Shown: positions 1 to 53,692 of the stretch, piece after piece
Position numbering within the stretch: the stretch's first letter is position 1
How the letters are laid out: the number at the start of each line of letters is the position of its first letter
Source: a virus
Virus record (IMG/VR): IMGVR_UViG_3300050133_000100
Coordinates: 1-53,692 of that record
Length of the DNA stretch: 53,692 nucleotides
Direction: 5' to 3' (one strand)
The notes under the pieces: model-generated
What the model was told of the DNA's origin: nothing
The model's input: only the letters and a program-made list of their open reading frames with translations
Database searches by the model: none
Translations under genes and position numbers: made by a program

Positions 1-127
1 AAAGGTCACTTTGCATCCTCCAGTTTTTGAACGCGGGAGTCGAGCCGGATGACAACCGGAGTGAGAATGGCGACGATACCGGCCAGCATTTCAAGGCGGT
101 TGTCTAAGCGATCGATGCGGGCCGTGA
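1..127. repeat. Terminal direct repeat, left copy (circle overlap)
   Basis: Bases 1-127 are identical to 53566-53692. An exact 127-base end overlap is what a k=127 assembly leaves when a contig closes on itself, so the molecule is read as a circle of 53,565 bp. The join lies inside the operon that runs from 221 down to 38724. Confidence 0.95.
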
Positions 128-221
128 GGCGGGTTCCAAGATCGGCAATCTTCTGATCGAAGCGCCGCTCCATCCCTTCCAAGAGCCCTTGAATCTGATT
201 TAGTAGTTGATCGTTATCCAT
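6..221 (-). CDS. Small coiled-coil protein
   Basis: 71 aa, start ATG 221 with AAGGAAGG upstream. The sequence is a run of heptad-like helix (RLDNRLEML, RLDSRVQKLE) around a short hydrophobic stretch (GIVAILTPVVI), so a coiled coil with a possible membrane-touching middle. It resembles the coiled-coil protein at 11926-12159 in composition (RLDRIEGILDRIEQRL). It is the first gene of the leftward operon driven from the promoter at 377-405, and its stop overlaps the GTG of the next gene across the circle join (53574). Function unknown. Confidence 0.75.
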   Translation of the reverse strand: MDNDQLLNQIQGLLEGMERRFDQKIADLGTRLTARIDRLDNRLEMLAGIVAILTPVVIRLDSRVQKLEDAK

Positions 222-239
222 GGTTAGAGACCTTCCTTT

Positions 240-296
240 TGGGTTTGAATCGAGGTCGGCTGCGGGTTGGGATCGGAGGTCCGCTTGTCGGCTGGT
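240..296 (-). repeat. S element
   Basis: Lies in the untranslated leader just upstream of the ATG at 221 and downstream of the leftward promoter. It carries the family core GCGGACCTCCGATCC and the tail GATTCAAAC. Confidence 0.75.
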
Positions 297-376
297 GCTT
301 GCACTGGCTTACCCGCGAGCGCTTTACACTGGTGAAACTTCAGTGTCCAGTAGTAGCAGTTGCAATTCATGAATTG

Positions 377-405
377 ATTTTGCCATGCTTCCGAAAGCAA
401 GTCAA
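377..405 (-). promoter_or_regulatory. Leftward early promoter with operator in the spacer
   Basis: On the minus strand TTGACT (400-405) and CAAAAT (377-382) are separated by 17 bases. The spacer contains the palindrome TGCTTTCGGAAGCA. It points at the gene starting at 221 and so at the long replication operon. The same arrangement recurs at 6991-7019. Confidence 0.65.
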
Positions 406-460
406 GATGCTTTCGGTAGTATTGACAAATAAAATTGCCTTAGCTATACTTCCGAAAGCA
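386..460. promoter_or_regulatory. Operator cluster, three TGCTTYCGRAAGCA-like sites
   Basis: O1 at 386-399 (TGCTTCCGAAAGCA), a half-decayed O2 at 408-420 (TGCTTTCGGTAGT) and O3 at 448-460 (ACTTCCGAAAGCA). O1 is in the spacer of the leftward promoter, O2 is just upstream of the rightward -35 and O3 overlaps the rightward start site. A fourth site is at 7000-7013. The spacing looks like a two-way phage switch; the binding protein is not known. Confidence 0.65.
422..450 (+). promoter_or_regulatory. Rightward sigma70-type promoter
   Basis: TTGACA at 422-427, a 17-base spacer and TATACT at 445-450, the best sigma70 match in the window. Transcription should start near 457, only about 8 bases before the ATG at 465 and 21 before the ATG at 478. 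Operator O3 overlaps the start point. Confidence 0.8.
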
Positions 461-464
461 TTGT

Positions 465-1133
465 ATGATGGTACAGGATGAGCAAGAAACCAACCAAGAA
501 GAATTCAGCCGCGCAGTCATTGACGGCGATGCGGAACAGGAAGTTGAGCCCGGAGCGGCGCCGCGAGATTGCGCAACAGGCAGCTCGGACGCGTTGGGGT
601 CCGGCGCGGGTTGCGTCTACTTCATCCGAAGCCCAGACGGTGCTTTCGTGAAAATCGGTTTCACTGCCCGTTCTGTGCTGTCGCGTGTGACACAAATAGG
701 GCAATTACTCCCAGGTATGAAGCTATTGGGATATATTCCAGGAACGCGCGGTACGGAGCGCTGGCTTCATGGCAGATTCACCCACGATCACGAACGCGGG
801 GAATGGTTCCGGTGTTCAGATGCGCTCATGTCCTTCATTGCTCAACTTGGTTTAATGGTGGTTGATCCGGTCATTCAGAAGGCCAGAAACCCACACCCGT
901 TAAAAGGGAAGAAAAACGCGGCCGCTGTCGCGCTCGGCAAGTTGGCCGCATCAAAGCGCAGCCGCGAAGACTTCGCCGAAGCTGGGCGCCGCGGCATGGC
1001 TTCGCGCTGGGGAAAACGGAACGGGACAGCCGCCGCGCTCGAAACAGAAACAGAGCTCGCTGAATCTACAAGCCAAACAAAAAAGAGAAAACCGCTCATC
1101 CCGGCGAGCAAGATCTACAACGGAACAGTCTGA
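465..1133 (+). CDS. GIY-YIG family protein (T5orf172/MUG113-like) with basic C-terminus
   Basis: 222 aa from ATG 465. Residues about 50-130 carry the GIY-YIG pattern of the T5orf172 type: VYFIRSPDGAFVKIGFT, then GTERWLHGRF and GEWF. Such domains are nuclease-fold modules often found in phage nucleases and regulators. The C-terminal third is lysine- and arginine-rich and contains SREDFAEAGRRGMASRWGK, related to the small proteins at 478-651 and 6854-6949. The first 48 residues look unlike protein of this family and overlap another, more protein-like frame, so the true start is uncertain. First gene of the rightward operon. Confidence 0.7.
   Translation: MMVQDEQETNQEEFSRAVIDGDAEQEVEPGAAPRDCATGSSDALGSGAGCVYFIRSPDGAFVKIGFTARSVLSRVTQIGQLLPGMKLLGYIPGTRGTERWLHGRFTHDHERGEWFRCSDALMSFIAQLGLMVVDPVIQKARNPHPLKGKKNAAAVALGKLAASKRSREDFAEAGRRGMASRWGKRNGTAAALETETELAESTSQTKKRKPLIPASKIYNGTV
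478..651 (+). CDS. Small basic protein overlapping the GIY-YIG gene; candidate regulator
   Basis: 57 aa frame nested in the 5' part of the GIY-YIG ORF, in another frame. Its sequence (MSKKPTKKNS..., then KLSPERRREIAQQAARTRWG) matches the 31-aa protein at 6854-6949 and resembles the C-terminal motif of the GIY-YIG protein itself (SREDFAEAGRRGMASRWG). Short (S/T)xExRxEIAxxAAxxRWG peptides are common in phages and are probably nucleic-acid binding. No good Shine-Dalgarno is visible. It could be a separate gene, or the true N-terminus of the GIY-YIG protein joined by a frameshift near 595-620. Confidence 0.5.
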   Translation: MSKKPTKKNSAAQSLTAMRNRKLSPERRREIAQQAARTRWGPARVASTSSEAQTVLS

Positions 1134-1182
1134 TGCTAAACGCTCACTTCAAACCTCTCCAATTGTTCACGGATGATTTTCA

Positions 1183-1231
1183 GTTGTTGGGCTCAAGGCT
1201 GGGAACTATTTATGCTCGGCATTGCGCGGGG
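1183..1231 (+). repeat. R element, rightward copy
   Basis: Reads TTGGGCT, then GCTCGGCATTGCGCGG on the plus strand, ending 5 bases before the ATG at 1237. The one clear R copy facing right, and it lies directly in front of a rightward gene. It fills most of the 103-base gap after 1133. Confidence 0.75.
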
Positions 1232-1236
1232 GCTGT

Positions 1237-1683
1237 ATGAAAAACCGGCTGTTCATGGAAACGACGAAGGTGCCAGCGAGTCAAAGCGCCGCCGAAATCG
1301 TAGCTCAACTTGTGGCCCACGGCGCGAAGTCCATCAACACAGACTATGAAGCGGGAAAAATCGTCGGACTACGATGGATCATGCGAATCAACGGCCTGGA
1401 TATTCTCTTTGACATGCCAGCGCGAGTAGATCCGGTGTTCAAACGATTACAGCGCGAATCTCCGGGCCACAATAACGAACGGCTCCGCGAGAAAGCGGAA
1501 CGGGTCGCCTGGCGTCAACTTCTACGCTGGGTACAGGCTCAAAACGCCATGATCGATATTGGCATGGCCCAGACTGCCGAAGTCTTCATGCCCTACATTG
1601 TCCTGAATCCCTCTACGAATCAGCGGCTCTTTGATTCGCTCATGGAAAACCAGATGAAGATGCTTCCAGCGGCAAAACAGTAA
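1237..1683 (+). CDS. Hypothetical protein
   Basis: 148 aa from ATG 1237, with the G-rich end of an R element (GCGCGGGGG) as the only Shine-Dalgarno candidate. Predicted alpha/beta with motifs LRWIMRINGLDILFDMPARVD and RQLLRWVQAQNAMIDIGMAQ. This layout resembles phage proteins that act on single-strand DNA or as small regulators, but I do not recognise the family with confidence. Its TAA overlaps the ATG of the next gene (TAATG), so the two are coupled. Confidence 0.75.
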   Translation: MKNRLFMETTKVPASQSAAEIVAQLVAHGAKSINTDYEAGKIVGLRWIMRINGLDILFDMPARVDPVFKRLQRESPGHNNERLREKAERVAWRQLLRWVQAQNAMIDIGMAQTAEVFMPYIVLNPSTNQRLFDSLMENQMKMLPAAKQ

Positions 1684-2054
1684 TGGCTTGGCTCCCCAAT
1701 CCGATAATCTGCGACGTGTGCGGAGTCCAAAAGCAGCCATCGAACCACTGGCACTATGCGGAAATTCGTCCTTATTCCGCAGCGGAAGAAAATCCGTGCT
1801 TTCTGCTTTGGCCGTGGGACTATCCGGCCGAGGATCGCTCAAAGCCCTACAAGCACATCTGCGGGCAGGCATGCGCAATTCGATTGCTGAATGAATTTAT
1901 GGGCGGGTCGGGGAATCCGCCGGAGCCGGTGCCTGCCATAAAACCCGATCCGCCTGCGCCGCACTCCGATTGGGAGCGAGTCAAGAAATCGGTTCGGGAA
2001 TCTGTTGCCGATGCCGCGCTGAAATCGACACTCGCCGCGCTCCCCACAGAATAA
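1683..2054 (+). CDS. Small zinc-binding protein
   Basis: 123 aa, start overlaps the stop of the previous gene. The N-terminus has CDVCGVQKQPSNHWHY and then HICGQACAIRLLNEF, a Cys-x2-Cys plus His/Cys set typical of small phage zinc-finger proteins. The C-terminal half is proline-rich, then a short amphipathic helix. Last gene of the rightward operon; it converges on the peptidase gene. Role unknown. Confidence 0.75.
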   Translation: MAWLPNPIICDVCGVQKQPSNHWHYAEIRPYSAAEENPCFLLWPWDYPAEDRSKPYKHICGQACAIRLLNEFMGGSGNPPEPVPAIKPDPPAPHSDWERVKKSVRESVADAALKSTLAALPTE

Positions 2055-2060
2055 AACCTT

Positions 2061-2088
2061 GGCGGACAGCACGACGGCGGTTTACCCC
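2061..2088 (+). repeat. L element between convergent genes
   Basis: Contains GACGGCGGTTTACCCC. Unlike most copies it is not in front of a start codon; it lies between the stop at 2054 and the stop at 2095. Confidence 0.6.
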
Positions 2089-2094
2089 AAAATC

Positions 2095-2841
2095 TCAAAC
2101 CAACCGGATAGACCAAAAATCTCCAGCTAGGTTCGAATCGGTCAAATACGCATACGGCATCGTGAAAAATCCGTTCATCCCCCAATCCTTCCCCCAGGAA
2201 TTCTGCAGTAGAAACGTCTGGCTTGCATTGTCGTACCCCAAGCACAACACCGCATGGCCGCCGATCACTTGCTCACTGGGCCCTGGCATCGGCACGTGTC
2301 CGGAGCTCGCTACGGCGTCCGATTGGAACGAATCGTACACCGTGAATCCCACGATGAACGGGAAGCCGGCCGCGAGGCAGGTTTGCATCTGGTTCAGGTC
2401 GGGGTCCAGGCTCAAATATTGTTTGACGAGTCCTAGCTTGGCTTCGAGGTAGCACTTTCCCCACGGCACGTCGTCAAAAGCATGCTCGTACCCCCACTCT
2501 GTTTCAGGACAAACGCCTTGGAATACGACGCTCTTGATGCCGTCCCGGATCTGGGCGCCGGAGTCGCTCGAGACGCTTCCTTCCATGACCCGCTCGTTGT
2601 AGTAGATGAATAGCCGCGAGGGGAAGATTTCGGGGAGCTTCTGTTTCTTCTCCTCGTAGACGATGGCTGCCGCGATCGCTTGGGCTGTGCAACTTCCCAG
2701 TTGCCCCTGGTCGTAGATTGGGCCGGCGTTTTGACGGAGTGAGACGGCGAAGGGAAGGGCGATGCGCGCAGTGAGTCGCCCATACTTGTGGTCTCTCTGG
2801 TCTGGGATATCTCGTATCCATCCGAATCGTTTAGTAGTCAT
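2095..2841 (-). CDS. Papain-like (C1 family) cysteine peptidase
   Basis: 248 aa from ATG 2841 with AAAGGAG 6 bases upstream. The papain catalytic set is present: oxyanion Gln45 and Cys51 in YDQGQLGSCTAQA, His196 in VIGGHAVLCLGY and Asn214 in LLQNSWGKDWG. No signal peptide or propeptide is obvious. C1 peptidases of this length occur in many large phages and bacteria, where they may act on virion or host proteins; the substrate is unknown. An S element lies directly upstream of the start. Confidence 0.88.
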   Translation of the reverse strand: MTTKRFGWIRDIPDQRDHKYGRLTARIALPFAVSLRQNAGPIYDQGQLGSCTAQAIAAAIVYEEKKQKLPEIFPSRLFIYYNERVMEGSVSSDSGAQIRDGIKSVVFQGVCPETEWGYEHAFDDVPWGKCYLEAKLGLVKQYLSLDPDLNQMQTCLAAGFPFIVGFTVYDSFQSDAVASSGHVPMPGPSEQVIGGHAVLCLGYDNASQTFLLQNSWGKDWGMNGFFTMPYAYLTDSNLAGDFWSIRLV

Positions 2842-2853
2842 GAATTCTCCTTT

Positions 2854-3045
2854 TTAGTTTGAATCGAGGTGGGATGCGGGTTGGGGTGGGAGGTCCGCTT
2901 GTGGGACTGTCTCGATCAGGACGGTATGGGCATTCGTTGCGGAATTTGGACAGGGTGTTACGCGGTCATCTTGGTTGAACCGCTGGTCACAAAGAATGCA
3001 ACGATAGTTGACAGTTGTCGTCTCGTCGTGAAGAAAGCATGTCAC
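2854..3045 (-). CDS. Small zinc-finger-like protein with S-encoded tail
   Basis: 63 aa from GTG 3045, which overlaps the TGA of the gene ending at 3042 (GTGA). Cys pairs CILC and CPNS around residues 17-35 suggest a small zinc site. The last 15 residues come from the S element. No known function. Confidence 0.6.
   Translation of the reverse strand: MTCFLHDETTTVNYRCILCDQRFNQDDRVTPCPNSATNAHTVLIETVPQADLPPQPASHLDSN
2857..2905 (-). repeat. S element
   Basis: Upstream of the peptidase ATG (2841). Also encodes the C-terminal tail (ADLPPQPASHLDSN) of the gene ending at 2854, so it is read here in the A-D-L-P-P frame. Confidence 0.8.
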
Positions 3046-3536
3046 CGCAATTCCTCGCCGTCGTCGTCGTTCATGCATCCCATCTCGTGGCCGTCTTCCG
3101 GGTTGCCCGCGCAGCAAGAATAATCGCGAGATACTGGCTCAGCGGCCGCTGCCAGCGCTTTCCCAACCGGCAGGCTTACCAGCATCAGGGAACGAGGCTG
3201 CAACTCTTCCACGGCCCGCAATGCCGCCGCCTCGTCGCAGGGAGTCATGGAGTAGATCGCCCCGACGCCGAACAGCTTCGAGTAGCCGATGGTGGCCGCT
3301 TTCTTGACCGTGGAGCCGGGCGGTACCCAGGTGCTCGAATCGTTTTCGGTCTCGACGTAGGTCCCGCTTTTGGTGACTTGCTCCCGTTCTTTCAGCGGGG
3401 GCACGTCGCAGCGGAACATACAAGCGGTCCCGTAGTATTCTGTCTTGACGAATCCGGCGTACTTCTGATGGCCGAAAATCTCGAGAATGGCCCAGCCTTC
3501 GTAGGTGCTGTTTTCGTTCATTTCGTTTTCATCCAT
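3042..3536 (-). CDS. Hypothetical protein with beta-rich core
   Basis: 164 aa from ATG 3536, overlapping the upstream gene by 19 bases. The N-terminal region (YEGWAILEIFGHQKYAGFV, then RCDVPPL) resembles phage proteins written as W(A)xLExxGHxxxAG, a small family of unknown role common in soil phages. The C-terminal end is acidic and cysteine-rich (DYSCCAGNPEDGHEMGCMNDD), possibly metal-binding. Part of the leftward operon between the peptidase and the glycosyltransferase. Confidence 0.75.
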   Translation of the reverse strand: MDENEMNENSTYEGWAILEIFGHQKYAGFVKTEYYGTACMFRCDVPPLKEREQVTKSGTYVETENDSSTWVPPGSTVKKAATIGYSKLFGVGAIYSMTPCDEAAALRAVEELQPRSLMLVSLPVGKALAAAAEPVSRDYSCCAGNPEDGHEMGCMNDDDGEELR

Positions 3537-3913
3537 TCGACGCCGGCCGGGGTGACACGTGCGCCGTAATCGCCAAACATCACGATATTGGCGTCTATGC
3601 CGGTGAACGTCATAGCCCGCAATTCTTCCGTGTGCGGATTCTGTTCAATGCGGGCGTCGAGGTCGCTTACCAGGTTTGCGGTGTCCTTTACTGTCCCGAC
3701 TTTGAGTGCAACAGCGGCTCCTTCGCCGAAGAAGGGTACCGGGTCTACTTGCAGAAATCTTCCACCGTCGATCAGAATAGCCAAGGTGTCACCGAATACC
3801 CATGCTCTCTGAACCTTGCGCCCTATCAGCGGAATAAGTTCGGGGGGCTGCTGTCCGTTCCATTCAAGCACGGTCGTGCGGCTCATAAGAAGGGCAGAAT
3901 GAGAGGCGGTCAA
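3518..3913 (-). CDS. Hypothetical protein
   Basis: 131 aa if it begins at TTG 3913, three bases after the stop of the upstream gene; an alternative ATG at 3886 gives 122 aa (MSRTTVLEW...). The body is beta-rich (RAWVFGDTLAILIDGGRFLQV). The first bases of the longer form are a copy of a short repeat, GACCGCCTCTCATTCTG, that also flanks the gene at 7286. No function can be assigned. Confidence 0.65.
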   Translation of the reverse strand: MTASHSALLMSRTTVLEWNGQQPPELIPLIGRKVQRAWVFGDTLAILIDGGRFLQVDPVPFFGEGAAVALKVGTVKDTANLVSDLDARIEQNPHTEELRAMTFTGIDANIVMFGDYGARVTPAGVEWMKTK

Positions 3914-3916
3914 CCT

Positions 3917-4159
3917 CTAAATTGTCTTGGACTGCAAAATGCCATTTACTACTAGTGTTTCTTCCGCTGTGGCGTCCACTAGTGTGTAGTCTGCTGTATC
4001 GGCGAGTCGAATGGAGTCGATCACGCCTATCTCGATGACGTCGCCGTTGGCGTTTTTCTTGACGTGCAAGACAAGTAGTCGCCGGGGTGGGACTCCTGAA
4101 AATCCTCCGGAGGTGATTACGTTTCCGTACTTCAGTTGGTTGAATTCGCTGTTTGTCAT
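3917..4159 (-). CDS. Small beta protein, paralogue of 5197-5442
   Basis: 80 aa from ATG 4159 overlapping the upstream TGA (ATGA). N-terminus MTNSEFNQLKYGNVIT aligns with MTIEEFHSLQFGDIIA of the gene at 5197-5442, and both then run as a small beta-barrel-like sequence. This suggests a local duplication inside the operon. Function unknown. Confidence 0.75.
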   Translation of the reverse strand: MTNSEFNQLKYGNVITSGGFSGVPPRRLLVLHVKKNANGDVIEIGVIDSIRLADTADYTLVDATAEETLVVNGILQSKTI

Positions 4160-4392
4160 AAATCGTTCCTTTTGTGGTTGAATTCGGGCTGTGTTTTAAA
4201 GTTCTGGCGGGATGCCCGCTTGTTGGCCTCCCGTATCCGCTGCTGGGTCGCCCGCATCTTGGCCGCCGTGCGTTCCAAACGCTCTGACTTGTAGGGATGC
4301 CATTTAAAATAGAGAATGCGTGAAATCTGCCGGTCGGTTAATTCAGCCGATGAGCGGACCATGCGCCGAAAACCTTTATCCGCAGCCTCCAT
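4156..4392 (-). CDS. Small basic helical protein
   Basis: 78 aa, rich in Arg and Lys (RTAAKMRATQQRIREANKRASRQ). Its opening ADKGFRRMVRSSAE resembles VQKGFRRVVRSVAI of the rightward gene at 36644-36916, so the two may share an N-terminal nucleic-acid-binding piece. The C-terminal tail is encoded by a weak S element. Confidence 0.65.
   Translation of the reverse strand: MEAADKGFRRMVRSSAELTDRQISRILYFKWHPYKSERLERTAAKMRATQQRIREANKRASRQNFKTQPEFNHKRNDL
4176..4226 (-). repeat. S element, degenerate copy
   Basis: Only the tail AGCCCGAATTCAAC and a distorted core (ACAAGCGGGCATCCCGCC) remain. Upstream of the ATG at 4159. Confidence 0.5.
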
Positions 4393-4400
4393 TCAAACCC

Positions 4401-4760
4401 TCATCTCTGAAACAAAATCGTCACCAAGTCTCCCGCTTGAATCGCTCCAGACGGGTACGTTACGATCACGTTGCCAGATTGCGTGTAATCGCATGGCGCG
4501 GGCGCGGGGGGAACTGGCGCACAATTCAATCCTGCACGCTGCAGAAGTCCGTTGCGGTAGACCAACACGAACGAGCTGCGGGCCGATACAGGCGTTGAAA
4601 ATGTCGAATCCCCGGCGTTGGATGGCGGAAAATCATCTCGCTCCAAGGTGAGCCCGTATGATTGGGTTACGGTCGGACCTTGGGCTTGGATGGTTCGAAC
4701 TCCATCCCGTCCGAACCAGGCGAATAAGGGAACGAGGATCAGCCAAAAGAAACGTTTCAT
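4401..4760 (-). CDS. Exported protein with phage surface-type C-terminal domain
   Basis: 119 aa from ATG 4760. Residues 1-27 form a signal peptide (MKRFFWLILVPLFAWF, cleavage near AQG). The C-terminal half (FVLVYRNGLLQRAG, DYTQSGNVIVTY, AIQAGDLVTILFQR) has the pattern of a small beta domain common at the ends of phage fibre and baseplate proteins. Export of such a domain is unusual. It sits in the replication-side operon, away from the virion block. Confidence 0.7.
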   Translation of the reverse strand: MKRFFWLILVPLFAWFGRDGVRTIQAQGPTVTQSYGLTLERDDFPPSNAGDSTFSTPVSARSSFVLVYRNGLLQRAGLNCAPVPPAPAPCDYTQSGNVIVTYPSGAIQAGDLVTILFQR

Positions 4761-5200
4761 GGTTTGGGTTCACCTTTCGTTTGCGGGTCGGGCGCGGCCT
4801 CAGTGTTTGAATTCAGGCTCGCCGCAAGGTCTTCGGTGGGAGGTCCGCTCGTCCGCTGCAATGCGCCTGCTACGGTGTCGGCGTACGCGTGTAGATACCT
4901 TGCGGCGCTGGGGCCATCCATAATGTTTTCGATGATCGTCTGCGCGCAGGATCGAAGACACGCGGCAATGCCGGCCGGGTCTGGATCATCGCCGCGCAAC
5001 GCCGATCCTGAATCGGGCAGACTGGTCAACGGCGGTTTATCACTCAGAATCGGGCTGGCTAAAGGTGAGATTCCTTCATCGCCAGCGCGCCACGTAATCA
5101 GCCGTGCGAGTTTCAGCTTCTCCTCGTACTGCTGAATGAGGGCTTCTAGTTGGACGATGCGGGCTTCGGCTTTCCCGGCGCGTTCTTGCCAGTCGGTCAT
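4757..5200 (-). CDS. Coiled-coil protein carrying R- and S-encoded segments
   Basis: 147 aa. The first 35 residues are a coiled coil (ERAGKAEARIVQLEALIQQ). The R element at 4991-5020 encodes LPDSGSALRG in the middle, and the S element at 4803-4861 encodes SGPPTEDLAASLNSNTE near the end. The stretch between them (IAACLRSCAQTIIENIM) is the only other folded-looking part. Function unknown; the gene looks assembled around the repeats. Confidence 0.7.
   Translation of the reverse strand: MTDWQERAGKAEARIVQLEALIQQYEEKLKLARLITWRAGDEGISPLASPILSDKPPLTSLPDSGSALRGDDPDPAGIAACLRSCAQTIIENIMDGPSAARYLHAYADTVAGALQRTSGPPTEDLAASLNSNTEAAPDPQTKGEPKP
4803..4861 (-). repeat. S element inside a coding region
   Basis: Core GAGCGGACCTCCCACC and tail GAATTCAAAC; translated in the G-P-P-T frame at the C-terminus of the gene at 4757-5200 and upstream of the ATG at 4760. 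Confidence 0.8.
4991..5020 (-). repeat. R element inside a coding region
   Basis: Short copy (GGATCGGCGTTGCGCGGCG on the minus strand) whose expected tail is replaced by an adjoining L copy. Translated as SALRGDD. Confidence 0.6.
5021..5043 (+). repeat. L element fused to an R element
   Basis: Plus strand reads TCAACGGCGGTTTATCAC directly after the R copy. The same R-then-L join occurs at 37349-37404. Confidence 0.6.
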
Positions 5201-5442
5201 AATTTTGGCTCAAATGGGAGTGGACCGAGCGACTCAACCTTTGTAGTCGGGTCTTGGTTCGGTAGTGCGTGACGGATGATCGTGTAGTTCGTCGGCACGG
5301 GATCTCCCAGCGCTGGAATGATAGCGACGTAAGCCGTTTGCCCCTGGTCGTTTTCCAGCGAGTGCGTTACCATAAATTCATTCCCTTGTTCATCCGCGAT
5401 AATATCGCCGAATTGAAGTGAGTGGAATTCTTCGATGGTCAT
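5197..5442 (-). CDS. Small beta protein, paralogue of 3917-4159
   Basis: 81 aa from ATG 5442, overlapping the upstream stop (ATGA). Shares the N-terminal pattern with the gene at 3917-4159 (EFHSLQFGDII). The rest is beta-rich (EFMVTHSLENDQGQTAYVAII). Lies directly downstream of the glycosyltransferase. Function unknown. Confidence 0.75.
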   Translation of the reverse strand: MTIEEFHSLQFGDIIADEQGNEFMVTHSLENDQGQTAYVAIIPALGDPVPTNYTIIRHALPNQDPTTKVESLGPLPFEPKL

Positions 5443-6602
5443 AGGTCGATGGAATCCTCGTTCCGCAAGCGCGCGTAATCCCTCAGTCCATCCCTCAATT
5501 GGTAGCTCCGGTCTGTCAACTGCCAGAGCCCTTGAGAGTCCTTCTTGAGGTCCAAATCCGGGTCGAAGCCTGAGACCTTCAGGAATTTCCAGCGCTTGTC
5601 ATAGAGCCTTGCTGCGCGCCGGCCGTGCCATCCGTGATTGACCAAACCGGGCACGTAGCCAACGTTTCGGCGAATGTGCTTTTCCGCCCGTTCTTGCCAC
5701 TGGTAGCAGAGGTATTTGTACCGCTCCGGCATTTCCTTTGCGAGGGAGTATTCGACGTGTCCGACGAGGGCGCACGCCATGTGATAATCTCCAGATCCCA
5801 GAATTCCGAAATCGATCAAGCCGCCTACTTTGTCGAGGGCATCGACGCGGGCCGCCCAGCAGAATCCGGGGTGTGTGAACTTCCAGGAGATCGGGCCGGC
5901 CTTCTCGGGCAGCATGGAGTAGTAGCACATGGGGCTTACGCCATCGGCGGATGAGGTTTGAAACTGGGTTGCCCAGTCCCATCCGTCCGGGGCGTCGTGA
6001 GGGTTTGGCCGGTCGTTGGCGTAGCTCCACATAAAACCGGGTGTGGTTTTCTCATCGATCGGCTGGCCTTCCGGGCCCAAGTTCTGAGCGTGAGAAAACA
6101 TCTGGACGAAATCGTAGTGCTGGAGCTGATGGAGGGTTTCTTGCGCGAAGTCGGGCCGGGCGAATTGAATATCCGCATCGATCCACGCCACATACCGCAT
6201 TTCAGGGTAGAGCCGCCGCGCGTTGGCGATCAGCAGATTCAGGCCGTTCTCTTTATGCCAGAGCTCATGTTTCGTGCGGAGTTGCAGATGGTGCGGATTC
6301 CCAGGGTCGGTGATTTCAAAGTGCCTCTGGCCGAATGCGATTTCACACGTATGCAGGATGGCTGAGGAGTCGAGCACGCGCTTGGCGTATTCCCGATAAA
6401 GGTTGTACCGGCTTCTGAATCTTGGAGGATTCGAGAGAACCGTCATGACGTGGAGCTTATCGGGGAGTGGCCAGATTCCCGGTTTGGCGTGGCTGTAATC
6501 GTCGATAAAACTGTCGGGGTGGGGAGTTGGGGTGTGCCTCCTGAGGGGGGAGTGGTCAGGGTTGGTCGAATGATCTGGTAGGAATTTGAAGGGGTCGGCC
6601 AT
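5439..6602 (-). CDS. GT-A fold glycosyltransferase-like protein
   Basis: 387 aa from ATG 6602. The centre has the metal-binding motif WIDADIQF in the context KENGLNLLIANARRLYPEMRYVAWIDADIQF, as in phage and bacterial GT-A enzymes that act on sugar nucleotides. Later landmarks are THPGFCWAARVDALDKVGG and the C-terminal VNHGWHG. Family members in phages are thought to glycosylate DNA bases or proteins, or modify host surface sugars; the acceptor here is unknown. It stands in the replication-side operon, which leans slightly toward DNA or intracellular targets. Confidence 0.8.
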   Translation of the reverse strand: MADPFKFLPDHSTNPDHSPLRRHTPTPHPDSFIDDYSHAKPGIWPLPDKLHVMTVLSNPPRFRSRYNLYREYAKRVLDSSAILHTCEIAFGQRHFEITDPGNPHHLQLRTKHELWHKENGLNLLIANARRLYPEMRYVAWIDADIQFARPDFAQETLHQLQHYDFVQMFSHAQNLGPEGQPIDEKTTPGFMWSYANDRPNPHDAPDGWDWATQFQTSSADGVSPMCYYSMLPEKAGPISWKFTHPGFCWAARVDALDKVGGLIDFGILGSGDYHMACALVGHVEYSLAKEMPERYKYLCYQWQERAEKHIRRNVGYVPGLVNHGWHGRRAARLYDKRWKFLKVSGFDPDLDLKKDSQGLWQLTDRSYQLRDGLRDYARLRNEDSIDL

Positions 6603-6608
6603 AGGATT

Positions 6609-6857
6609 TTACGTGTTTGAATTCGGGCTGTCGCTCTCGTTGGGATCGGAGGTCCGCTCGTCCGCTGCGCCTTCGCCTTCGGGTTCAGCGGCGGCCATCT
6701 GGATTGCTTCTTCGGGAGTCTTGCCGCATCCCAACAGTTCGTTCTGGTCGGATCTGTGGCTCTTGTAGATACGGTATGGCTTACCGTCTTCGAAGTTCGG
6801 GAAGTTCGCGAAGAATAAATTCCAATCGTGCTTTTGCAGTAAGGCTTCTATGTTCAT
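6609..6857 (-). CDS. Small protein with S-encoded tail
   Basis: 82 aa from ATG 6857 with GGGGGAAGAG upstream; the start overlaps the stop of the 31-aa gene before it (ATGA). The first 60 residues (LLQKHDWNLFFANFPNF, then PYRIYKSHRSDQNELLGCGKTPEEAIQMAAAE) look like a compact alpha/beta domain of the kind seen in small phage proteins. The end (AADERTSDPNESDSPNSNT) is S element read in the D-E-R-T-S frame. Confidence 0.7.
   Translation of the reverse strand: MNIEALLQKHDWNLFFANFPNFEDGKPYRIYKSHRSDQNELLGCGKTPEEAIQMAAAEPEGEGAADERTSDPNESDSPNSNT
6611..6668 (-). repeat. S element
   Basis: Full copy: GACGAGCGGACCTCC, AGCCCGAATTCAAAC. Ends 9 bases before the glycosyltransferase ATG (6602) and encodes the C-terminus of the gene at 6609. 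Confidence 0.85.
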
Positions 6858-6949
6858 GGTTTTCTCTTCCCCCATCTGGCCCTTGCCGCCTTTTGCGCTA
6901 TTTCCTTGCGCTTCTTGGCGCTCAGCTTTGAGTTACGTATCGAATTCAT
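6854..6949 (-). CDS. 31-aa basic protein, paralogue of the 478-651 frame; candidate regulator
   Basis: Not listed by length-filtered ORF callers: ATG 6949, stop TGA 6854-6856 overlapping the next ATG. Sequence core KLSAKKRKEIAQKAARARWG, which aligns with KLSPERRREIAQQAARTRWG at 478-651. It is the first gene after the promoter at 6991-7019, whose spacer is filled by the operator palindrome. Being beside an operator in both places makes it a candidate autoregulator, but a 31-residue repressor would be very small. Confidence 0.65.
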   Translation of the reverse strand: MNSIRNSKLSAKKRKEIAQKAARARWGKRKP

Positions 6950-6990
6950 CGCCTTCGGGCTGTCCTTTTTTGATTTCACTAGTTGGGAAA

Positions 6991-7019
6991 AGTCTAGCAT
7001 GCTTCTGAAAGCATCGCAA
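6991..7019 (-). promoter_or_regulatory. Leftward promoter with operator in the spacer
   Basis: Minus strand TTGCGA (7014-7019), 17-base spacer, TAGACT (6991-6996). The spacer holds ATGCTTTCAGAAGCAT (6999-7014), the same palindrome as in the promoter at 377-405. It should drive 6949 leftward through the glycosyltransferase and following genes. Confidence 0.65.
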
Positions 7020-7069
7020 GGGGGAGATTTTGCGCTACAATTCTAACAGAAAAGGAGAATTCAAAACGT

Positions 7070-7195
7070 ATGGGAAACGATCCTACGCCAAGCAACTATC
7101 CGAGCAATCCAGTCATCGACGCCAGCGCGCCAATCGTGCAACTGTGGGTTGATTTCACGCTTCTAGTGGTCAGTATTCTGGATATTTTCGGGTAG
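7070..7195 (+). CDS. 41-aa small hydrophobic protein
   Basis: ATG 7070, stop TAG 7193-7195, with AAAAGGAGAATT 8 bases upstream, one of the best ribosome sites in the window. Residues 22-41 (APIVQLWVDFTLLVVSILDIF) are hydrophobic and may be membrane-bound. A -10-like TACAAT lies at 7036-7041 without a clear -35. Sits between the leftward operon and the lysis genes; a small membrane effector is possible. Confidence 0.6.
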   Translation: MGNDPTPSNYPSNPVIDASAPIVQLWVDFTLLVVSILDIFG

Positions 7196-7199
7196 GGGT

Positions 7200-7222
7200 T
7201 TGACCGCCTCTCGTTCTGCGCG
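7200..7222 (+). repeat. Inverted repeat T, left arm
   Basis: TTGACCGCCTCTCGTTCTG... Its inverted partner is at 7609-7634, so the pair flanks the gene at 7286-7540. A third, partial copy lies at 3897-3913. Confidence 0.6.
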
Positions 7223-7285
7223 TCTAAGGGGCGGTATAATCTGATCGTAACAGATGTTTTCGACGTGAAAAAGGATCAAACGAAC

Positions 7286-7540
7286 ATGCTCACTTTGATG
7301 CTGTTTATATTTGCGTTCGTGCTGGCGCTTGCGCTTCAGCCGTTCGCTCCGCGCGGGCGTCCGCTGCTCGCGATGCTCGGCTTTTGCCAAAAGGCCGGCA
7401 AAACTCCAGCGCTGCGGGTCTCGATCAAAGAACGCTTTCGGGTCCGTTCAGCGCTGTCCACACTAATGAAAGCTTTTCGCGGTATCGTCTTCGCAACGGC
7501 GGGCGGTACATCCGGCCAATCAGCGCCGTGCCTCGGCTGA
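7286..7540 (+). CDS. Small membrane protein flanked by inverted repeats
   Basis: 84 aa from ATG 7286 with AAAAAGGAT upstream. Residues 1-25 (MLTLMLFIFAFVLALALQPF) form a transmembrane helix; the rest is basic and cysteine-poor. A TATAAT box lies at 7235-7240 and a strong terminator follows at 7576, so it is a free-standing unit. It could be a holin-like or signalling peptide; the distal half reads less like protein and the end is uncertain. Confidence 0.5.
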   Translation: MLTLMLFIFAFVLALALQPFAPRGRPLLAMLGFCQKAGKTPALRVSIKERFRVRSALSTLMKAFRGIVFATAGGTSGQSAPCLG

Positions 7541-7575
7541 GGCGTGAGGGTAAAATCTAAAGCAAGTTCACTCCA

Positions 7576-7606
7576 CCGGGCGGGAATTTTTCCGCCCGGT
7601 TTTTAT
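7576..7606 (+). terminator. Rho-independent terminator
   Basis: Perfect 8-bp stem CCGGGCGG / CCGCCCGG with an 8-base loop, followed by TTTTTATTT. Ends the transcript of the rightward gene at 7286-7540. Confidence 0.9.
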
Positions 7607-7608
7607 TT

Positions 7609-7634
7609 GCGCAGGATGAGAGGCGGTCGGTCAA
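7609..7634 (-). repeat. Inverted repeat T, right arm
   Basis: Minus strand TTGACCGACCGCCTCTCATC, partner of 7200-7222 with a 4-base duplication (GACC). It overlaps the 3' end of the muramidase gene. Confidence 0.6.
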
Positions 7635-8158
7635 TCACTTAACGAATTAAATATATAGAAAAGTACTAAAGCTCCCAATCCCACAAGCCCAATCGTAGCC
7701 CAATCTATCGATCCTGCTGGAGAAGTATCGGGCGGGAGCCCGGTCGTTGGATCGATGGCGGGTAGTCCCGTTGTCGGATCGATGCTGGGCGCGGCCGTCG
7801 ATCCGAGCGCGTTTAAGGGGGTATTCGGGTCGATGCCGACTTGTCCAGCCACGAAGGCAGCGTAACTCTGCGGATCGTTTCCACCTGATCCGCCTGGCGC
7901 GAATCCCGCGTACACTCCTGGTTTACCGGCGAAGAATTCCACCAGCGTGAGGCCGCGGCTGATGTTCAGATTGATCTGCGAGTATAGGGCGTCCCAGCCT
8001 GCTTGCAGGGTTGGAAACTGGGCATAGCCGTTTACGATCGGATTCGATCCCCAGGAGCGCAAGTTTCCCGGATTGTTATTTCGGTACGACAAGGCGTTGG
8101 GGTTTCCGCCTGATTCGACACTGGCGATGGATTGGGCTATGGAATCGGTTAAGCTCAT
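7631..8158 (-). CDS. Membrane-anchored muramidase (phage structural lysozyme type)
   Basis: 175 aa. Residues 1-110 match phage muramidase/transglycosylase domains: IAQSIASVESGG, then RNNNPGNLRSWG, FPTLQAGWDALYSQI and LTLVEFFAGKPGVYA, DPQSYAAFVAGQVGI. They cleave peptidoglycan glycan strands. A linker repeats IDPTTGLP three times, and residues about 152-171 (WATIGLVGLGALVLFYIF) form a C-terminal transmembrane helix. A tail anchor is unusual for a soluble endolysin and suggests a virion- or membrane-bound entry enzyme. Overlaps the next upstream gene by 4 bases. Confidence 0.85.
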   Translation of the reverse strand: MSLTDSIAQSIASVESGGNPNALSYRNNNPGNLRSWGSNPIVNGYAQFPTLQAGWDALYSQINLNISRGLTLVEFFAGKPGVYAGFAPGGSGGNDPQSYAAFVAGQVGIDPNTPLNALGSTAAPSIDPTTGLPAIDPTTGLPPDTSPAGSIDWATIGLVGLGALVLFYIFNSLSD

Positions 8159-8640
8159 AAATCCTTGTTTTTGGCCGCGTTAGTGGGTGACGGTTTGGGC
8201 GCTTGGCGCGCGGTGGCATCGTTGTCGATCTTATGCGCCGTGAGGTTGGTATCCACTTCCAGGGTAGTTGGAACAGCGGGAGCAGCGAGAGGGCGCCGGA
8301 GCTCCCCTTCGGCGATTCCCGCCATTCGGCCCGATACTTCCCCTTCCAGATGTCCGACTTTGCGAGCGCTTGCCATGAAAGCATCCAGTCGCGAATTCAC
8401 CGCCAGGTGCGTTTCCTGCGCCTTCATGAAGGTCATAATGACGCCGGTCGTCGTGCTCAGAAAGCCGATCACGGTCGCGATGAGAACGCTATTGTCCTGA
8501 GTCGGGCGCAGCGAGGTCAACACGAGGATGGCGATCACTCCCAGGCATGCCATGAGTACGCCGGTGAGGGCATAAGGCCAATTGGAGGGTGGGTTCTGCT
8601 GAGATGGTTGGGGCATGTCTTCGAAGGTGATGAGCATCAT
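8155..8640 (-). CDS. Two-helix membrane protein with coiled-coil tail
   Basis: 161 aa from ATG 8640 (or ATG 8637). Two transmembrane segments (ALTGVLMACLGVIAILVLT and SVLIATVIGFLSTTTGVIM) are followed by a helical region (AQETHLAVNSRLDAFMAS) and a polar tail. The pattern and its overlap with the muramidase gene suggest a holin or a virion membrane protein. The L element supplies the bases directly before the start. Confidence 0.75.
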   Translation of the reverse strand: MMLITFEDMPQPSQQNPPSNWPYALTGVLMACLGVIAILVLTSLRPTQDNSVLIATVIGFLSTTTGVIMTFMKAQETHLAVNSRLDAFMASARKVGHLEGEVSGRMAGIAEGELRRPLAAPAVPTTLEVDTNLTAHKIDNDATARQAPKPSPTNAAKNKDL

Positions 8641-8756
8641 AAGTGGTAAACCGCCGTCCACCAGTATGCCAAGGTTTCCAGCTCTGGGAGCGCGGAGATA
8701 GTCGCCGCGTAATGCCGAGTACGGCCCGTAAATCCGCGTTGAACCCAAACCCTCAT
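8637..8756 (-). CDS. Junction ORF built from R and L elements
   Basis: 39 codons from ATG 8756 to TGA 8637, overlapping the next start (TTATGATG). The whole frame consists of the R element, a 50-base spacer and the L element. It may be a translated coupling leader rather than a functional protein. Confidence 0.35.
   Translation of the reverse strand: MRVWVQRGFTGRTRHYAATISALPELETLAYWWTAVYHL
8643..8660 (-). repeat. L element
   Basis: GACGGCGGTTTACCAC ending 2 bases before the ATG at 8640. Confidence 0.8.
8704..8750 (-). repeat. R element
   Basis: TTTGGGTT ... ACTCGGCATTACGCGG, just after the stop of the beta-helix gene (8762). With the L copy at 8643 it makes an 'empty' junction nearly identical to 14450-14560. 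Confidence 0.8.
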
Positions 8757-8761
8757 TTTAC

Positions 8762-10270
8762 TCACTGCGCAAAAGCGGAATTCGATCCCGTACTGGTGGA
8801 ACTTGCTTGCTGCAACGCTCCGAAACTCAGAGCGCCCGACTGCGAAAGCCCCGGAAGCGCTCCAGGTGTAGCCGTTCCTTTCGCCGCCGCCCCGCCGCCC
8901 GCCGTGGAATTCAGAGTGAAATCGTGCGTTCCGGCGTTGGTGAACGGACTCGCTGTCAGGGTCACGTCCAATGTGTTCGTGTAGGGGTTAGCTGCGTTGA
9001 TCGGATTCGTTGTTCCTGTATCGTCGGCGTTGTTCCTTGCGGCTGTCGTGTTCCCGAAATAAGCGTTACCGTCCCACTGCGGGAACTTTCCCCAGCCTGG
9101 ATTGACGTTGTAGCCGTTCAGTCCATAGCGGGCGTTGGAGATCAGCAGATTGTTGCGCGCCGTTGAATCGGACCCGAGCGAAGCGTTATTAGTGAACTGG
9201 ATTCCATCCTGACCATTATTGTAGATAGTGTTGTTAAAAATGACGTTTATGCCTGAATTGTTCACCAAAATGCCCTGACTCGACGCGCCGGAATTGTTCG
9301 CAATCACGTTGAAGCTGGCCATCGATCCGCCTCCCGCCAGCACGATTCCCGATCCGGTATTGTCGTGGATGTAGTTGCGCTCGATGGAATTTTGAGCTCC
9401 TCCGCTATTCACGGCGCCATTGCCGGCGCTTGCGGTATTGGCGGTGATTTCCGAGTCCATCAGCCTGGACGTGCCGTTGGCCAGATTGACGCCGATAGCC
9501 AGGCAGTTCTTCACCAGCAGGTTTCGTAGCACCGAATGCGAATTGATGCGCGCGCCGAGCGATCCGGTCAAGCTATTGCAGTCGATCACGAAATTACTGA
9601 TCCACCATCCTTGCCCGTTGGTTCCGTCGAGGGCCGTGAGATTGGAGTTGGTTGTGAGTTGGATCGTCGCGCGGCCCGTGTCGGTGCGGCTGGTCGTATA
9701 GCCGATGAGTTGGTTGGGCGGTGCGGCATTGGTTGGCGTGAACTGATTGGCGAGCGTGAGATTCGCCGTGATGGAATAGGTAGCCGTGGCCTTCACGAAG
9801 ATGATATTCTGCGCGGTCATGACCGCAAGGGCCTTGCCGATCGTGGCCAGCGCGCCGCCGATGTTCATCGTCATGCCGGTGGAAGCGGCGATGGAGGAGT
9901 CGATGGTGATGGTGGTCGCGTTCGTGAAAGCGGTCACTTGCTTCCAAACCGCTGTAATGCTACCCGTCCCCCCGGAAAACTCCACGATGTTTCCAACGAT
10001 GGCCGCTGAAAAATTCCCCGTAATGCTGGTGATGGTGGTTGTTCCGATCGCTACCGCGTCAGTGGTGGAAATGTTGACCGTGGCGGATTGGCAAGAGGAG
10101 CAGGCCGCAGCGTTCTTGTTGTTGAACTGGGACATGTCCGTCCCGGTCGCGCCTTGCACGAAGCCGCCGCCGTTGGTGTCGCTCGAAACCGTGCGGACTT
10201 CCCAGGCAGTGTTGCTCGATATGGCAGCAAAGCACGGCGCAGAGATTAGAATAAGAAACAATCCCTTCAT
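8762..10270 (-). CDS. Exported right-handed beta-helix protein
   Basis: 502 aa from ATG 10270 (TGATG overlap with the gene before it). Signal peptide MKGLFLILISAPCFA. The N-terminal region (TNGGGFVQGATGTDMSQ) is a pattern I know from soil-phage surface proteins. Residues about 230-400 are parallel beta-helix repeats (NSIERNYIHDNTGSGIVLAG, NVIFNNTIYNNGQDGIQF), as in pectate-lyase-like tailspikes and depolymerases. No catalytic residues can be pinned down. Likely receptor binding or capsule degradation. A signal peptide suggests the protein, or an assembly stage, lies outside the cytoplasm. Confidence 0.82.
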   Translation of the reverse strand: MKGLFLILISAPCFAAISSNTAWEVRTVSSDTNGGGFVQGATGTDMSQFNNKNAAACSSCQSATVNISTTDAVAIGTTTITSITGNFSAAIVGNIVEFSGGTGSITAVWKQVTAFTNATTITIDSSIAASTGMTMNIGGALATIGKALAVMTAQNIIFVKATATYSITANLTLANQFTPTNAAPPNQLIGYTTSRTDTGRATIQLTTNSNLTALDGTNGQGWWISNFVIDCNSLTGSLGARINSHSVLRNLLVKNCLAIGVNLANGTSRLMDSEITANTASAGNGAVNSGGAQNSIERNYIHDNTGSGIVLAGGGSMASFNVIANNSGASSQGILVNNSGINVIFNNTIYNNGQDGIQFTNNASLGSDSTARNNLLISNARYGLNGYNVNPGWGKFPQWDGNAYFGNTTAARNNADDTGTTNPINAANPYTNTLDVTLTASPFTNAGTHDFTLNSTAGGGAAAKGTATPGALPGLSQSGALSFGALQQASSTSTGSNSAFAQ

Positions 10271-10806
10271 CACTGACACCAAATCTGCCCGGTTACCCGT
10301 GTTACCGTTGTAGCCGTTGCGACCGAAAATCCAAACACATCCCCAGTCGAAACCGCCGCCGTCCATCCTGATCTAGAACCATTTTGCGCCAGTTGCGCCG
10401 TGGAGAGAGTTAGCGGAGCCGACGCGGAAATCTTGTTGCCTGAAGTCGGAATCGCCCCGGCCGCTTTCCAAACATCCACGGTAATCGAACCGGATTGATC
10501 AGCCGAGATATCCCAGCGGTTTATGGTACAAGTGAAATCCGCTGTCGGGTAGACCTTCGCATCCCCAAGGACGATGACCGAGCCGCCGCCGTCGATTACG
10601 AAGCTTATGGAGTGGAGTTGAGAACTTCCTGCTCCCGCACAGGTGGTGCCGTTGTCGATGAGGCTTCCAGCGGCACCGACTTTCACGCAATTTCCAATTG
10701 TAAACGCTCCCGTTATCCTGCCACGCGAGACGAATGATGGCCCTTGCGCCTGGCCGGTCAGAGCAAAGAAGCAAAGAAACAGCCAGATTAATTTGTGGCG
10801 ATCCAT
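10270..10806 (-). CDS. Exported phage surface (fibre-type) domain protein
   Basis: 178 aa from ATG 10806. Signal peptide MDRHKLIWLFLCFFALTGQAQ. The rest is one domain with SISFVIDGGGSVIVLGDAK, CTINRWDISADQSGSITVDVW and GDVFGFSVATATTVTRVT, a beta-sandwich that I recognise from the C-termini of many phage fibre and baseplate proteins. Here it stands alone behind a signal peptide. Probably exposed on the virion and involved in host contact. Confidence 0.78.
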   Translation of the reverse strand: MDRHKLIWLFLCFFALTGQAQGPSFVSRGRITGAFTIGNCVKVGAAGSLIDNGTTCAGAGSSQLHSISFVIDGGGSVIVLGDAKVYPTADFTCTINRWDISADQSGSITVDVWKAAGAIPTSGNKISASAPLTLSTAQLAQNGSRSGWTAAVSTGDVFGFSVATATTVTRVTGQIWCQ

Positions 10807-11834
10807 GAGATGCTCTGACCTCCCGCTGTCGCGATGACGAAAATGAGATTGGTGTTCGAAACTGGCCCACAATAAGCGTCTCCCGGCGCTAGTTCCATTC
10901 CTGTAGACGTCGTAATTCCCGTTGGACCGATGTAGACCGATGCGGTGTTGGTCGAAAGCCCTTTAACGCAGATATTCTTCGCTGCTCCTGAAGTCAGAGC
11001 CACAGCCGCATTCGTCACTGCCTGCTGAGCGGAGCGTACCGCGCTATTGCCTGAGAGTTGTACCAAAGGTCCATGTGTTTCATCGCCTGGCGCTTGCGAA
11101 AAATGATTTCCATCCGCAGTAGTGATAATCGGCAAACTGTAAATACCCATCCCCCCTAGCATGTTGCTCGATTGCAAGAATGGCATGCTGGTTGTGGTTC
11201 CTAAATCGGGTGGCTGGGTAGTTCGTGCCCCTAGTATCAGCCCCCCGAAGAAATCGACCAGGAGTGGCTCGATATTACCTGCATTCGTATCGAGCCCTGC
11301 TACCAGCACTGGAGGAGTCGTAGGCGGGCTTCCTGAGGCAGTGGGACCGATTACCGGGCAGGGATTAGGGCAGCCTGTTCCGGCCGGCGCTCCGCTTCCC
11401 GAATTTGGATTCGTTTTGAAGCCGTGGAATTCCGCCGTCAAGTACCCGGCTCCCGTGGTGGTGATCTGAACCCGCACGTAAGGAAAGTACCCGGTAGCTC
11501 GAATCTCGCCCTGGTTGGTTGCCGTGGTGGGATTCACTGAGCCGGTTACGATCGTGCCGGCGAACGATACGAAGGTTCCTGCCGCTCCTGCCGTTGTCAA
11601 AGGAGCGCTCTGAAGCAATACGGAGACCGTAGCGAAGCCAAATGAAGAGTAGGTGACTACCCAGCCGTCGCACGCTGCGAATCGATTGTCGACCGTCGCG
11701 CTGTTGAAGGTTCCCGCCGTGGTGATCGCCGGTTGCAGGAATTTGCCGCAGTCCGCTTGAACGCTAGAGACGGGCTGGAGTTGCTGAGCGTAGGCTAAGG
11801 GGATGATGAGGAGTGCGAGTAAGAGAGTTTTCAT
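10788..11834 (-). CDS. Exported beta-rich surface protein
   Basis: 348 aa from ATG 11834. Signal peptide MKTLLLALLIIPLAYAQ. Two beta domains are visible: residues about 20-140 (WVVTYSSFGFATVSVLLQS ... YVRVQITTTGAGYLTAEFHG) and about 240-348 (KNICVKGLSTNTASVYIGPTG ... AYCGPVSNTNLIFVIA), joined by a Pro/Thr-rich linker. The second is the kind of receptor-side sandwich common in phage appendages. Overlaps the next gene by 19 bases. Confidence 0.72.
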   Translation of the reverse strand: MKTLLLALLIIPLAYAQQLQPVSSVQADCGKFLQPAITTAGTFNSATVDNRFAACDGWVVTYSSFGFATVSVLLQSAPLTTAGAAGTFVSFAGTIVTGSVNPTTATNQGEIRATGYFPYVRVQITTTGAGYLTAEFHGFKTNPNSGSGAPAGTGCPNPCPVIGPTASGSPPTTPPVLVAGLDTNAGNIEPLLVDFFGGLILGARTTQPPDLGTTTSMPFLQSSNMLGGMGIYSLPIITTADGNHFSQAPGDETHGPLVQLSGNSAVRSAQQAVTNAAVALTSGAAKNICVKGLSTNTASVYIGPTGITTSTGMELAPGDAYCGPVSNTNLIFVIATAGGQSISWIATN

Positions 11835-11851
11835 GTTGTTGGGCTCGACAG
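11834..11851 (+). repeat. R element, partial
   Basis: Only the TTGTTGGGCTCG end, at the start codon of the minus gene 11834. Confidence 0.45.
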
Positions 11852-11890
11852 TCGGTCGAGGGTTTCAGTACTGAAGTGCGCTGTGGCGTA

Positions 11891-11919
11891 TTGCGCCCGC
11901 TGCTGATTCGGCGCATACT
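11891..11919 (+). promoter_or_regulatory. Promoter for a leaderless transcript
   Basis: TTGCGC, 17-base spacer, CATACT at 11914-11919. The GTG at 11926 begins 7 bases after the -10 box, the same distance as at 15921/15928 and 18569/18576, so transcription should start at the start codon. Confidence 0.6.
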
Positions 11920-11925
11920 TGACGG

Positions 11926-12159
11926 GTGAACAATCCGATGCTGCAATCCTTTCTTTCGACCGCGCTGCCGATAGTGATCGCTCTTTCGACCGCGCTGCCG
12001 ATAGTGATCGCCGTTCTTTTTGGCACGTGGGCGAATAATAAGCGGCTGGATGACTTCGCGCGCCGTCTGGATCGCATCGAAGGGATTCTTGATCGCATCG
12101 AACAGCGGTTAGCCAGCCAGGGTGAGCGGATAACTCGGCTAGAGGTTGCCAGGCATTGA
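11926..12159 (+). CDS. Membrane-anchored coiled-coil protein on a rightward cassette
   Basis: 77 aa from GTG 11926. Residues 8-33 are hydrophobic and include a perfect 10-residue duplication (LSTALPIVIA twice), then a coiled coil (LDDFARRLDRIEGILDRIEQRLASQG). Similar in style to the protein at 6-221. It lies against the direction of the surrounding virion genes and has its own promoter. Probably a small membrane accessory protein. Confidence 0.65.
   Translation: MNNPMLQSFLSTALPIVIALSTALPIVIAVLFGTWANNKRLDDFARRLDRIEGILDRIEQRLASQGERITRLEVARH
11953..12012 (+). repeat. Tandem duplication, 2 x 30 bp
   Basis: Units 11953-11982 and 11983-12012 differ only at the last base. In frame, so it lengthens the transmembrane helix of the gene at 11926-12159 by ten residues. 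Confidence 0.95.
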
Positions 12160-12163
12160 CCGC

Positions 12164-12212
12164 CCCCGCGCAATGCCGATCCTGAGCCTGCGTCGAATGT
12201 CGAGCCCAAACT
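12164..12212 (-). repeat. R element
   Basis: Minus strand TTTGGGCTCGACATTC ... GATCGGCATTGCGCGG. Begins 5 bases after the stop at 12159, so it follows the cassette gene. Confidence 0.75.
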
Positions 12213-12323
12213 AAGGTCCTCATCCCGTAGGTACGTAGAACCAACGGCCTAGGGCAAGAAATAGAACCAAAATCGGACACGCTGGTACCATTTCGCACGT
12301 CTCTAAGGCAGGAGAATAAAACG

Positions 12324-12398
12324 ATGCTGTTAAACTGGTTCTGGAAATTGTACAATCGGCGGATGACAAAAGCGATTCTGAAACGGCTGGAAGCATGA
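12324..12398 (+). CDS. 24-aa leader-like ORF
   Basis: MLLNWFWKLYNRRMTKAILK... from ATG 12324 with GGCAGGAGAATAAAACG upstream, a near-perfect ribosome site. Its TGA overlaps the ATG of the next gene (ATGA), so it probably couples translation to it. The product would be a short amphipathic, aromatic peptide. Confidence 0.55.
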   Translation: MLLNWFWKLYNRRMTKAILKRLEA

Positions 12399-12817
12399 TC
12401 TGCGACGGGCCAAATGGAATCGAGGCCGTGACTAGCATGACGCTGCGCGATCAGTACGGAGAGGTCGAGGTCGGAATCGGAGACCTGTTCGAATACAAGG
12501 GCGCGACTCTGGCCGTCGTTTGCCCTGAGTTGAGCGCTTGCACGGCAGATATGCCAGTCATTTGCGTTCGGCTGAAGAGGGGCGTAATCGAAAAGGGCGG
12601 CCAACGGTTCGAAGCCAGCGAAGAGAAAAATAATCTGCTGTTCGACTTCAGTGGAGATCTGGTCGCCGGATTGATCCGAGAGCATCGCCTGATGACCTTC
12701 GACATTCCCGCCCCACCTGTCCAGCCTCCAGCACGGATCGAAAAGAAAAGCCCCCGCGCTCCCACCCGCAAGAAGGGCGCACAAGAGCACGGCCCAACGA
12801 CTGGAACCCTGTTTTAG
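12395..12817 (+). CDS. Hypothetical protein on a rightward cassette
   Basis: 140 aa, coupled to the 24-aa ORF. N-terminal 110 residues look folded (YGEVEVGIGDLFEYKGATLAVV, then MPVICVRLKRGVIEKGG), followed by a proline- and lysine-rich tail. Antisense to the virion block, in the gap between 11834 and 12879. A minus-strand frame is open along its whole length, so the strand choice rests on the good ribosome site and coupled start. Confidence 0.6.
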   Translation: MICDGPNGIEAVTSMTLRDQYGEVEVGIGDLFEYKGATLAVVCPELSACTADMPVICVRLKRGVIEKGGQRFEASEEKNNLLFDFSGDLVAGLIREHRLMTFDIPAPPVQPPARIEKKSPRAPTRKKGAQEHGPTTGTLF

Positions 12818-12878
12818 CCATAGTAAACCATGGCAGAGGCTCCTGCGATTCGTCCTAGGGGCTCTAATCGTCGGCATT

Positions 12879-13460
12879 TTACCTCTTTGGATACTGCCAT
12901 CCCACTACAGCCGCATTCAGCCGGTCTGCAGGATCCAGTCTCCCGAGCGCCCCGGCGCCCAAACTTGCGAAGATTTGGACCCGTTGCAAGGAAAGCAAAC
13001 GGATGTACCCGCCTACAAGCGCATGCGGGTTTCGCAGATCGTTAAGTGAAAAGATCACGTTTGAGAAATCCGGTATCCAGCGCTGACCCACCTGCATTCG
13101 CCAGATGACGTCGCCCGAGCCCTCGACGAAACCGGAACCCGCGACCGTCATCATGACATTGGTTCCGACTCCATCCCATCCGATGGGCATGGTGAAATCG
13201 AGAATTTGCGTATCGACGAGCTCCGCGGCCGGAAGTGGGATCGATCCGACTTTCTGCAGCCTCTCTCCCTCCGGTGGCATTTCAACCCAAGGTGCTTTCA
13301 GGTAGCGCTTTTTACGCATGGTCTGGCAGACCATTTCGAGTCCACCGCGGAGGATGATTTGTTCCCAGAGTTGGCATTCCTGGTTTAAGCAGTGGTTGAA
13401 GGCGTTGGGTTGTTCCCAGATTCGGTTTTGGAGGGAGAGGCAGGATTCGACTAGGGGCAT
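12879..13460 (-). CDS. Virion-type beta protein
   Basis: 193 aa from ATG 13460, with AAGAGG upstream and an L element before that. The first 60 residues are helical with cysteine and tryptophan pairs (CLNQECQLWEQIILRGGLEMVCQ). The rest is beta-rich and ends VVGWQYPKR, comparable to the FLGVKRYKLN and FHGVRRRPC endings of the genes at 18025 and 16449. I infer a capsid-associated jelly-roll-like protein; no family was recognised. Confidence 0.65.
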   Translation of the reverse strand: MPLVESCLSLQNRIWEQPNAFNHCLNQECQLWEQIILRGGLEMVCQTMRKKRYLKAPWVEMPPEGERLQKVGSIPLPAAELVDTQILDFTMPIGWDGVGTNVMMTVAGSGFVEGSGDVIWRMQVGQRWIPDFSNVIFSLNDLRNPHALVGGYIRLLSLQRVQIFASLGAGALGRLDPADRLNAAVVGWQYPKR

Positions 13461-13750
13461 GAAACCTCTTGGTGGTAAACCGCCGTCGTGCTGTCCGCGA
13501 AGGTTAAGGTAGAGGGGAGCGCGGTGGCAGTCAGTTGGAATTCTGGCCGGTCCGAACGGTCCATACGCTCGGTTGGGATGCGCTCGATCTCGATCATGAT
13601 CACGATAGGTGTTCCGCCGTTCCATTCCGCGCGACGGGCCGCGAAGTGCTCCGCTACCAATTTTAGCGAAGAACACCATGAGCCCTTACGTAATCCAAAC
13701 GCTCGGATGGATCGCAGCCGTTCTGTAGTGGTTCCGTGATAGGCGATCAT
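13451..13750 (-). CDS. ADP-ribosyltransferase-like protein
   Basis: 99 aa from ATG 13750, overlapping the upstream stop (ATGA). N-terminus IAYHGTTTERLRSIRAFGL then GSWCSSLKLVAEHFAARRA and PIVIMIEI follow the pattern of small ART-fold proteins (YHGT box, later strand with Glu). They transfer ADP-ribose from NAD or are inactive relatives. The C-terminus runs into the L element. Its position between virion genes is odd and fits a cassette inserted at an L junction, here in the leftward direction. Confidence 0.6.
   Translation of the reverse strand: MIAYHGTTTERLRSIRAFGLRKGSWCSSLKLVAEHFAARRAEWNGGTPIVIMIEIERIPTERMDRSDRPEFQLTATALPSTLTFADSTTAVYHQEVSCP
13471..13487 (-). repeat. L element
   Basis: GACGGCGGTTTACCACC, upstream of ATG 13460 and inside the 3' end of the ART-like gene. 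Confidence 0.8.
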
Positions 13751-13875
13751 GGGCACTCTCCGGCTTTCCGAATTCGAATTGGTCTGCGACCCGCTTCACC
13801 GATAGCGCGTCTCACCGCGCAAAGACTTCGATGAAGCCGAGCAGCCAGTACTACCCAACCTATAAACCGCTTCAT
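13747..13875 (-). CDS. 42-aa junction ORF with hydrophobic start
   Basis: ATG 13875 overlaps the stop of the upstream gene (TGATG), and its TGA overlaps the start at 13750. Starts MKRFIGWVVLAARL, like a short signal anchor, and continues into a degenerate R element (about 13806-13845). May be a coupling leader or a remnant. Confidence 0.4.
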   Translation of the reverse strand: MKRFIGWVVLAARLHRSLCAVRRAIGEAGRRPIRIRKAGECP

Positions 13876-14438
13876 CACGTACACTGAGCTCCTCTATCGA
13901 TCATGTCACACGGTTCTGAAAAATAAAGCGCCAGTTGGCAATTCACAGGAACCGTATCCAGGTTTGCAATTTCCACCGAAAGCAATCCCGGTTTCACGAA
14001 CAGCCGCGGCTGCGTCAAAAGGCATGGCGTCGAGCCCGAGGGGAGAACGATCCCGGCAACCGAAACATCCGGCCGCGGATAGACCGCCTGCGCGTTGATG
14101 AACTCGCTTCCAAACTGACATCCTGTCGCATCGTCGGTGATCTGAATTGAAAGAAGCGATGGCGCCGCAACTCCGAAGAAGTGGCCGCCTTCCACCGTAA
14201 ACTTGTAGCAGGTGGCTCCCCACAAATACGAATTCGGCGTGATACGGATCTGCCGGTTGAACTGCCCTCGAGCCGGGATTGGAATTGTCAGATCGTCAGG
14301 CAAGACCCAGATTCTCTCCCGGTAGTTGTGCGCCCGCCTCAGGGGATCCAGTTGCCCCAGGAGCATGGCGATCGCACGGTAGGGTAAGTATCTGATTGAG
14401 GGGTTCAATGCCCAGCCGTCTACTATGTTGGTAAGCAT
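13875..14438 (-). CDS. Jelly-roll-like virion protein
   Basis: 187 aa from ATG 14438. The body reads as eight or more beta strands (QIRITPNSYLWGATCYKFTV, SLLSIQITDDATGCQF, VSVAGIVLPSG, RLFVKPGLLSVEIANLD, CQLALYFSEPC), as expected of a single jelly roll. Sister proteins by style are at 16449, 18025 and 12879. I infer a capsid or vertex component; fold prediction would be the test. Confidence 0.65.
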   Translation of the reverse strand: MLTNIVDGWALNPSIRYLPYRAIAMLLGQLDPLRRAHNYRERIWVLPDDLTIPIPARGQFNRQIRITPNSYLWGATCYKFTVEGGHFFGVAAPSLLSIQITDDATGCQFGSEFINAQAVYPRPDVSVAGIVLPSGSTPCLLTQPRLFVKPGLLSVEIANLDTVPVNCQLALYFSEPCDMIDRGAQCT

Positions 14439-14572
14439 GGCCGCCTTTGTGGTGAACCGCCGTCGCACATTCCGCGAAGGTTTCCGATTGTCGTGCGCGC
14501 GGAGACTGTCACCGCGCAATGCCGAGCACGGCCCGTCAATCCGCGTTCAGCCCAAACTAAAAGCACTTTCAT
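14423..14572 (-). CDS. Junction ORF built from R and L elements
   Basis: 49 codons from ATG 14572 (MKVLLVWAERGLTG...), ending inside the next gene's start. Nucleotides match the junction at 8637-8756 closely but the translation differs after the first residues, so constraint seems to be on the DNA or RNA. Confidence 0.3.
   Translation of the reverse strand: MKVLLVWAERGLTGRARHCAVTVSARTTIGNLRGMCDGGSPQRRPCLPT
14450..14464 (-). repeat. L element
   Basis: GACGGCGGTTCACCAC, 11 bases before ATG 14438. Confidence 0.8.
14511..14560 (-). repeat. R element
   Basis: TTTGGGCTGAACGC ... GCTCGGCATTGCGCGG, right after the stop at 14581. With 14450 forms the second 'empty' junction. Confidence 0.85.
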
Positions 14573-14580
14573 AAACCCGA

Positions 14581-15834
14581 TCATACTCCCTGCGCATTCT
14601 TTGGGCAGGCACCTTGACTAAAGGCAAAGAAGTAGAGCTGAGTATCGTTCGTCGTTTCCCCTGGAAGATTCGCCGTGACTACTACCCCCATGCCTAATGA
14701 AATCGGGGAGCCAACGGTCGGGCTTGTTGACGGAAACATCGGATCGGCCATAAAAACGAATGTTACCCCACTCCATCCCAATGCTGTAGCGCTCGGATTG
14801 GACCAGGCATTTTGCCCTGCACCGTCGACGCCACCAAGGCTGCTGGATACGTAGACCGTCGCAACGCCGCCCGGATTCCCGCCTATGTTAGGCAAGGCTT
14901 GTTCTGAAAAGACAGGCACATCGGCCGAGACCGCAGTGGAAAAAAAGCTAACAGGAAAACCGCGAATGTAGGCTACGCCGATGTTCCCGGCATACGAAAT
15001 CGGGAAATTGATACCGGCGCTCGGATCGAGCGGCGCGACGACCACTACCGTAAGCAGGGCATTCGCCCCATTCAACGTTCGACTATTCACCGCGTTCGAT
15101 ACTGGGGGATTCTGAATCGTATAGAAAAAATGCGACCGTCCGGCGGTTCCCGAGACAACTCCCCCCAGATCGTAATTCAGAGTGGCGCCGGTCTGCGTTG
15201 CGTCGATGGGCGCCGCCGCGGACCATCCCGCGTTATAGATCGTATAGAAGATGCGGAGATAGGGTGTGCCCCCCACGGTTTCCGGCACGCCGGCCCAAGC
15301 GATGATCACCGAACCATCCGTGGCGCGGTAAGCCATGTGGATCTTTCCGCTACCGCCTTGCAAAGCATTAGGAAACGCCGGCCCTCCGGTGGTTTCAGCC
15401 CCCCATAGCCCTGTATCCATGTGGAAGATGGAAAACGCCAGGACGGGCGCGTCGGCTGAGTGATAATCCCACTTGACGTAAGCCACGAGGATGGTATTGG
15501 CATCCTGAAGCACCGCAGTGAGCGGACTTGTGGCCCCGGTGTTGGCCGTGTGGTTTGTCAGGGAGACTGCCGGCGCGTGCGCTGCGTCGATTTCCGCCCA
15601 GGTTGCCCCGTTGTCGATCGATTTCAGCATCCGGGCGTTCGACGGAAGCGGAGGCGGTACATTGTCGGCCCAGAGCTGCTGTAGCCCGTTACCTTCGCAG
15701 GGATTGGTTACCGGGATGTAGAGTGCGTTTCCGTTTCCCAGTTGAAAAACTCCTCCTGGATTAGAGAGCTCTCCAGTTGTACCGAAGAGCGCTGAGAGTA
15801 TCTTCACCGCTGGGGCTGTGATCATGCCTGGCAT
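14581..15834 (-). CDS. Beta-propeller/sialidase-like surface protein
   Basis: 417 aa from ATG 15834 with AAGGAG upstream. Contains a BNR-like box (SIDNGATWAEID) and repeated blade-like segments (TILVAYVKWDYHS, KIHMAYRATDGSVIIAWAG, YLRIFYTIYNAGWSAA, RSHFFYTIQN). No signal peptide. Such propellers occur in phage adhesins and glycan-binding or -cleaving proteins; catalytic residues of sialidases are not evident. Likely a virion adhesin. Confidence 0.7.
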   Translation of the reverse strand: MPGMITAPAVKILSALFGTTGELSNPGGVFQLGNGNALYIPVTNPCEGNGLQQLWADNVPPPLPSNARMLKSIDNGATWAEIDAAHAPAVSLTNHTANTGATSPLTAVLQDANTILVAYVKWDYHSADAPVLAFSIFHMDTGLWGAETTGGPAFPNALQGGSGKIHMAYRATDGSVIIAWAGVPETVGGTPYLRIFYTIYNAGWSAAAPIDATQTGATLNYDLGGVVSGTAGRSHFFYTIQNPPVSNAVNSRTLNGANALLTVVVVAPLDPSAGINFPISYAGNIGVAYIRGFPVSFFSTAVSADVPVFSEQALPNIGGNPGGVATVYVSSSLGGVDGAGQNAWSNPSATALGWSGVTFVFMADPMFPSTSPTVGSPISLGMGVVVTANLPGETTNDTQLYFFAFSQGACPKNAQGV

Positions 15835-15857
15835 GGGTTAGAGCGCTCCTTGGATTA

Positions 15858-15874
15858 GGGGTGAACCGCCGTTC
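15858..15874 (-). repeat. L element
   Basis: AACGGCGGTTCACCCC, 24 bases before ATG 15834 and left border of the cassette at 15892-16443. Confidence 0.8.
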
Positions 15875-15891
15875 GCCGGGTTGCCCGATGC

Positions 15892-15921
15892 GTGCAAGCC
15901 AGTGCGCGGGAGCTGTACAAT
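15892..15921 (+). promoter_or_regulatory. Promoter for a leaderless transcript
   Basis: TACAAT at 15916-15921 with a weak GTGCAA 18 bases upstream. ATG 15928 starts 7 bases after the -10 box. Confidence 0.5.
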
Positions 15922-15927
15922 AGCGCC

Positions 15928-16443
15928 ATGCCTGAACAGCCGTTCTTGTTTTCCGATGGGCCATGGATTCTGATTCGTGACGGAAACGTGAGCGCGCTTT
16001 CGATCTTCTCGCGCCACTATTCTGCTAAGCGGAAGCCAGAAATGCAGGCGCAATTCGTTGGACCCGGTGAGTCGATTGTGCTGCTGAGCCCCGACGCGCG
16101 CGCTCTGTTCGTGTGGCGGAAAGAACGGTATCGGCTTGATGGTCAAATCGGCGTCAATAATGCAGTGTTTCGTAACGAGGGATCGAGCGCCGGCCGCGCC
16201 AGTGATCTGATTGAAGCCGCCGTCTCGGAAGCATGGCAACGCTGGCCCGGAGAGCGCCTCTTTACGTTCGTTGATGCTTCCAAGGTTCGACATAAGCGCG
16301 ACCCTGGCCGGTGATTCCTGAGGGCTGGATTCAAGCCCTGCGGCGTAACGCCGAAGGGTTTGCTCATCTTCGAACGGCTTCCCGATTGCCGCCGCGCAAT
16401 GCCGAGCACGGACCCGCAACATCCCGATCAGCCCAAACAATAA
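15928..16443 (+). pseudogene. Conserved phage protein interrupted by an in-frame TGA
   Basis: Reading runs 128 codons from ATG 15928 to TGA 16312-16314, then stays open in frame for 42 more codons to TAA 16441. The sequence (ALFVWRKERYRLDGQIGVNNAVFRNEG, WQRWPGERLFTFVDASKVRHKRDPG) belongs to a family I know from phages and bacteria that normally continues GYCFxxAGWxxCGVTKxGLLxLE. The continuation FLRAGFKPCGVTPKGLLIFE is present, with TGA at the Cys position. This is either a nonsense mutation or recoding. The tail RAMPSTDPQHPDQPKQ is R element. Confidence 0.75.
16391..16440 (-). repeat. R element
   Basis: TTGGGCTGATCGGG ... GCTCGGCATTGCGCGG, right border of the cassette, between it and the stop at 16449. 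Confidence 0.85.
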
Positions 16444-16448
16444 GGCGC

Positions 16449-17333
16449 TCAACACGGCCGTCTCCTCACTCCATGAAACGTGAGCTGTACCTGAACCGCA
16501 CAAGCCCCTGGTGTAACCAGATTCACCAAATCAAATTTGATTCTCTGCCCGATCCGGTAGACGATTCCTGGAACGGGAACGACTCCCAGATAGCTGACGG
16601 AATTCGAAACGATCAGATCGTCAAGAACTGGCGCGGAGAAAACCGTCTCGTTCAACTGGTCGTACAACTGGATTTTGAACGCTTGGTTAACGCCTCCCGG
16701 AGCACACGGCGGGCCTCCGTTTACCGGGTTGATGATGCACTCCAGAATCTCGAGCAGCTCGAAATCGTAATCGTACACGTCCAGACCGAAAGGGCGAACA
16801 GCGCCTAGCGGCCAGCTTCCATCGATGGCAATGTCGATTTCATACTTGAATTCGTCTTCCCAATATGGATAACTCGGAGGTCTGCGGTAGCCCTTGAATC
16901 TTCGGACGCCTTGAAAGGCGACTTGGGAAATGATGCTTCCCGAGGTGTTGACGGCTTTCTGGACGTTCAAAAGGTCGAAGCTGATCCCGTTGCCGCCGTC
17001 GTAGAGAAGTTCCGGCACGAGCGGGAAATCCCGATAATTGGTGTCGATGTTCTCATCGAAGATGAGCCGGGCGAGTTGGTCTCGCATCTGGAAGTTTTCG
17101 CATGCTCGGTCGATCCCGGCCACTCGTCTCATTAGAAAATCGGCGCCGGTGAAGGTCGTAACCGTGGCGCGTCGACGGTCCTGTCCGTCTGGGACTGGGA
17201 CGGGGTTTCCGTTGGGACTGGCGAGGTCATATACGTACAGGAAGGGCTGGTCGAAGTAGCCTACTGGGGCTTGGTAAGGTTCGTCCAATTCGCAGCATTG
17301 ACCTGCTGGGGAGTAGAGGAAGGGTTTAGCCAT
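16449..17333 (-). CDS. Two-domain beta virion protein (possible double jelly roll)
   Basis: 294 aa from ATG 17333. Two halves of similar layout follow each other: the first ends QVAFQGVRRFKGYRRPP near residue 150, the second ends VQLTFHGVRRRPC at the C-terminus, each preceded by beta strands (YEIDIAIDGSWPLG, AFKIQLYDQLNETVF). The repeated ending F(H/Q)GVRR suggests an internal duplication, as in double-jelly-roll capsid proteins, but this is inference from pattern only. Could instead be a paired spike protein. Confidence 0.6.
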   Translation of the reverse strand: MAKPFLYSPAGQCCELDEPYQAPVGYFDQPFLYVYDLASPNGNPVPVPDGQDRRRATVTTFTGADFLMRRVAGIDRACENFQMRDQLARLIFDENIDTNYRDFPLVPELLYDGGNGISFDLLNVQKAVNTSGSIISQVAFQGVRRFKGYRRPPSYPYWEDEFKYEIDIAIDGSWPLGAVRPFGLDVYDYDFELLEILECIINPVNGGPPCAPGGVNQAFKIQLYDQLNETVFSAPVLDDLIVSNSVSYLGVVPVPGIVYRIGQRIKFDLVNLVTPGACAVQVQLTFHGVRRRPC

Positions 17334-17347
17334 TGGCCGAATCCTTT

Positions 17348-17366
17348 GGGGTAAACCGCCGTTGAC
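17348..17366 (-). repeat. L element
   Basis: TCAACGGCGGTTTACCCC, 15 bases before ATG 17333. The 70 bases beyond it (to 17436) are shared with 18482-18570. Confidence 0.8.
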
Positions 17367-17407
17367 CAGTTCTCACGCTTCGTGAAATACCCGAGCCCTG
17401 TGATGGG

Positions 17408-17436
17408 TTGCGCCGGTCGTGCTGTTCCGCTACTAT
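17408..17436 (+). promoter_or_regulatory. Rightward cassette promoter
   Basis: TTGCGC at 17408-17413, 17-base spacer, TACTAT at 17431-17436. The same box pair occurs in the homologous leader at 18541-18569. Confidence 0.6.
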
Positions 17437-17450
17437 AGATTCGGCAGCGT

Positions 17451-17561
17451 ATGAGGTTCCGACAATCTGGACAAATCGGGAGCAGGCGCCACGGCCTGAA
17501 AGCGCAGGAAACAACGAGTCGCCGGCGACTCCGAAGACACAGCGCCACTGCCGCATATTGA
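17451..17561 (+). CDS. 36-aa basic ORF
   Basis: ATG 17451, 15 bases after the -10 box. Arg-rich (SRRRLRRHSAT) with no recognisable motif. First frame of the cassette transcript; may be a peptide or merely a leader. Confidence 0.35.
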   Translation: MRFRQSGQIGSRRHGLKAQETTSRRRLRRHSATAAY

Positions 17562-17565
17562 ATCT

Positions 17566-17754
17566 GTGAACGTCCACACCTTGAACCAACCAACCGTTTA
17601 CGAACTGTATATGACCTTGGCGAGACTGGTCGACGCGGGCCACGGCGAGCGCGGTGTGGTCGTCTGCCATGGCCGCAAGCGCCTTGACATTATCCAGGTA
17701 GCGACTCGTCCGCACTCCGACACGCCGGCCGAAATCGACACGCGGGAGCGGTGA
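17566..17754 (+). CDS. Small hypothetical protein on a rightward cassette
   Basis: 62 aa from GTG 17566. Helix then strand pattern (TVYELYMTLARLVDAGHGERGVVVCHGRKRL) is typical of small folded phage proteins (xLxxLVxxGxGxxxVxV). Coupled to the next gene by closely spaced TGA and ATG. Function unknown. Confidence 0.55.
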   Translation: MNVHTLNQPTVYELYMTLARLVDAGHGERGVVVCHGRKRLDIIQVATRPHSDTPAEIDTRER

Positions 17755-17755
17755 C

Positions 17756-17953
17756 ATGGCCGGCGATTGGCAACACATCAGCAGTAGCGATGTACCGGAG
17801 CCGCCTTCGATCACGATGGCAGAAGCTGAGCGGCGAGGCGAGTTAAATCCACTGCTTTGCATCGTGAATGCCGAAACAGGCACGTTTCTCGCGGCTCGAA
17901 CGCAGGACGGCCCGAATGAACGGCTCGAGATTCTCGTTCGGATCGTGAATTGA
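17756..17953 (+). CDS. Small hypothetical protein on a rightward cassette
   Basis: 65 aa from ATG 17756, one base after the stop of the previous gene. Contains LLCIVNAETGTFLAARTQ and ends in an R element. Both this gene and the previous one oppose the surrounding virion genes. Function unknown. Confidence 0.5.
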   Translation: MAGDWQHISSSDVPEPPSITMAEAERRGELNPLLCIVNAETGTFLAARTQDGPNERLEILVRIVN

Positions 17954-17955
17954 TC

Positions 17956-18000
17956 CGCCGCGCGCAGTCCTGTTAAGCCCGTCACCGAAAGTATCAGCCA
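17956..18000 (-). repeat. R element, degenerate
   Basis: Minus strand TTGGCTGATACTTTCG ... GGACTGCGCGGCG, between the cassette stop and the stop at 18025. Confidence 0.55.
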
Positions 18001-18024
18001 ACAAAAAATAATTCGCATCGCCCC

Positions 18025-18459
18025 TTAGTTTAGCTTGTACCGCTTCACTCCTAAGAATAGAATCTCAATTGTGTTTCCGAATCCTGACAAGTCCAGAATA
18101 TGAATACCGATCTGCCCTCCTGCTGGAATTACGATTTCATGCCCGTTCACGCTGGGCGCGATCGCTGACGCTGAAAGGTTGATGTAATGAATGAGGCCGT
18201 TCGAAAACTCGTATCCTTGCGAGTCTTTGAACTTCACCGAGTAGGCGCCGGTCTGAAGATTTGCAATTGTGGCTCTCCAGATAAAATCCGCATCGGTGGG
18301 AACGTCCCTGGCCAGGTTCGGAAGCTCCTGAAACGCGGTCAGCGTGATATCGAAGGGAATTTTAAAATCCACATCGACGTACCCCTCCGGTGTGGCGTTC
18401 ATCATGCCGTTGTAGGCTGGTGGGGCGTAGGGGTTGATGATTCGTACTTGCTGTTGCAT
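18025..18459 (-). CDS. Jelly-roll-like virion protein
   Basis: 144 aa from ATG 18459 with AAGGAG 10 bases upstream. About eight strands: DFKIPFDITLTAFQEL, DFIWRATIANLQTGAYSVKF, FSNGLIHYINLS, HEIVIPAGGQIGIHILDL and TIEILFLGVKRYKLN. The layout matches a single jelly roll such as minor capsid or vertex proteins. Closest by ending to the gene at 16449. Inference from pattern; no family match is claimed. Confidence 0.65.
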   Translation of the reverse strand: MQQQVRIINPYAPPAYNGMMNATPEGYVDVDFKIPFDITLTAFQELPNLARDVPTDADFIWRATIANLQTGAYSVKFKDSQGYEFSNGLIHYINLSASAIAPSVNGHEIVIPAGGQIGIHILDLSGFGNTIEILFLGVKRYKLN

Positions 18460-18481
18460 TCTTAGAAGGCTCCTTGGATGA

Positions 18482-18500
18482 GGGATAAACCGCCGTTGAC
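18482..18500 (-). repeat. L element
   Basis: TCAACGGCGGTTTATCC, before the AAGGAG and ATG of 18459; left border of the cassette at 18541-18989. Confidence 0.8.
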
Positions 18501-18540
18501 TAGTCGCGCCGATTCGTAAATACCCGAGCGCGGCGATGGG

Positions 18541-18569
18541 TTGCGCGGGCCGTGCTGGACCGCTAGGAT
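18541..18569 (+). promoter_or_regulatory. Promoter for a leaderless transcript
   Basis: TTGCGC, 17-base spacer, TAGGAT at 18564-18569. ATG 18576 starts 7 bases later. Confidence 0.6.
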
Positions 18570-18575
18570 AGGCGC

Positions 18576-18989
18576 ATGGACATGGACCGGCGCGAATTCT
18601 TCATGGCGTTGGCTGGCGCAATTGCCACGCCGTTGACTGGCAAAGCAGCGCCGCCTGAAAGCCCACGTGCTGGCGATATTTGGATGCCCTATATGTTTTG
18701 GACGGGCAGTCCATCCTCTAAACTTACATTGCCATCCGACTTTGCTATCCATTCCATGCGGGTCTACTTGTCTTCGGAAATGCCGGTCAGCGAGTGTGCA
18801 AGATTGTTGGATGCCGTTCTGGAATTCAGCGTCAACGATAGAGCTATCTTCCGGCGCCCATTGTGCATGAGTATGGGGCCAGCTTGTGACTTCGCGCTTC
18901 CGATTATTGCCCGCGCTGGCTCCAGTCTCGAAATGAAGAGTAGTGAACCCGGCCCGATGTTGATCCTTAGCGGGCTGTTGAGATACTGA
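18576..18989 (+). CDS. Tat-type exported protein on a rightward cassette
   Basis: 137 aa from ATG 18576. N-terminus DRREFFMALAGAIATPLTGKAA has the twin-arginine export pattern (RRxFF, hydrophobic stretch, AxA-like cleavage). The mature part is beta-rich with FWTGSPSSKLTLPSDFAIHSM and FSVNDRAIFRRPLCMSMG. Tat signals are rare in phages and suggest a folded or cofactor-bearing exported protein. Stands alone against the virion operon with its own promoter, like a moron gene. Confidence 0.65.
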   Translation: MDMDRREFFMALAGAIATPLTGKAAPPESPRAGDIWMPYMFWTGSPSSKLTLPSDFAIHSMRVYLSSEMPVSECARLLDAVLEFSVNDRAIFRRPLCMSMGPACDFALPIIARAGSSLEMKSSEPGPMLILSGLLRY

Positions 18990-18999
18990 CGCGACTTTC

Positions 19000-19048
19000 C
19001 CCGCGCACTGGCAAGCACAGAGCGTAACGTACAGTTGAGCCCAAACTA
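19000..19048 (-). repeat. R element
   Basis: TTTGGGCTCAACTG ... GCTTGCCAGTGCGCGG, 11 bases past the cassette stop. Confidence 0.7.
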
Positions 19049-19087
19049 AAAACGCTTTCATCTCGAAACGTCTCCTTGAAAAGTAAT

Positions 19088-19114
19088 CAGGGCCGCCCTC
19101 GAAGATCGGCCCTG
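19088..19114 (-). terminator. Stem-loop after the candidate capsid gene
   Basis: Perfect 8-bp stem CAGGGCCG / CGGCCCTG with an 11-base loop, 38 bases past the stop at 19152 on the minus strand. Only a weak T-run follows (ATTACTTTTC), so partial termination or mRNA end protection is more likely than full termination. Confidence 0.6.
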
Positions 19115-19151
19115 AAATCGCCTGCAATTGCAAGCATTGCCCCGGATCCGT

Positions 19152-19883
19152 TTACCGGATCGGACGGGCGTGCAAACCCATGAGCTGACCTTTGATCGAG
19201 ACGCCGCTGGCTCCTAGCACGATGTAGGGATTGCCGACGAAGTTTGCCTTGAAGGTCTCTTCGTTCTCGATCACGGTATTGACGCTGAGCGATTCCGCGC
19301 AATTGGCGCAAGGCATCCCGTTCGAGAGATACGATTGCGTGTCGGCGGTGCCAGTGAAGTAGATCCCTCCCCCGCCGGCGTAGTCGATGATCGGGCCGGT
19401 TTGATATTCCTTTGTCCCCATCTTGAAGACGTAGGCGAAACCAGTGGGGAGCGTGCCGAGTCCCGCGGCGACGTTGGCGCCGGTGATCGACAGCATGTCG
19501 CGCGGATCGATGTTTTCGTTGAACTGCAAGCGATGCTGGAAGATCGCTTGAGCTTCAGGTGCGATCAACTTGCCGCTGGCCGACATATTCGTATTGGCCA
19601 GCGTCTTGTTGATGGTTGCGGTCAGGAACATGGGCGCCGAGTCGCCGACGTTCGTAAAGAACGAGACGGTGGTAACGCTCATGGTCTGGCCGGTCAGGAA
19701 CGAAACCGTATCATAGATAGGTTCGTCCTGTACATCCATCATATCCTGGATGTAGACCTGCGATTGGAAAGACTGCACGATGTAGGCTTGCTGGTCCGTC
19801 ATTTGCGGAGGGGTCAGAACCTTTGTTGGGGTGATGCCACCGAGAGCCCCGGTGTACATACCCATTCCCGAATAGCGTGGCAT
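19152..19883 (-). CDS. Candidate major capsid protein
   Basis: 243 aa from ATG 19883 with AAAAAGGAGAAAAC upstream. Beta-rich throughout: SVTTVSFFTNVGDSAPMFLT, TNMSASGKLIAPEAQAIFQ, RDMLSITGANVAAGLG, IYFTGTADTQSYLSNGM. The pattern FLTATINKTLANTNMSASGKLIAP resembles jelly-roll capsid proteins of tailless phages. It has a very strong ribosome site, a stem-loop at its end and lies in a run of five genes with the same strong sites, all suggesting high expression. No HK97 features are seen. Assignment is inference. Confidence 0.55.
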   Translation of the reverse strand: MPRYSGMGMYTGALGGITPTKVLTPPQMTDQQAYIVQSFQSQVYIQDMMDVQDEPIYDTVSFLTGQTMSVTTVSFFTNVGDSAPMFLTATINKTLANTNMSASGKLIAPEAQAIFQHRLQFNENIDPRDMLSITGANVAAGLGTLPTGFAYVFKMGTKEYQTGPIIDYAGGGGIYFTGTADTQSYLSNGMPCANCAESLSVNTVIENEETFKANFVGNPYIVLGASGVSIKGQLMGLHARPIR

Positions 19884-19955
19884 GTTTGTGTTTTCTCCTT
19901 TTTGCTAGTTCAATGGGAGTCGCCGTTTATCTTGCGCGGCTCCCTCGAATTCGGT

Positions 19956-20744
19956 TTAGCGGAAGCGCCCGCGGTAGCGGCCGACACTCCCGCCGCCCGC
20001 CGTTGCGCCGGGGTTCATGGCCGCGGCCAGCATCATCTGCTGGTAGATGGGGTTATGCGGCTCGGGGAAGTTCCCCGGTACGAAGTCCCGCAACTGGCCC
20101 ATGGCGCGCGCCTGCTGAATGCGTCCGAGCGTGATAGTGCTCGAGATTTTCCGCAGGAGCGGATTGAGCGCGGTCGAGATTGTCTGGGCGCCGGCTCCGG
20201 CGAGTACCATCGTGCGGTACTTCGGGAACATGAAGTGAGCGAGCGTCACCTCGCCTACTGCCACGCCGAGCGTTGTCAGGAATCGGCCGAGATCGGTATT
20301 CGACCAGTTAGCCGGCAGCATGGGCGGAATGAGTTTCGCACCTGTGACTGCTCCCAAAATCGCGACCGAGTTTCCAATGGCGTCACTGGAACTCATGCCC
20401 AACCAGGCCGGGTTCCGCTTTCCTCTGCGGCCCTTGCCCTTTTTCTTGCCCATGATGCGCTTAATGGTCGCCATGGACACGCCGGGATTCTTGCGCTTTC
20501 CTTTTCTGTTTTTCCGTGACCGATTCGCCTTTGCTGGCGCTCGGGTGGCTTTTTTCTTGTTCTTCTTCCGTTTCTTTGCCATTGTTCTTTCTCCTTTTTT
20601 TGGATTTGCCCCTATGAGCCCGAGCGTTAAGGCGAATGGGCCGGGGTTACTTCTACTGCGATGTTTCGAGCGCTTCTTCTTCGGCTTTGATTCCTTGTAG
20701 CCGTAGGAAGGGTTATGCAAGTCGGTGATGCGGGGTTGGATCAT
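19956..20744 (-). CDS. Basic virion protein with hydrophobic core; possible dual start
   Basis: 262 aa from ATG 20744. An in-frame ATG at 20582 has a much better ribosome site (AAAAAAGGAGAAAGAAC) and gives 208 aa. Residues 55-115 are extremely basic (KKRKKNKKKATRAPAK, KGKRKNPG), then a helical hydrophobic region (SVAILGAVTGAKLIPPML, LTTLGVAVGEVTLAHFM) and a C-terminal LRDFVPGNFPEPHNPIY motif shared with 26518-26892. Likely binds the genome and the capsid or membrane. Two nested products are plausible. Confidence 0.65.
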   Translation of the reverse strand: MIQPRITDLHNPSYGYKESKPKKKRSKHRSRSNPGPFALTLGLIGANPKKGERTMAKKRKKNKKKATRAPAKANRSRKNRKGKRKNPGVSMATIKRIMGKKKGKGRRGKRNPAWLGMSSSDAIGNSVAILGAVTGAKLIPPMLPANWSNTDLGRFLTTLGVAVGEVTLAHFMFPKYRTMVLAGAGAQTISTALNPLLRKISSTITLGRIQQARAMGQLRDFVPGNFPEPHNPIYQQMMLAAAMNPGATAGGGSVGRYRGRFR

Positions 20745-20821
20745 GCGACACCTTCTTTGGGTGAACCGCCGTCGTGCTGTCCAACCGATTCGGAAATACC
20801 CGAGCCCGGTGATATCGTCAT
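20741..20821 (-). CDS. 26-aa junction ORF
   Basis: ATG 20821 with AAGGGAAC upstream; TGA 20741-20743 overlaps the ATG at 20744 (ATGA). Consists of the L element and 30 bases shared with the junctions at 17348 and 18482. Probably a coupling leader. Confidence 0.45.
   Translation of the reverse strand: MTISPGSGISESVGQHDGGSPKEGVA
20759..20774 (-). repeat. L element
   Basis: GACGGCGGTTCACCC, upstream of ATG 20744. Confidence 0.8.
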
Positions 20822-20829
20822 AAGTTCCC

Positions 20830-21813
20830 TTACTCGGCTATCGAATGCGCCCGCCAGGCTTCGATTTTTGCGATGACGGTACACGGTCCAGGTCCGCCCG
20901 ATCCGACTGCGTTGGTTTTCGATACCGTGATGTTGGTCGCATCGGCCACGCATCCAAAGTTCGGAAGCGCCGCGTTGAGGTACGTGATCATTTCCTGCAA
21001 CATCACGAAATCCGGCATGAGGCCAAGCAGCGGATTCCCCGATGGCGCGGTTTGCTTGAAGCCGTGCGGAATCACCAGAGTCGTATCGGCGTCGAGCATG
21101 GTGATCGTCCACGATTTGTAATCGGTCCGGTTGACGATCTGGGTTGCCGCGGTAACACACGCCGGAGGAGCCGGAGGCGGTCCTGGAAGTAACGCCGGGT
21201 TGGTGATGGTGTTGGTGTCCATCGTGACGGCTCCGGTCCGTGCGAGAGCTCGCCCGCTGAGTGTTGCGCCGGTTGTGAGCGTGACCGAAGCTTGCGCCAT
21301 GATCGTGCCGATGAAAGCGGTAGTGGTTCCCAGGGTTGCCGAGCTGCCCACCTGGAAAAACACGTTAGCCGCGATCGCTCCGTTGATGAGAACGATCCTC
21401 GCGGCGCTCGCGGTTGTGAGGGTGCTGGCGATCTGGAAGATAAAGACGCTTGCCGCGCTTCCTTGCCCGTCCAGTGTGAGAGTCCCGGTGATGCCGAGTG
21501 AGGATGTGGACTTGTATACTCCGGGTCCTAAGGTCTGGCCGCCAATGTCGCCCGAGACGATAACCGCCCCGGTGCGCCCTGCGGCATCAACGTAAGCCGC
21601 GGTCAAGTCCACTTGGGCATTGGCCGCTGCGGCGTCTGTATCGTGAATGGAACCTGAGACAACCGTGCCAGGCGGAAAGCCGACAATGGACGTGCCGGGG
21701 CTTAGTCCCAGGTTTCCATTGACGACTGATGCCCCGGTGTTGGTGACCGTAGAGGCCCCCAGGACTGAGAAACTGGCCGCGGAGTTAAGATTTATGGGTG
21801 CTGGATTTGCCAT
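20830..21813 (-). CDS. Ice-binding (DUF3494) domain fused to a virion domain
   Basis: 327 aa from ATG 21813 with AAAGGAGAAAAAT upstream. Residues about 8-215 match the DUF3494 ice-binding/adhesion fold: FSVLGASTVTNTGASVVNGN, GFPPGTVVSGSIH, TAAYVDAAGRT, GPGVYKSTSSLGITGTLTL, FFQVGSSATLGTTTAFIGT, GRALARTGAV. Residues 230-327 (VNRTDYKSWTITMLDADTTL, IPHGFKQTAPSGNPL) match the next two genes. DUF3494 proteins bind ice or act as adhesins; here the domain is probably displayed on the virion. No signal peptide. Confidence 0.85.
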   Translation of the reverse strand: MANPAPINLNSAASFSVLGASTVTNTGASVVNGNLGLSPGTSIVGFPPGTVVSGSIHDTDAAAANAQVDLTAAYVDAAGRTGAVIVSGDIGGQTLGPGVYKSTSSLGITGTLTLDGQGSAASVFIFQIASTLTTASAARIVLINGAIAANVFFQVGSSATLGTTTAFIGTIMAQASVTLTTGATLSGRALARTGAVTMDTNTITNPALLPGPPPAPPACVTAATQIVNRTDYKSWTITMLDADTTLVIPHGFKQTAPSGNPLLGLMPDFVMLQEMITYLNAALPNFGCVADATNITVSKTNAVGSGGPGPCTVIAKIEAWRAHSIAE

Positions 21814-21825
21814 TATTTTTCTCCT

Positions 21826-22158
21826 TTACTCGCCGATGGAATGCGGGCGCCACGCGAAGACTTTTGCTATAAGCGTAGTTCCCGGTACGGCTCCACCCGA
21901 CCCCGCCGAACCCTGTTTGGTGAGAGTGATATTGGCTGCATCGGCTACACAGCCCCAATCCGGCAAGGCCGCATTGGCGTAGCTGACAAATCTCTGAAGC
22001 ATGCAGAAATCCGGCGCGAATCCGGTCAAGGGATTTCCACTAGGCGCGACTTGCTTAAATCCGTGCGGAAAGATGAGAACCGTGTCACCGTCTAATGCGG
22101 TCACGGTCCAAGATTTGTAATCTGTCTTGTTGACGACGGGTGTAACGACGATTCCCAT
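21826..22158 (-). CDS. Virion domain protein, paralogue of the 20830 C-terminus
   Basis: 110 aa from ATG 22158 with GGAGAC upstream. Almost the whole protein repeats the last 100 residues of the neighbour: VNKTDYKSWTVTALDGDTVL, FPHGFKQVAPSGNPL, CVADAANITLTKQGSAGSGG, and the same RPHSIxE end. A tandem duplication of a capsid- or spike-type beta domain is the simplest reading. It shows the basic unit without the ice-binding part. Confidence 0.75.
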   Translation of the reverse strand: MGIVVTPVVNKTDYKSWTVTALDGDTVLIFPHGFKQVAPSGNPLTGFAPDFCMLQRFVSYANAALPDWGCVADAANITLTKQGSAGSGGAVPGTTLIAKVFAWRPHSIGE

Positions 22159-22170
22159 AATTGTCTCCGT

Positions 22171-22572
22171 TTACTCGATGTGCGACTGCGGGCGCATGAT
22201 AACGAGCTTTGCCGCCGGTGTACCGCCCGATCCTGCTACGCCTTGTTTCAGAAGAGTCACGTTGGTTGTATCCAAGGTGACTCCCCAGTTGGGACGGGCA
22301 CCCAGCGCGACACTTGCCAAAGGCTGAATTTGCGCCAGATCCGGCGTGAAGCCCAAGCTCGGATTCCCCGATGGTGAGGTTTGCTTGAAGCCGTGCGGAA
22401 AAACCATTAGCGTGTCTCCATCGGCCGCCGAAATCAGCCAGGAGGCGTAACTTCCTGCGCCGGGCGCTCCCTGCCCGTCTGTGCCTGCGAGCGGTACGCT
22501 GGGTACGGCTGCGAAGGTCCCGGATACCCAGGACCCGCTCAGCCAGAAGAATGCCATTTCTAAAGCCAGCAT
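22171..22572 (-). CDS. Third copy of the virion domain, with hydrophobic leader
   Basis: 133 aa from ATG 22572 with AAAAGGAGAAACG upstream. Residues 1-27 are hydrophobic (LEMAFFWLSGSWVSGTFAA), possibly a signal or anchor. The rest is the domain of the two following genes: ASWLISAADGDTLMVFPHGF, KQTSPSGNPSLGF, TTNVTLLKQGVAGSGG, ending RPQSHIE. Divergence between the three copies suggests different positions in the particle. Confidence 0.72.
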   Translation of the reverse strand: MLALEMAFFWLSGSWVSGTFAAVPSVPLAGTDGQGAPGAGSYASWLISAADGDTLMVFPHGFKQTSPSGNPSLGFTPDLAQIQPLASVALGARPNWGVTLDTTNVTLLKQGVAGSGGTPAAKLVIMRPQSHIE

Positions 22573-22595
22573 TTTCGTTTCTCCTTTTCGCCTGG

Positions 22596-23270
22596 TTAGG
22601 CGTTCGGCGTGTCGTAGCCGGTCAGCGATACGCTGGCGAACACAGCGGCGGCCGGAGCCGCGACGGTTTCGAGGGTCATGGCGGTAGCCGCCGTGCCGAC
22701 GATGTTCAGGCTCGATAGTGCGAAACTCCAGGTGGTGTTGACTGGTAGCGAGACCTGAAGAGTCCAAAGAACCGTACCTGCGCCGGTGGCTCCATCCCGG
22801 AGTACGAATACCAGCGCAGCGGTTTGGGCTGTTCCCACCGTTGAGACAGCTACCGAGATAGAGGTCGCTACGTGACTCACTCCGGCTGCGCCAGCGGCCC
22901 TGGAAATCGTGGCCTGAGTCGCGGCAGCGGGCGTCTGACCGATGGCCCAATCTCCGGGCCGTGTGATGAGTTGAGCTCCGGCGCTCGATTTCGCTCCGAG
23001 ATTTGCAGCATTTGCCAGAGCCGATCCCGGCCCGGTGGGCGTGGTGGCGTCAACGATGATGACTTGCTGGTATTCCTTTCCGCCTGATGTCAGCGTGCCG
23101 ATGATCGAGCCCGTTGAATTGGGCGGAAGTTCGACAGCGTTCTTGATGATGGGAATTCGTCTCGCTTCGTCGAGCCCCAAGGTTAGCAGCCGGTGTCGTG
23201 CATCGGCCCGGCGCTTTTCGTCCTGGATCATCCGGTTCAATGTCCGGCTTAAAGTGTTGAGCAGTAGCAT
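22596..23270 (-). CDS. Virion beta-sandwich protein
   Basis: 224 aa from ATG 23270 with ACAGGAGAAAAACG upstream. An N-terminal helix (LSRTLNRMIQDEKRRADARHRL) precedes a beta domain whose end (LVFVLRDGATGAGTVLWTLQ, PAAAVFASVSLTGYDTPNA) has a pattern I know from phage head or fibre dec-type sandwiches. First gene after the hairpin at 23329, so probably at the head of a strongly expressed virion cluster (23270 to 19152). Confidence 0.65.
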   Translation of the reverse strand: MLLLNTLSRTLNRMIQDEKRRADARHRLLTLGLDEARRIPIIKNAVELPPNSTGSIIGTLTSGGKEYQQVIIVDATTPTGPGSALANAANLGAKSSAGAQLITRPGDWAIGQTPAAATQATISRAAGAAGVSHVATSISVAVSTVGTAQTAALVFVLRDGATGAGTVLWTLQVSLPVNTTWSFALSSLNIVGTAATAMTLETVAAPAAAVFASVSLTGYDTPNA

Positions 23271-23328
23271 TCGTTTTTCTCCTGTGCGCCGTGGCGCTTC
23301 GTTTTCAAAATCGTTCCCAGAAAGCAAA

Positions 23329-23371
23329 AGGGGCTGCCAGATCCGATGGTTGGTCGAATCCAGCAACCCCT
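23329..23371 (-). terminator. Long stem-loop between virion genes
   Basis: Minus strand AGGGGTTGCTGGATTCG pairs over 17 positions (four G-T wobbles) with CGGATCTGGCAGCCCCT across a 9-base loop, followed by TTTGCTTT. It lies in the 197-base gap between 23468 and 23270 and may terminate the upstream transcript or be a processing site. A second small hairpin (AGAAGG/CCTTCT) lies beside it. Nothing else is seen in the gap. Confidence 0.6.
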
Positions 23372-23467
23372 TCTAGAAGGTTGCCTTCTGGTTTACTATC
23401 CGCTTCCCCCGACGGCCGTCGAAAGGCTGCGAACCTCTTCCTAATCTCGTGCGCCGAAACTCAGACG

Positions 23468-24850
23468 CTAATTTATAATGCCGGGCCGATCAACGACGTA
23501 CTGGCCGCCGGCGAGTTCGAGTTTCTTGTTTCGATAGTCGTAGATCACCAGTGGCCGCGCTGCCGGTCCCGCCTTCCGGCTAGTTTCTTCCCCTGACCTG
23601 TGCCAGTAGTCGATCAGCTTGAAATCGTCCATCCCTTTCCTTGTTCGGTAGGTGATCGAGCCTTTCACCTCTTCCCCGTCGACGATCAGTTTTGGATCGC
23701 CCCGTTTGAATTCGTGGAGCCTGCCGAGCTCCATCTTGTCGCGTATCCAGAGCGCTGAATCCATACCCAGGCCTTTCAGGTTCACTTCCTGGTCCCCGCC
23801 CCTCAGGTACAATTGCTTGCCGACGATCTTTCCCGTTTTCGGATCCTTTTCGGAGCTGGATAAATATACGATCTTCTTTGGGTCCGACGTGTTGAAGTTC
23901 AGCACGGCTACTTTGTTGGTGGGGGTGTCCACTACCAGTCTTACCAGTGGGCCTATTTCCATCAAGTGTTTATGCTCGTGCATCTGTTCAACGATTCGTT
24001 TTTGGCTTGTAGATTGCCTCCCGTGAAACTTTGTCGATAGCGCGGCGGCATCCGCTGCCGGGTTGCGCTTCGGATTTCTCCGACTCGCACGCTCCAGCGA
24101 ATCGGCCTTCTGTTGCGCAGAGGATTTTGTTCTAAACGGTCCAGCGATGAATATCCCGGTATTTCTATCTTCGACAAAGTATCGAATAGTCTCTCCGGTT
24201 TCCCAGACAACAACAAATCTTCGATTCGGCGGGTTGCGCCGAATGTTGCGAGACGTTGGGTTTTTCATGTACTGGCTGCGCATCTTCGCCGGTGTCCGGT
24301 CTACGATCTCCTGAGCAACCTTGCGGGGCATCGAGGATCTGGCGGTACCGGAGAGAACTGCTTGCGCCAGGCGGTATTGAGCAGCGGAGCGGGCCGGGTT
24401 CCACTTTTCATCTGCTGCCAGTCCCGCCGCTGTCCAAAACGACTTTTTGCCAATGCCTGATTTCTTCGCGTCCGTGGAGCGCTTCTGGCGTTTTGCGGTG
24501 GCGTCCTCTTTTTTCTTTTTGCGCTTCTCTTCCTTTCGAACAGCCTTTGACGCTTTGAATTCCAGTTCTTTCTTGCCGCGATCAAAGCCCATGGAAAAGG
24601 CGCTGGCTAGGCGTTCCTTCTCGTTCGATTTGATCTTGCCGCCGAAGTCTTTCCGGTCCATCCATTCCGAAAAGTTCTCGTCGCTCTTGTGTGTGGCGTA
24701 GCGATACCCCGCGCCGCGCGCTTCGGTCGCGCTGGCTCCCACGTGCTTGCGCCTGGCTGTCTTCTCTTTCTTTGACCAGCCGAAGATGTTCCGCTTCTGC
24801 TGTTTGGGCAGGAAGCCGAAGAATCCGCGAGATTGAGCCGCTTGAGCCAT
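23468..24850 (-). CDS. Large basic virion protein
   Basis: 460 aa from ATG 24850 (TAATG overlap). Residues 1-200 are very rich in Lys/Arg with SKKEKTARRKHVGASATEA and KEEKRKKKKEDATAKRQ. The middle has RNP signatures (RNIRRNPPNRRF, RRNPKRNPA). The C-terminal 170 residues are a beta-rich domain (LVRLVVDTPTNKVAVLNF, LIVDGEEVKGSITY, PLVIYDYRNKKLELAGG). Charge and position suggest genome packaging or condensation inside the particle. No ATPase motif is present. Confidence 0.65.
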   Translation of the reverse strand: MAQAAQSRGFFGFLPKQQKRNIFGWSKKEKTARRKHVGASATEARGAGYRYATHKSDENFSEWMDRKDFGGKIKSNEKERLASAFSMGFDRGKKELEFKASKAVRKEEKRKKKKEDATAKRQKRSTDAKKSGIGKKSFWTAAGLAADEKWNPARSAAQYRLAQAVLSGTARSSMPRKVAQEIVDRTPAKMRSQYMKNPTSRNIRRNPPNRRFVVVWETGETIRYFVEDRNTGIFIAGPFRTKSSAQQKADSLERASRRNPKRNPAADAAALSTKFHGRQSTSQKRIVEQMHEHKHLMEIGPLVRLVVDTPTNKVAVLNFNTSDPKKIVYLSSSEKDPKTGKIVGKQLYLRGGDQEVNLKGLGMDSALWIRDKMELGRLHEFKRGDPKLIVDGEEVKGSITYRTRKGMDDFKLIDYWHRSGEETSRKAGPAARPLVIYDYRNKKLELAGGQYVVDRPGIIN

Positions 24851-25437
24851 TACGTCCGTTCACACTCGATGTTGACCACGCTGGCCGTTTTGCCTTTTGG
24901 CTTCGTGTTCAAGATCACCACTTCACTTTCCACCGCATACTTGTGCTTGCCCGTCCCGTACTCGCTGAGGATCTTGGCGAGGTCAAGAGAATATTTGAAA
25001 GCGCCCCGGTCTGGACATGCTTTACAGACCTTCCGCTCGATCACAAACGATTCCGTATGCTTGGAAAATAGCTTGACGAAAGGCCCCGCTGTCGGTTCAC
25101 AGGAGAAACTGTCCGCTATCCAGCGGTCGTAGGAGTAGGAGCGCGGCGTCCCGTCAAACTGGTCCGTATTCTGCCCGCGATAGAGTTTCTTCCCTTCCTT
25201 GGCGTCGTAGTGGCCCGGAAAGACGGTATTGAAAAACTTCATCGCGTCGAGCATTTTGGCCGTGTGGATGTTTCCCAATAACCAGGCGCGGACGGTCTTC
25301 AGATGCGCGTCTAGGTCCTGAGCGAGCGAATCGGCGTAGGGGTTCCGATGGTTCTTGACGAACTCCGGCGTCTTCCGCATCGCGGCCAGATATTGCTCAA
25401 AGGTCATCAGAACCACCACACATAGAAAAACACGCAT
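24850..25437 (-). CDS. R-S-E class ADP-ribosyltransferase
   Basis: 195 aa from ATG 25437, two bases after the upstream stop. Catalytic pattern of arginine-type ADP-ribosyltransferases: Arg87 in KKLYRGQN, Ser100-x-Ser102 in RSYSYDRWIADSFS, and Glu170-x-Glu172 in YAVESEVVIL. These enzymes use NAD to modify host proteins, as in phage Alt/Mod. Its place among virion genes suggests it may be packaged and injected. N-terminus has a short hydrophobic run (VFLCVVVL), or the protein may start at Met11. Confidence 0.78.
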   Translation of the reverse strand: MRVFLCVVVLMTFEQYLAAMRKTPEFVKNHRNPYADSLAQDLDAHLKTVRAWLLGNIHTAKMLDAMKFFNTVFPGHYDAKEGKKLYRGQNTDQFDGTPRSYSYDRWIADSFSCEPTAGPFVKLFSKHTESFVIERKVCKACPDRGAFKYSLDLAKILSEYGTGKHKYAVESEVVILNTKPKGKTASVVNIECERT

Positions 25438-25439
25438 CG

Positions 25440-25835
25440 TTAGCCCTGCTGTAAATCGTTCGCCAGCGATCCGAACACGTACAGCGTATTTCCGCCGTAC
25501 CTCGCCAGCTTGTCGAGAATCAGCCCCACGTTGAGCCCGGACGCCCCGTTATTGAATCGGAAGTGAAGCCAGTACTTCAAATTCTCCAGGTCGTTCGGCT
25601 CTGGGAATCCTCCCGGCCCTCCTACCCAGCTCGGAACGTAGATGCCTGAAGTCGTCGCGTCTTTCGTTTCGATTCTGACTCCCCCGCCCATCGGAACGCC
25701 TTGGGTGATGCGGAAGGATTCAATCTGTGCCGCTAGTGCGCGGGCGTCGTCCCAGGTCGCCAGTTGCGCCGGGTTGAAAGTCCAGGTTACGGCTGGCGCT
25801 GCCTTGTTGTCGATTGGTTCGATTGGTTCAGTCAC
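25440..25835 (-). CDS. Hypothetical protein
   Basis: 131 aa from GTG 25835 (GTGA overlap with the lipoprotein gene). Alpha/beta sequence with WDDARALAAQIESFRITQG, FPEPNDLENLKYWLHFRFNNG and LNVGLILDKLARYGG. No family recognised. Between the lipoprotein and the ADP-ribosyltransferase in a gapless operon. Confidence 0.75.
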   Translation of the reverse strand: MTEPIEPIDNKAAPAVTWTFNPAQLATWDDARALAAQIESFRITQGVPMGGGVRIETKDATTSGIYVPSWVGGPGGFPEPNDLENLKYWLHFRFNNGASGLNVGLILDKLARYGGNTLYVFGSLANDLQQG

Positions 25836-26341
25836 TTTTTGACTCCTTTCAATTTACCTGCGTTCGCTTCCGCCCTGACACGGATGTTCGCAAGGGCCAT
25901 CCTATTCGCTGCTGTGACCTTCACAACTGGAGGCGGCGCTGGCGTCGGTGGGAAGTTGGTTAAGAATTGCAGGACTGCCTGCGCTACCGCGTTCACCACG
26001 GCTACAACTTCTTGCGGTGTACCCGCGGGAACACAGTTACACCCTTGAGCGATAGCGGCAAATGCTTTCGCGATCTCCGCCGCTTTTTGCGCAGATGTTC
26101 CAGTACCCGCGAGAATAGTCGATGCTTGTGCGGTCGCAATATTCACCTCCTGCAAATACTGGACGATCTTAGCCGAGGTCGCGGAACTCAATCCCGTAGC
26201 GGCGCCGATCACAGGTATCGCGATCTCGGCGGCAGAAACAACACTTTCAAGGGTTGAAATCACCGTGGAGGTCTGACAGCCCACACTTAGGAGCGCCAGA
26301 ATCAGGAACACAATCGGGATGATGCTGATGATGCTTTTCAT
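25832..26341 (-). CDS. Lipoprotein
   Basis: 169 aa from ATG 26341. N-terminus SIIPIVFLILALLSVGCQTS is a lipoprotein signal peptide with a slightly unusual lipobox (SVGC). The mature part is almost all small-residue helix (AAEIAIPVIGAATGLSSA, AKAFAAIAQGCNCVPAG), then a proline linker and a basic C-terminus. Probably bound to a membrane, of the host or of the virion. Confidence 0.75.
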   Translation of the reverse strand: MKSIISIIPIVFLILALLSVGCQTSTVISTLESVVSAAEIAIPVIGAATGLSSATSAKIVQYLQEVNIATAQASTILAGTGTSAQKAAEIAKAFAAIAQGCNCVPAGTPQEVVAVVNAVAQAVLQFLTNFPPTPAPPPVVKVTAANRMALANIRVRAEANAGKLKGVKK

Positions 26342-26511
26342 GCGTGGGCTCCAAACATCCGGCATGTCTCGATAATGAGAATGCCGAGCAGCGGCCAGAA
26401 TAGAGGCTCTCTGCCCGGTGGATTCGCCGGTGGGGTCCGAAAGTAATCGAACAAGGCGAGCAAGATGCACAAGCACGCCAGCACGATACAGAAAATAGAT
26501 TGCGTCGTCAT
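26338..26511 (-). CDS. 57-aa two-helix membrane protein
   Basis: ATG 26511, TGA overlapping the next ATG. Below the usual length cut-off. Hydrophobic segments IFCIVLACLCILLALF and FWPLLGILIIETCRMFG separated by a short polar loop give two transmembrane helices. Coupled to the lipoprotein gene. Function unknown. Confidence 0.65.
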   Translation of the reverse strand: MTTQSIFCIVLACLCILLALFDYFRTPPANPPGREPLFWPLLGILIIETCRMFGAHA

Positions 26512-26517
26512 ACGTTT

Positions 26518-26892
26518 TTACCGCCTTCCTTTCCGACCGAACAGCATCGGCCCGACAACCAATAGGCCGCCAATCCCGAGTCCCCAATACACCCACGGAA
26601 TACTCAATGCCGGGTCCACTCCATTCAGCGGAGCCGGTAAGGTCATCGCCCAGGCTGGCACGGCGAGCGCGCCCATGCCGCACTCCGCGCAGCCGCAACC
26701 GCCGCCGCATCCCATCCCTCGAATCCCGGTGTGGGTATCCGGGTAGATCGGGTTGTAGGGTTCGGGAAATTCTGCGCTTACGAAGTCGCGCAGGTCTCCC
26801 AGTGCGGGGTGATAGATCGGGTTGTAGGGCTCCGGGAAGTTTGCTGAGACGAAATCTCTCAGCCCTCGACGTTTGGCAATTGCTCCCATCAT
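26518..26892 (-). CDS. C-terminally anchored protein with LRDFV repeats
   Basis: 124 aa from ATG 26892 with AAGGAG upstream. Contains two copies of LRDFVSAxFPEPYNPIY, a motif also at the C-terminus of 19956-20744, then a glycine/cysteine segment (GMGCGGGCGCAECGMG) and one transmembrane helix (IPWVYWGLGIGGLLVVGPML) with a basic end (GRKGRR). A repeated short motif in two virion-block proteins suggests a docking peptide for a shared partner. Confidence 0.7.
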   Translation of the reverse strand: MMGAIAKRRGLRDFVSANFPEPYNPIYHPALGDLRDFVSAEFPEPYNPIYPDTHTGIRGMGCGGGCGCAECGMGALAVPAWAMTLPAPLNGVDPALSIPWVYWGLGIGGLLVVGPMLFGRKGRR

Positions 26893-27077
26893 AAACTTGC
26901 TCCTTGCGGAATGTTCCGCCGATACGATTTGAAGGCTTGCCACTCGATTCGAATCTGAACGAAGGCGTAGAGTATGGCGTTCAGGAATTCGAAGAATGGC
27001 TCCATGCCGGTTCGATTAGTGATTGGCCGCGTCATTGTTGACGATCCGGTATCGGGTGTGAGCGCGGCAGCTTTCAT
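26889..27077 (-). CDS. 62-aa hypothetical protein
   Basis: ATG 27077 overlaps the upstream TGA, and its own TGA overlaps the next start. Middle segment (MEPFFEFLNAILYAFVQIRI) is amphipathic to hydrophobic. No family recognised. Confidence 0.65.
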   Translation of the reverse strand: MKAAALTPDTGSSTMTRPITNRTGMEPFFEFLNAILYAFVQIRIEWQAFKSYRRNIPQGASL

Positions 27078-27649
27078 TTCACGATCCCCTTTACCAGCGC
27101 GAGTCCCAAGAGTCCCAATCCTGCGATCAAAAACAGTGACGCCGGTTTGCTCCAGTCGAAAGAACAGCCCGTACAATCGGCGCTGGGTGAGACGAACCAA
27201 CTCCAGAAACTCGATTGGCAGGTAGCCGTCTGTGAGGCGCAGAGGGCCGCTAGAATGTCTGCCGCCGCCGCTCTGTTCTGCGTCACGTCTCCGGCCGCTC
27301 CCGCCGCGATGATCTGATTAATAATCGCGTTCGGATCTCCAGGAATGGTGCTCGGAGAATACGCCCCGGCCGGTGGAGGTGGCGCGGTCGGCCCTGGAAG
27401 ATTCTTGAACTGTAAAGCCTCTTGCGCTGCTGCTGAGCAGGGCGTGTATCCGCCGAACTTCGCCGGATTCTCTTGAACGAATGCCGAGCAGGATGGGGTT
27501 GCCAGTGCTCCTGCATCCGCGCAGCATAGTGACTGGAAATTCGCGGGCGTGATTCCGTCGCCGGTATCGTTGTACGGAACACCGTTGGCGTCGATGGCTC
27601 CCATTCCTGGAGCATGCGGGCGCGCCAGATTGGATCGAGGTCGATTCAC
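27074..27649 (-). CDS. C-terminally anchored cysteine-rich protein
   Basis: 191 aa from GTG 27649 (GTGA overlap, GGAGG 8 bases upstream). Six or more cysteines in the body (SLCCADAGALATPSCSAF, ALCASQTATCQSSFW) and one C-terminal transmembrane helix (ASLFLIAGLGLLGLALVKG). Disulfide-bonded ectodomain with a tail anchor is the likely topology. One of a series of such proteins in this block. Confidence 0.7.
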   Translation of the reverse strand: MNRPRSNLARPHAPGMGAIDANGVPYNDTGDGITPANFQSLCCADAGALATPSCSAFVQENPAKFGGYTPCSAAAQEALQFKNLPGPTAPPPPAGAYSPSTIPGDPNAIINQIIAAGAAGDVTQNRAAAADILAALCASQTATCQSSFWSWFVSPSADCTGCSFDWSKPASLFLIAGLGLLGLALVKGIVK

Positions 27650-27906
27650 TCGGAATCCTCCGCTTGAATCTGAGCCTGCGCTTCCAGGTAGCGCTTTTTG
27701 AATTCTTCCACCGCGCTGATTGCCTTGATTGCGAACTCGCCGGCCTTCGTGCCGGGTCCCAGCGTTTCCGTCAAGGCTTGCCGGATCTGGTTCTCCATCA
27801 TCTTTTCGGCGATGCGTAATAGCGGATCCCCGTTTGCTTTCAGCCCCGCTTTCAACATTTCGTGGCCGAGGATATCTAATCGGCCTGGAGGTACAACAGC
27901 TTTCAT
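27646..27906 (-). CDS. Small helical protein
   Basis: 86 aa from ATG 27906. Charged, helical throughout (DILGHEMLKAGLKANGDPLL, EEFKKRYLEAQAQIQAE), without a membrane segment. The one soluble member of this stretch; may bridge membrane proteins and core. No family recognised. Confidence 0.7.
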   Translation of the reverse strand: MKAVVPPGRLDILGHEMLKAGLKANGDPLLRIAEKMMENQIRQALTETLGPGTKAGEFAIKAISAVEEFKKRYLEAQAQIQAEDSE

Positions 27907-28175
27907 TGCTGCGCCTCCAGACTGGGAATCCATTCCCGGATTTGGGCAGTGATCTGCGGCCAGAAGTACCACGCGAGCCCGCCCACGATTGCAAGCCCGA
28001 TGAGCCACGTAGTAATCGAGGGACCCGCCGCGGGTGCCGGTGTATCCAAGCAACCACCGATGGCTTGCGTATAGCCAGAGGGGCAGATGCTTGGATCGAC
28101 CACAAGCAATGCTCCGCTCTGGGTCTGCGCGTCGAGTTGCGCCTGCGTCATGGTGATGGGAGTAGGTGCTGTCAT
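27903..28175 (-). CDS. CPSGY-motif protein with C-terminal membrane helix
   Basis: 90 aa from ATG 28175. Has SICPSGYTQAIGGCLDTP followed by a transmembrane helix (ITTWLIGLAIVGGLAWYFW). The CPSGYxxxxGxC motif recurs in the upstream neighbour (28172-28858), again just before a membrane helix, so the two are likely relatives. Confidence 0.7.
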   Translation of the reverse strand: MTAPTPITMTQAQLDAQTQSGALLVVDPSICPSGYTQAIGGCLDTPAPAAGPSITTWLIGLAIVGGLAWYFWPQITAQIREWIPSLEAQQ

Positions 28176-28858
28176 CGCCGCCGCCTTCCGCCGCCGCCCG
28201 AAAGCATCGGCAGGATAACCAGCGCTCCGAGAATCACGGCGCCATAGGTCATCACTTGGGCATTCGTGGCAAAAGAGAACCACTGGCCCGCTGCGGCAAC
28301 GCATGCGCCCGTCGAGGACCTGTATCCGCTGGGGCAGACTGTCGTAGCAACTTGGGAAACTGTTCCCGTTGTGAGCCCTGCTGCGATTTGCGCTGCTGTG
28401 AGTGCTGCGCTGGAAGCCGCGGGAACCATCTTTAAAAGCGCCGCTTGCGCCGCTACCTGCTGGGCTGTGAGTTGCGCGGGAGTCAAGGCGGTACCGGGCG
28501 TGACGTTCGTGATGTTGTAGCCCGGCGCCGCATACAAAGTGCTTGGATCGACGCCGGCCGCGATAGCTCCTGTTGGATCGTATTGGTAGGCGTCGGCTGG
28601 CGCCACTCCTTGGGCGATCAACTGGCTATAAAGGGATGCGCCTGGATCGCTACTGGGAACTGCCACAATCGGAGTAATGCTTGGGTCGGTGCTTACATCC
28701 ACTACTCCGCAGGTCGGATCCGATGCCGGGTCGCACAATCCCATACCGGCGAATCCGCCGCCTCTTTGTCCTGCACCTGGAAACCATCGGCGATAGAGAG
28801 GGCTGGATAGATTCGGAGAGGTGCGTAACGCTGAGCTGAGAGTGGTGGGGTAGATCAT
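28172..28858 (-). CDS. CPSGY-motif protein with C-terminal membrane helix
   Basis: 228 aa from ATG 28858. Long Ala/Thr/Pro-rich body (PGTALTPAQLTAQQVAAQAA), then TVCPSGYRSSTGACVAAAG and one transmembrane helix (VMTYGAVILGALVILPML) with an Arg tail (RRRR). The ectodomain looks extended rather than globular, as expected for a spike stalk or membrane linker. Confidence 0.7.
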   Translation of the reverse strand: MIYPTTLSSALRTSPNLSSPLYRRWFPGAGQRGGGFAGMGLCDPASDPTCGVVDVSTDPSITPIVAVPSSDPGASLYSQLIAQGVAPADAYQYDPTGAIAAGVDPSTLYAAPGYNITNVTPGTALTPAQLTAQQVAAQAALLKMVPAASSAALTAAQIAAGLTTGTVSQVATTVCPSGYRSSTGACVAAAGQWFSFATNAQVMTYGAVILGALVILPMLSGGGGRRRR

Positions 28859-28880
28859 GTCAGCGCCTCAATTGGGATTA

Positions 28881-28897
28881 GGGGTAAACCGCCGTTG
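28881..28897 (-). repeat. L element
   Basis: CAACGGCGGTTTACCCC, upstream of ATG 28858; left border of the cassette holding 28939-29157. Confidence 0.8.
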
Positions 28898-28938
28898 AAG
28901 ATTTCTGCTATTCTGGCCATCAGTGCGCGGAGGCCTTG

Positions 28939-29157
28939 ATGCTCGGACGCATTTCCGAAATGTCCGAAACTGTCACCTGTCCCGACTGTGGCGCATTCTT
29001 CACAATTCATCGCCACAGCGAATTCAGCATACGTACGAGTTCGGAATGCCCGGTATGCTCTGTTCCTGAATTGGCGCAACGCTGGGGACCGGAATTTCAA
29101 CGCCTCCGCGCAATGCCGAGCACAGAGCCGCAACATCCCGATCAGCCCAAAAACTGA
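28939..29157 (+). CDS. Zinc-ribbon protein on a rightward cassette
   Basis: 72 aa from ATG 28939 with GCGGAGG upstream. Two CxxC knuckles (CPDCGAFFTIHRH and CPVCSV) form a zinc ribbon, as in small transcription or translation factors. The last 16 residues (RAMPSTEPQHPDQPKN) come from the R element, exactly as in the cassette gene at 15928. Opposes the virion operon. Confidence 0.65.
   Translation: MLGRISEMSETVTCPDCGAFFTIHRHSEFSIRTSSECPVCSVPELAQRWGPEFQRLRAMPSTEPQHPDQPKN
29105..29153 (-). repeat. R element
   Basis: TTTGGGCTGATCGGG ... GCTCGGCATTGCGCGG, 7 bases past the stop at 29160. Nearly identical to the copy at 16391. Confidence 0.85.
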
Positions 29158-29159
29158 TT

Positions 29160-29336
29160 TCACTTCTGCCCCTTTTTTGGAAGAATCATCGCCAGTCCCA
29201 CCGCTCCTAACGCGAGAATCCAAAACCAGCATGAGGATTCACAATCTGGCCTCACGTCTCCGGCTGCAATCGCTCCGGCTTTACAGCATCCCGGGGAATG
29301 CCTCCATTGATACCCGTAGCCTCCGAGGTTCTTCAT
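29160..29336 (-). CDS. 58-aa C-terminally anchored protein
   Basis: ATG 29336 overlaps the upstream TGA. Short cysteine-containing ectodomain (SPGCCKAGAIAAGD) and one transmembrane helix (CWFWILALGAVGLAMILP) with a KKGQK end. Too short for standard ORF cut-offs. Same design as its neighbours. Confidence 0.65.
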   Translation of the reverse strand: MKNLGGYGYQWRHSPGCCKAGAIAAGDVRPDCESSCWFWILALGAVGLAMILPKKGQK

Positions 29337-29554
29337 GATTTGGCCTTTGCAGTCTTGCCCTTCGTTTTGGGTCCAAGCGCGGTGGCTTTTACTTCCAACT
29401 CTTCATCGGAAAACCGCTGAATGTCGCCGAATTCGATGGTCTCTTCGCCCACGTGGTTGATAATCATCACGCTTGGATTCTCGGTACCCACTCCGAATTG
29501 CAAGATAAGATCCGCCTTCGCGTGACCACTCGATAAACTGATGATGGCGCTCAA
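29333..29554 (-). CDS. Small hypothetical protein
   Basis: 73 aa from TTG 29554, which overlaps the upstream stop (TTGA) and has GGAGG 6 bases before it. Beta-rich with a basic end (KTKGKTAKAKS). No membrane helix; function unknown. Confidence 0.65.
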   Translation of the reverse strand: MSAIISLSSGHAKADLILQFGVGTENPSVMIINHVGEETIEFGDIQRFSDEELEVKATALGPKTKGKTAKAKS

Positions 29555-29718
29555 AACCCGCCTCCATTCAACCAGAAGATTGAGAGTCCCAAAGTCTCCA
29601 GCGCGAAAACGAGCGCGAAAACGACTAGCAATGTGAACAAGCCGAATTTAACGAGCGGAGTCCAACGTCGGAACCGGAATGCCGCCATCATCGTGCGATA
29701 CAGAAAGCCTTTTCTCAT
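29551..29718 (-). CDS. 55-aa single-span membrane protein
   Basis: ATG 29718 overlaps the upstream TGA. Basic N-terminus (MRKGFLYRTMMAAFRFRRW) then one long hydrophobic helix (FGLFTLLVVFALVFALETLG). Positive-inside topology predicts the N-terminus in the cytoplasm or particle interior. Confidence 0.65.
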   Translation of the reverse strand: MRKGFLYRTMMAAFRFRRWTPLVKFGLFTLLVVFALVFALETLGLSIFWLNGGGF

Positions 29719-30329
29719 ACCAGCCACGCATTCGCAACGTGTAACGCTGCCAGTCCTTCGATGCCGGTCAAGCCGAGCTGGGGAGCCTGAAGTTGCGCCA
29801 TTGCCAGCCATGTTCCAATGTCGGTCGGGGTGCTTCTGTCTCCCGCTGAGCCATCGGCTGCGAGTATGCCGGCGTCCTGGTAGGTCTGCGGATCGATCGA
29901 ACCCGGATCGAAGGGGCAATCCTGCCCCGTGGCCGCTGTATAGAAGTAGCACCACTGATCCATCCCAAGCCCGGTAGATGTTCCCGCCAGCGCTGTCATC
30001 TTTTGCGAAATCAATTGTGTTGCCGCTGGTGCGGGATTTACGGGACTTGCTGGTGTCGATGGAACCGAGACAGGTGTGGTGGGCGTCGGTGCGGGGACCG
30101 GAGCTGTAGGCGCACTGATGGCAGGTAGGCTAGATGGCTGCTGCGCCATGATGGCCGCAACCTGCGCCGGGGTTACTCCCGTTGGAGTGGTAACCGGGGC
30201 CGTCGCCAGCGGAGCGCCTGGACCAAACAGACTAGGGAACCACTGCGCCAAATATCCGCCCTTCCAGATCAGATACACTCCCACTCCCCCGACGACGATA
30301 AGAACACCATATTTGACGCGACTATCCAT
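29715..30329 (-). CDS. N-terminally anchored protein with proline-rich stalk
   Basis: 204 aa from ATG 30329. Transmembrane helix at residues 7-23 (YGVLIVVGGVGVYLIWKGG), then a Pro/Thr/Val-rich stalk (PTPTTPVSVPSTPASPVNPA) and a C-terminal domain with MDQWCYFYTAATGQDCPFDP. Unlike most neighbours the anchor is at the start. The stalk plus terminal domain suggests a spike or entry device. Confidence 0.7.
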   Translation of the reverse strand: MDSRVKYGVLIVVGGVGVYLIWKGGYLAQWFPSLFGPGAPLATAPVTTPTGVTPAQVAAIMAQQPSSLPAISAPTAPVPAPTPTTPVSVPSTPASPVNPAPAATQLISQKMTALAGTSTGLGMDQWCYFYTAATGQDCPFDPGSIDPQTYQDAGILAADGSAGDRSTPTDIGTWLAMAQLQAPQLGLTGIEGLAALHVANAWLV

Positions 30330-30408
30330 AGAACACCGCCGCGCAAAGCCGAGCATGGAGTCGTGAGAACAGTTGAGCCCAACAACTAAATTTAGCCCGA
30401 GTCCTCAT
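30322..30408 (-). CDS. 28-aa junction ORF
   Basis: ATG 30408 overlaps the upstream TGA and the TAG overlaps the next gene's start region. Consists of an R element. Possibly only a coupling leader. Confidence 0.35.
   Translation of the reverse strand: MRTRAKFSCWAQLFSRLHARLCAAVFYG
30337..30388 (-). repeat. R element
   Basis: TTGTTGGGCTCAACTG ... GCTCGGCTTTGCGCGG, ending 8 bases before ATG 30329. No L copy follows. Confidence 0.8.
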
Positions 30409-30932
30409 CTTCTGGCCCTCCACCTGTATATTCCATAAGCCGCCGCTCCAAGTAGAGCTACAGCTACAAACGGATGCTCCCTGATAAACCCTCCCGCTCC
30501 ACATCCACACGGAGAAGAATCAGGATACGGCCCGCCAAACTTCGCGCCCCAATAAACCGGCTCGCATCCGTTCCTCTGAATCGCATCGACGAACATCTGC
30601 TCGACACGCGGCGCCACGGGTAAAGGTTGGGACGCTCGGGCAACGGTCGCCATTGATCCGCAATACGGAGCGCAGAGAGGCGAAGCGCAGCTCATCGCGC
30701 CGGCGAATCCTCCAAACGAACAATCGGCTAAGAGGTCGATCCCGGCTTCTTCCTGCGTAATCGCTCCACACTGGATCTTCAGGCACGTTTCAGGATTGGG
30801 AATCGGACGGCCCGGGCGGATACGCGCGAAGCCTGCCGGATCGACCGCGCGAGTCGCAAAGGCCGCGACAAGGGAATCGTACGATGCATCCCCCATTCCG
30901 ACTTGTCCCATGCCTGAGAAGTCCCTCATCAT
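30405..30932 (-). CDS. C-terminally anchored cysteine-rich protein
   Basis: 175 aa from ATG 30932. Body with many cysteines (ETCLKIQCGAITQEEAG, SCASPLCAPYCGSM, NGCEPVYWGAKFGG), then CGCGAGGFIREHPFVAVALL, a transmembrane helix ending in RWRARR. A disulfide-rich ectodomain and tail anchor are likely. No family recognised. Confidence 0.7.
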   Translation of the reverse strand: MMRDFSGMGQVGMGDASYDSLVAAFATRAVDPAGFARIRPGRPIPNPETCLKIQCGAITQEEAGIDLLADCSFGGFAGAMSCASPLCAPYCGSMATVARASQPLPVAPRVEQMFVDAIQRNGCEPVYWGAKFGGPYPDSSPCGCGAGGFIREHPFVAVALLGAAAYGIYRWRARR

Positions 30933-31612
30933 TTAACCGCCGAAATAATCAAGGCTACTGCTGCTAGTCCCGCAATCCAATACAGCATCGGATTGATGGG
31001 AGCCGAAACTAGCGCTGCGCCGGAACTTGAACTCGATGAACTTGTGGCGTTCGTGCTATCTGCCGTGGTCCCGCCTTGCTGCGGAGGTGTTGCTTTCGGC
31101 GTCTGCTGCGGCGTTGTCACTGGAGGGGTAGGCGGTACACCTTCCGCGGCTAGCGCTTTCGCCGCTGGGTCTCCCAAGAGAGCCGCTGCGTTTACAATAT
31201 CGGCAGTCGATCCGCCTGTTGTTCCTGGAAGGGTGAGCCCGAAGGTTCGCGAGTAGCAGTCTGGCGGTTGCGGGAAGGTATTCAAGCAGTTCTGTACGTC
31301 CACGTTGTAGTTCGCTGCGGTTCCTTGCGCCATGTTCTGCTGCTGTGTCGCTAGCAGTTGCGCGATGCATGCCGACGAGAATGCCGCGCCGCCCGGTCGC
31401 GTGTCCTGGCTACAAGCCGGAGGCGCTATGGGTGTGGGGGCTTGATACACCGCTGGTCCGCTGCCGCTTCCGCTCCATCCGCCTGAGGGTGTCCAGATCG
31501 TTGTGACGTTCACTCCAGGATCGGCGCCGATTCCGGATCGTCTCTGTCTGCCGGGGTAGCGGAAGCCTCCACGCGAGGGGTAGCCGTTTCCGTTGCGGAG
31601 TTGGACGTTCAT
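30929..31612 (-). CDS. C-terminally anchored, low-complexity protein
   Basis: 227 aa from ATG 31612 (1-base overlap with the upstream stop). Gly/Arg-rich start (GGFRYPGRQRRSGIGAD), a middle with cysteines (DVQNCLNTFPQPPDCYSRTF), a Pro/Thr/Ser linker including seven serines in a row, and a transmembrane helix (MLYWIAGLAAVALIISAV). Confidence 0.7.
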   Translation of the reverse strand: MNVQLRNGNGYPSRGGFRYPGRQRRSGIGADPGVNVTTIWTPSGGWSGSGSGPAVYQAPTPIAPPACSQDTRPGGAAFSSACIAQLLATQQQNMAQGTAANYNVDVQNCLNTFPQPPDCYSRTFGLTLPGTTGGSTADIVNAAALLGDPAAKALAAEGVPPTPPVTTPQQTPKATPPQQGGTTADSTNATSSSSSSSGAALVSAPINPMLYWIAGLAAVALIISAVK

Positions 31613-32331
31613 CAGTCGTTCTCCGTGAGGACGTAACCCAATCCGAAAGCGATTAAAGCAAGCCCGCCCCACAAGTAGAGATTCGTGCTTGAGTTGGAAA
31701 CAGTTGTAGAGCCTGAAGCGGATGCGGTGTTGCTGCCGCCCGCCGAGCCCGGCGTGCTAGTGTTGACAGGTGCGCCCGGTGTGGAACTTTGCGCCGCCAC
31801 TTTTGCCGCTGCGACATTGGCCGCTACTGCCGGATCGTTTGCAATCGGATCGTAGTAGTATCCAAACCAGTCCCACTTACCGCCACGCTGCCGATCCTTC
31901 AGACAGTTTGATCCTGCCGAGCCGAGCTGGGGATTGGAGCATAATTGCACGATCTGATTCCAGCCCTGGCTGAAAACTTCCAGGGCGTACTGCTGAGCTT
32001 GGGGTGTCTTTTCTTCCGGTGCGAGAGATTGCCACGCTGCAAGGTTCGGCTTCATTACGTCCGCTTCCATCTGGTTTACCCATTCGGTTGTGATGGTGTT
32101 GTTTGGATTGGGGCCAAACAGCGAGACGATATTTGCCAGCGCGGCGCCCGCTTCCAACACTGCGCCCGCGATCGGGATGCCGGCCTTGGTGGCTGCCGAT
32201 GCCATCTGCTGCAATGATCCGGCTACAGCTTTCGCGTCTCCCTGCTGAGAACTCCCGGAGAGTCCCCAGTGAGGCATCTGATAGCCGGTGCGTCTCCAGC
32301 CGGTCCATTCGTATTGTGGAACTGTGCTCAT
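31612..32331 (-). CDS. C-terminally anchored protein with helical body
   Basis: 239 aa from ATG 32331. Helical N-terminal domain (AVAGSLQQMASAATKAGIPI, ALEVFSQGWNQIVQLCSNPQ) with PQLGSAGSNCLKDRQRGG, then a Ser/Thr/Gly linker and a transmembrane helix (LYLWGGLALIAFGLGYVL). Some residues (SQGWNQI...C) recall small peptidoglycan-side proteins, but I cannot assign a family. Confidence 0.7.
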   Translation of the reverse strand: MSTVPQYEWTGWRRTGYQMPHWGLSGSSQQGDAKAVAGSLQQMASAATKAGIPIAGAVLEAGAALANIVSLFGPNPNNTITTEWVNQMEADVMKPNLAAWQSLAPEEKTPQAQQYALEVFSQGWNQIVQLCSNPQLGSAGSNCLKDRQRGGKWDWFGYYYDPIANDPAVAANVAAAKVAAQSSTPGAPVNTSTPGSAGGSNTASASGSTTVSNSSTNLYLWGGLALIAFGLGYVLTEND

Positions 32332-32741
32332 CGGCTGCGTTTTTTACCTGCGGGACGGATTAGCAGACTGTTGTTTCCTTTCCTTTGAACTTTTACACGG
32401 GCGCCAGATAAAGTAGTGGGGTACCAGCTTCCGGGTTTCATTTGAGAGATTTTGGCCCGTAGATTCTTCGCCGGATTAGACTTTTTGCGCGCGGTGGAGC
32501 GCTTCTTGGTTTTGGCGCGCGTCTGTTTTTTGTTCCGGGCTGTCTTGCAGTTCTTCTTGGCCGGGCGCTTCGCTTTCTTCTTTTTCTTCTTGGTTGCCAC
32601 GGGATTCCTTTTCAATCGTTCCGCCAATGCGACTAATTGCCTCCAGCGCTGTCTTTCTTTGGCTGTGAGCATCCGTCGGCTCATCAGATCATTCAAGCGC
32701 TGGATTTTCGCTTCGACGCTTGCTCGTGTTTGCTTCGCCAT
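32328..32741 (-). CDS. Basic protein sharing a C-terminal module with the HNH protein
   Basis: 137 aa from ATG 32741. Very basic (KKKKKKAKRPAKKNCKTARN). The last 35 residues (GSWYPTTLSGARVKVQRKGN) align with the end of the next gene upstream (KKWTPATLNGARVRIRAVGK). DNA binding is likely from charge. Probably a virion core protein. Confidence 0.7.
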   Translation of the reverse strand: MAKQTRASVEAKIQRLNDLMSRRMLTAKERQRWRQLVALAERLKRNPVATKKKKKKAKRPAKKNCKTARNKKQTRAKTKKRSTARKKSNPAKNLRAKISQMKPGSWYPTTLSGARVKVQRKGNNSLLIRPAGKKRSR

Positions 32742-33313
32742 CAGCGCCCCACCTTGCCGAGATCAATCTGCAGCCCCTTGCCCACCGCCCGAATCCGTAC
32801 CCGTGCGCCGTTCAGTGTCGCCGGCGTCCACTTCTTCAGCGGGTTGCCGCGCGCTTGACGGGCGCTCCAGATTTCCGAAGCGTATTCCCTGCGCTTAGAC
32901 TTCGGGGTTTCGTGGATGATGCGCCCGCCTTCGTCATGCGCCTTGCGGGTATGCTGCAGAACGGCGTTGACGTATTCGCCCAGCGATTGAGCGCCTGGGT
33001 TGTACTGAGCCGTTCTTCGGCCCTTGCCCTTTCTGGCCATCTTCGCCCCTTCCCGCGTGTTGCATGATTTGCAGAGCCAGCGGAGGTTAGATTTCGCGCC
33101 GTTCGATTCGTCACCGTCTTTGTGGTCGATGGTTAGAAAACGAGTCGAACCACAGATGGCGCATTCTCGAGAACCGGATGGACGGCAAGCCTGTTGATTG
33201 GCCCGGTACCGCTTTGCCCGGTCGGTGACCTTCTGTTTCCGGGTGCGAGCACAGCCGCCGCGCTCCCGTTTGCCTTGACCGCCTGCGCCGCCTGTATTCA
33301 AAACCTGATTCAT
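32741..33313 (-). CDS. HNH-type nuclease domain fused to a virion module
   Basis: 190 aa from ATG 33313 (ATGA overlap). Residues about 48-90 have CAICGSTRFLTIDHKDGDES and LRWLCKSCNTREG, a zinc-bound HNH nuclease motif. After a basic stretch, the C-terminus (WTPATLNGARVRIRAVGKGL) matches that of 32328-32741. An HNH domain tied to a putative capsid module could cut DNA during packaging or entry; it may also be a domesticated homing nuclease. Confidence 0.72.
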   Translation of the reverse strand: MNQVLNTGGAGGQGKRERGGCARTRKQKVTDRAKRYRANQQACRPSGSRECAICGSTRFLTIDHKDGDESNGAKSNLRWLCKSCNTREGAKMARKGKGRRTAQYNPGAQSLGEYVNAVLQHTRKAHDEGGRIIHETPKSKRREYASEIWSARQARGNPLKKWTPATLNGARVRIRAVGKGLQIDLGKVGR

Positions 33314-33960
33314 CGGTTCTTCACCAGATAGATAACTGCTGCTACGGCTGCTATCCCAACAATCCATGCGCCAGGTGAAGCTGAGCCTGCTACTGCCACT
33401 TGCGGAAGCGTGCCGACATATCCCGGCGTTCCGTATGCTGGCTGAACCTGAGTGCCGGCCGCTACGCTCGCGCCTGCAGCGATCGCGTTGAGAATCCGCT
33501 GCGTTGTGTCCTGGCACAGCACGGCTCCGTATACGGTTGGATCGCACGGCATTCCGTTCGACAATGTGTAATCGCCGATTCCTTTGGAGCAAGCGGTCGG
33601 ACGTCCTGCTCTTCGCCATTTATCAAACTGCGATTCGCTTCGCTGCGATCCTATCCGGTCCCACTGCGTACCCCTGGTGTTGCGCCGCGATCCGACGTTG
33701 AGAACGCTTGAGCCGATATCGAGGATGCTGGGGGCTCCTGGGGTTTCTCCGGTCCACACGGAGGCATCGTTAGTAAACGGTGACGAGCTGCCGGATTCCG
33801 CGGTCATCGGTTCGCCGGTTGCCGGATCCACTCCACTGGCGTCTGATCCTGAAGGCCAGAACTCGGCGCCGATTACGTTTCCTTGGGAATCGAGTGCGAA
33901 GTTGGGAACACCTCCACCTGGTAGCCCGAGCCTGCCGGTTAAGGTGATCGGGAGTATCAC
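33310..33960 (-). CDS. C-terminally anchored protein
   Basis: 216 aa from GTG 33960 with GAGGA upstream. Body with VDPATGEPMTAESGSSSPF, a basic part (RRNTRGTQWDRIGSQRSE) and YTLSNGMPCDPTVYGAVLCQ, whose LSNGMPC also occurs in the candidate capsid protein at 19152. One C-terminal transmembrane helix (GAWIVGIAAVAAVIYLV). No family recognised. Confidence 0.68.
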   Translation of the reverse strand: MILPITLTGRLGLPGGGVPNFALDSQGNVIGAEFWPSGSDASGVDPATGEPMTAESGSSSPFTNDASVWTGETPGAPSILDIGSSVLNVGSRRNTRGTQWDRIGSQRSESQFDKWRRAGRPTACSKGIGDYTLSNGMPCDPTVYGAVLCQDTTQRILNAIAAGASVAAGTQVQPAYGTPGYVGTLPQVAVAGSASPGAWIVGIAAVAAVIYLVKNR

Positions 33961-34160
33961 AGGTTTTCCTCGACTGTGGATAAACCGCCGTTGACCAGCA
34001 AAGGAAGGTTTCCGGCTTGCGGGAGCGCGGAAACATAGAATGCCGCTTGAGAATGTTGGGCAACGCTTGTTTTCGATATTCTGACCGAGTATTCTGCGGC
34101 CGCGCAATGGTTCGCACGGATCGGGCACAGTGACGCGGCCAATATATAAGGATGCGTCAT
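33957..34160 (-). CDS. 67-aa junction ORF
   Basis: ATG 34160 overlaps the upstream TGA and its TGA overlaps GTG 33960, so it is coupled on both sides. Spans a damaged R (about 34104-34150) and the L at 33977. Begins MTHPYILAASLCPIRANHCA. Uncertain whether the peptide matters. Confidence 0.4.
   Translation of the reverse strand: MTHPYILAASLCPIRANHCAAAEYSVRISKTSVAQHSQAAFYVSALPQAGNLPLLVNGGLSTVEENL
33977..33998 (-). repeat. L element
   Basis: GGTCAACGGCGGTTTATCC, upstream of GTG 33960. The following AAGGTTTCC and GGAGCGCGGA match the junction at 8643-8756. Confidence 0.8.
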
Positions 34161-34831
34161 GCCCACACCCTCCACGCAACAAACCCAAGAGCCGCTACTA
34201 AAGCTACAGCTCCAAGAACTTTCCATCCCGATTGCGGCCACTCCGCTCGTTTCCCATACGGGTTAGGAGCTTCCCATCCCGGATACTGACCATGCGACGT
34301 ATCGAGCGCTACACGTCCTGACCAATTCGGCCCGCATTGACCCCCGGAACAATCCGCGAAGTTGTACACATGCGAATAACGGCCAGGGTCTTCAGGATCC
34401 ACTGCTACCGTCACGAAGCCGGCCGGAATTCCCAAAGCAAGCAAGCGAGCTCTCATCGTCATCGAGAAGCAATCGCAATCCCCTTTCGGATCGGCCATTC
34501 TGCGCATGTCCACCGGACGAACAAGCACCTCTGGCACGCCGTCGCCATCGTGCGCTTGCTTCAGCCAGGCGCTGAACGGTTCCCCTGTGTCTTCGTCCTG
34601 AACAAAGCGGATCGAGTTTTTCACGTCCTGCCAGTTGCCGGCGATGCAATCCCCGTTCCCTAACGCACACCCTCGCAACGCATCGGCGCGGATCTCGGGA
34701 GAGAACGAATCCGCATCCGAGTAATCGACCATCATGTCGATCACTTGCGCTACTTGGGTGTCGGGGTCTTCAGAGAGAGGCGTGGCGTCAACGTTGATGA
34801 CTCCACCGAAGGATGGTTCGTAAACCCGCAT
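34157..34831 (-). CDS. Membrane-anchored transglutaminase-like protein
   Basis: 224 aa from ATG 34831. Cys119 in KGDCDCFSM, His154 in GRYSHVYNF and Asp177 in ALDTS form the transglutaminase/papain-fold triad. A C-terminal transmembrane helix (WKVLGAVALVAALGFVAW) anchors it. Related phage proteins are thought to cleave or crosslink proteins or peptidoglycan peptides. First gene of the leftward virion block, reading from the divergent promoter region at 34.9 kb. No clear Shine-Dalgarno, so start is tentative. Confidence 0.78.
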   Translation of the reverse strand: MRVYEPSFGGVINVDATPLSEDPDTQVAQVIDMMVDYSDADSFSPEIRADALRGCALGNGDCIAGNWQDVKNSIRFVQDEDTGEPFSAWLKQAHDGDGVPEVLVRPVDMRRMADPKGDCDCFSMTMRARLLALGIPAGFVTVAVDPEDPGRYSHVYNFADCSGGQCGPNWSGRVALDTSHGQYPGWEAPNPYGKRAEWPQSGWKVLGAVALVAALGFVAWRVWA

Positions 34832-34935
34832 TCAAAAGTTTTTTGCACCGGGACCGCTTGCGTGACGGCCCCGGCTGGAGACATCCGAACGAGAGACACG
34901 ACAACAGGCTTAACCATAACCCCCTTGACGCCCGT

Positions 34936-34965
34936 TTGCCAATCATGTAGGTTTATATCTATATA
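34936..34965 (+). promoter_or_regulatory. Rightward promoter in the divergent region
   Basis: TTGCCA at 34936-34941, 18-base spacer, TATATA at 34960-34965 in a short AT-rich patch. Faces the gene at 34999. A leftward TTGGCA ... TATGGT pair (18-base spacer) overlaps it and may serve the virion block. The 167-base gap holds no other feature. Confidence 0.5.
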
Positions 34966-34998
34966 TAAATACTTGTCCCACAAAGAGATGAGGGCTAC

Positions 34999-36630
34999 TT
35001 GGTAGGCGTTTCGACGGTCGAAGAGATCAAAAAGAAGCCGCGCAAGGGATCAAAATACGCAGCGGAAGCCGAAAACGCGACTCCCGAGACGCCCAAAAAA
35101 GCCGCGGAATCGACTATGGCAGACCAGTCGAGCCCGGATACCCCTGAAACCGCCGAAATTCCAGAGTATCCCCGCACTCCACGTAAATTAAGCTTCGATC
35201 AGCTCTGCGAATACTGGAATCAGACCTTGAACACCGAGCAACGGGAGCGCGGAGTCGTTTATTGCTACCGGCATTGGCCGATTTTGGAGCCGGTCGAGAC
35301 CACCACGGCGGCCGGCAACCCGGATTTCTCGAACCCATGCGCCGATAAGTTCAGTCACCTCGACCCGCCCTTAAGCCTTGAGTTGGTTTTGAAGCGTTGT
35401 GGGCTCGGGACGTACAGTTTTCGGCTGAATCAGAATTTGAAACGGCCCTACGGCACGCTCACCAATGCCCGACTCGATACTGACCGTGACAACTGGAATG
35501 AGCACATGCCGATCATTCCGCCAGACCGAAAGGTCGATTTCAGCGATCCTGCAAACGAACGGTACAAAACGATTCTCGTATCGAAAGGGATGCTGAAAGC
35601 AACCGATACTCAGCAAGGAGCAGAGGAAGAAATGGCAGCTACCAGCGTCTTAGGCGAAATCGCCTCCAAGGCATTCGACAAAATGGGCCAGCCTGGCCCG
35701 CAGGTTGTACAATCCGATATCGCCGGAGGCGTCGGAACCGAACTGGTAGGACTTCTCCGGGAACAGATCAACGTGAACCGTCCACCAGCCCAGCAAGGAA
35801 CCGTCAAGGAGCAACTAGAGGGGCTCGTCACGCTCGCAAAGACCATGACGCCAGCCCCTGCCCCGGCCGCCGACATGGGACCTTACATCGAGCTTCAGCG
35901 CGAGAATAATTCCCTTGTCCGGGAGTTGATGCGCAAAGACGTGGAGCGCGCCGAAGCTGAAGCCTCAAGGGCCAAAGAGGAAGCCGCCCAGTATCGCGCC
36001 GCCCTGCCTCAACCCAAAACCGTCGATGAACAGTGGGATGAATTGGAGCGCGCCGCGAAACGATTCGACCGCATGACGGGCAAGAAAGAAAAGCCAGAAG
36101 AGGACGAAGAGGAAAAGCCCTCCACCGCGGCAGGCTTCTGGGGAGGTCTACTGGGAGCCCTGCCTCAGATTATGAAGAGTGGCGTTGAATTACTCCGGGA
36201 AGGCAACGTGATGCTGTACAACTACAAGCTGAACGGAGTAGGAGCCGTGCCCTTGAATCCGGCCACGGGCCAGCCCGGTACCGAGCCGCTCGCGCCGGCC
36301 GAGGGTGAAGATAACGAGCCTGCCCTTTCGCCGGAAGATCAGGCTAGAATGGATCACATGCAAAACGTCGCCAATCAATTAACCGCGCTGGCGTCTCCGA
36401 TGCTGTCTCACATGGCTCGAAACAAAACAGGCGCCGACTTTGCCCGGTTCGTGATCGAGAACTATGGCCCGCCCGCCTTTGCGTTACTTCAGAACACTGG
36501 CAAGGAAACAATCTTTGCGATGATTCAGAACTATCCGCCAGTGTGGAATCAGATCGCTCCGCAGAGGCTTCCGCAGTTTCAGAAGTTCTTAGATGAGTTT
36601 ATAGGGTATAGTGCGGTAGCAGTTCAGTGA
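34999..36630 (+). CDS. Large coiled-coil-containing protein of unknown function
   Basis: 543 aa from TTG 34999 (GATGAGGG upstream; next ATG is 35116). Acidic, Pro/Thr-rich start; residues about 70-200 a folded domain (LSFDQLCEYWNQTLNTEQRE, GVVYCYRHWPILEP, LVLKRCGLGTYSFRLNQN); residues 290-390 a coiled coil (RELMRKDVERAEAEASRAKE); C-terminal helices. The opening LSFDQLCEYW recalls LTYEEISRYW of 39038-39436. No terminase, portal or ATPase motif. Could be a scaffold or assembly protein. Confidence 0.75.
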   Translation: MVGVSTVEEIKKKPRKGSKYAAEAENATPETPKKAAESTMADQSSPDTPETAEIPEYPRTPRKLSFDQLCEYWNQTLNTEQRERGVVYCYRHWPILEPVETTTAAGNPDFSNPCADKFSHLDPPLSLELVLKRCGLGTYSFRLNQNLKRPYGTLTNARLDTDRDNWNEHMPIIPPDRKVDFSDPANERYKTILVSKGMLKATDTQQGAEEEMAATSVLGEIASKAFDKMGQPGPQVVQSDIAGGVGTELVGLLREQINVNRPPAQQGTVKEQLEGLVTLAKTMTPAPAPAADMGPYIELQRENNSLVRELMRKDVERAEAEASRAKEEAAQYRAALPQPKTVDEQWDELERAAKRFDRMTGKKEKPEEDEEEKPSTAAGFWGGLLGALPQIMKSGVELLREGNVMLYNYKLNGVGAVPLNPATGQPGTEPLAPAEGEDNEPALSPEDQARMDHMQNVANQLTALASPMLSHMARNKTGADFARFVIENYGPPAFALLQNTGKETIFAMIQNYPPVWNQIAPQRLPQFQKFLDEFIGYSAVAVQ

Positions 36631-36643
36631 GTACGATTATGGT

Positions 36644-36916
36644 TTGGCATCGGCTGTACAAAAAGGTTTCCGGCGCGTGGTCCGCTCGGTGGCGATTGTG
36701 ACCGGCCCTTGCTCAACGTGCCGATTCTGGAAATACAAAAACACCGTGCATCCAAACTGGGGCCACTGCAAACGAGCGCAAGAGCAAACCGAGACCGTCT
36801 ACTTTTCCGAGCACCCGGAGGAGCGGCCCCGCTTTATCGCCATCGGAAGCCCGAAGGTAACCGGGATACTCGCAACTCACGCCGAATTCCGCTGTAACGA
36901 GTTTCAACCGAAATGA
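36644..36916 (+). CDS. Small zinc-binding protein
   Basis: 90 aa from TTG 36644. Starts VQKGFRRVVRSVAI, like 4156-4392. CSTCRFW and GHCKR give a Cys-x2-Cys ... Cys site, later FRCNEF. The pattern (C..CRFW......G.CKR) is common in small phage proteins. Function unknown. Confidence 0.65.
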   Translation: MASAVQKGFRRVVRSVAIVTGPCSTCRFWKYKNTVHPNWGHCKRAQEQTETVYFSEHPEERPRFIAIGSPKVTGILATHAEFRCNEFQPK

Positions 36917-36923
36917 GGAGCAC

Positions 36924-37409
36924 ATGACACCTTCACCGGAACAATTGGAACACATCAAGATTTCACAACGCGCCTCACTTCGGAACGCGCAGACCTTTCA
37001 GTTATTCGCGACTATGGTAGCGGGCGGGAAGCGGCCAGATGAAGCTCTGAAGGACGCCGAAGCCGCGATTGATGCATGGGGCGAGTACGAAGATGCCCAC
37101 GCCATCGAACCGCCGCCTGTTCCAGGAATGAATGAAATCCTGTCCAAGTTTAGCGACATGGCCGACAGGATTGGCAGTCCCCATCAACGGACACAGGATG
37201 ATTTAGCGGATCTTGTAACCGAGATGGCTAACGCACTTGAAGAGTCCGTTTGTGTCTTGGAGAATAAAGGCCGGAAAACCAAATCGAACAAGATGCTCAT
37301 ATCGCGCATCTGCGCTCTTGTAACTCGCGCCGACTCCGCGCAGAATTCCACCGCGCAAAGCCCAGCCACGGACCTGAGCAGCCCGGCGAACGGAGGTTCA
37401 CCACAATGA
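36924..37409 (+). CDS. Helical protein with R-encoded tail
   Basis: 161 aa from ATG 36924 with GAGGAG upstream. Helices NAQTFQLFATMVAGGKRPDE and LVTEMANALEESVCVLENKG. The last 25 residues (STAQSPATDLSSPANGG...) are the R and L elements at 37349-37404. Function unknown. Confidence 0.7.
   Translation: MTPSPEQLEHIKISQRASLRNAQTFQLFATMVAGGKRPDEALKDAEAAIDAWGEYEDAHAIEPPPVPGMNEILSKFSDMADRIGSPHQRTQDDLADLVTEMANALEESVCVLENKGRKTKSNKMLISRICALVTRADSAQNSTAQSPATDLSSPANGGSPQ
37349..37384 (-). repeat. R element
   Basis: GGGCTTTGCGCGG on the minus strand; its tail is replaced by the L copy that follows, as at 4991-5043. Confidence 0.6.
37387..37404 (+). repeat. L element, rightward copy
   Basis: GAACGGAGGTTCACCACA directly before ATG 37406, the only rightward copy in front of a rightward start. 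Confidence 0.75.
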
Positions 37410-37684
37410 AAATTGAAATCTCTAATTCTGACGACACCTTTCGCCTAGTAGACGGAGAAGAAGGTACAGACTCCTACATCACAGGAACCATAGAACCGTA
37501 CGGAGGAAAGTCCTACCTGGACGAAACCGTCGCAGATCCCTGGTACGCAGAAATTGATGAAAACGGAGAATGCGACGGGTACGCTCATAATTCGACCACC
37601 TCTCAGCCCGTAGGGTTTGAACTCGATTGTGAGTTCGACGAGGACGATGATTCGGACGATGAAGGGGACGCGGAGCCGGTCTAG
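37406..37684 (+). CDS. Acidic hypothetical protein
   Basis: 92 aa from ATG 37406 (ATGA overlap). Beta-rich N-terminus (SNSDDTFRLVDGEEGTDS) and a very acidic end (DCEFDEDDDSDDEGDAE). Acidic tails of this kind occur on DNA-mimic and single-strand-binding proteins, but no family is recognised. Confidence 0.7.
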   Translation: MKIEISNSDDTFRLVDGEEGTDSYITGTIEPYGGKSYLDETVADPWYAEIDENGECDGYAHNSTTSQPVGFELDCEFDEDDDSDDEGDAEPV

Positions 37685-37686
37685 CG

Positions 37687-37974
37687 ATGACGATTCAGGC
37701 AAAACTCTATTTCTATATTGCCATGGGCGTGCGTCAGGAACAGTTGCACGATTCGGGATTGACGGAGGCCGATTTTAACGGGTTCTTGAAATCTCAAGGG
37801 GCCATCCTCGCCCGCGACCTTGCGGCCTGTCCAGAATGCCATCAAGCCGACTTTCGGCATAACCCAGGATGCCTTCTAGCAAAAGTGATAGATCTGACAA
37901 TGGATGCTCTACGGCGCAACTTGGGCACGCTTGACGACATGGCCGCTCAGGCAAAACGAAAGGGGATGCAGTGA
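37687..37974 (+). CDS. Small zinc-finger-like protein
   Basis: 95 aa from ATG 37687. CPECHQADFRHNPGCLLAK is a Cys-x2-Cys-His ... His-Cys cluster. Helices on both sides. Function unknown; between two other Cys-rich small genes. Confidence 0.68.
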   Translation: MTIQAKLYFYIAMGVRQEQLHDSGLTEADFNGFLKSQGAILARDLAACPECHQADFRHNPGCLLAKVIDLTMDALRRNLGTLDDMAAQAKRKGMQ

Positions 37975-38336
37975 AAGGCTCCTGCAAACTCTGCGGCGCC
38001 GTGATCGAAACAGATCCCGATCCAATCATGGATGAAGACCACGAGAAGCGGGAGCGTACCGCCTTCTTCAATCGGATCGCTTTTCACATCGACCCGCGCA
38101 ACAAGCGATGCACCGCGAACAATCAGAAACTCCCGGTTAGCCGCTTCAACATGCTGGTTCAGGATAACGGCTGGTTTCAGCGCTGGCGCTTGCTGGCGTG
38201 TCTCGATTCGCTTGATGCATACTCGCTCGCTAAACAAGAGGAGTGGCGCACATATCTCCACGCCATCACGCTACCGCGCACTGACGAGCAAGAGTCCGCG
38301 CCGCCCGTCGAGCCCAAACCCGAATCGGTTCAGTGA
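37971..38336 (+). CDS. Small zinc-finger-like protein
   Basis: 121 aa from GTG 37971 (GTGA overlap). Opens KGSCKLCGAVIETD, then a helical region with NKRCTANNQKLPVSRFNMLV and WFQRWRLLACLDSLDAYS. Pro/Glu tail. Function unknown. Confidence 0.7.
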   Translation: MKGSCKLCGAVIETDPDPIMDEDHEKRERTAFFNRIAFHIDPRNKRCTANNQKLPVSRFNMLVQDNGWFQRWRLLACLDSLDAYSLAKQEEWRTYLHAITLPRTDEQESAPPVEPKPESVQ

Positions 38337-38662
38337 TGCAAATACTAAACCAATTCCCAGTATCAGGAGTATGTGACGGCTGCAAGAAAGCCTGGAGAGT
38401 CGATATCCCTCTCGGCTCCAAGATTCAAGTAATCTGCCGCTACGTCGAAGACTCCCACCGAGACCGCTCCCCCAACTGCCCTCGAGCAAAAGCAATCCTC
38501 TGCGCCGACCGATCTTTCCTAGACGACGTAGCCTACCAGATGGAATACAAAGTACGAACCAACGGAGCGACACCCGTATTCAGAATGATCTGGAGAGATG
38601 CTGACGAGCTCGATTTAACCAAAGAGGAACGGAAGACACCCATGATTATTATTGGGCGTTAG
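38336..38662 (+). CDS. Hypothetical zinc-binding protein
   Basis: 108 aa from ATG 38336 (or GTG 38333). CDGCKKAWRVDIPLG near the start and SPNCPRAKAILCADRSF later. Last gene of the rightward block; ends 61 bases before the convergent gene at 38724. No terminator hairpin is clear there. Confidence 0.7.
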   Translation: MQILNQFPVSGVCDGCKKAWRVDIPLGSKIQVICRYVEDSHRDRSPNCPRAKAILCADRSFLDDVAYQMEYKVRTNGATPVFRMIWRDADELDLTKEERKTPMIIIGR

Positions 38663-38673
38663 CTATTCTTTTT

Positions 38674-38720
38674 GTTTTTGAATGGAGGCAGTCTGCGTGT
38701 TGGGAAGTGAGGTCCGCCCT
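38674..38720 (-). repeat. S element between convergent genes
   Basis: GGCGGACCTCACTTCCC and a weak tail. One of the few S copies not before a start codon. Confidence 0.6.
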
Positions 38721-38723
38721 GAT

Positions 38724-39041
38724 TTATTCGGCTATGCATCGGTAATACCTATCTGTTTCTCCGCACCATATGGCAGGGTTAGGATACATCTTAGCTTGCT
38801 CTAAAAAATCGGCAAATGTCGTTTCCATAATTGGGAGAAGCAAACCGGGTGCCAAGTCTCCCAGGTTCCCACTTGTCACTGTGAAGGTAATGGGTACGCC
38901 AATTTCGACCCGCTCGTCTCGACATGTTGGGACAATAATGACGTAGCCCCGAGTATTAAGAATGTCCTGCCAAGTACACGAGCGGACCACGCTTCCGAAA
39001 CCTTGCAGACCACCTCCATTCAAACACTCATTCTCTGTCAT
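38724..39041 (-). CDS. Hypothetical protein
   Basis: 105 aa from ATG 39041 (ATGA overlap). Beta-rich (GYVIIVPTCRDERVEIGVPI) with ETTFADFLEQAKMYPNPAIW near the end. Last gene of the leftward replication block. No family recognised. Confidence 0.7.
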   Translation of the reverse strand: MTENECLNGGGLQGFGSVVRSCTWQDILNTRGYVIIVPTCRDERVEIGVPITFTVTSGNLGDLAPGLLLPIMETTFADFLEQAKMYPNPAIWCGETDRYYRCIAE

Positions 39042-39436
39042 AACTCAAAATTAGCTATGCATACCTCTTCTTTTACTTTTATTCCTGGCTGACGTTCCCA
39101 TTCTCGATCGATACGGATGGTGAACGGGTCGCGCTCCCTGTTGTTCGGGTCGATCAGATCCTTGTTAGGCTCGGGCCGCCCAAGCTTGCCGAGGATATCG
39201 ACTCGGCTCGGCCACCATTGCGTAGGCGAGAACAAAGGCGGTACCACCCAGATATTCGGACGCTCATCGCCCTTTACCGGCTTCCGAATCCGCAACACGG
39301 TAATCAAGCACTGCCTCTGCCAACACTCGCTCATCGACATCCAATACCGGCTGATTTCCTCATAGGTCAAGATATGCCGGGGTGGTAACGGGAAGCGTTT
39401 GCCGAGTTTGGTGAGAATCCAGTTCCAGAATTTCAT
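39038..39436 (-). CDS. Hypothetical protein
   Basis: 132 aa from ATG 39436. HILTYEEISRYWMSMSECWQ is similar in pattern to residues 70-90 of the 543-aa protein at 34999, followed in both by a short aliphatic strand. This may mark a shared domain but the similarity is short. Function unknown. Confidence 0.65.
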   Translation of the reverse strand: MKFWNWILTKLGKRFPLPPRHILTYEEISRYWMSMSECWQRQCLITVLRIRKPVKGDERPNIWVVPPLFSPTQWWPSRVDILGKLGRPEPNKDLIDPNNRERDPFTIRIDREWERQPGIKVKEEVCIANFEL

Positions 39437-39681
39437 GCGGCTGGCTCCGGTTGCTGCGGTTCTGGTTGCGTATTGCGCGGTTGATGATCCATTTCGTTTG
39501 ATGGCTTCCGTTTCACTGGCGTCGGGCCAGGCGATAACCCCGCCGCGGCAAGCGCTCTCAGTTCAAGGGCTGCTTCCTGACATCCCCGGCAAGGCATGTA
39601 CCCGCCTCCGATCAACTCCTGATAATTGGAGCAGACTCTTTCGACACGGGAAGCTATCTCACGTAGACGGGTGGGGGTCAT
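39433..39681 (-). CDS. Small hypothetical protein
   Basis: 82 aa from ATG 39681. Helical with a CRGC knuckle (YMPCRGCQEAALELRALAAA), typical of small phage proteins of the form LxxLAxRxE...CxxC. The tail is Pro/Gln/Glu-rich. Confidence 0.68.
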   Translation of the reverse strand: MTPTRLREIASRVERVCSNYQELIGGGYMPCRGCQEAALELRALAAAGLSPGPTPVKRKPSNEMDHQPRNTQPEPQQPEPAA

Positions 39682-40112
39682 GTTGGGAGAATTGGGAAGC
39701 CTTCTTCTCGGTTTGGTTGTTGAATGGAGGTGGGCTGCGGGTCGGGGTGTGAGGTCCGCTCGTCGGCTGTCTCTCGCCGCTTAATTTCCCAGTCGATGTA
39801 TCGGCGCGCTTTCTTCAGATCGCGGAGCGCTTCGGCGGCGTCACCTTTGAAATCACACCGCCAGATATAGGTGAACGCGGAAGCGATGTAGTATTTTGTG
39901 AACAGTCCGAGCGCGTCCATCACGTCGAAGCAATGGTATCCGCCCCGGTTGTAATAGTTCGGCGGCTCGTGGAATGTCTCCGGGTCGGTGATTCGTTTCC
40001 ATTCTGACTGGCTGGTGTTGTGCTCAAGCGCTCCCGGCCCGAATCCGCACTGTTGGCAACCGTCTCCACCGCTCGGTACGAATTTATGCGTTTTGACTAC
40101 GTTCGATCCCAT
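39678..40112 (-). CDS. DUF3310 family protein
   Basis: 144 aa from ATG 40112 with GCGGAGG 5 bases upstream. Contains PNYYNRGGYHCFDVMDALGL, IASAFTYIWRCDFKGDAAEA and LKKARRYIDWEIK, the hallmark of DUF3310 (SaV-like), a phage family sometimes linked to nucleotide metabolism. Its tail includes DERTSHPDPQP from the S element. Confidence 0.82.
   Translation of the reverse strand: MGSNVVKTHKFVPSGGDGCQQCGFGPGALEHNTSQSEWKRITDPETFHEPPNYYNRGGYHCFDVMDALGLFTKYYIASAFTYIWRCDFKGDAAEALRDLKKARRYIDWEIKRRETADERTSHPDPQPTSIQQPNREEGFPILPT
39714..39770 (-). repeat. S element
   Basis: GACGAGCGGACCTCACACC and ATTCAAC; upstream of ATG 39681 and translated in the D-E-R-T-S frame. Confidence 0.8.
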
Positions 40113-40288
40113 TCGTACCTCCGCATCGGCTGCGTGTTCGGTTTCGGTCGCGTCGTTCCCCGGTTGCGCCTCAGCATCGTAAAGTGGTTCGTCAAGAATC
40201 GCGCCATACATTTAACACAGCCCCACGTTTCACAATTGCATGATCGCCGCCTACCGCCTCCTGGCGCTCGCTGAGGTATCCACGTCAT
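40097..40288 (-). CDS. Small Cys-rich protein
   Basis: 63 aa from ATG 40288 (TAATG overlap). CNCETWGCVKCMARFLTNHF suggests a small zinc knuckle. Overlaps the DUF3310 gene by 16 bases. Function unknown. Confidence 0.6.
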   Translation of the reverse strand: MTWIPQRAPGGGRRRSCNCETWGCVKCMARFLTNHFTMLRRNRGTTRPKPNTQPMRRYEWDRT

Positions 40289-40533
40289 TACGCGGACTTC
40301 CCATCCAAACAGGCGCGACGGCCCGAATTCAAACCCTCGGCCTTCTGCTTACCTGCTAACCATCCTAATCTCCATGCTTGTTGAAGGTCGCTGAATCCAT
40401 AAGGGGGATGATCTCGGGTGGAGTTTTCAAAGTCTGATACGCCTTGCTCGTAAGCTTTGCGCTTAGCCGCGTCGAACGTTTTGGCCGCCGCGTTTGAAAG
40501 GATGTCCAGCGCAATACCGTGAGCCGTCTTCAT
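40288..40533 (-). CDS. Small hypothetical protein
   Basis: 81 aa from ATG 40533 (ATGA overlap). Helical with aromatic middle (YEQGVSDFENSTRDHPPYGF, AWRLGWLAGKQ), the latter like small phage proteins ending xxxxGWxAGxxA. Confidence 0.68.
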   Translation of the reverse strand: MKTAHGIALDILSNAAAKTFDAAKRKAYEQGVSDFENSTRDHPPYGFSDLQQAWRLGWLAGKQKAEGLNSGRRACLDGKSA

Positions 40534-40757
40534 GCGCGCGCCTCTTCCGCCTTGATAGCGGCCCACTCTTCGCGTACCCAGCGCTTCACCTTCGATTCGA
40601 TTCGCTTCAAGCTGATTCCGCCCTGGTGATGAAACTCGTAGCGGCAGGGGTTTGAACAGAACAGCGGGTCTTTGTAGGTGTGCGGGGTTTTGCTGAATTT
40701 CCTTAGGCAGTTCTGGCATTCATACCGCCCATCTGCTAGTTTGTGAGGCTTTGCCAT
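40530..40757 (-). CDS. Small zinc-finger protein
   Basis: 75 aa from ATG 40757. CQNCLRKFSKTP and LFCSNPCRYEFHH form a four-cysteine zinc site. Basic C-terminal helix. The 49-base gap upstream (40758-40806) holds only an imperfect palindrome (ATCGTACACGAT). Confidence 0.72.
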   Translation of the reverse strand: MAKPHKLADGRYECQNCLRKFSKTPHTYKDPLFCSNPCRYEFHHQGGISLKRIESKVKRWVREEWAAIKAEEARA

Positions 40758-40806
40758 AGGATCGTTACCGAACTAAACAGGATCGTACACGATGGTATAC
40801 CTACTC

Positions 40807-41517
40807 TCAGCGGGAGTCAATACCCTTTGGCGGATTTTCTGGCAGAATCGCGCCTGATTTCCAAAACGGAGCCGGGTCAAAGTCATGGCCCGCGCCCAAG
40901 AACAGGTGCTCGGCATTCTCTTTGCTGTGAATCCAAAGATGACACGAGCGGCAGACGAGGATCAGGTTATCGAGCGCTACCCGCCGTTCCACTATCTGGA
41001 AGCCGTCGATGTGATGGAGTTGGAACTTTGAACGGAATGTGCGCTTTACCGTCCGATGGTCTAGCCCGCATCGCTGGCAAATTGCATTGTCCCGTTTCCA
41101 AACGGCCTTCACGGCTTCTTTCCATTCTGCGCTACGGTACAAGGTTTGGCGCTCTGGCGTGATTCCGCCCAGCCATCTCCCGTTTACGGCGCCTGGATGC
41201 TTGAGCCAATGGATTCCATTTTTCAGATATGGAACTTGCCCGCGTGCGATGGTGCTCGCTTTAACTTTAGCGATGGTCGCTGCCGAATATTTACGGCCGA
41301 CGCTGTTTCTATGGCCCGGTTTGAAATGGTTCGCGGGGTGACCGTGGCCGCGCTTGCGCGTTTCGATGCCAGCGGCCTTGACCCATTCCCACGCGGTCTT
41401 TGAATCGCAACCGAAGATGGCGGCGATTTGTACGCAGTCCAGTCCCTCCGTTTCGTATTGCTGCCGGAGCCATTCCGCGCTCGGATGGATATAGGGAATT
41501 CCGCTGTTGGTTCTCAA
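40807..41517 (-). CDS. HNH endonuclease with N-terminal HTH
   Basis: 236 aa from TTG 41517 (TTGA overlap with the methyltransferase stop). Residues 20-50 are a helix-turn-helix (LDCVQIAAIFGCDSKTAWEW). Then a NUMOD-like basic segment and HNH motifs CQRCGLDHRTVKRTF, FQLHHIDGFQIV and NLILVCRSCHLWIHS. Could be a homing-type nuclease or a partner of the methyltransferase it is coupled to, in a protect-and-cut arrangement. Confidence 0.82.
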   Translation of the reverse strand: MRTNSGIPYIHPSAEWLRQQYETEGLDCVQIAAIFGCDSKTAWEWVKAAGIETRKRGHGHPANHFKPGHRNSVGRKYSAATIAKVKASTIARGQVPYLKNGIHWLKHPGAVNGRWLGGITPERQTLYRSAEWKEAVKAVWKRDNAICQRCGLDHRTVKRTFRSKFQLHHIDGFQIVERRVALDNLILVCRSCHLWIHSKENAEHLFLGAGHDFDPAPFWKSGAILPENPPKGIDSR

Positions 41518-44351
41518 GATGTTTCGGCTACTTCGTCGGGAAACTCGGCCTCTAGCTTTTCAGTCCACTCCGAAACGTCGAATAGCGTGGGCATGGCGGC
41601 CTTTTCTTCCTGCGCTCGAATGTAGTCAACTCCATCCCGAAAATAACCCGGATTCAGTTCGACGGCAATAGACCTTCGGTTTAACGGTACTGCGCAATAG
41701 GGCACGGTGAACAGTCCCCCGAAGAAATCCAGGACCGTCTCGCCCGGCTGGGAGCACTGATTGATAACGCGGTTCACAATGTCGAACTGGAGGGGGCAAA
41801 GATGAGGCTCTTTACCCTTTGCCCACTGCGCCCCGTTCAACGTTCGCATCCTGGTAATATCCGTCCACACGTCGGGGTGCCACGATTGCGGCGGGAGGAG
41901 CATAAACTTGACTGGCAGAATCTTCTTCTGCTCCAGCGCCTCCGCTAGCGCGACGTGGTGCTCGTAATTGTACGGCTGCGTTTTTGAGTAGTGGCGGAAC
42001 TTCTTATAGATCGCGTGGTGAGCGATCCCCATCAACTCTTCCGCCGTGAGGAGACGGTTACCGCTCGACCGCTCAAACCCGTGCGCGTCAAGTTGCCAAC
42101 GTGCGCGCGAGTATCCCGAATTCAAAAGAATGTGCTGGTGCTTATTGTTCTTGTCATACGGCCCGGTCTCGCCTGTCTCTTCGTCAAGACACATCGGCTT
42201 GTGTTTTACTACCGGCTCATCCGCGTACGCGTTGGTCGTATCGGTCGGCGGTTTCCGAAAGATGAGAAGATATTCAGGCATGCCTACGCCCATCTTTGTT
42301 CCGTCCTTGCATTGCTCCGTCCAGCCGAGCCGGTAGGTCTGATTATTTTCCCTCACCACATCGGTGACGATGGTCTTCATCCCCATGTACGCGAAGCCGT
42401 GCTTGATGAAATGGTCAATCATCCGGCAGTGGAACGGGTAGACGGTCTGAAATCCTAATCCCGTGATCCCCCCCGGTACGATGCGATCCTTCACATGGAT
42501 CGCAGCAAGCCGACCCGGTTTCAGGACCTTTAAAACCCGATGGGTTAGAAAGTCCATCTGCTCGAAAAAGTGCTCCGCACTATCGGTGTGCCCAAAATCA
42601 TTGTAGGATGCAACAAATTCGTACTGGTTGGAAAATGGGGTCGAAGTCAGGGCTAGATCTATGCTGTTCGGCTCCATCGTTTCCAATTCTTCCACGCTGT
42701 CATTGTTGACGAGTTTGCAAGATTTGGTCGTAACCTCGGCACGTTCACAACCCATCTGCCTGACCAGCACGCTTTGGATTGCGGCCTGGGATAATCCGTA
42801 CTCGCGGATGATCTCGCTCATCCGCGCGGCCTGGAGATTGTGGCGCTCCCACTTCTGCATCAGGTTCTCGAGGATCAGGCGTTCCGACTCCGCATAGATC
42901 AGATGGATTCGGACGGGCTTGGTTTGCAAGAAACGCCGGATCCGGTGAACGGCTTGGATAAAGTCGCGGAATTTGAAACCGATTCCGAGAAAGATAGCAT
43001 CCGCGCAATGCCGCTGCCAATTAACCCCCGCGCCGAGCATCACGGGTTTGCCGGCAATATACTGGATCTCCCCATCGGAGAATCTGGCAACGGCGTCGGC
43101 AATCTCATCATCGCCTCCCGGCTTCGCGCGCATGGCGCCGTACACGCTGACTACGTTCGGTACAGTCTTCTCGATCGCGAGTCGCTCCGCTTCGAGATCA
43201 TGCCAGAGGATAAAATGTTTCTCGGGCTCGGCTTCGAGAATTTCCTCCATCTTGGCGATGCGTTCCGGGAGCGTGTCACGCTTTTCTCGAGCCGCTTCCG
43301 AAACTCCGTGGGATGCCTCGCGGAACATTCTTCCTTGCCCGTCCTTTTCTTCGTGCGCCGTCGAGTGGTCTACCTTGACTTCGTGCTTGATGACTTCGAG
43401 CGGGGGCAGAGCATAGCCTTCATCCGAGTAACCAAGGTCCGATGGCGTGTTCAGGAATAGCGCCCACGTGGAAACCCAGAGCCAGAATTCTTTCTCCTTG
43501 TGAGGGTGTAGGGTTAGCTTATCGGCGTGTACCGAGTCGCGTTTAAAGAATCTGGTTTTCGCCTGGCTCACGTCCATGATGCCGAGATAGGCCGCGAAAG
43601 CCAGCAGCTCGATATACTCGTTCGGGTCCGGTGTTGCGGTCGCAACGAAGCGGTACGGCACGTTCTCAAACAGGCGCATGAACTCGCGGAAGGTCTTCGT
43701 CCCGCCGAAGGATGCGAGGATGGTTGCTTCGTCCAGGCTGGTGACGATAAACTTTTGCGGATCGAGTTTTCCGTCGCGGACGGTTTCGTAATTGGTGAGG
43801 TAAATCCCAGTCTCTTCGCATTCTTCGATGCGCCTGACGAATTTCAACTCGATGCCGATTTTGGCCGCGTCTCTGGTGAATTCCTGCCTGACTCCTAGTG
43901 GCGCCACGATCAGGCCGCGGCCGTTGGTTCCTTTGGTTGCGAGGTATCGCAAGATTAGCCAGATGATGAGAAGTTGCTGGACCGTCTTCCCGAGTCCGAA
44001 ACTTTCGAATAGCGCGCGTCTTCCGCCGCGGGCTCCCCAGATGATGCCGGCCACCTGGTGGGGTTTCAGTTCGAAGCCGCTTGCGAAGATCAACTGTGCG
44101 AAAAGCGACTGAAGGTCGCCGGGCTCGATGGGGATGCCGAGTTCTTGCGGCAGGTTACATTTCGCGCGTAGAAAGGCGTGGTAGGCTTCGATGGAGTAGT
44201 CGCCATCCGCCCTTTCCTGTGCGAGTGGGCAGCCTGCCCGGTGTCCGCGATGCACTTTGCAGGATGGGCAGTTCTCTCGCATCCCTTCGCGCAATGGCGG
44301 GTGAGAGTCCGTCTCAACAGTTGATCCCAAGCTCTGATCTTGATTTTCCAT
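41514..44351 (-). CDS. SNF2/DEAD-type helicase fused to a DNA methyltransferase
   Basis: 945 aa from ATG 44351. N-terminal zinc knuckle (CPSCKVHRGHRAGC). Helicase: ALFESFGLGKTVQ (118-123), SLDEAT (205-210), ATATPDP (237-243), QAVHRIRRF (467-474). Methyltransferase: catalytic loop TSTPFSNQYEF (569-579, in place of TSPPY) and SAM loop VLDFFGGLFTVPYCAV (873-888) near the end, so beta-type order. Long phage proteins of this fused design modify adenine or cytosine N4 in viral DNA. R encodes LGSTVETDSHPPLREG at residues 8-23. Confidence 0.85.
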   Translation of the reverse strand: MENQDQSLGSTVETDSHPPLREGMRENCPSCKVHRGHRAGCPLAQERADGDYSIEAYHAFLRAKCNLPQELGIPIEPGDLQSLFAQLIFASGFELKPHQVAGIIWGARGGRRALFESFGLGKTVQQLLIIWLILRYLATKGTNGRGLIVAPLGVRQEFTRDAAKIGIELKFVRRIEECEETGIYLTNYETVRDGKLDPQKFIVTSLDEATILASFGGTKTFREFMRLFENVPYRFVATATPDPNEYIELLAFAAYLGIMDVSQAKTRFFKRDSVHADKLTLHPHKEKEFWLWVSTWALFLNTPSDLGYSDEGYALPPLEVIKHEVKVDHSTAHEEKDGQGRMFREASHGVSEAAREKRDTLPERIAKMEEILEAEPEKHFILWHDLEAERLAIEKTVPNVVSVYGAMRAKPGGDDEIADAVARFSDGEIQYIAGKPVMLGAGVNWQRHCADAIFLGIGFKFRDFIQAVHRIRRFLQTKPVRIHLIYAESERLILENLMQKWERHNLQAARMSEIIREYGLSQAAIQSVLVRQMGCERAEVTTKSCKLVNNDSVEELETMEPNSIDLALTSTPFSNQYEFVASYNDFGHTDSAEHFFEQMDFLTHRVLKVLKPGRLAAIHVKDRIVPGGITGLGFQTVYPFHCRMIDHFIKHGFAYMGMKTIVTDVVRENNQTYRLGWTEQCKDGTKMGVGMPEYLLIFRKPPTDTTNAYADEPVVKHKPMCLDEETGETGPYDKNNKHQHILLNSGYSRARWQLDAHGFERSSGNRLLTAEELMGIAHHAIYKKFRHYSKTQPYNYEHHVALAEALEQKKILPVKFMLLPPQSWHPDVWTDITRMRTLNGAQWAKGKEPHLCPLQFDIVNRVINQCSQPGETVLDFFGGLFTVPYCAVPLNRRSIAVELNPGYFRDGVDYIRAQEEKAAMPTLFDVSEWTEKLEAEFPDEVAETS
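44287..44332 (-). repeat. R element inside a coding region
   Basis: CTTGGGATCAACTG ... CGCCATTGCGCGAAG. Translated in the N-terminus of the methyltransferase fusion. Confidence 0.65.
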
Positions 44352-45023
44352 TTAACTATTCTCCGATTTTGAATCTAACCAGTCGCTCCCGTTGGGAAGT
44401 GAGGTCCGCTCGTTGGCTGTCAACTGCCGAAACCGGCGCATGAAGTTTAGGCGCGCGTCCCCTGGGGAGAGCGGCCTGATAACAGTCCGCAGCGGCTCGG
44501 CTGGGTTTTCCCACGGCTTGAAACAACCTTGCATCAAATCGCGCTTTTCAGTCGCGAGTAAAACCGCATCGGCGTGTTTCACATTGGCGGGCGCAAGGTA
44601 TCCCGGTCGCAGGCCGAATTTCTCCGCAATCACTTCCATGAGACGATCTTCAATCCCCTGATATATGCGGCCAAACTCGGAGAATCGCTTGACGGGCCGG
44701 CTCATATCCGCGAGGTACGCCTCCGGCGCATCGTGCAATAATCCCCACAGGGCATCCTTCGGATCGCAGGTATAGCTCACGCGGACGCTGTGATCGGCTA
44801 CGCTGTAGAACTCCCGGCAGTGGCCGGTGAATCGGCAGAGGTTTGAAAGCGCATGGGCGATATCCTCGATGCATATTTCTTCGGGCCGGGGATCGAGCGG
44901 ATACATAACAAGCCCGGTGAAAGTTTGAATCCAGTCGCCTAGTCTGCCTCCGTGTACCGGGCAGTTGGACACTCGCGGCGCGTCCGGTTCCGCGTGGGGG
45001 TTGCAGAGGCTGCGCTCATACAA
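44352..45023 (-). CDS. HD-domain phosphohydrolase
   Basis: About 223 aa. WIQTFTGLVMYPLDPRPEEI, IAHALSNLCRFTGHCREFYS, VADHSVRVSY and LLHDAPEAYLADMSRPVK match phage HD phosphohydrolases of the YfbR/deoxynucleotidase type, which trim dNTP pools. The start is unclear: the ATG at 45019 that overlaps the upstream stop is in another frame (a 26-codon ORF), leaving TTG 45023 or GTG 44972. The end (ANERTSLPNGS) is S element. Confidence 0.78.
   Translation of the reverse strand: MYERSLCNPHAEPDAPRVSNCPVHGGRLGDWIQTFTGLVMYPLDPRPEEICIEDIAHALSNLCRFTGHCREFYSVADHSVRVSYTCDPKDALWGLLHDAPEAYLADMSRPVKRFSEFGRIYQGIEDRLMEVIAEKFGLRPGYLAPANVKHADAVLLATEKRDLMQGCFKPWENPAEPLRTVIRPLSPGDARLNFMRRFRQLTANERTSLPNGSDWLDSKSENS
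44366..44420 (-). repeat. S element
   Basis: AACGAGCGGACCTCACTTCC with GATTCAAAAT tail; 14 bases before ATG 44351, and the C-terminus of the HD gene (NERTSLPNGS). Confidence 0.8.
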
Positions 45024-45330
45024 ATTCTCCGTGTTTGAATTCGGGCTCGGCACTCCCGTTCAAAAGTGAGGTCCGCTCGTTCGCTGTCTTTGGCGGAACC
45101 ATCGTTGGCAGTGGCTTCCCTTCTTTCAGCGCAACGCACGAAATAGAAACGAACGCTGTGACGATGTAATCCGCGCTCGGTTGCTTATCGATCTCTTGGC
45201 CGGGCCGGTAATGCCGCCAGATTAAATCCTGCACCGCCTTGGGGACCATGCGCCAGTGTGTGAGGCACATATGCATCTTGGGTGGAACGGGGACGCCGCA
45301 TCCAACCGCGTGACATTGATGCTCGCTCAT
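45016..45330 (-). CDS. Small zinc-finger protein
   Basis: 104 aa from ATG 45330. CHAVGCGVPVPPKMHMCLTH then WRMVPKAVQDLIWRHYRPGQ is a well-known small phage family (C..C...V....LMC..HW..VP..L...I...Y..GQ). Probably nucleic-acid related. Tail ANERTSLLNGS from S. Confidence 0.75.
   Translation of the reverse strand: MSEHQCHAVGCGVPVPPKMHMCLTHWRMVPKAVQDLIWRHYRPGQEIDKQPSADYIVTAFVSISCVALKEGKPLPTMVPPKTANERTSLLNGSAEPEFKHGEFV
45032..45088 (-). repeat. S element
   Basis: GAACGAGCGGACCTCACTTT ... AGCCCGAATTCAAAC, ending just before the HD gene. Confidence 0.85.
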
Positions 45331-45503
45331 TTCGGGCCTCTCTCTTTTAACGCTTTTCTGGCCGCGTCGATGGAATCCATCGCCTTCACGATGGCTTTCG
45401 CTGCGGGTTCTATCGCGGCTGGGTCGATGAGTCGGAACGCTTCTTTCACGTCCTCTTTGGCTTGCATCAGGTGTGCGTCGGCGTGCTTTTCGTCTCGCGT
45501 CAT
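45327..45503 (-). CDS. 58-aa helical protein
   Basis: ATG 45503 overlaps the DnaB stop (ATGA) with GGAGG 8 bases upstream. All helix (DAHLMQAKEDVKEAFRLID, KAIVKAMDSIDAARKALKE). Missed by length filters. Directly after dnaB; could be a helicase partner but this is only position. Confidence 0.7.
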   Translation of the reverse strand: MTRDEKHADAHLMQAKEDVKEAFRLIDPAAIEPAAKAIVKAMDSIDAARKALKERGPK

Positions 45504-46825
45504 TCCAGATCCTCCGCTCGATTTTCAAAGGCTGTAATGTGACCCAGCCAGGTCAGCTCTATTTTCCCGGTTGGTCCGTTGCGCTGTTTCCAGAGCAACA
45601 ATTCCGCCAGGCCGTGCAGGTCCTCGCGTTCCCGGTGGAGCATCTCCGGGCGCCATACGAAGGCTACCGCGTCGGCGTCTTGCTCAATACTTCCGGAGTC
45701 CCGGAGGTCGTGCAGGGCCGGCGCGCGGCGCTCTTTCAGGTTATCCCGGTTCAATTGCGACAGGAGGTGTACGTTGACATCCTCATCAGCCGCTAAAAGT
45801 TTCAACTGCCGGGTGATCTCGGACACTTCCGCGTTTCGGTTGGCGTGCTTCCCTATCGATTGCAAAAGTTGAAGGTAGTCGATCACTACCATAAAAATAT
45901 CCTGCTGCTTGGTTTTCTTCCGCCGAACCGCGGCGCGGATTGCGCTCACTGTCGAGATTCCATACTCGGCGATCCAAAGCGGCCAGCTTAAAATCTGCTG
46001 GATAGCTTTCTGGATCCGAGTGCGTTCCTCCTGATTGAGATATCCGGCCCGGAGTTTCGCCCCGTCGACGCGGGAAAGCGTACACATCATCCGAGTGAAT
46101 AAAGAGGCGCGCGACATCTCAAGCGAAAAGATGAGAACACCTAAGCCGGCCTGGGCTACGCTCATGGCTACCTGAACCGCGGCCGCGCTTTTTCCCATCG
46201 ACGGGTTGCCGGCGAGCAAAAATAGTTCCTTGCGCCGGTATCCCCCGGTCATGTCGGTAAGTTTCACCCAAGGGGTTTTCACGAAGGTCGCGGTTTGATG
46301 CGGATTTAGAAAACGGTCGAGGCCGCCAGACTGCTCAATCACTTGTTCCAATCCAAGCACCTCGGCGGTCTGCTCTGGCTTGTAGCCGATCTTTGTGAGC
46401 GCGTCTTCCGCCAGCGCGATCAGTTCTTTTGAATCGCCCTGAGTTGATACGCAACGGTTGATGAGATTCTGGGACGTGACGATGATTTTTCGAAGCGCTG
46501 CTTTCTCGCGGATGATATCCACGTAGGATTCCACGCTGGGCATCTCCGGTAAGCCGGTGTCGAGCGAGGTCAGGTAGGCGATTCCGTCAACCGATTGGAG
46601 CTCGTGACGATCATTGAGATAGCTGGCGATGGTGACCCGGTCGATTTCCAGGCCGGTGGCGTCCATCGCATGTAACGCGCCATAGATGCGCCGGTGTTTC
46701 TCGAGGATAAAATCATCGGCCGCCAAAAGTTGAAATACTTCGGCGTGCTTTTGGTGCTCTAAAATGATCGAGCCTAAAACCAGCCGCTCCGCTGGCAGGT
46801 CGCAAGGTAGGGCTATCTCGTCCAA
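45500..46825 (-). CDS. dnaB: Replicative DNA helicase (DnaB type)
   Basis: 441 aa from TTG 46825 with GAGGAG upstream. N-terminal DnaB domain (LPCDLPAERLVLGSIILEHQ), Walker A GNPSMGKSAAAVQ (206-217), Walker B VVIDYLQLL, sensor SEITRQLKLLAADEDVNVHL, and SQLNRDNLKERRAPALHDLR with SGSIEQDADAV. Hexameric 5'-3' helicase at the viral fork. No viral polymerase is seen, so replication probably recruits the host polymerase. Lies directly after the HTH replication protein. Confidence 0.92.
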   Translation of the reverse strand: MDEIALPCDLPAERLVLGSIILEHQKHAEVFQLLAADDFILEKHRRIYGALHAMDATGLEIDRVTIASYLNDRHELQSVDGIAYLTSLDTGLPEMPSVESYVDIIREKAALRKIIVTSQNLINRCVSTQGDSKELIALAEDALTKIGYKPEQTAEVLGLEQVIEQSGGLDRFLNPHQTATFVKTPWVKLTDMTGGYRRKELFLLAGNPSMGKSAAAVQVAMSVAQAGLGVLIFSLEMSRASLFTRMMCTLSRVDGAKLRAGYLNQEERTRIQKAIQQILSWPLWIAEYGISTVSAIRAAVRRKKTKQQDIFMVVIDYLQLLQSIGKHANRNAEVSEITRQLKLLAADEDVNVHLLSQLNRDNLKERRAPALHDLRDSGSIEQDADAVAFVWRPEMLHREREDLHGLAELLLWKQRNGPTGKIELTWLGHITAFENRAEDLE

Positions 46826-46848
46826 CTGCGCACACTCCTCTTCTAAAT

Positions 46849-47871
46849 CTACGCTTGTTTTTGTTTCCAGGGTGCTTGCCAGGGCTTGCCGGGTGCAAAA
46901 ATTTCGGGTATTGGACCCTCGCGCGCCCGGGCCGCTGGCTTTTTCGGCGCTCGATCCGCCTCGGCCACGATATCTACAGGCCCGTAGCACTGGCAATGCC
47001 GGCAAACTCCACACGGAACTGTTACGAACTCAACTGGACGTATGGTCTTTGTGGGTTCAATCGGTTGCGGTGGATTTGGAGTCTTTTCGGTTTCCCGTTT
47101 CTTTCGCTCTTTTGGTTGCTTAACTTCTCGAGCCGCGCGCGCCGGAGCTGATGCGAAGTTTTCCGGTCTGGCCCAGTATCGCTTTCCGCGACCGGCGCTT
47201 TCCGATCCGATGAATTGGTAACACTCGGCCTGTACTTTTTGAAGGTCGCTCAGAATTTCAGCCCGCTTCTTCCCGGTGGCCCTCTCGAATTCCTCTATCG
47301 TGATTTCGCACGGGACAATTACGATTTGCTTTGTTTCCTTGTCCCATCGCATCGTGCGTTCTACGACGGTTTTGACGACAAGGTACATGCCGTGGTCGCA
47401 GGATGCCGGCAGATTCAGGAAGAAGGAGTGAGGGACGGGGATGAAATCGAGGTCGAGGTCCACTTCGCCAGTCTGCCCGCAGCCGCGGCATTTGGCGATA
47501 CTTGATTGGATATTTTCGGCCCGAGCTGCTATCGAGTACTCGAATCCGCCGCCCGTGACCGCTTTCCTTTGGCGGATTAACCCGTCCATATAGACACCTG
47601 GTTGGTCTGGATCTTCTTTGCCGAGTAGGGACGCTATCGCCTGTTCACATCTGCGCCGGGTCACGCCGGCCACGTCGCAGAATCGTTTCCAGGTGACCTT
47701 TTCCCAACTCCGGCCGCGGCCCACCGTTGATTGAAGAATTAGCCCGAAACATTTATCCTCGGCGTATTCCAGGTGTCGGGCGAGCCCGCGGAAGAATGCC
47801 GGCCTGGTACGGGTCCAGTTGCCGGTTATGCCGGTTTGGATGGATTCTGATGGTGGAACCGGGGCCGTCAC
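46849..47871 (-). CDS. Helix-turn-helix replication protein (primosome/initiator type)
   Basis: 340 aa from GTG 47871. Residues 40-90 are a winged HTH (WEKVTWKRFCDVAGVTRRRC). Residues 130-215 contain a zinc pair (CRGCGQTGEVDLDLDF) and a second helix pair (ITIEEFERATGKKRAEILSD). The C-terminal part is basic and proline-rich with CGVCRHCQC. Such proteins precede DnaB in many phages and bind the origin or load the helicase. Probably the initiator here. Confidence 0.72.
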   Translation of the reverse strand: MTAPVPPSESIQTGITGNWTRTRPAFFRGLARHLEYAEDKCFGLILQSTVGRGRSWEKVTWKRFCDVAGVTRRRCEQAIASLLGKEDPDQPGVYMDGLIRQRKAVTGGGFEYSIAARAENIQSSIAKCRGCGQTGEVDLDLDFIPVPHSFFLNLPASCDHGMYLVVKTVVERTMRWDKETKQIVIVPCEITIEEFERATGKKRAEILSDLQKVQAECYQFIGSESAGRGKRYWARPENFASAPARAAREVKQPKERKKRETEKTPNPPQPIEPTKTIRPVEFVTVPCGVCRHCQCYGPVDIVAEADRAPKKPAARAREGPIPEIFAPGKPWQAPWKQKQA

Positions 47872-48220
47872 TGGTGAATCCCCCAGTTTCTACTTGCCTT
47901 CGCTAAATTAGTGTGGTATGGTGACATTGTTCGGTGAGGCTGGATGCGGACTTTGGGAAAAGTTTAACCGCTCCGGCCTTTCTGCTTTTTGGAGTCATTT
48001 TCAGACTCACCCACCATACACCCATTCATAGTGTTTCGGCAAGAAGGATTTTTTCTCCCGCAAGCGGTTCTTACGGTTACTTCTTAAAGACAATATAGAT
48101 AGAGTTTTTAAAAAGGAACTCGGCTGGATGTTTCCTGCTCTTGGACTGGACTATTTTACGAACTGGGTTTTCAGTTTTTGAATAGGAGGTCGGCTGCTGG
48201 GTTACGGGTGGGAGGTCCGC
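47872..48220. other. Longest non-coding gap; possible origin or promoter region
   Basis: 349 bases without a convincing gene, upstream of the replication protein. An AT-rich patch (about 48079-48119) and a near-repeat CGGTTCTTACGGTTACTT stand out. Weak leftward box pair TTGCCG and TATGGT (18-base spacer). One 41-codon minus ORF lacks a ribosome site. An S element occupies the right end. Position suggests a replication origin; no iterons are clear. Confidence 0.4.
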
Positions 48221-48222
48221 CT
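48171..48222 (-). repeat. S element
   Basis: GGCGGACCTCCCACCC ... TATTCAAAAA, just past the HNH gene stop, at the upstream end of the non-coding gap. Confidence 0.65.
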
Positions 48223-49096
48223 ACTTAGTGGACAGTATGAAGTTTTCTAAGGTTCGATCATTTTTACGGCTGTTGCACGATTGGCAGGCGGGTAGGAGAT
48301 TCTCTCGGACACTTCTGCCGCCGAGTTTCACAGCTAGAACGTGATCGAGAGTCGAAGCCAGATTTCCGCAGTAGGCGCATAACCCAGCAAATTTATCCAT
48401 GAGAAATTGGCGATCTTCCGGCTTGATCGGGTCGTATCGGCGCGTTCTTTGAGTCATCCTGTACGAAGGGTTGAGATTTGAGCCTGTTATGATTTCGGGA
48501 CACGGTTTCAACCTCCATTTTCCAGAGCGTTCAGCAGGGTAGCGATTTTGAAACAATTCAGCCAATTCAATGAGGTCTATACCGGAAGTCTGAAGCCAAA
48601 ACCAGTTTTTCCCGCGAAGTACATCTTTGACATAACGGGTCGGGAACTTCACGCTTTTGGCGATAGATATGTGATTTTCGCCAGTTTTGTAGCGTACGCG
48701 GATGGAGTGAACGGTCGCTTCGGTCAGGACGGCTGAACCGTGATGTTCACCAACTGGGCACAATCCAGCATTCCAAGAGTGTCGGCGGTTATCGTCCTGA
48801 GCGGTGTACTCCAGGTTTCCTAATTTTGGATTCGTGCGGTCGCCGTCTTCGTGGTTAACCTCAAAACCTGGCGGTCGCTCGCCGAGAAAAGCAGCGGCTA
48901 CAATACTGTGGACAGTCAAAGATCGACCTTTACAGTTGCGCCATAGATTCACATACGGGTAACCGTTGTCTCCGATCCGTGGGCGAAGATGTCGGCCTGG
49001 AACGGCACCTTTTCCGCCGGCTATCCGCTGAATAGTGCCATCAACGGAAACTTCATAAATGCCCTCGTACCCCGGAACAGCCCTAAAGGTTTCCAT
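48221..49096 (-). CDS. Double HNH endonuclease with NUMOD4
   Basis: 291 aa from ATG 49096. Residues 1-20 NUMOD4 (FRAVPGYEGIYEVSVDGTIQ); 75-105 HNH of the homing type (FEVNHEDGDRTNPKLGNLEY); 110-150 helix-turn-helix-like (GSAVLTEATVHSIRVRYKTG); residues 225-285 a second, zinc-type HNH (CAYCGN, LDHVLAVKLGG, LLPACQSCNSRKND). Two nucleases in one chain are unusual. Likely a homing endonuclease that fused with, or inserted before, a resident HNH gene. Confidence 0.8.
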   Translation of the reverse strand: METFRAVPGYEGIYEVSVDGTIQRIAGGKGAVPGRHLRPRIGDNGYPYVNLWRNCKGRSLTVHSIVAAAFLGERPPGFEVNHEDGDRTNPKLGNLEYTAQDDNRRHSWNAGLCPVGEHHGSAVLTEATVHSIRVRYKTGENHISIAKSVKFPTRYVKDVLRGKNWFWLQTSGIDLIELAELFQNRYPAERSGKWRLKPCPEIITGSNLNPSYRMTQRTRRYDPIKPEDRQFLMDKFAGLCAYCGNLASTLDHVLAVKLGGRSVRENLLPACQSCNSRKNDRTLENFILSTK

Positions 49097-49409
49097 TTTC
49101 CAACTTCCAGAGGCGTTGCAGTTCCCTTATGAGAGTTACTCTATCAAGCGCATGATGACCCCAGAACCTCTTCCCAAGCTTATGGTGAGAATGAGGTCCG
49201 GTTCGGTGGTGATGCCGGCAAAGTGGCAGGGTGAATAAGTCATCCGCCTTCTGTCCCAATCCCCTAACCCCTGAATGCGCCGCCTCGATGGTATACAGCG
49301 CGCCACAGACTACGCAGGGCTGGCGTCGGATAAACCGGAGGTAGTCAGAGTGCCGGGTTAGTTTCGGATGCGCTGTAAGGGCTGTATTGGCGACGGCGTA
49401 GGCTCTCAT
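49083..49409 (-). CDS. HNH-type phage nuclease (DUF968-like)
   Basis: 108 aa from ATG 49409. RQPCVVCGALYTIEAAHSGV, RGLGQKADDLFTLPLCRHHH and HHKLGKRFWGHH follow a compact phage nuclease family often near recombination genes. A role in resolving or trimming replication intermediates is possible. Confidence 0.75.
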   Translation of the reverse strand: MRAYAVANTALTAHPKLTRHSDYLRFIRRQPCVVCGALYTIEAAHSGVRGLGQKADDLFTLPLCRHHHRTGPHSHHKLGKRFWGHHALDRVTLIRELQRLWKLENGNL

Positions 49410-49564
49410 CGGGATTTAACCTGGAGCATCTCTTCTATTTTTTGCAACATCGACTCCTCCAGGTTGATAAGTGGCGAGATTTTCAAGGTTCGCATGGCCA
49501 ATAAAGCCCAGAGGTGAATGATTTCATCTTCAGTAAGTTCTAAGTTGTATAAAAGTATAGGCAT
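49406..49564 (-). CDS. 52-aa helical protein
   Basis: ATG 49564 (TAATG overlap), TGA overlapping the next ATG. LTEDEIIHLWALLAMRTLKI and MLQKIEEMLQ are helices. Below ORF length filters. Resembles many small phage proteins of the LT.eEi..L form. Confidence 0.68.
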   Translation of the reverse strand: MPILLYNLELTEDEIIHLWALLAMRTLKISPLINLEESMLQKIEEMLQVKSR

Positions 49565-49794
49565 TAACGGTTTTTGGGTTTGGGTTGAACGCTGGAAACG
49601 GGTTTAGGCTTAGCTTTGCGCGGTGGCATCGGGGGAATTGGTCGCACTACACGAAGGCGGGCCATCTCTATCAAGTATTCCAGGGTCCTCACTATGCGCC
49701 AGGGCCGGTTTCCACCTTCAGCTTCGGCGATCTGCCACGTTTTCAAAACGTGATTCTCGATTTCGATCAGATCGGCTTCGGTGGGTGGTTTCAT
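49564..49794 (-). CDS. Small hypothetical protein
   Basis: 76 aa from ATG 49794. Helical (ADLIEIENHVLKTWQIAEAE, RIVRTLEYLIEMARLRVVRP) with a basic Pro/Lys tail. Unknown. Confidence 0.68.
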   Translation of the reverse strand: MKPPTEADLIEIENHVLKTWQIAEAEGGNRPWRIVRTLEYLIEMARLRVVRPIPPMPPRKAKPKPVSSVQPKPKNR

Positions 49795-50618
49795 CGGGGA
49801 AACTCCCGGACGCGGAGCTTTTGCGGCCACTCATCCCAGTTGCCGCCCTTGGAATCTTTCAGGTCGATATCTCGCCAGCCGTTTTTACGTTGATATCCCG
49901 GCCTTGTGCCTACCTGCTTGACGAATAGAGGCACGCCAGCGGATCCGAACTGGTCAACGGTGGATTCGATCCATGCGAGGTCGCACGGCCGCGCCTGCGG
50001 GCCGGATTCGCCGCCTACGATACCCCAGTGGACGCCGGTCAAGTCCAGTTCGCCGATGTCTTCGAGTAGAGGTTCTATCGACAAAAATCGAACCGCGGCC
50101 GGCGTCTGGCGCAAAAGATCGATCCTGTATTTGTTGGTCTTGTCTTCGACCGATACCCCGAGCCAGACATTATCGAGTGGCCGTTTACCCTGTTCGCTCA
50201 AGAGTCCACCGACGCGCCGCCATCGGTTTATTATGTAAGCCCGCTGCCGTTCGGCGCGCTTTGTGAGCACCTGGTACGTGATGTGCCGGGTGACTTCCAT
50301 CACGGCGAAAACGCGGTCTATCGCCTCATCCGGCAACTGCTCATGGAATAGGTCGCTCATCGAATTGACGAACACACGCCGGGGGGTCTTCCAGTGGAGT
50401 GGTTCGGTTAGTTTTGATTCGATCAGTTCGACTTTGCCGGTCCAACGCGGGCCGGAGTCGGTGAGAATGGCGAAGGCTTCGCCGGTTGTGGGGGATCGGC
50501 TACCTGGCAGGTTCCTAGCCGCCTGGCGCTCGGCGTAACAGTATCGGCAACCTTCCGAAACTCGAGAACAACCGCGCGTCGGGTTCCAGGTTTCATCAGT
50601 CCACTCGATCTTTGTCAC
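49791..50618 (-). CDS. Gp37/Gp68 family protein (DUF5131)
   Basis: 275 aa from GTG 50618. IEWTDETWNPTRGCSRVSEG and CRYCYAER open the family; later RVFVNSMSDLFHEQLPDEAI, NVWLGVSVEDK, LSIEPLLEDIG and HWGIVGGESGPQARPCD, all hallmark blocks. The N-terminal Cys-x6-Cys-x2-Cys resembles a radical-SAM-like cluster site. Common in phages infecting many bacteria; reaction unknown. Confidence 0.88.
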   Translation of the reverse strand: MTKIEWTDETWNPTRGCSRVSEGCRYCYAERQAARNLPGSRSPTTGEAFAILTDSGPRWTGKVELIESKLTEPLHWKTPRRVFVNSMSDLFHEQLPDEAIDRVFAVMEVTRHITYQVLTKRAERQRAYIINRWRRVGGLLSEQGKRPLDNVWLGVSVEDKTNKYRIDLLRQTPAAVRFLSIEPLLEDIGELDLTGVHWGIVGGESGPQARPCDLAWIESTVDQFGSAGVPLFVKQVGTRPGYQRKNGWRDIDLKDSKGGNWDEWPQKLRVREFPR

Positions 50619-50833
50619 CCGCGCCGCCTCTCGCCGCCCTCGTACCCGCTTGGGGTCGCGGTACTGGTCGATTGCAAACTCTGCATATATTTTAAAAACT
50701 CCAGATGTCTCAGCCAGGTTGCTGCTCGTAATAAATCCTGCTCTTTTTCAGCATCGTAGAATCCTGAAAGGGCTTCAAAAAGGTCTGCTTGGGGCATGGA
50801 GTTCTTATCGGCTGAAGTTTCCCAAAGAAGCAC
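50615..50833 (-). CDS. Small hypothetical protein
   Basis: 72 aa from GTG 50833, which follows AAAAAGGATTAAATCC; an internal ATG at 50797 is an alternative. Helical (DLFEALSGFYDAEKEQDLLR). Confidence 0.6.
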   Translation of the reverse strand: MLLWETSADKNSMPQADLFEALSGFYDAEKEQDLLRAATWLRHLEFLKYMQSLQSTSTATPSGYEGGERRRG

Positions 50834-50837
50834 GGAT

Positions 50838-51149
50838 TTAATCCTTTTTGTCTGAATCGAGGCCGGATGCCGGGTTGGGGTCGGAGGTCCGCTTGTCCGC
50901 TGTTTCCGGCCAGTCTCCCATAGCCGGGGGATTATGGCCGGTCAGAATCTTGAAGGACTGACGTAAGCTGCTGTCGATAACCGGCAGGCTTGAACGTGCC
51001 AGGGCGATTGCCATTGCATGGCGGGATCGCTCCTCTGGGCTTATCATTCGAGGTGTGCTCGCCCATGCGAATATTTCCAGTAGCTCACGTTTTGATTGCT
51101 CGAGCCCGGTTACAGCGAGAGCTAGTGCGGTTTGTAGTTCGTTGCTCAT
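50838..51149 (-). CDS. Helical protein with S-encoded tail
   Basis: 103 aa from ATG 51149. Helices ALALAVTGLEQSKRELLEIF and SRHAMAIALARSSLPVIDSS. Ends TADKRTSDPNPASGLDSD from the S element. Unknown. Confidence 0.68.
   Translation of the reverse strand: MSNELQTALALAVTGLEQSKRELLEIFAWASTPRMISPEERSRHAMAIALARSSLPVIDSSLRQSFKILTGHNPPAMGDWPETADKRTSDPNPASGLDSDKKD
50850..50905 (-). repeat. S element
   Basis: GACAAGCGGACCTCCGACC ... CGATTCAGAC; 17 bases before GTG 50833. Confidence 0.8.
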
Positions 51150-52123
51150 GCCTCGTCCTCCGGCCCGTTTTCCTCAGTCGGCAGGCGGACCGCACGACCG
51201 AAACCTTGCTCACTGCCTCCCTTCAATCTCCGAATTTCTGCCGTCAACCGCTGGATCATGTCTTGTGGATCAGTCAACGGCTGATCGTCTCCAAATACTT
51301 GCTTAAAATTAGATCGCAATGCGGAGACTAAAGAGGCGTAGTCGTGAACTCCGATGCGATGCTGTGGAGTTTTATCGACAATTTCAGACGGTGGTGTTCC
51401 ATAATACGGGTCCAGGTATGGTTGAGTGTTTGAATCCGGGCTGCCCGCAAGGTCTGGTGTGGGAGGTCCGCCCGCTGGCTGTCGTGAGTTGGCATCGCGC
51501 CGGGCCATCCATGCGCGTACATCTTCTACTGATGCTGGCTTCCCGCCGATAAACGCGCCGCCAGAATGAAGATGTCCCGCGTATTCGTTACACGTCTTAC
51601 GTACTTGATCTCGATCCTTCGCGATTCTCGCCAGTTCACCAAGTAGGTCCCATTGGTCAAGTGGAGCTAGGCCACTCTCTACAGATCCCGGCAGGCTCCA
51701 TTGTTCGCGCAATGCCGACTCTGAACCGGGCGGTACCGTTGAGCCCAACCTCTGATCTATCTGCCGCTGAACGTATTCTCTTATCCAGACAGGAACTAGG
51801 GTGTCGGGATTTTCAGTGTTTGAATTCGGGCTGTCTGCGAGGTCTGGAGTGGGAGGTCCGCTTGTTGGCAGCGGAGTGTGGATCAAGGTCTGGTATTCTT
51901 GGTCACTAAAAAGCACGAAGTCGGCGCCGATACAGCCCACCGGAATCTCTGATGGCGATCCTAAATGGGTTTTGACCCTCCGGATTCGGTGTAAATATTT
52001 CCCGCGCAATCCCGACTCTGAACCGGGCGGTACCGCTGATGCCAACGACACCTCCAACTTCTTCACGCGCTGATTCAGATTCTCTGCCAACTCCCAAATC
52101 GAATGTACGGTACCGGGCTCCAT
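51146..52123 (-). CDS. Mosaic protein built of modules between R and S elements
   Basis: 325 aa from ATG 52123. Order: a coiled-coil start, R (LASAVPPGSESGLRG), a short beta module (CIGADFVLFSDQEYQTLIHT), S (GPPTPDLADSPNSNTE), WIREYVQRQIDQ, R (LGSTVPPGSESALREQ), a helical module (LLGELARIAKDRDQVRKTCN), S (GPPTPDLAGSPDSNTQ), and a final helical module. It reads as three small genes fused end to end at the repeats, the frame kept open throughout. Function unknown. Confidence 0.7.
   Translation of the reverse strand: MEPGTVHSIWELAENLNQRVKKLEVSLASAVPPGSESGLRGKYLHRIRRVKTHLGSPSEIPVGCIGADFVLFSDQEYQTLIHTPLPTSGPPTPDLADSPNSNTENPDTLVPVWIREYVQRQIDQRLGSTVPPGSESALREQWSLPGSVESGLAPLDQWDLLGELARIAKDRDQVRKTCNEYAGHLHSGGAFIGGKPASVEDVRAWMARRDANSRQPAGGPPTPDLAGSPDSNTQPYLDPYYGTPPSEIVDKTPQHRIGVHDYASLVSALRSNFKQVFGDDQPLTDPQDMIQRLTAEIRRLKGGSEQGFGRAVRLPTEENGPEDEA
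51425..51482 (-). repeat. S element inside a coding region
   Basis: Second (downstream) S of the mosaic gene; G-P-P-T frame. Confidence 0.85.
51705..51749 (-). repeat. R element inside a coding region
   Basis: TTGGGCTCAACGGTACC ... AGTCGGCATTGCGCG; encodes LGSTVPPGSESALRE. Confidence 0.8.
51816..51875 (-). repeat. S element inside a coding region
   Basis: First (upstream) S of the mosaic gene, AAGCGGACCTCCCACTCC ... AGCCCGAATTCAAAC. Confidence 0.85.
52001..52043 (-). repeat. R element inside a coding region
   Basis: GGTACCGCCCGGTTC, AGTCGGGATTGCGCGGG; encodes ASAVPPGSESGLRG. Confidence 0.8.
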
Positions 52124-52671
52124 CAGTACACCCCCTCCTTAAATACCTGAATTCCGCCCGTGATCGCCAGCGCGCAGATATCCCGGCTGGTGGGTTCTAG
52201 CTCGATTCCCTGACTCCTGGCGTATTCTTTCGTCAACTTCCAGGCATCGACCGATGCAAAGAGTTGCTTAACGAGAGTCCGCGATTGCGGAGTGCTCAAA
52301 GTCGGTGCGGCTGGCATGACTGAAACTGGGACCTTGCCATTGGTCCGGTTTGTGATAGACCGTGGGGCAATTGTGCTAGGAACCGGGCGTCTCGTTTCTT
52401 CCTCCGAAGGCGGGGCGCTCGGTTGTACAATCCTCTCCACTTTCCATTGCGCCTGATTTCCTTGCCCGATGGTTTTCAGAAGCGTGAACGGTTCGCCTGG
52501 GCCGGCGTGGAGCTTCTGGATTTCATCGTGAGCCACTGGTGGGACGAAGAGCGCGTTTCCGCCCACTAGGGTGTACATGAAATCGATTCCACTTCGGCCT
52601 GGCTTCTCTTTGGCGGAAGGGTAGAGCAAGTTTACAGTTAGAGGCTTGTTGGGTTCTGGTCTGATTATCAC
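52123..52671 (-). CDS. Hypothetical protein, possible nucleic-acid-binding
   Basis: 182 aa from GTG 52671 (GTGA overlap). N-terminal 70 residues beta-rich (LTVNLLYPSAKEKPGRSG, ALFVPPVAHDEIQKLHAGPG, FTLLKTIGQGNQAQWKVERI), a Pro/Ser linker, and a C-terminal helical part (TLVKQLFASVDAWKLTKEYA). The beta region followed by a helix recalls phage single-strand-binding accessory proteins, but the match is weak. Confidence 0.7.
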   Translation of the reverse strand: MIIRPEPNKPLTVNLLYPSAKEKPGRSGIDFMYTLVGGNALFVPPVAHDEIQKLHAGPGEPFTLLKTIGQGNQAQWKVERIVQPSAPPSEEETRRPVPSTIAPRSITNRTNGKVPVSVMPAAPTLSTPQSRTLVKQLFASVDAWKLTKEYARSQGIELEPTSRDICALAITGGIQVFKEGVY

Positions 52672-53342
52672 GCGGTGTCTCCTTTGGGTTTGAATTCGGG
52701 CGCGTGCGGGAATTTTGGGCCAGAGGTCCGTTCGTCGGCGTTCCAGATGGCAAGCGCTACGGCGAGTTGAGCCGGCGTCGGTAATGGTCGCCCGCTGTGC
52801 TCGGGGGCGTGCAATTGGAATTCAAACTCCTCCTGGAATGAAGGTAGCGTGCCCGGTGCGACGCTTACATAGTCCAGCCCATTATCGATAGCCGTTTTCG
52901 CCAGTTCGATTATTTCATCGAGGGTCCAGGGACTTCCGCGCTCGGGTATTTCCGAACCTGCGGAAACAGACGCGGCGTCGGCTTCGTCGTCTTCACATTC
53001 GCGCTCGATATAGAGACCCTGCAACCTTCCGCCATAAATGCCCTTCATCATGCCGCTGTATTCGTACCCATTCGGATACTTGACATTGCGCTCCACGATC
53101 TCGATGAAGTCTCCGTCGATGCTGGCGAAAACATCCAACTGGTAAACGTCGCAGAGTTGTTTGAATGAGCGGGCAAAGTCCCGTATTTGTTTCGCGCGGG
53201 CAGCGGTTACGAGCTCATGTTTTTTACCCGGCGCACGGTTGCCTTCGCGCAATGCCGAGTCCGAGTCCGTAGCGACTGACGCGGCCAACTTCTGAGCTTT
53301 CTTGGGTGGCGTACCCAGACTATTAAATTTTCTTTTAGACAC
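52668..53342 (-). CDS. Hypothetical protein with R and S segments
   Basis: 224 aa from GTG 53342 with GGGAGG 6 bases upstream. R encodes SVATDSDSALREG near residue 25; S encodes DERTSGPK near the end. The middle (DFARSFKQLCDVYQLDVFAS, FIEIVERNVKYPNGY) looks folded alpha/beta, followed by an acidic stretch and a helix-rich part. Unknown. Confidence 0.7.
   Translation of the reverse strand: MSKRKFNSLGTPPKKAQKLAASVATDSDSALREGNRAPGKKHELVTAARAKQIRDFARSFKQLCDVYQLDVFASIDGDFIEIVERNVKYPNGYEYSGMMKGIYGGRLQGLYIERECEDDEADAASVSAGSEIPERGSPWTLDEIIELAKTAIDNGLDYVSVAPGTLPSFQEEFEFQLHAPEHSGRPLPTPAQLAVALAIWNADERTSGPKFPHAPEFKPKGDTA
52684..52743 (-). repeat. S element
   Basis: GACGAACGGACCTCTGGCC ... CCGAATTCAAAC; 13 bases before GTG 52671. 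Confidence 0.8.
53244..53280 (-). repeat. R element inside a coding region
   Basis: GACTCGGCATTGCGCG core with a divergent tail; translated DSDSALREG. Confidence 0.7.
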
Positions 53343-53574
53343 CAAAATCCTCCCGATGCATCCTATTCTCCTGAATCTGATTGAACAGCTTTTGCCCTTC
53401 GTCTCTGGTCATTGACGCGAAAACAGACTTCGGAACGGGCCATACATTAGCTAGCGTATCTTCGACGAGTACGCCTCTTCCGTCGCACGCTTCGCACTTG
53501 CGTTCAACAGTGGGGCCGTTGCCGCCGAAGAATCCAGCGCCGGAGCATCCCTGGCAGGGGATTTCAAAGGTCAC
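53335..53574 (-). CDS. DnaJ-type zinc-finger protein
   Basis: 79 aa from GTG 53574 with GAGGATG upstream. Two CxxCxGxG knuckles (CQGCSGAGFF and CEACDGRGVL) as in the DnaJ cysteine-rich domain, with a helical C-terminus (TRDEGQKLFNQIQE). Stand-alone versions are common in phages and bind zinc; partner unknown. Second gene of the leftward operon, across the circle join from 6-221. Confidence 0.75.
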   Translation of the reverse strand: MTFEIPCQGCSGAGFFGGNGPTVERKCEACDGRGVLVEDTLANVWPVPKSVFASMTRDEGQKLFNQIQENRMHREDFGV

Positions 53575-53692
53575 TTTGCATCCTCCAGTTTTTGAACGCG
53601 GGAGTCGAGCCGGATGACAACCGGAGTGAGAATGGCGACGATACCGGCCAGCATTTCAAGGCGGTTGTCTAAGCGATCGATGCGGGCCGTGA
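53566..53692. repeat. Terminal direct repeat, right copy
   Basis: Second copy of bases 1-127. It holds a truncated duplicate of the gene at 6-221. The GTG start of the gene ending at 53335 overlaps the stop of that gene here, which shows the two are adjacent in the real circle. Confidence 0.95.

Follow-up and report, generated by a model that had tools for sequence, protein, structure and literature searches.

To our knowledge, SSIP-1, which has a circular dsDNA genome, is the sole known isolate of the large, tailless and membrane-containing phages in its size class. The vertical single-jelly-roll viruses comprise SH1, HHIV-2, HCIV-1 and P23-77, which are grouped as Sphaerolipoviridae/Halopanivirales in the realm Singelaviria, and SPV1, which we take to belong to Portogloboviridae. 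The SSIP-1 virion is described as membrane-containing and icosahedral, with a diameter of 100 nm and T=49 (PMC6260650), and as having two types of major capsid protein (MCP; PMC6356626). Members of Halopanivirales/Singelaviria have two MCPs of the vertical single-jelly-roll fold. Their packaging ATPase is of the FtsK/HerA type (PMC8328091). FLiP, which has a 9-kb circular ssDNA genome, and the Odin group are described in a survey as double-jelly-roll viruses without a packaging ATPase (PMC5894146), and in the surveyed prokaryotic double-jelly-roll set, with genomes of 7–18 kb (PMC5894146, PMC6260650), absence of the ATPase coincides with small genomes (PMC5894146). An initial annotation of the DNA analysed here, a 53,692-bp IMG/VR virus sequence (hereafter the window), had confined known tailless membrane phages to 9–16 kb, a ceiling that is wrong given SSIP-1 at 43,788 bp and Sphaerolipoviridae at about 30 kb.

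The genome and its virion gene block

The window is a circular assembly, as its identical 127-bp ends demonstrate and as had been claimed, and it probably represents a complete circular virus genome. Searches with Pfam identified DnaB, a SNF2 + N6_N4_Mtase protein (SNF2-methyltransferase) that shares 57% identity with proteins of Pseudomonas phages, and DUF5131, and one window protein matched a "nucleotide kinase" PHROG. Thus the replication genes listed initially were mostly recovered, except that DUF3310 was named by no search, and of the two clear P-loops reported, that of DnaB is a Walker A motif, the only one among ORFs of at least 100 aa, while the SNF2 helicase has a variant. DNA folding of one dispersed repeat gave no signal (z -0.55).

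Nine further IMG/VR genomes of 55–62 kb carry the virion gene block of the window. About a dozen virion genes are collinear in all ten genomes, which have little else in common, and the families present in at least seven of the ten (ORFs of at least 80 aa, clustered at E 1e-8) are 12 virion-block genes. Two scans of genome contigs revealed no proviruses within the reach of their short-peptide prefilters, plasmids gave no match to the G003 homologue of 19152, and a phage collection gave none to 19152, 16449, 23468 or the G003 homologue of 18025 at the protein level, nor to positions 1–25000 of the window at the DNA level. The group was also not found described in the open-access literature searched. 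It is probable, judging from gene content and order, that the ten genomes represent a so far undescribed and unclassified lineage of 54–62 kb viruses, in which replication genes are swapped around a collinear block. The features referred to below, labelled throughout by their left-hand coordinates in the window, are as follows.

1–127, strand (.): terminal direct repeat of 127 bp, identical copy at 53566–53692
7631–8158, minus: muramidase, C-terminal span at residues 155–173; aligns with the lysozyme domains in the PHROGs families named "endolysin" and "tape measure"
8762–10366, minus: right-handed beta-helix protein (PF13229, E 3.3e-12)
10788–11834, minus: P10788, secreted/spike-like conserved protein, 9/10 genomes
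12879–13679, minus: P12879, conserved, 10/10 genomes; start probably 13460
13875–14519, minus: P13875, conserved virion-block protein, 10/10 genomes; start probably 14438
14581–15834, minus: probable spike, Asp-box-like string SIDNGATW (by eye); partial match to G003 protein 15074–16675
16449–17333, minus: 294 aa, 18025 domain predicted in two tandem copies, 10/10 genomes (profile comparison)
18025–18459, minus: 144 aa, predicted capsid-type protein with one jelly roll, 10/10 genomes (model)
19152–19883, minus: putative major capsid protein, beta-sandwich, 243 aa, 10/10 genomes, 30–40% identity
19956–20744, minus: P19956, protamine-like basic N-part and hydrophobic C-part, directly upstream of putative capsid gene 19152
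20830–22572, minus: three tandem genes with a common ~100-aa domain, the first with an added ice-binding-like domain
23468–24850, minus: P23468, lysine/arginine-rich (22%), 460 aa, conserved
25832–34188, minus: small-protein run, many with one C-terminal span
25832–26341, minus: lipoprotein within the run (lipobox by eye)
31612–32331, minus: P31612, conserved virion-block protein, C-terminal span (Kyte-Doolittle), 10/10 genomes
32328–32741, minus: lysine-rich protein within the run
32741–33313, minus: HNH protein within the run
34157–34831, minus: transglutaminase-like protein, C-terminal hydrophobic span, 10/10 genomes
34999–36630, plus: P34999, coiled-coil-rich by eye, 543 aa, divergent first gene of the block

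The muramidase is found in seven of the ten genomes by BLAST and in all ten by single-linkage clustering. Protein 8762 is probably a receptor-binding or depolymerase spike, as its predicted beta-helix suggests, and 14581, which has no match in Pfam or PHROGs, is probably a spike as well. The G003 protein that 14581 matches partially is also matched by P12879, and a P12879-like domain in the relatives sits in far longer spike-like proteins, P12879 clustering with a 911-aa protein of G007. The genes at 20830–22572 contain a family of 112-nt direct repeats (D5). Of the 107 core proteins scanned, 10 match PF01841, and the transglutaminase-like gene adjoins P34999 in all ten genomes. Its product aligns with SSIP-1 gp34, annotated as "structural protein", over 124 columns (hhalign E 2.8e-10 at 97% probability; reversed controls reach 2% at best), and the best SSIP-1 profile match of P34999 is gp33, which adjoins gp34, at a probability of only 23%. 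The other core proteins gave noise against SSIP-1 by hhalign, including the C-part of 19956 against gp44 and 19152, whose best match, gp46, is at noise level (2%, single-sequence target); gp45 and gp46 are presumed to be capsid proteins by position and size.

Hydrophobic spans are found in 16 of the 41 called minus-strand genes of 7631–34831 and in 4 of the 49 others (Fisher p 7e-4), and 13 of the 16 span-bearing block genes have exactly one, close to the roughly 15 small single-span proteins counted initially. The membrane-anchored muramidase and transglutaminase-like protein and the lipoprotein named in that count's source were likewise recovered, the first two each ending in a span. P19956 is present in all ten genomes (six by BLAST and four by position; all ten form one cluster), has 32–42% K+R and 0–8 acidic residues in its N-part and ends in a GDFVxGxFPxPxNPI-type motif. 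Its hydrophobic stretches appear at Kyte-Doolittle 1.3, and membrane anchoring is a guess because the window protein never reaches 1.6, the usual cut-off for a span. P23468, found in ten genomes at E<=1e-3 and in nine under stricter clustering, has no match in Pfam or PHROGs.

Jelly-roll proteins of the block

The model of 18025 (pLDDT 85.6, pTM 0.75) has its best PDB matches in virion chains of the tailless icosahedral viruses SPV1 (Z 9.2), HHIV-2 (9.1), HCIV-1 (8.1) and SH1 (8.0), and it also matches VP16 of P23-77; by Foldseek, SH1 ranks first (E 8.6e-4). A jelly roll in 18025 is therefore supported at the level of the model. Nucleoplasmin (Z 8.4), a phage baseplate protein (8.4) and PHM (8.2) score equally well, most matched chains being named by PDB entry rather than by molecule, and because matches at Z 8–9 include such non-capsid jelly rolls, the fold alone is no proof of a capsid role. 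In BFVD the model matches unnamed or diverse beta proteins.

Profile comparison relates 18025 to both the N half (probability 98.8%) and the C half (97.4%) of 16449, and the two halves to each other (97.6%, E 3.5e-12). By these alignments 16449 is a predicted internal duplication of the 18025 domain, that is, a tandem jelly roll whose fold is assigned by homology. Protein 19152 has the highest codon score (0.25 per residue) among called genes of at least 200 aa. Its low-confidence model (pLDDT 56) is suggestive of a jelly roll, with an SPV1 virion chain as best PDB match (Z 7.1, rmsd 3.8, 150 aligned) and no BFVD match at E<=0.001. The profiles of 19152 and 18025 found no match in a PDB sequence search. 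Between P13875 and 18025, profile comparison gives a weak match (probability 32%).

The initial list of jelly-roll candidates thus holds for 18025 by its model and for 16449 by homology, while 19152 is only suggestive. Another candidate, 20830, is an ice-binding-domain protein instead (PF11999, E 4.4e-62), and nothing points to a jelly roll in 23468, with its 22% K+R, or in 34999, coiled-coil by eye.

Packaging genes and the kind of virus

No terminase large subunit, portal, capsid or tail tube family was found among the best 25 of 105 PHROGs families matched by 92 window proteins, among the best 25 of 48 matched by 86 window proteins after strong non-virion matches were omitted (matches weaker than E 6.5e-4 being covered in part), or in per-protein PHROGs scans of window proteins; as single proteins, DnaB and the SNF2-methyltransferase were compared with Pfam only. 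As a positive control, five of five proteins of Pseudomonas phage phi297 were assigned to terminase, portal, head, tail and tape-measure families, an easy control because PHROGs was built from such phages. The negative result for portal, HK97 capsid and tail tube applies at the profile level, and very remote fold-level homologues may exist among proteins without a model. TerL (PF03354) was absent from all ten genomes at E<=1 (control genomes positive, 3/14), as was FtsK (PF01580), for which SSIP-1 itself scores only E 0.004, under the cut-off. HerA/DUF87 (PF01935) was found in one genome, G005, outside the virion block, and not in the window. The initial statement that no terminase, portal, HK97 capsid, tail gene or packaging ATPase is recognisable in the window therefore stands by PHROGs and Pfam, and these profile scans gave no match to a hidden terminase, portal or FtsK/HerA protein in the window among the families listed.

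Several matches were rejected. The "terminase small subunit" phrog_4581 is really the HNH part of 40807–41517, and the match to the "tape measure" phrog_2276 falls on the lysozyme part of 7631–8158. A match of one of the 107 core proteins to tape-measure phrog_7025 (E 5e-4) is putatively due to chance or a coiled coil. A GxxxGKT string in the 19152 family (GPASGKT in G003, G007, G009 and G010; GNQTGKT in G006) was not accepted as a P-loop, being missing in the window, G002, G004, G005 and G008. In the 92-protein scan, phrog_4581 counted two window members, of which 40807–41517 is one.

We consider it quite likely that the window derives from a tailless, icosahedral virus of a bacterium, probably with an internal membrane, and with a jelly-roll shell. 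This type is supported because of the fold matches, the lack of any recognised terminase or packaging ATPase and the homology to SSIP-1 gp34, and the new lineage suggested initially is supported along with it. From gene content we infer the virion shape, membrane, bacterial host, packaging route and role of each protein. The shell would consist of single-jelly-roll proteins, with 19152 as the likely main subunit plus 18025, joined by the tandem-jelly-roll 16449 and the spike proteins (8762–15834, 20830–22572). Numerous small proteins with one span each, together with the basic 19956, may be inserted into the host membrane; the basic N-parts (also 23468 and 32328) could attach to the circular genome and compact it against the inner surface of the vesicle; the jelly-roll proteins would then close the shell around it, and the muramidase and transglutaminase-like protein would act at entry or maturation. 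Such condensation is proposed to allow packaging without a virus-coded terminase or FtsK/HerA motor, a step that, taken alone, we regard as possible but rather unlikely.

The same tailless virus may instead package its DNA with a motor, such as an ATPase with a degenerate, non-canonical P-loop, a separately recruited ATPase (DnaB, HerA or VirE-like) or a motor of the host. For the packaging step only, and overlapping with the likelihood of the best explanation, a non-canonical or recruited ATPase is a serious possibility, though short of even chances. SSIP-1 has gp40, annotated as "ATPase; structural protein", G005 codes for a HerA-like ATPase, and several other genomes of the set have P-loop proteins outside the virion block. 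However, these ATPases belong to different families across genomes and sit outside the block, and in G010 no ORF of at least 150 aa carries a convincing canonical Walker A, the sole hit to the pattern being a 173-aa ORF that we regard as spurious.

The initial annotation had also offered the alternative of ordinary tail genes too divergent to be recognised; in full, this would be a conventional tailed phage (Caudoviricetes) with equally divergent terminase, portal and HK97 capsid genes. Such a phage would fit the size, the circular assembly and a set of replication genes akin to that of Pseudomonas phages. Tails and head decorations, too, can contain proteins of the beta-sandwich and beta-helix kinds, and both the phrog_7025 match and the baseplate protein in the 18025 fold search could be read in its favour. 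A terminase requires a P-loop, however, and because no P-loop is conserved in any family common to at least seven of the ten genomes, this reading is disfavoured. The absence of TerL from all ten genomes, the finding that PHROGs matches to the 107 core proteins (a set scanned without the muramidases and two 34999 homologues spanning locus cuts) number only five, all of them weak and confined to one member each, and the two best 18025 fold matches, both virion chains of tailless viruses, also make it improbable. A group recognised solely by its genes, of which G010 seems to have no replication ATPase, would also suit a non-viral element, plasmid-like or defective, that carries an operon for surface proteins. 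Capsid-type jelly rolls, a muramidase, spikes, an SSIP-1 structural-protein homologue and the conservation of the block in ten genomes that differ little in size render this very improbable.

Comparison with known viruses

Like the Caudoviricetes phage phi297, the window has a DnaB-type helicase and an SNF2-methyltransferase (57% identical), but it differs in having no recognised terminase, portal, HK97 capsid or tail genes. In the Bamfordvirae (PRD1 and PM2), the MCP contains two jelly rolls, to be compared with the predicted tandem of the 18025 domain in 16449, and an FtsK/HerA packaging ATPase is present that was not found in the window. Adjacent single and tandem jelly-roll paralogues bear on the debate over the origin of double from single jelly rolls (PMC8328091, PMC12714852); if our reading is true, 18025 and 16449 would show in a present-day virus the step from single to double jelly roll by which the PRD1-adenovirus capsid fold has been proposed to arise. 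FLiP and the Odin group resemble the window in that no virus-coded packaging ATPase was found (for the window, among canonical P-loops), and differ in their small genomes, compared with 53,692 bp circular here. A 54–62 kb group without a conserved packaging ATPase breaks the small-genome pattern and makes motor-free packaging testable. We suggest, tentatively and against the odds, a large bacterial dsDNA lineage of this size that encloses its genome without a virus-coded motor, membrane-anchored protamine-like proteins condensing the circular DNA inside a vesicle, and that keeps side by side a single jelly roll and the duplicated form derived from it.

With the vertical single-jelly-roll viruses, the window shares the modelled fold of the 18025 domain, for which they provide the best PDB matches, and the combination of several jelly-roll genes with small hydrophobic proteins. 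It differs from them in that the 19152 and 18025 profiles match no PDB chain by sequence, their FtsK/HerA packaging ATPase is missing, the genome is about two to three times larger and the jelly-roll gene 16449 is a predicted internal duplication. A conserved lysine/arginine-rich, hydrophobic-tailed protein adjoining the putative capsid gene distinguishes the window from these viruses and from SSIP-1. The capsid proteins of SSIP-1 and most others tested have no detectable homology to those of the window, and gp40, for which a search for relatives returned SSIP-1 only, has no counterpart in the window, nor is any P-loop family conserved across the set. In common with SSIP-1 are a large circular genome (44 kb; 54–62 kb for the window and its relatives), a transglutaminase-like structural protein, gp34, beside a coiled-coil-like gp33 and, by eye, a lysozyme-like protein and several small proteins with hydrophobic C-terminal ends. 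We conclude that, in overall plan, the virus of the window comes nearest to SSIP-1 and to the vertical single-jelly-roll viruses, and the ten genomes from public metagenomes, with their shared core, would make of the orphan type SSIP-1 a lineage whose core genes are defined.

Gene content and a gene block shared with related genomes

The two ends of the window (53,692 bp) are identical over 127 bp, and the contig is therefore regarded as circular. The 90 genes called by codon usage, many of them very small, were scanned against Pfam and PHROGs. The replication side is ordinary, with DnaB, a SNF2 helicase-methyltransferase fusion, DUF5131, HNH enzymes and a nucleotide phosphatase. The virion side (7631-34831) is nearly without profile matches, the exceptions being an ice-binding domain, a beta-helix, a weak transglutaminase core, a lysozyme domain and HNH.

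41514-44351, fused SNF2 helicase-methyltransferase, 57% identity to Pseudomonas phage proteins
45500-47014, DnaB (Pfam/PHROGs scan)
20830-22572 (-), three tandem genes sharing a domain of about 100 aa; the first adds an ice-binding-like domain (PF11999, E 4e-62)

The ice-binding-like domain is unexpected for a virion block. Small opposite-strand ORFs within the block, 12395-12817 and 17566-17754 (+), are kept in the related genomes G002 and G008 (52-60% and 65-78%) and may therefore be real genes.

Searches of IMG/VR with the transglutaminase-like protein, and then with profiles of 19152, identified nine further genomes of 55.3-61.6 kb and one partial genome. Among the ten genomes (window included), the ends are identical over 123-127 bp in six and over 23-29 bp in two, and two have no identical ends. 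Allowing for rotation, all ten carry the same gene block in the same order (genes named by first window coordinate; 10/10 genomes except where stated):

34999, divergent gene
34157-34831, transglutaminase-like protein
31612, block gene
23468, block gene
19956-20582 (-), basic protein
19152-19883, putative major capsid protein
18025-18459, single jelly-roll protein
16449-17333, tandem of the 18025 domain
13875, block gene
12879, block gene
10788, next after 12879 (9/10 genomes)

Homologues of 19956 were assigned by position in four of the ten genomes and then united by clustering; the muramidase was found in seven genomes by BLAST and in all ten by clustering. Identity of the relatives' core proteins to those of the window is mostly 23-53%. 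Replication genes are not common to the group: for the window DnaB, BLAST found relatives in three of the nine other genomes. When all ORFs of at least 80 aa were clustered at E 1e-8, the only families present in at least seven genomes were the 12 of the virion block, and the group is therefore characterized by this block, as would be predicted for a virion module. Searches of an open-access library turned up no account of the group.

Two window proteins, 5439-6602 and 2095-2841 (-), share 98% and 90% identity with G002 proteins, while most core virion proteins of the two genomes are 24-42% identical; the muramidase and part of 10788 are exceptions at 73-79%. The high identity of 5439-6602 and 2095-2841 points to recent gene exchange inside the group. 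Repeats of 40-70 bp (families D1-D8 and D10-D17) are also scattered at gene starts and gene ends of the window, for example:

6607-6664, dispersed repeat
14445-14572, dispersed repeat
15858-15896, dispersed repeat
16384-16452, dispersed repeat
51422-51479, dispersed repeat

One motif reads GTTTGGGCT..CTCGGCATTGCGCGG; another, GGCGGTTYACC, often lies directly ahead of start codons, and these two possibly form an inverted repeat with one another. A third, AGCGGACCTCC, occurs near C-termini, where it supplies the same tail to several small proteins (ADERTSDPN..). The repeats, which are present in G002 and G008 too, are reminiscent of the start-associated sequences known from some phages, or of cassette borders.

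Search for tailed-phage genes and a packaging motor

The initial annotation had recognized no tailed-phage genes in the window, and this lack of recognizable ones is common to all ten genomes. No large terminase subunit, portal, capsid or tail-tube protein was among the PHROGs families listed for window proteins (in two of the lists, the best 25 families), and as a positive control five tailed-phage virion proteins of phi297 were all assigned to their expected classes. At E<=1, TerL matched none of the ten genomes, FtsK none (for scale, SSIP-1, a large tailless membrane phage, matches at E 0.004, under this cut-off) and DUF87/HerA only G005, outside its virion block.

A terminase or FtsK/HerA packaging ATPase requires a P-loop. 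Among window ORFs of at least 100 aa, the canonical Walker A motif is found only in DnaB, with a variant in the SNF2 helicase, and no family common to the ten genomes has a conserved P-loop; isolated P-loop-like strings occur in one member of the 34999 family and two of the 23468 family. The window, G002, G004, G005 and G008 lack the P-loop-like GxxxGKT string that the 19152 homologues of G003, G006, G007, G009 and G010 contain, and the string was rejected as a P-loop. In G010 (57,918 bp, repeated ends), ORFs of at least 150 aa gave no convincing Walker A of the canonical type; the lone pattern match, a 173-aa ORF, was judged spurious, and this relative may therefore depend entirely on replication enzymes of its host. 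A packaging ATPase whose P-loop is degenerate, or else a motor of the host, may serve the group.

Predicted jelly-roll, membrane-span and basic proteins

The protein 16449-17333 is an internal duplication. Its two halves align with one another (probability 97.6%, E 3.5e-12), and each also aligns with the adjacent 144-aa protein, 18025-18459 (98.8% and 97.4%). From an alignment of the ten 18025 proteins with the twenty 16449 halves, a confident 18025 model was obtained (pLDDT 85.6, pTM 0.75, seven strands of at least 3 residues). Its top VIA-align matches were virion chains of SPV1 (Z 9.2, rmsd 3.4, 130 aligned) and HHIV-2 (Z 9.1, rmsd 4.0, 114 aligned), and HCIV-1 (Z 8.1, rmsd 3.0, 112 aligned), SH1 (Z 8.0, rmsd 3.5, 118 aligned) and P23-77 VP16 (Z 7.0) were also matched. 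The non-capsid proteins nucleoplasmin (8.4), a baseplate protein (8.4) and PHM (8.2) are counted as tied because they lie no more than one unit below the top. We take the SPV1, HHIV-2, HCIV-1 and SH1 chains to be jelly-roll capsid proteins of those viruses; only VP16 carries a capsid-protein name in the result table. Independently, Foldseek ranked an SH1 chain first, as the sole PDB chain under E 0.001. The 19152-19883 model is weak (pLDDT 56, six sequences in the alignment), and its best match, SPV1 (Z 7.1, rmsd 3.8, 150 aligned; SH1, 5.0), is not decisive by the tool's yardstick; conservation, codon score and place make 19152 the likely main capsid protein.

A hydrophobic span is found in 16 of the 41 called minus-strand block genes versus 4 of the 49 other genes (Fisher p 7e-4). 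The protein directly upstream of 19152, 19956, is built alike in all ten genomes: its N-part, 121-245 residues long, is 32-42% lysine plus arginine and contains 0-8 acidic residues; next comes a hydrophobic stretch, in which the window protein shows spans only once the cut-off is lowered; and the end motif is conserved (GDFVxGxFPxPxNPI-like). We propose that 19956 would tie the genome to the inner face of a putative membrane vesicle and condense it there. In the window, 19956-20582 (-) terminates in one copy of the peptide LRDFVxxxFPEPxNPIY, and the small single-span protein 26518-26892 (-) contains two copies; a similar string opens a protein family of five relatives (e.g., G004:32650-33231) that is absent from the window. 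Such peptides are perhaps a motif by which different proteins dock to the shell.

The positive findings indicate a tailless jelly-roll virus. We class the window as a probable virus of the large tailless membrane-phage kind; it is not placed in Sphaerolipoviridae or among the double-jelly-roll viruses because a packaging ATPase was searched for and not found.

Comparison with SSIP-1

SSIP-1 is described as a membrane-containing dsDNA virus of 100 nm with T=49 and two capsid protein types (PMC6260650, PMC6356626). Its circular genome of 43,788 bp removes the initial annotation's claim that tailless membrane phages end at 16 kb. No counterpart of SSIP-1 gp40, annotated as an ATPase, was found in the window group, and core proteins other than the transglutaminase-like protein and 34999 matched SSIP-1 proteins at noise level only. 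The initial match of the transglutaminase-like protein to gp34, an annotated structural protein, was weak (E 0.05 against the entire phage collection); its family profile matches gp34 at 97% probability (E 2.8e-10) over 124 columns, which covers more than the catalytic motif and its immediate surroundings. For 34999, which adjoins the transglutaminase-like gene, the best SSIP-1 protein tested was gp33 (23% only), the neighbour of gp34, a possible correspondence that offers a lead. SSIP-1 is the nearest known virion plan to the window group.

Follow-up and report, generated by a model that had tools for sequence, protein, structure and literature searches.

A putative internal-membrane-protein operon of an uncultivated virus and its divergent relatives

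Relation to known membrane-containing viruses

Few internal-membrane viruses of prokaryotes are known, and their genomes are small, about 10-30 kb. Here we analysed an uncultivated virus, IMG/VR record IMGVR_UViG_3300050133_000100, whose entire 53,692 nt are referred to as the window. A preliminary description had read positions 25832-34831 as a gapless operon of small tail-anchored membrane proteins, forming a virion inner membrane or an entry complex. PM2, P23-77 and PRD1 served as anatomical yardsticks and the lambda structural genes as control. Helix-bearing products make up 6/12 in PM2, 12/23 in PRD1 and 16/26 in P23-77; in lambda they number 2/20, none with a C-terminal helix. Hence, the three membrane-containing viruses share the compact membrane-gene anatomy of the window, while lambda does not.

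PM2 (Corticoviridae, Vinavirales) also resembles the window in its circular genome, that of the window being probably circular because of a 127-bp terminal repeat. In addition, small genes for membrane proteins lie almost without gaps on either side of its capsid gene, and some of their products are tail-anchored with basic ends (P3, P8 and also gp j; P8 ends LLIVGAVVIGLFLVIKRK). PM2 differs in its 10 kb genome, its one double-jelly-roll capsid protein and its packaging ATPase P9, and has no detectable sequence similarity to the window. P3 and P6 of PM2 were proposed as templates registering the capsomers on the membrane (PMC6356626).

The Singelaviria/Helvetiavirae (P23-77, SH1, HHIV-2) encode muralytic enzymes and numerous small membrane proteins, as the window does, and single-jelly-roll capsid proteins that resemble its capsid candidate in a weak structural match. 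The small and large capsid genes of P23-77 are adjacent; in the window, the beta-proteins 18025 and 16449 (genes are named by their first coordinate) are encoded near the capsid candidate. These viruses possess an FtsK/HerA packaging ATPase, whereas none was found in the window, and are unrelated to it in sequence; their genomes measure 16-30 kb (PMC12642351, PMC12643093). In Tectiviridae (PRD1) and Jorvik-like phages, a membrane-protein cluster and a transglycosylase (P7 in PRD1, Slt in Jorvik) lie inside the structural module, as in the window, and their DNA-delivery proteins are a further likeness. The structural module of the membrane phage Jorvik encodes short hydrophobic proteins together with Slt (PMC10589892). 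PRD1 differs in its mostly N-terminal or central helices, with one C-terminal helix by the same test, its double-jelly-roll capsid protein, its ATPase P9 and its genome of about 15 kb. In structure, the capsid candidate is matched best by SPV1 (Portogloboviridae; Z 7.9), a virus of an archaeal host. The SPV1 genome is about 20 kb and, like the window, is not known to encode a packaging ATPase.

Relatives were retrieved with a pattern built on the transglutaminase motif and then with the capsid candidate as query, which yielded 28 IMG/VR loci, some of them in the same records. Seven relatives, divergent from the window (identities mostly 25-45%), were analysed in full, and the transglutaminase profile was present in 16 of 17 records searched. 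The virus most likely belongs to a previously unrecognised, widespread family, whose genomes are most likely two to five times the size of those of the tailless membrane-containing phages known so far. As best read by analogy, it would work like PM2 or Singelaviria viruses; it cannot be filed in these groups because there is no detectable sequence similarity, no conserved FtsK/HerA ATPase, and the family genomes are about 41-63 kb. The helicase-methyltransferase recovered 80 loci, but these share only replication-type genes, and this gene is thus uninformative for the capsid module. An FPEP motif scan gave two matches, both by chance. A scan of genome contigs returned a single MAG contig (L173) with the label Methylophilaceae, which is too weak a basis for naming a host.

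The operon and its tail-anchored proteins

A hydrophobic helix was called where the Kyte-Doolittle (KD) mean over 19 residues was at least 1.6. By this measure 12 of the 21 operon products contain a helix, compared to 7/60 elsewhere in the genome (Fisher p 8e-5), while shuffled operon proteins averaged 4.5 and never exceeded 10 in 300 runs. C-terminal helices were found in eight operon products and in two others. Ten proteins had been named as having one helix, usually C-terminal: 26518, 27074, 28172, 29160, 30929, 31612, 33310 and 34157 pass, 27903 lies just under the threshold, and only 30405 clearly fails, so the predicted helices largely hold. The helices placed elsewhere in 29551 (true start near 29718) and 29715 were confirmed. 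Tail-anchoring does not extend to the 25832 edge, where the product looks like a lipoprotein.

Between 25440 and 34831, 16 of 20 adjacent same-strand pairs overlap, mostly by 4 or 1 nt, and the remaining junctions have gaps of 6, 41, 75 and 110 nt; the operon is nearly, not strictly, gapless. Dispersed repeats occur at 28745-29159 and 30330-30404, and the ORF at 28855-29232 is probably not a gene. In the rest of the genome, gaps of at most 15 nt are likewise found at 37 of 56 same-strand junctions; tight packing is not special to 25832-34831, and the overlaps, from which equal stoichiometry by coupled translation had been suggested, are not specific.

Table 1. Features of the operon, its flanks and the capsid module
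Feature	Coordinates	Strand	Evidence
Conserved divergent gene, upstream edge of operon	34999..36630	+	8 relatives
Transglutaminase-like protein with C-terminal helix	34157..34831	-	KD 1.95, residues 205-223
Tail-anchored protein with basic VKNR end; start uncertain	33310..34188	-	KD 1.98, helix ends 3 residues before C-terminus
HNH-domain basic protein	32741..33313	-	HNH Pfam match in protein set; Cys-X2-Cys and HKD motif by inspection
Lys/Arg-rich soluble protein	32328..32741	-	sequence
Conserved protein, C-terminal helix and internal hydrophobic segment	31612..32331	-	KD 1.69 C-terminal
Pro/Thr/Ser-rich tail-anchored protein	30929..31612	-	KD 2.06 at C-terminus
Cys-rich protein, short marginal C-terminal hydrophobic stretch, RWRARR end	30405..30932	-	below KD threshold
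N-terminal single-helix protein	29715..30329	-	KD 1.68
55-aa single-helix protein	29551..29718	-	KD 2.6
Soluble 73-aa protein	29333..29554	-	ORF, 4-nt overlaps
58-aa Cys-rich tail-anchored protein, KKGQK end	29160..29336	-	KD 1.94
Tail-anchored protein, RRRR end	28172..28744	-	KD 2.05
Tail-anchored-like 90-aa protein	27903..28175	-	KD 1.53
Soluble conserved 86-aa protein	27646..27906	-	profile relatives in 5 genomes
Cys-rich tail-anchored protein	27074..27604	-	KD 2.36
Soluble 62-aa protein	26889..27077	-	4-nt overlaps
Tail-anchored protein, two RDFVxxxFPEPxNPIY motifs	26518..26892	-	KD 1.66; 7 relatives
Small N-terminal-helix protein	26338..26511	-	KD 2.71
Putative lipoprotein, N-terminal signal ..LLSVGCQTS	25832..26341	-	KD 2.85; lipobox by inspection
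Conserved basic FHGR-domain protein closing the membrane-gene interval	23468..24850	-	8 relatives
Arg/Lys-rich protein, central hydrophobic region, FPEP motif	19956..20744	-	9 relatives
Major capsid protein candidate, single jelly-roll-like	19152..19883	-	28 IMG/VR loci; AF2 pLDDT 76
Single-domain beta-protein	18025..18459	-	just downstream of capsid candidate in almost every examined locus
Tandem duplication of 18025 domain	16449..17333	-	each half homologous to the other and to 18025; AF2 pLDDT 81
Conserved structural-module protein	13875..14438	-	8 relatives
Conserved structural-module protein	12879..13460	-	9 relatives
Muralytic-type enzyme with C-terminal helix	7631..8158	-	PHROG endolysin / tape-measure transglycosylase domains; KD 1.91, residues 155-173

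In the 34157 protein, C119, H154 and D177 are invariant in 9 aligned sequences and form the Cys-His-Asp triad of a Transglut_core domain; three relatives score above the Pfam gathering cut-off, the window protein below it (17.3 of 23 bits). The 31612 protein was found in 8 relatives with 19 invariant columns and the 29160 protein, by profile, in 3 genomes, while all seven relatives encode an N-terminally hydrophobic protein at the same relative place as 29715, judged by position and inspection. The motif of the 26518 protein (repeat family D11) has a third copy in the 19956 protein. The 32741 protein has relatives by profile; by eye, it is similar in its C-terminal stretch to the 32328 protein, which is possibly DNA-binding.

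The seven relatives share one syntenic module of transglutaminase, small tail-anchored genes, basic proteins, capsid candidate, and the beta-protein with its tandem-duplicated paralogue; synteny runs from the divergent 34999 gene through the transglutaminase and membrane genes to the capsid candidate. Gene order, proposed earlier as a check, is thus kept despite divergence, and so is the tail-anchor architecture: C-terminal helices occur in 58/116 (50%) of products of the membrane-gene interval versus 70/1101 (6%) of other ORFs. The C-tails are more basic than the N-terminal flank in 56/70 cases, and only 1/70 tail-anchored proteins has an N-terminal hydrophobic segment. An exosortase or other C-terminal sorting signal was considered for the basic tails and rejected, as the helices were not preceded by any constant motif on inspection.

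Capsid module and proposed role of the operon

The capsid candidate 19152 is well conserved and of near-constant length across relatives. The best structural matches of its AF2 model are the capsid proteins of SPV1, HHIV-2, HCIV-1, SH1 and P23-77 (Z 6.2-7.9, weak TM-scores), mostly single-jelly-roll proteins of internal-membrane viruses. With a Foldseek E of 0.01, low TM-scores and VIA Z of at most 7.9, these values are ones that common beta folds also reach; no listed match stands clearly above the unrelated rows beneath, and tail-fibre and C1q folds are similarly weakly resembled. Protein 18025 is a candidate penton or second capsid protein. Its duplicated paralogue 16449 was not matched by sequence in the phage collection. 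The top Foldseek matches of 16449 include PRD1 P3 and are double-jelly-roll capsid proteins, with E 4e-5 to 1e-3 but TM-scores of 0.2-0.3.

We consider that 25832-34831 probably encodes the internal-membrane proteins of an icosahedral phage without a tail, with vesicle-borne enzymes used at entry. The earlier suggestion of a virion inner membrane or entry complex is the best-supported reading, given the operon's position beside the capsid candidate, the lack of terminase and detectable tail genes, the conserved order and the anatomy of PM2, PRD1 and P23-77; the tail-anchored proteome would fit a virion with a lipid membrane. In this model, the proteins would carry no signal peptide, and their C-terminal helices would insert them into the inner membrane of the host. 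Their N-terminal domains may link the patch of membrane to the jelly-roll shell, with the short basic tails on the other face, able to contact the genome, and capsid assembly on this patch would lead to a particle enclosing a lipid vesicle. At entry, by analogy with PRD1 and PM2, the vesicle, with the transglutaminase-like protein and the downstream-encoded muralytic enzyme 7631 both anchored in it, would cross the cell wall and then deliver the DNA. Several points count against this reading: the weak structural matches, the lack of sequence similarity to known membrane phages, the lack of a conserved packaging ATPase, and the basic tails, which under the positive-inside rule would put long N-terminal domains outside without a signal peptide.

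Alternative explanations and wider meaning

The transglutaminase and muralytic domains would also suit cell-wall crossing by an entry or envelope machine in the host membrane, the particle being a membrane-free jelly-roll capsid. We regard this as unlikely, since the operon always lies inside the capsid module, internal-membrane viruses supply both the closest structural matches and the anatomical yardsticks, and the six to ten tail-anchored proteins per genome are far above the lambda control.

Most Varidnaviria have a packaging ATPase. FtsK (PF01580) was found in 0/16 records and a HerA/DUF87-type ATPase (PF01935) in 2/16 (G015 and G023, not the window), and no Walker-A ORF is conserved across the family; by these searches, no ATPase of the PM2 P9 type was found. 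The lack of a recognisable motor and the many membrane proteins would fit a pleomorphic or externally enveloped virus, a protein-studded vesicle with the jelly-roll proteins as spikes instead of an icosahedral shell. Outward spikes would be expected to need signal peptides, but N-terminal hydrophobic segments are nearly absent; this, and the conservation and near-constant length of the capsid candidate, make the reading very improbable.

The genome encodes a DnaB helicase, a helicase-methyltransferase fusion and HNH genes typical of tailed phages, and the weak tail-fibre resemblance of the capsid candidate points the same way. An ordinary tailed phage with too divergent head and tail genes, in which the small membrane proteins serve lysis, superinfection exclusion or host takeover, is nevertheless highly unlikely. 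Terminases are normally detectable across phyla, but TerL (PF03237) was found in 0/8 genomes (window and seven relatives), with six controls positive, and Pfam and PHROGs returned no portal, HK97 capsid or tail family among the structural proteins except via the muralytic domain. The PHROG label 'terminase small subunit' on two proteins was discounted as a probable HNH-domain mislabel, the set being full of HNH proteins. The operon and structural proteins had no match in 50,697 phage records (megablast, tblastn), and Rfam none in the window. A secretion or conjugation-like system on a plasmid-like element, to which the circular contigs and the two HerA/DUF87-type ATPases could point, is hardly credible, as these ATPases are missing from 14/16 records and no secretion family, including any host system, was matched by Pfam/PHROGs; a set of proteins also had no tblastn match in 72,556 plasmids.

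As an internal-membrane phage family, with dozens of metagenomic records, genomes reaching about 63 kb and a packaging motor that could not be recognised, these viruses would widen that morphotype and raise testable questions on how such particles build their membrane and load DNA. It is conceivable, though doubtful, that they represent a high-rank uncultivated lineage of tailless membrane phages with circular genomes of roughly 45-63 kb. On this view, such phages would need no dedicated ATPase to package their DNA, membrane with basic-tailed anchors being wrapped round the genome instead, and the single beta-domain capsid-type protein beside its own tandem duplication would mirror, in present-day viruses, the step from single to double jelly rolls. 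Anchoring enzymes by their tails points to a general means of keeping cell-wall enzymes off the wall until entry; in the muralytic-type enzyme 7631, Glu15 is invariant.

Tail-anchored membrane genes in the window and its relatives

The minus-strand gene run at 25832-34831, described in a preliminary account as a gapless operon of small tail-anchored membrane proteins, proved to be near-gapless: of 20 adjacent gene pairs 16 overlap, in most cases by 4 or 1 nt, while repeat-bearing gaps lie at 28745-29159 and 30330-30404. Tight gene packing is a trait of the whole genome, beyond the operon. The proposed richness in hydrophobic helices was confirmed, with a Kyte-Doolittle 19-residue mean (KD) of at least 1.6 in 12 of the 21 products versus 7 of 60 elsewhere; after shuffling, a mean of 4.5 operon proteins had a helix, compared with the 12 real ones. 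Eight of these 12 helices are C-terminal. Two proteins counted as helix-bearing in that account, 30405 and 27903 (named by left gene coordinate), are below the threshold, the latter slightly (KD 1.53), and the 25832-26341 product is likely a lipoprotein rather than tail-anchored. Within 25832-26511, the gene for a small membrane protein overlaps the putative lipoprotein gene by 4 nt, and the two may form a lysis pair. The motif RDFVxxxFPEPxNPIY occurs twice in membrane protein 26518 (26744-26867) and once in protein 19956 (20044-20098), and could be a docking motif common to both.

Searches for relatives with single window proteins were unsuccessful. A degenerate pattern for the motif of the transglutaminase-like protein 34157, GDCDxF...HVY/W, matched 18 stretches, most of them spaced exactly 120 nt as in the window. 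Seven records (47-61 kb) have a module in common with the window, in the same order: divergent gene 34999, transglutaminase 34157, 31612, small membrane genes and 26518, followed by 23468 (FHGR protein), 19956, 19152, 18025, 16449 and 13875 with 12879. An alignment of the major capsid protein candidate, 19152, led to one MAG contig and 28 IMG/VR loci, which partly coincide with the records already found; the transglutaminase profile matched in 16 of the 17 capsid-bearing records searched. The MAG contig (L173, 3.6 kb), binned in an uncultured Methylophilaceae MAG, carries relatives of the capsid candidate and of 18025, and this bin is the sole, weak hint of a host. The structural proteins tested against the phage collection had no match.

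In all seven relatives, the genes called between transglutaminase and capsid gene give the same picture of a recurring tail-anchored gene run. They are mostly small, many overlap by 1-4 nt, and each relative has 6-10 C-terminal helices, with KK, RK or RR as frequent ends. In the window and the seven relatives together, a C-terminal helix is found in 58 of 116 products from the transglutaminase to the FHGR gene versus 70 of 1101 other ORFs (p = 2e-31, which overstates independence because the genomes are related). A hydrophobic segment at the N-terminus as well was seen in just 1 of 70 tail-anchored products, and the mean charge is -0.40 ahead of the helix and +1.44 behind it.

Such products would be made without signal peptides and inserted into the membrane by their C-terminal helix, so that enzymatic N-domains could remain cytoplasmic, apart from the cell wall. 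The shell might then build on a membrane patch, with the N-domains between capsid and membrane and the basic tails facing the genome. This orientation is tentative, because for many of the products the positive-inside rule would point to the reverse topology.

Probable capsid module and enzymes

An AlphaFold2 model of the 19152 family, built on 28 aligned proteins, is mainly beta (pLDDT 76) and gave weak Foldseek matches (E about 0.01). After structural realignment the capsid proteins of SPV1, HHIV-2, HCIV-1 and SH1 lead the list and P23-77 takes rank 6, all five being single-jelly-roll proteins from membrane-containing viruses. Since their Z-scores of 6.2-7.9 lie in a range also reached by common beta folds, these model-based matches support a jelly-roll capsid identity for 19152 without proving it.

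Protein 16449 is internally duplicated: in hhalign its two halves match one another (E 7e-14) as well as the single-domain protein 18025 (E 6e-18 and 2e-12). Top Foldseek hits of its model (pLDDT 81) include capsid-type proteins of PRD1 (P3), iridovirus, PBCV-1 and STIV, with low TM-scores. As it is longer and multi-copy in some relatives, this protein could form spikes or vertices instead of the main shell.

In the 34157 family the Cys-His-Asp triad is invariant, and relatives pass the Pfam Transglut_core cut-off. Protein 7631 carries a muralytic domain such as is known from phage virion proteins, and an invariant Glu15; its C-terminal segment is hydrophobic in the window and some relatives. 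PRD1 P7, an annotated transglycosylase, has a helix near its C-terminus.

Comparison with membrane-containing viruses

The same helix test, at a threshold of 1.5, was applied to structural-region genes of known viruses. Helices were found in 6/12 genes of PM2, 12/23 of PRD1 and 16/26 of P23-77, with gaps of at most 15 nt at 9/11, 19/22 and 21/25 junctions, respectively, whereas the lambda head and tail genes have helices in 2/20 and no C-terminal ones. Three products of PM2 (P3, P8 and gp j) are tail-anchored, two with ends resembling those of the window family, and P23-77 has six by the helix test.

By analogy, the window virus would function like PM2, Singelaviria (now a separate realm; PMC12714852) and Tectiviridae virions. 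It is nevertheless not assigned there, because the packaging ATPase common to most of these viruses (PMC8328091) was tested for and not found in the window, no sequence homology was found, and the structural jelly-roll matches are weak. DUF87/HerA-type ATPases occur in only two family members (G015:C1:48228-48596 and G023:C1:42395-42520) and could serve packaging or plasmid functions. The larger family records span about 41-63 kb, some possibly incomplete, compared with 16-19 kb in Simuloviridae and about 30 kb in Sphaerolipoviridae (PMC12642351, PMC12643093). No described family of this kind was found in the literature covered, from which subscription papers were mostly absent; this does not prove novelty.

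The first 127 bases of the 53,692-bp IMG/VR virus record are repeated at its end, and several relatives have a terminal overlap of 123 or 127 bp, an assembler's usual trace of a circular molecule. For PM2, capsomer registration is ascribed to membrane proteins, and joint packaging of genome and membrane is considered possible (PMC6356626). Packaging of this kind would fit a circular genome with no recognisable packaging ATPase.

Other genes and dispersed repeats

Besides the two enzyme genes in the table, a number of HNH nucleases, a protease of the papain type and an ice-binding domain can be recognised in the window; genes for a terminase, portal, HK97 capsid or tail cannot. Three adjacent genes at 20830-22572 have in common a C-terminal domain of ~100 aa, with 112-nt DNA repeats at 21010, 22009 and 22339, and in the first gene this domain is fused to an Ice_binding (PF11999) domain. 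Their products are possible spike or decoration proteins. The 24850-25437 protein, with LYRGQ, SYSYD and ESE motifs, resembles an ADP-ribosyltransferase by eye, a likeness without Pfam support.

Coordinates of two enzyme genes and of the dispersed repeats in the window
Feature	Position
DnaB helicase	45500-46996
Helicase-N4/N6 methyltransferase fusion	41514-44351
Dispersed repeats (1)	8643-8765, 13461-13505, 14438-14572, 15858-16452, 17348-17386, 18482-19061, 20747-20796
Dispersed repeats (2)	28881-29151, 30335-30384, 33977-34010, 44286, 51704, 52001, 53244
Dispersed repeats (3), also	234, 2848, 4800, 6607, 38667, 39709, 45028, 50842, 51423, 51813, 52683

Dispersed repeats of 35-60 nt sit at gene boundaries across the window. 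The repeat head, GTTTGGGCT..CGGCATTGCGCGG, follows the stop of one gene and the tail, ..ACGGCGGTTTACCCC, precedes the start of the next; in the genome's other half it lies at gene ends instead, encoding ADERTSxPN-like peptides. Head and tail are separated by 0-600 nt of unrelated sequence. The repeats are possible recombination linkers or gene-cassette boundaries.
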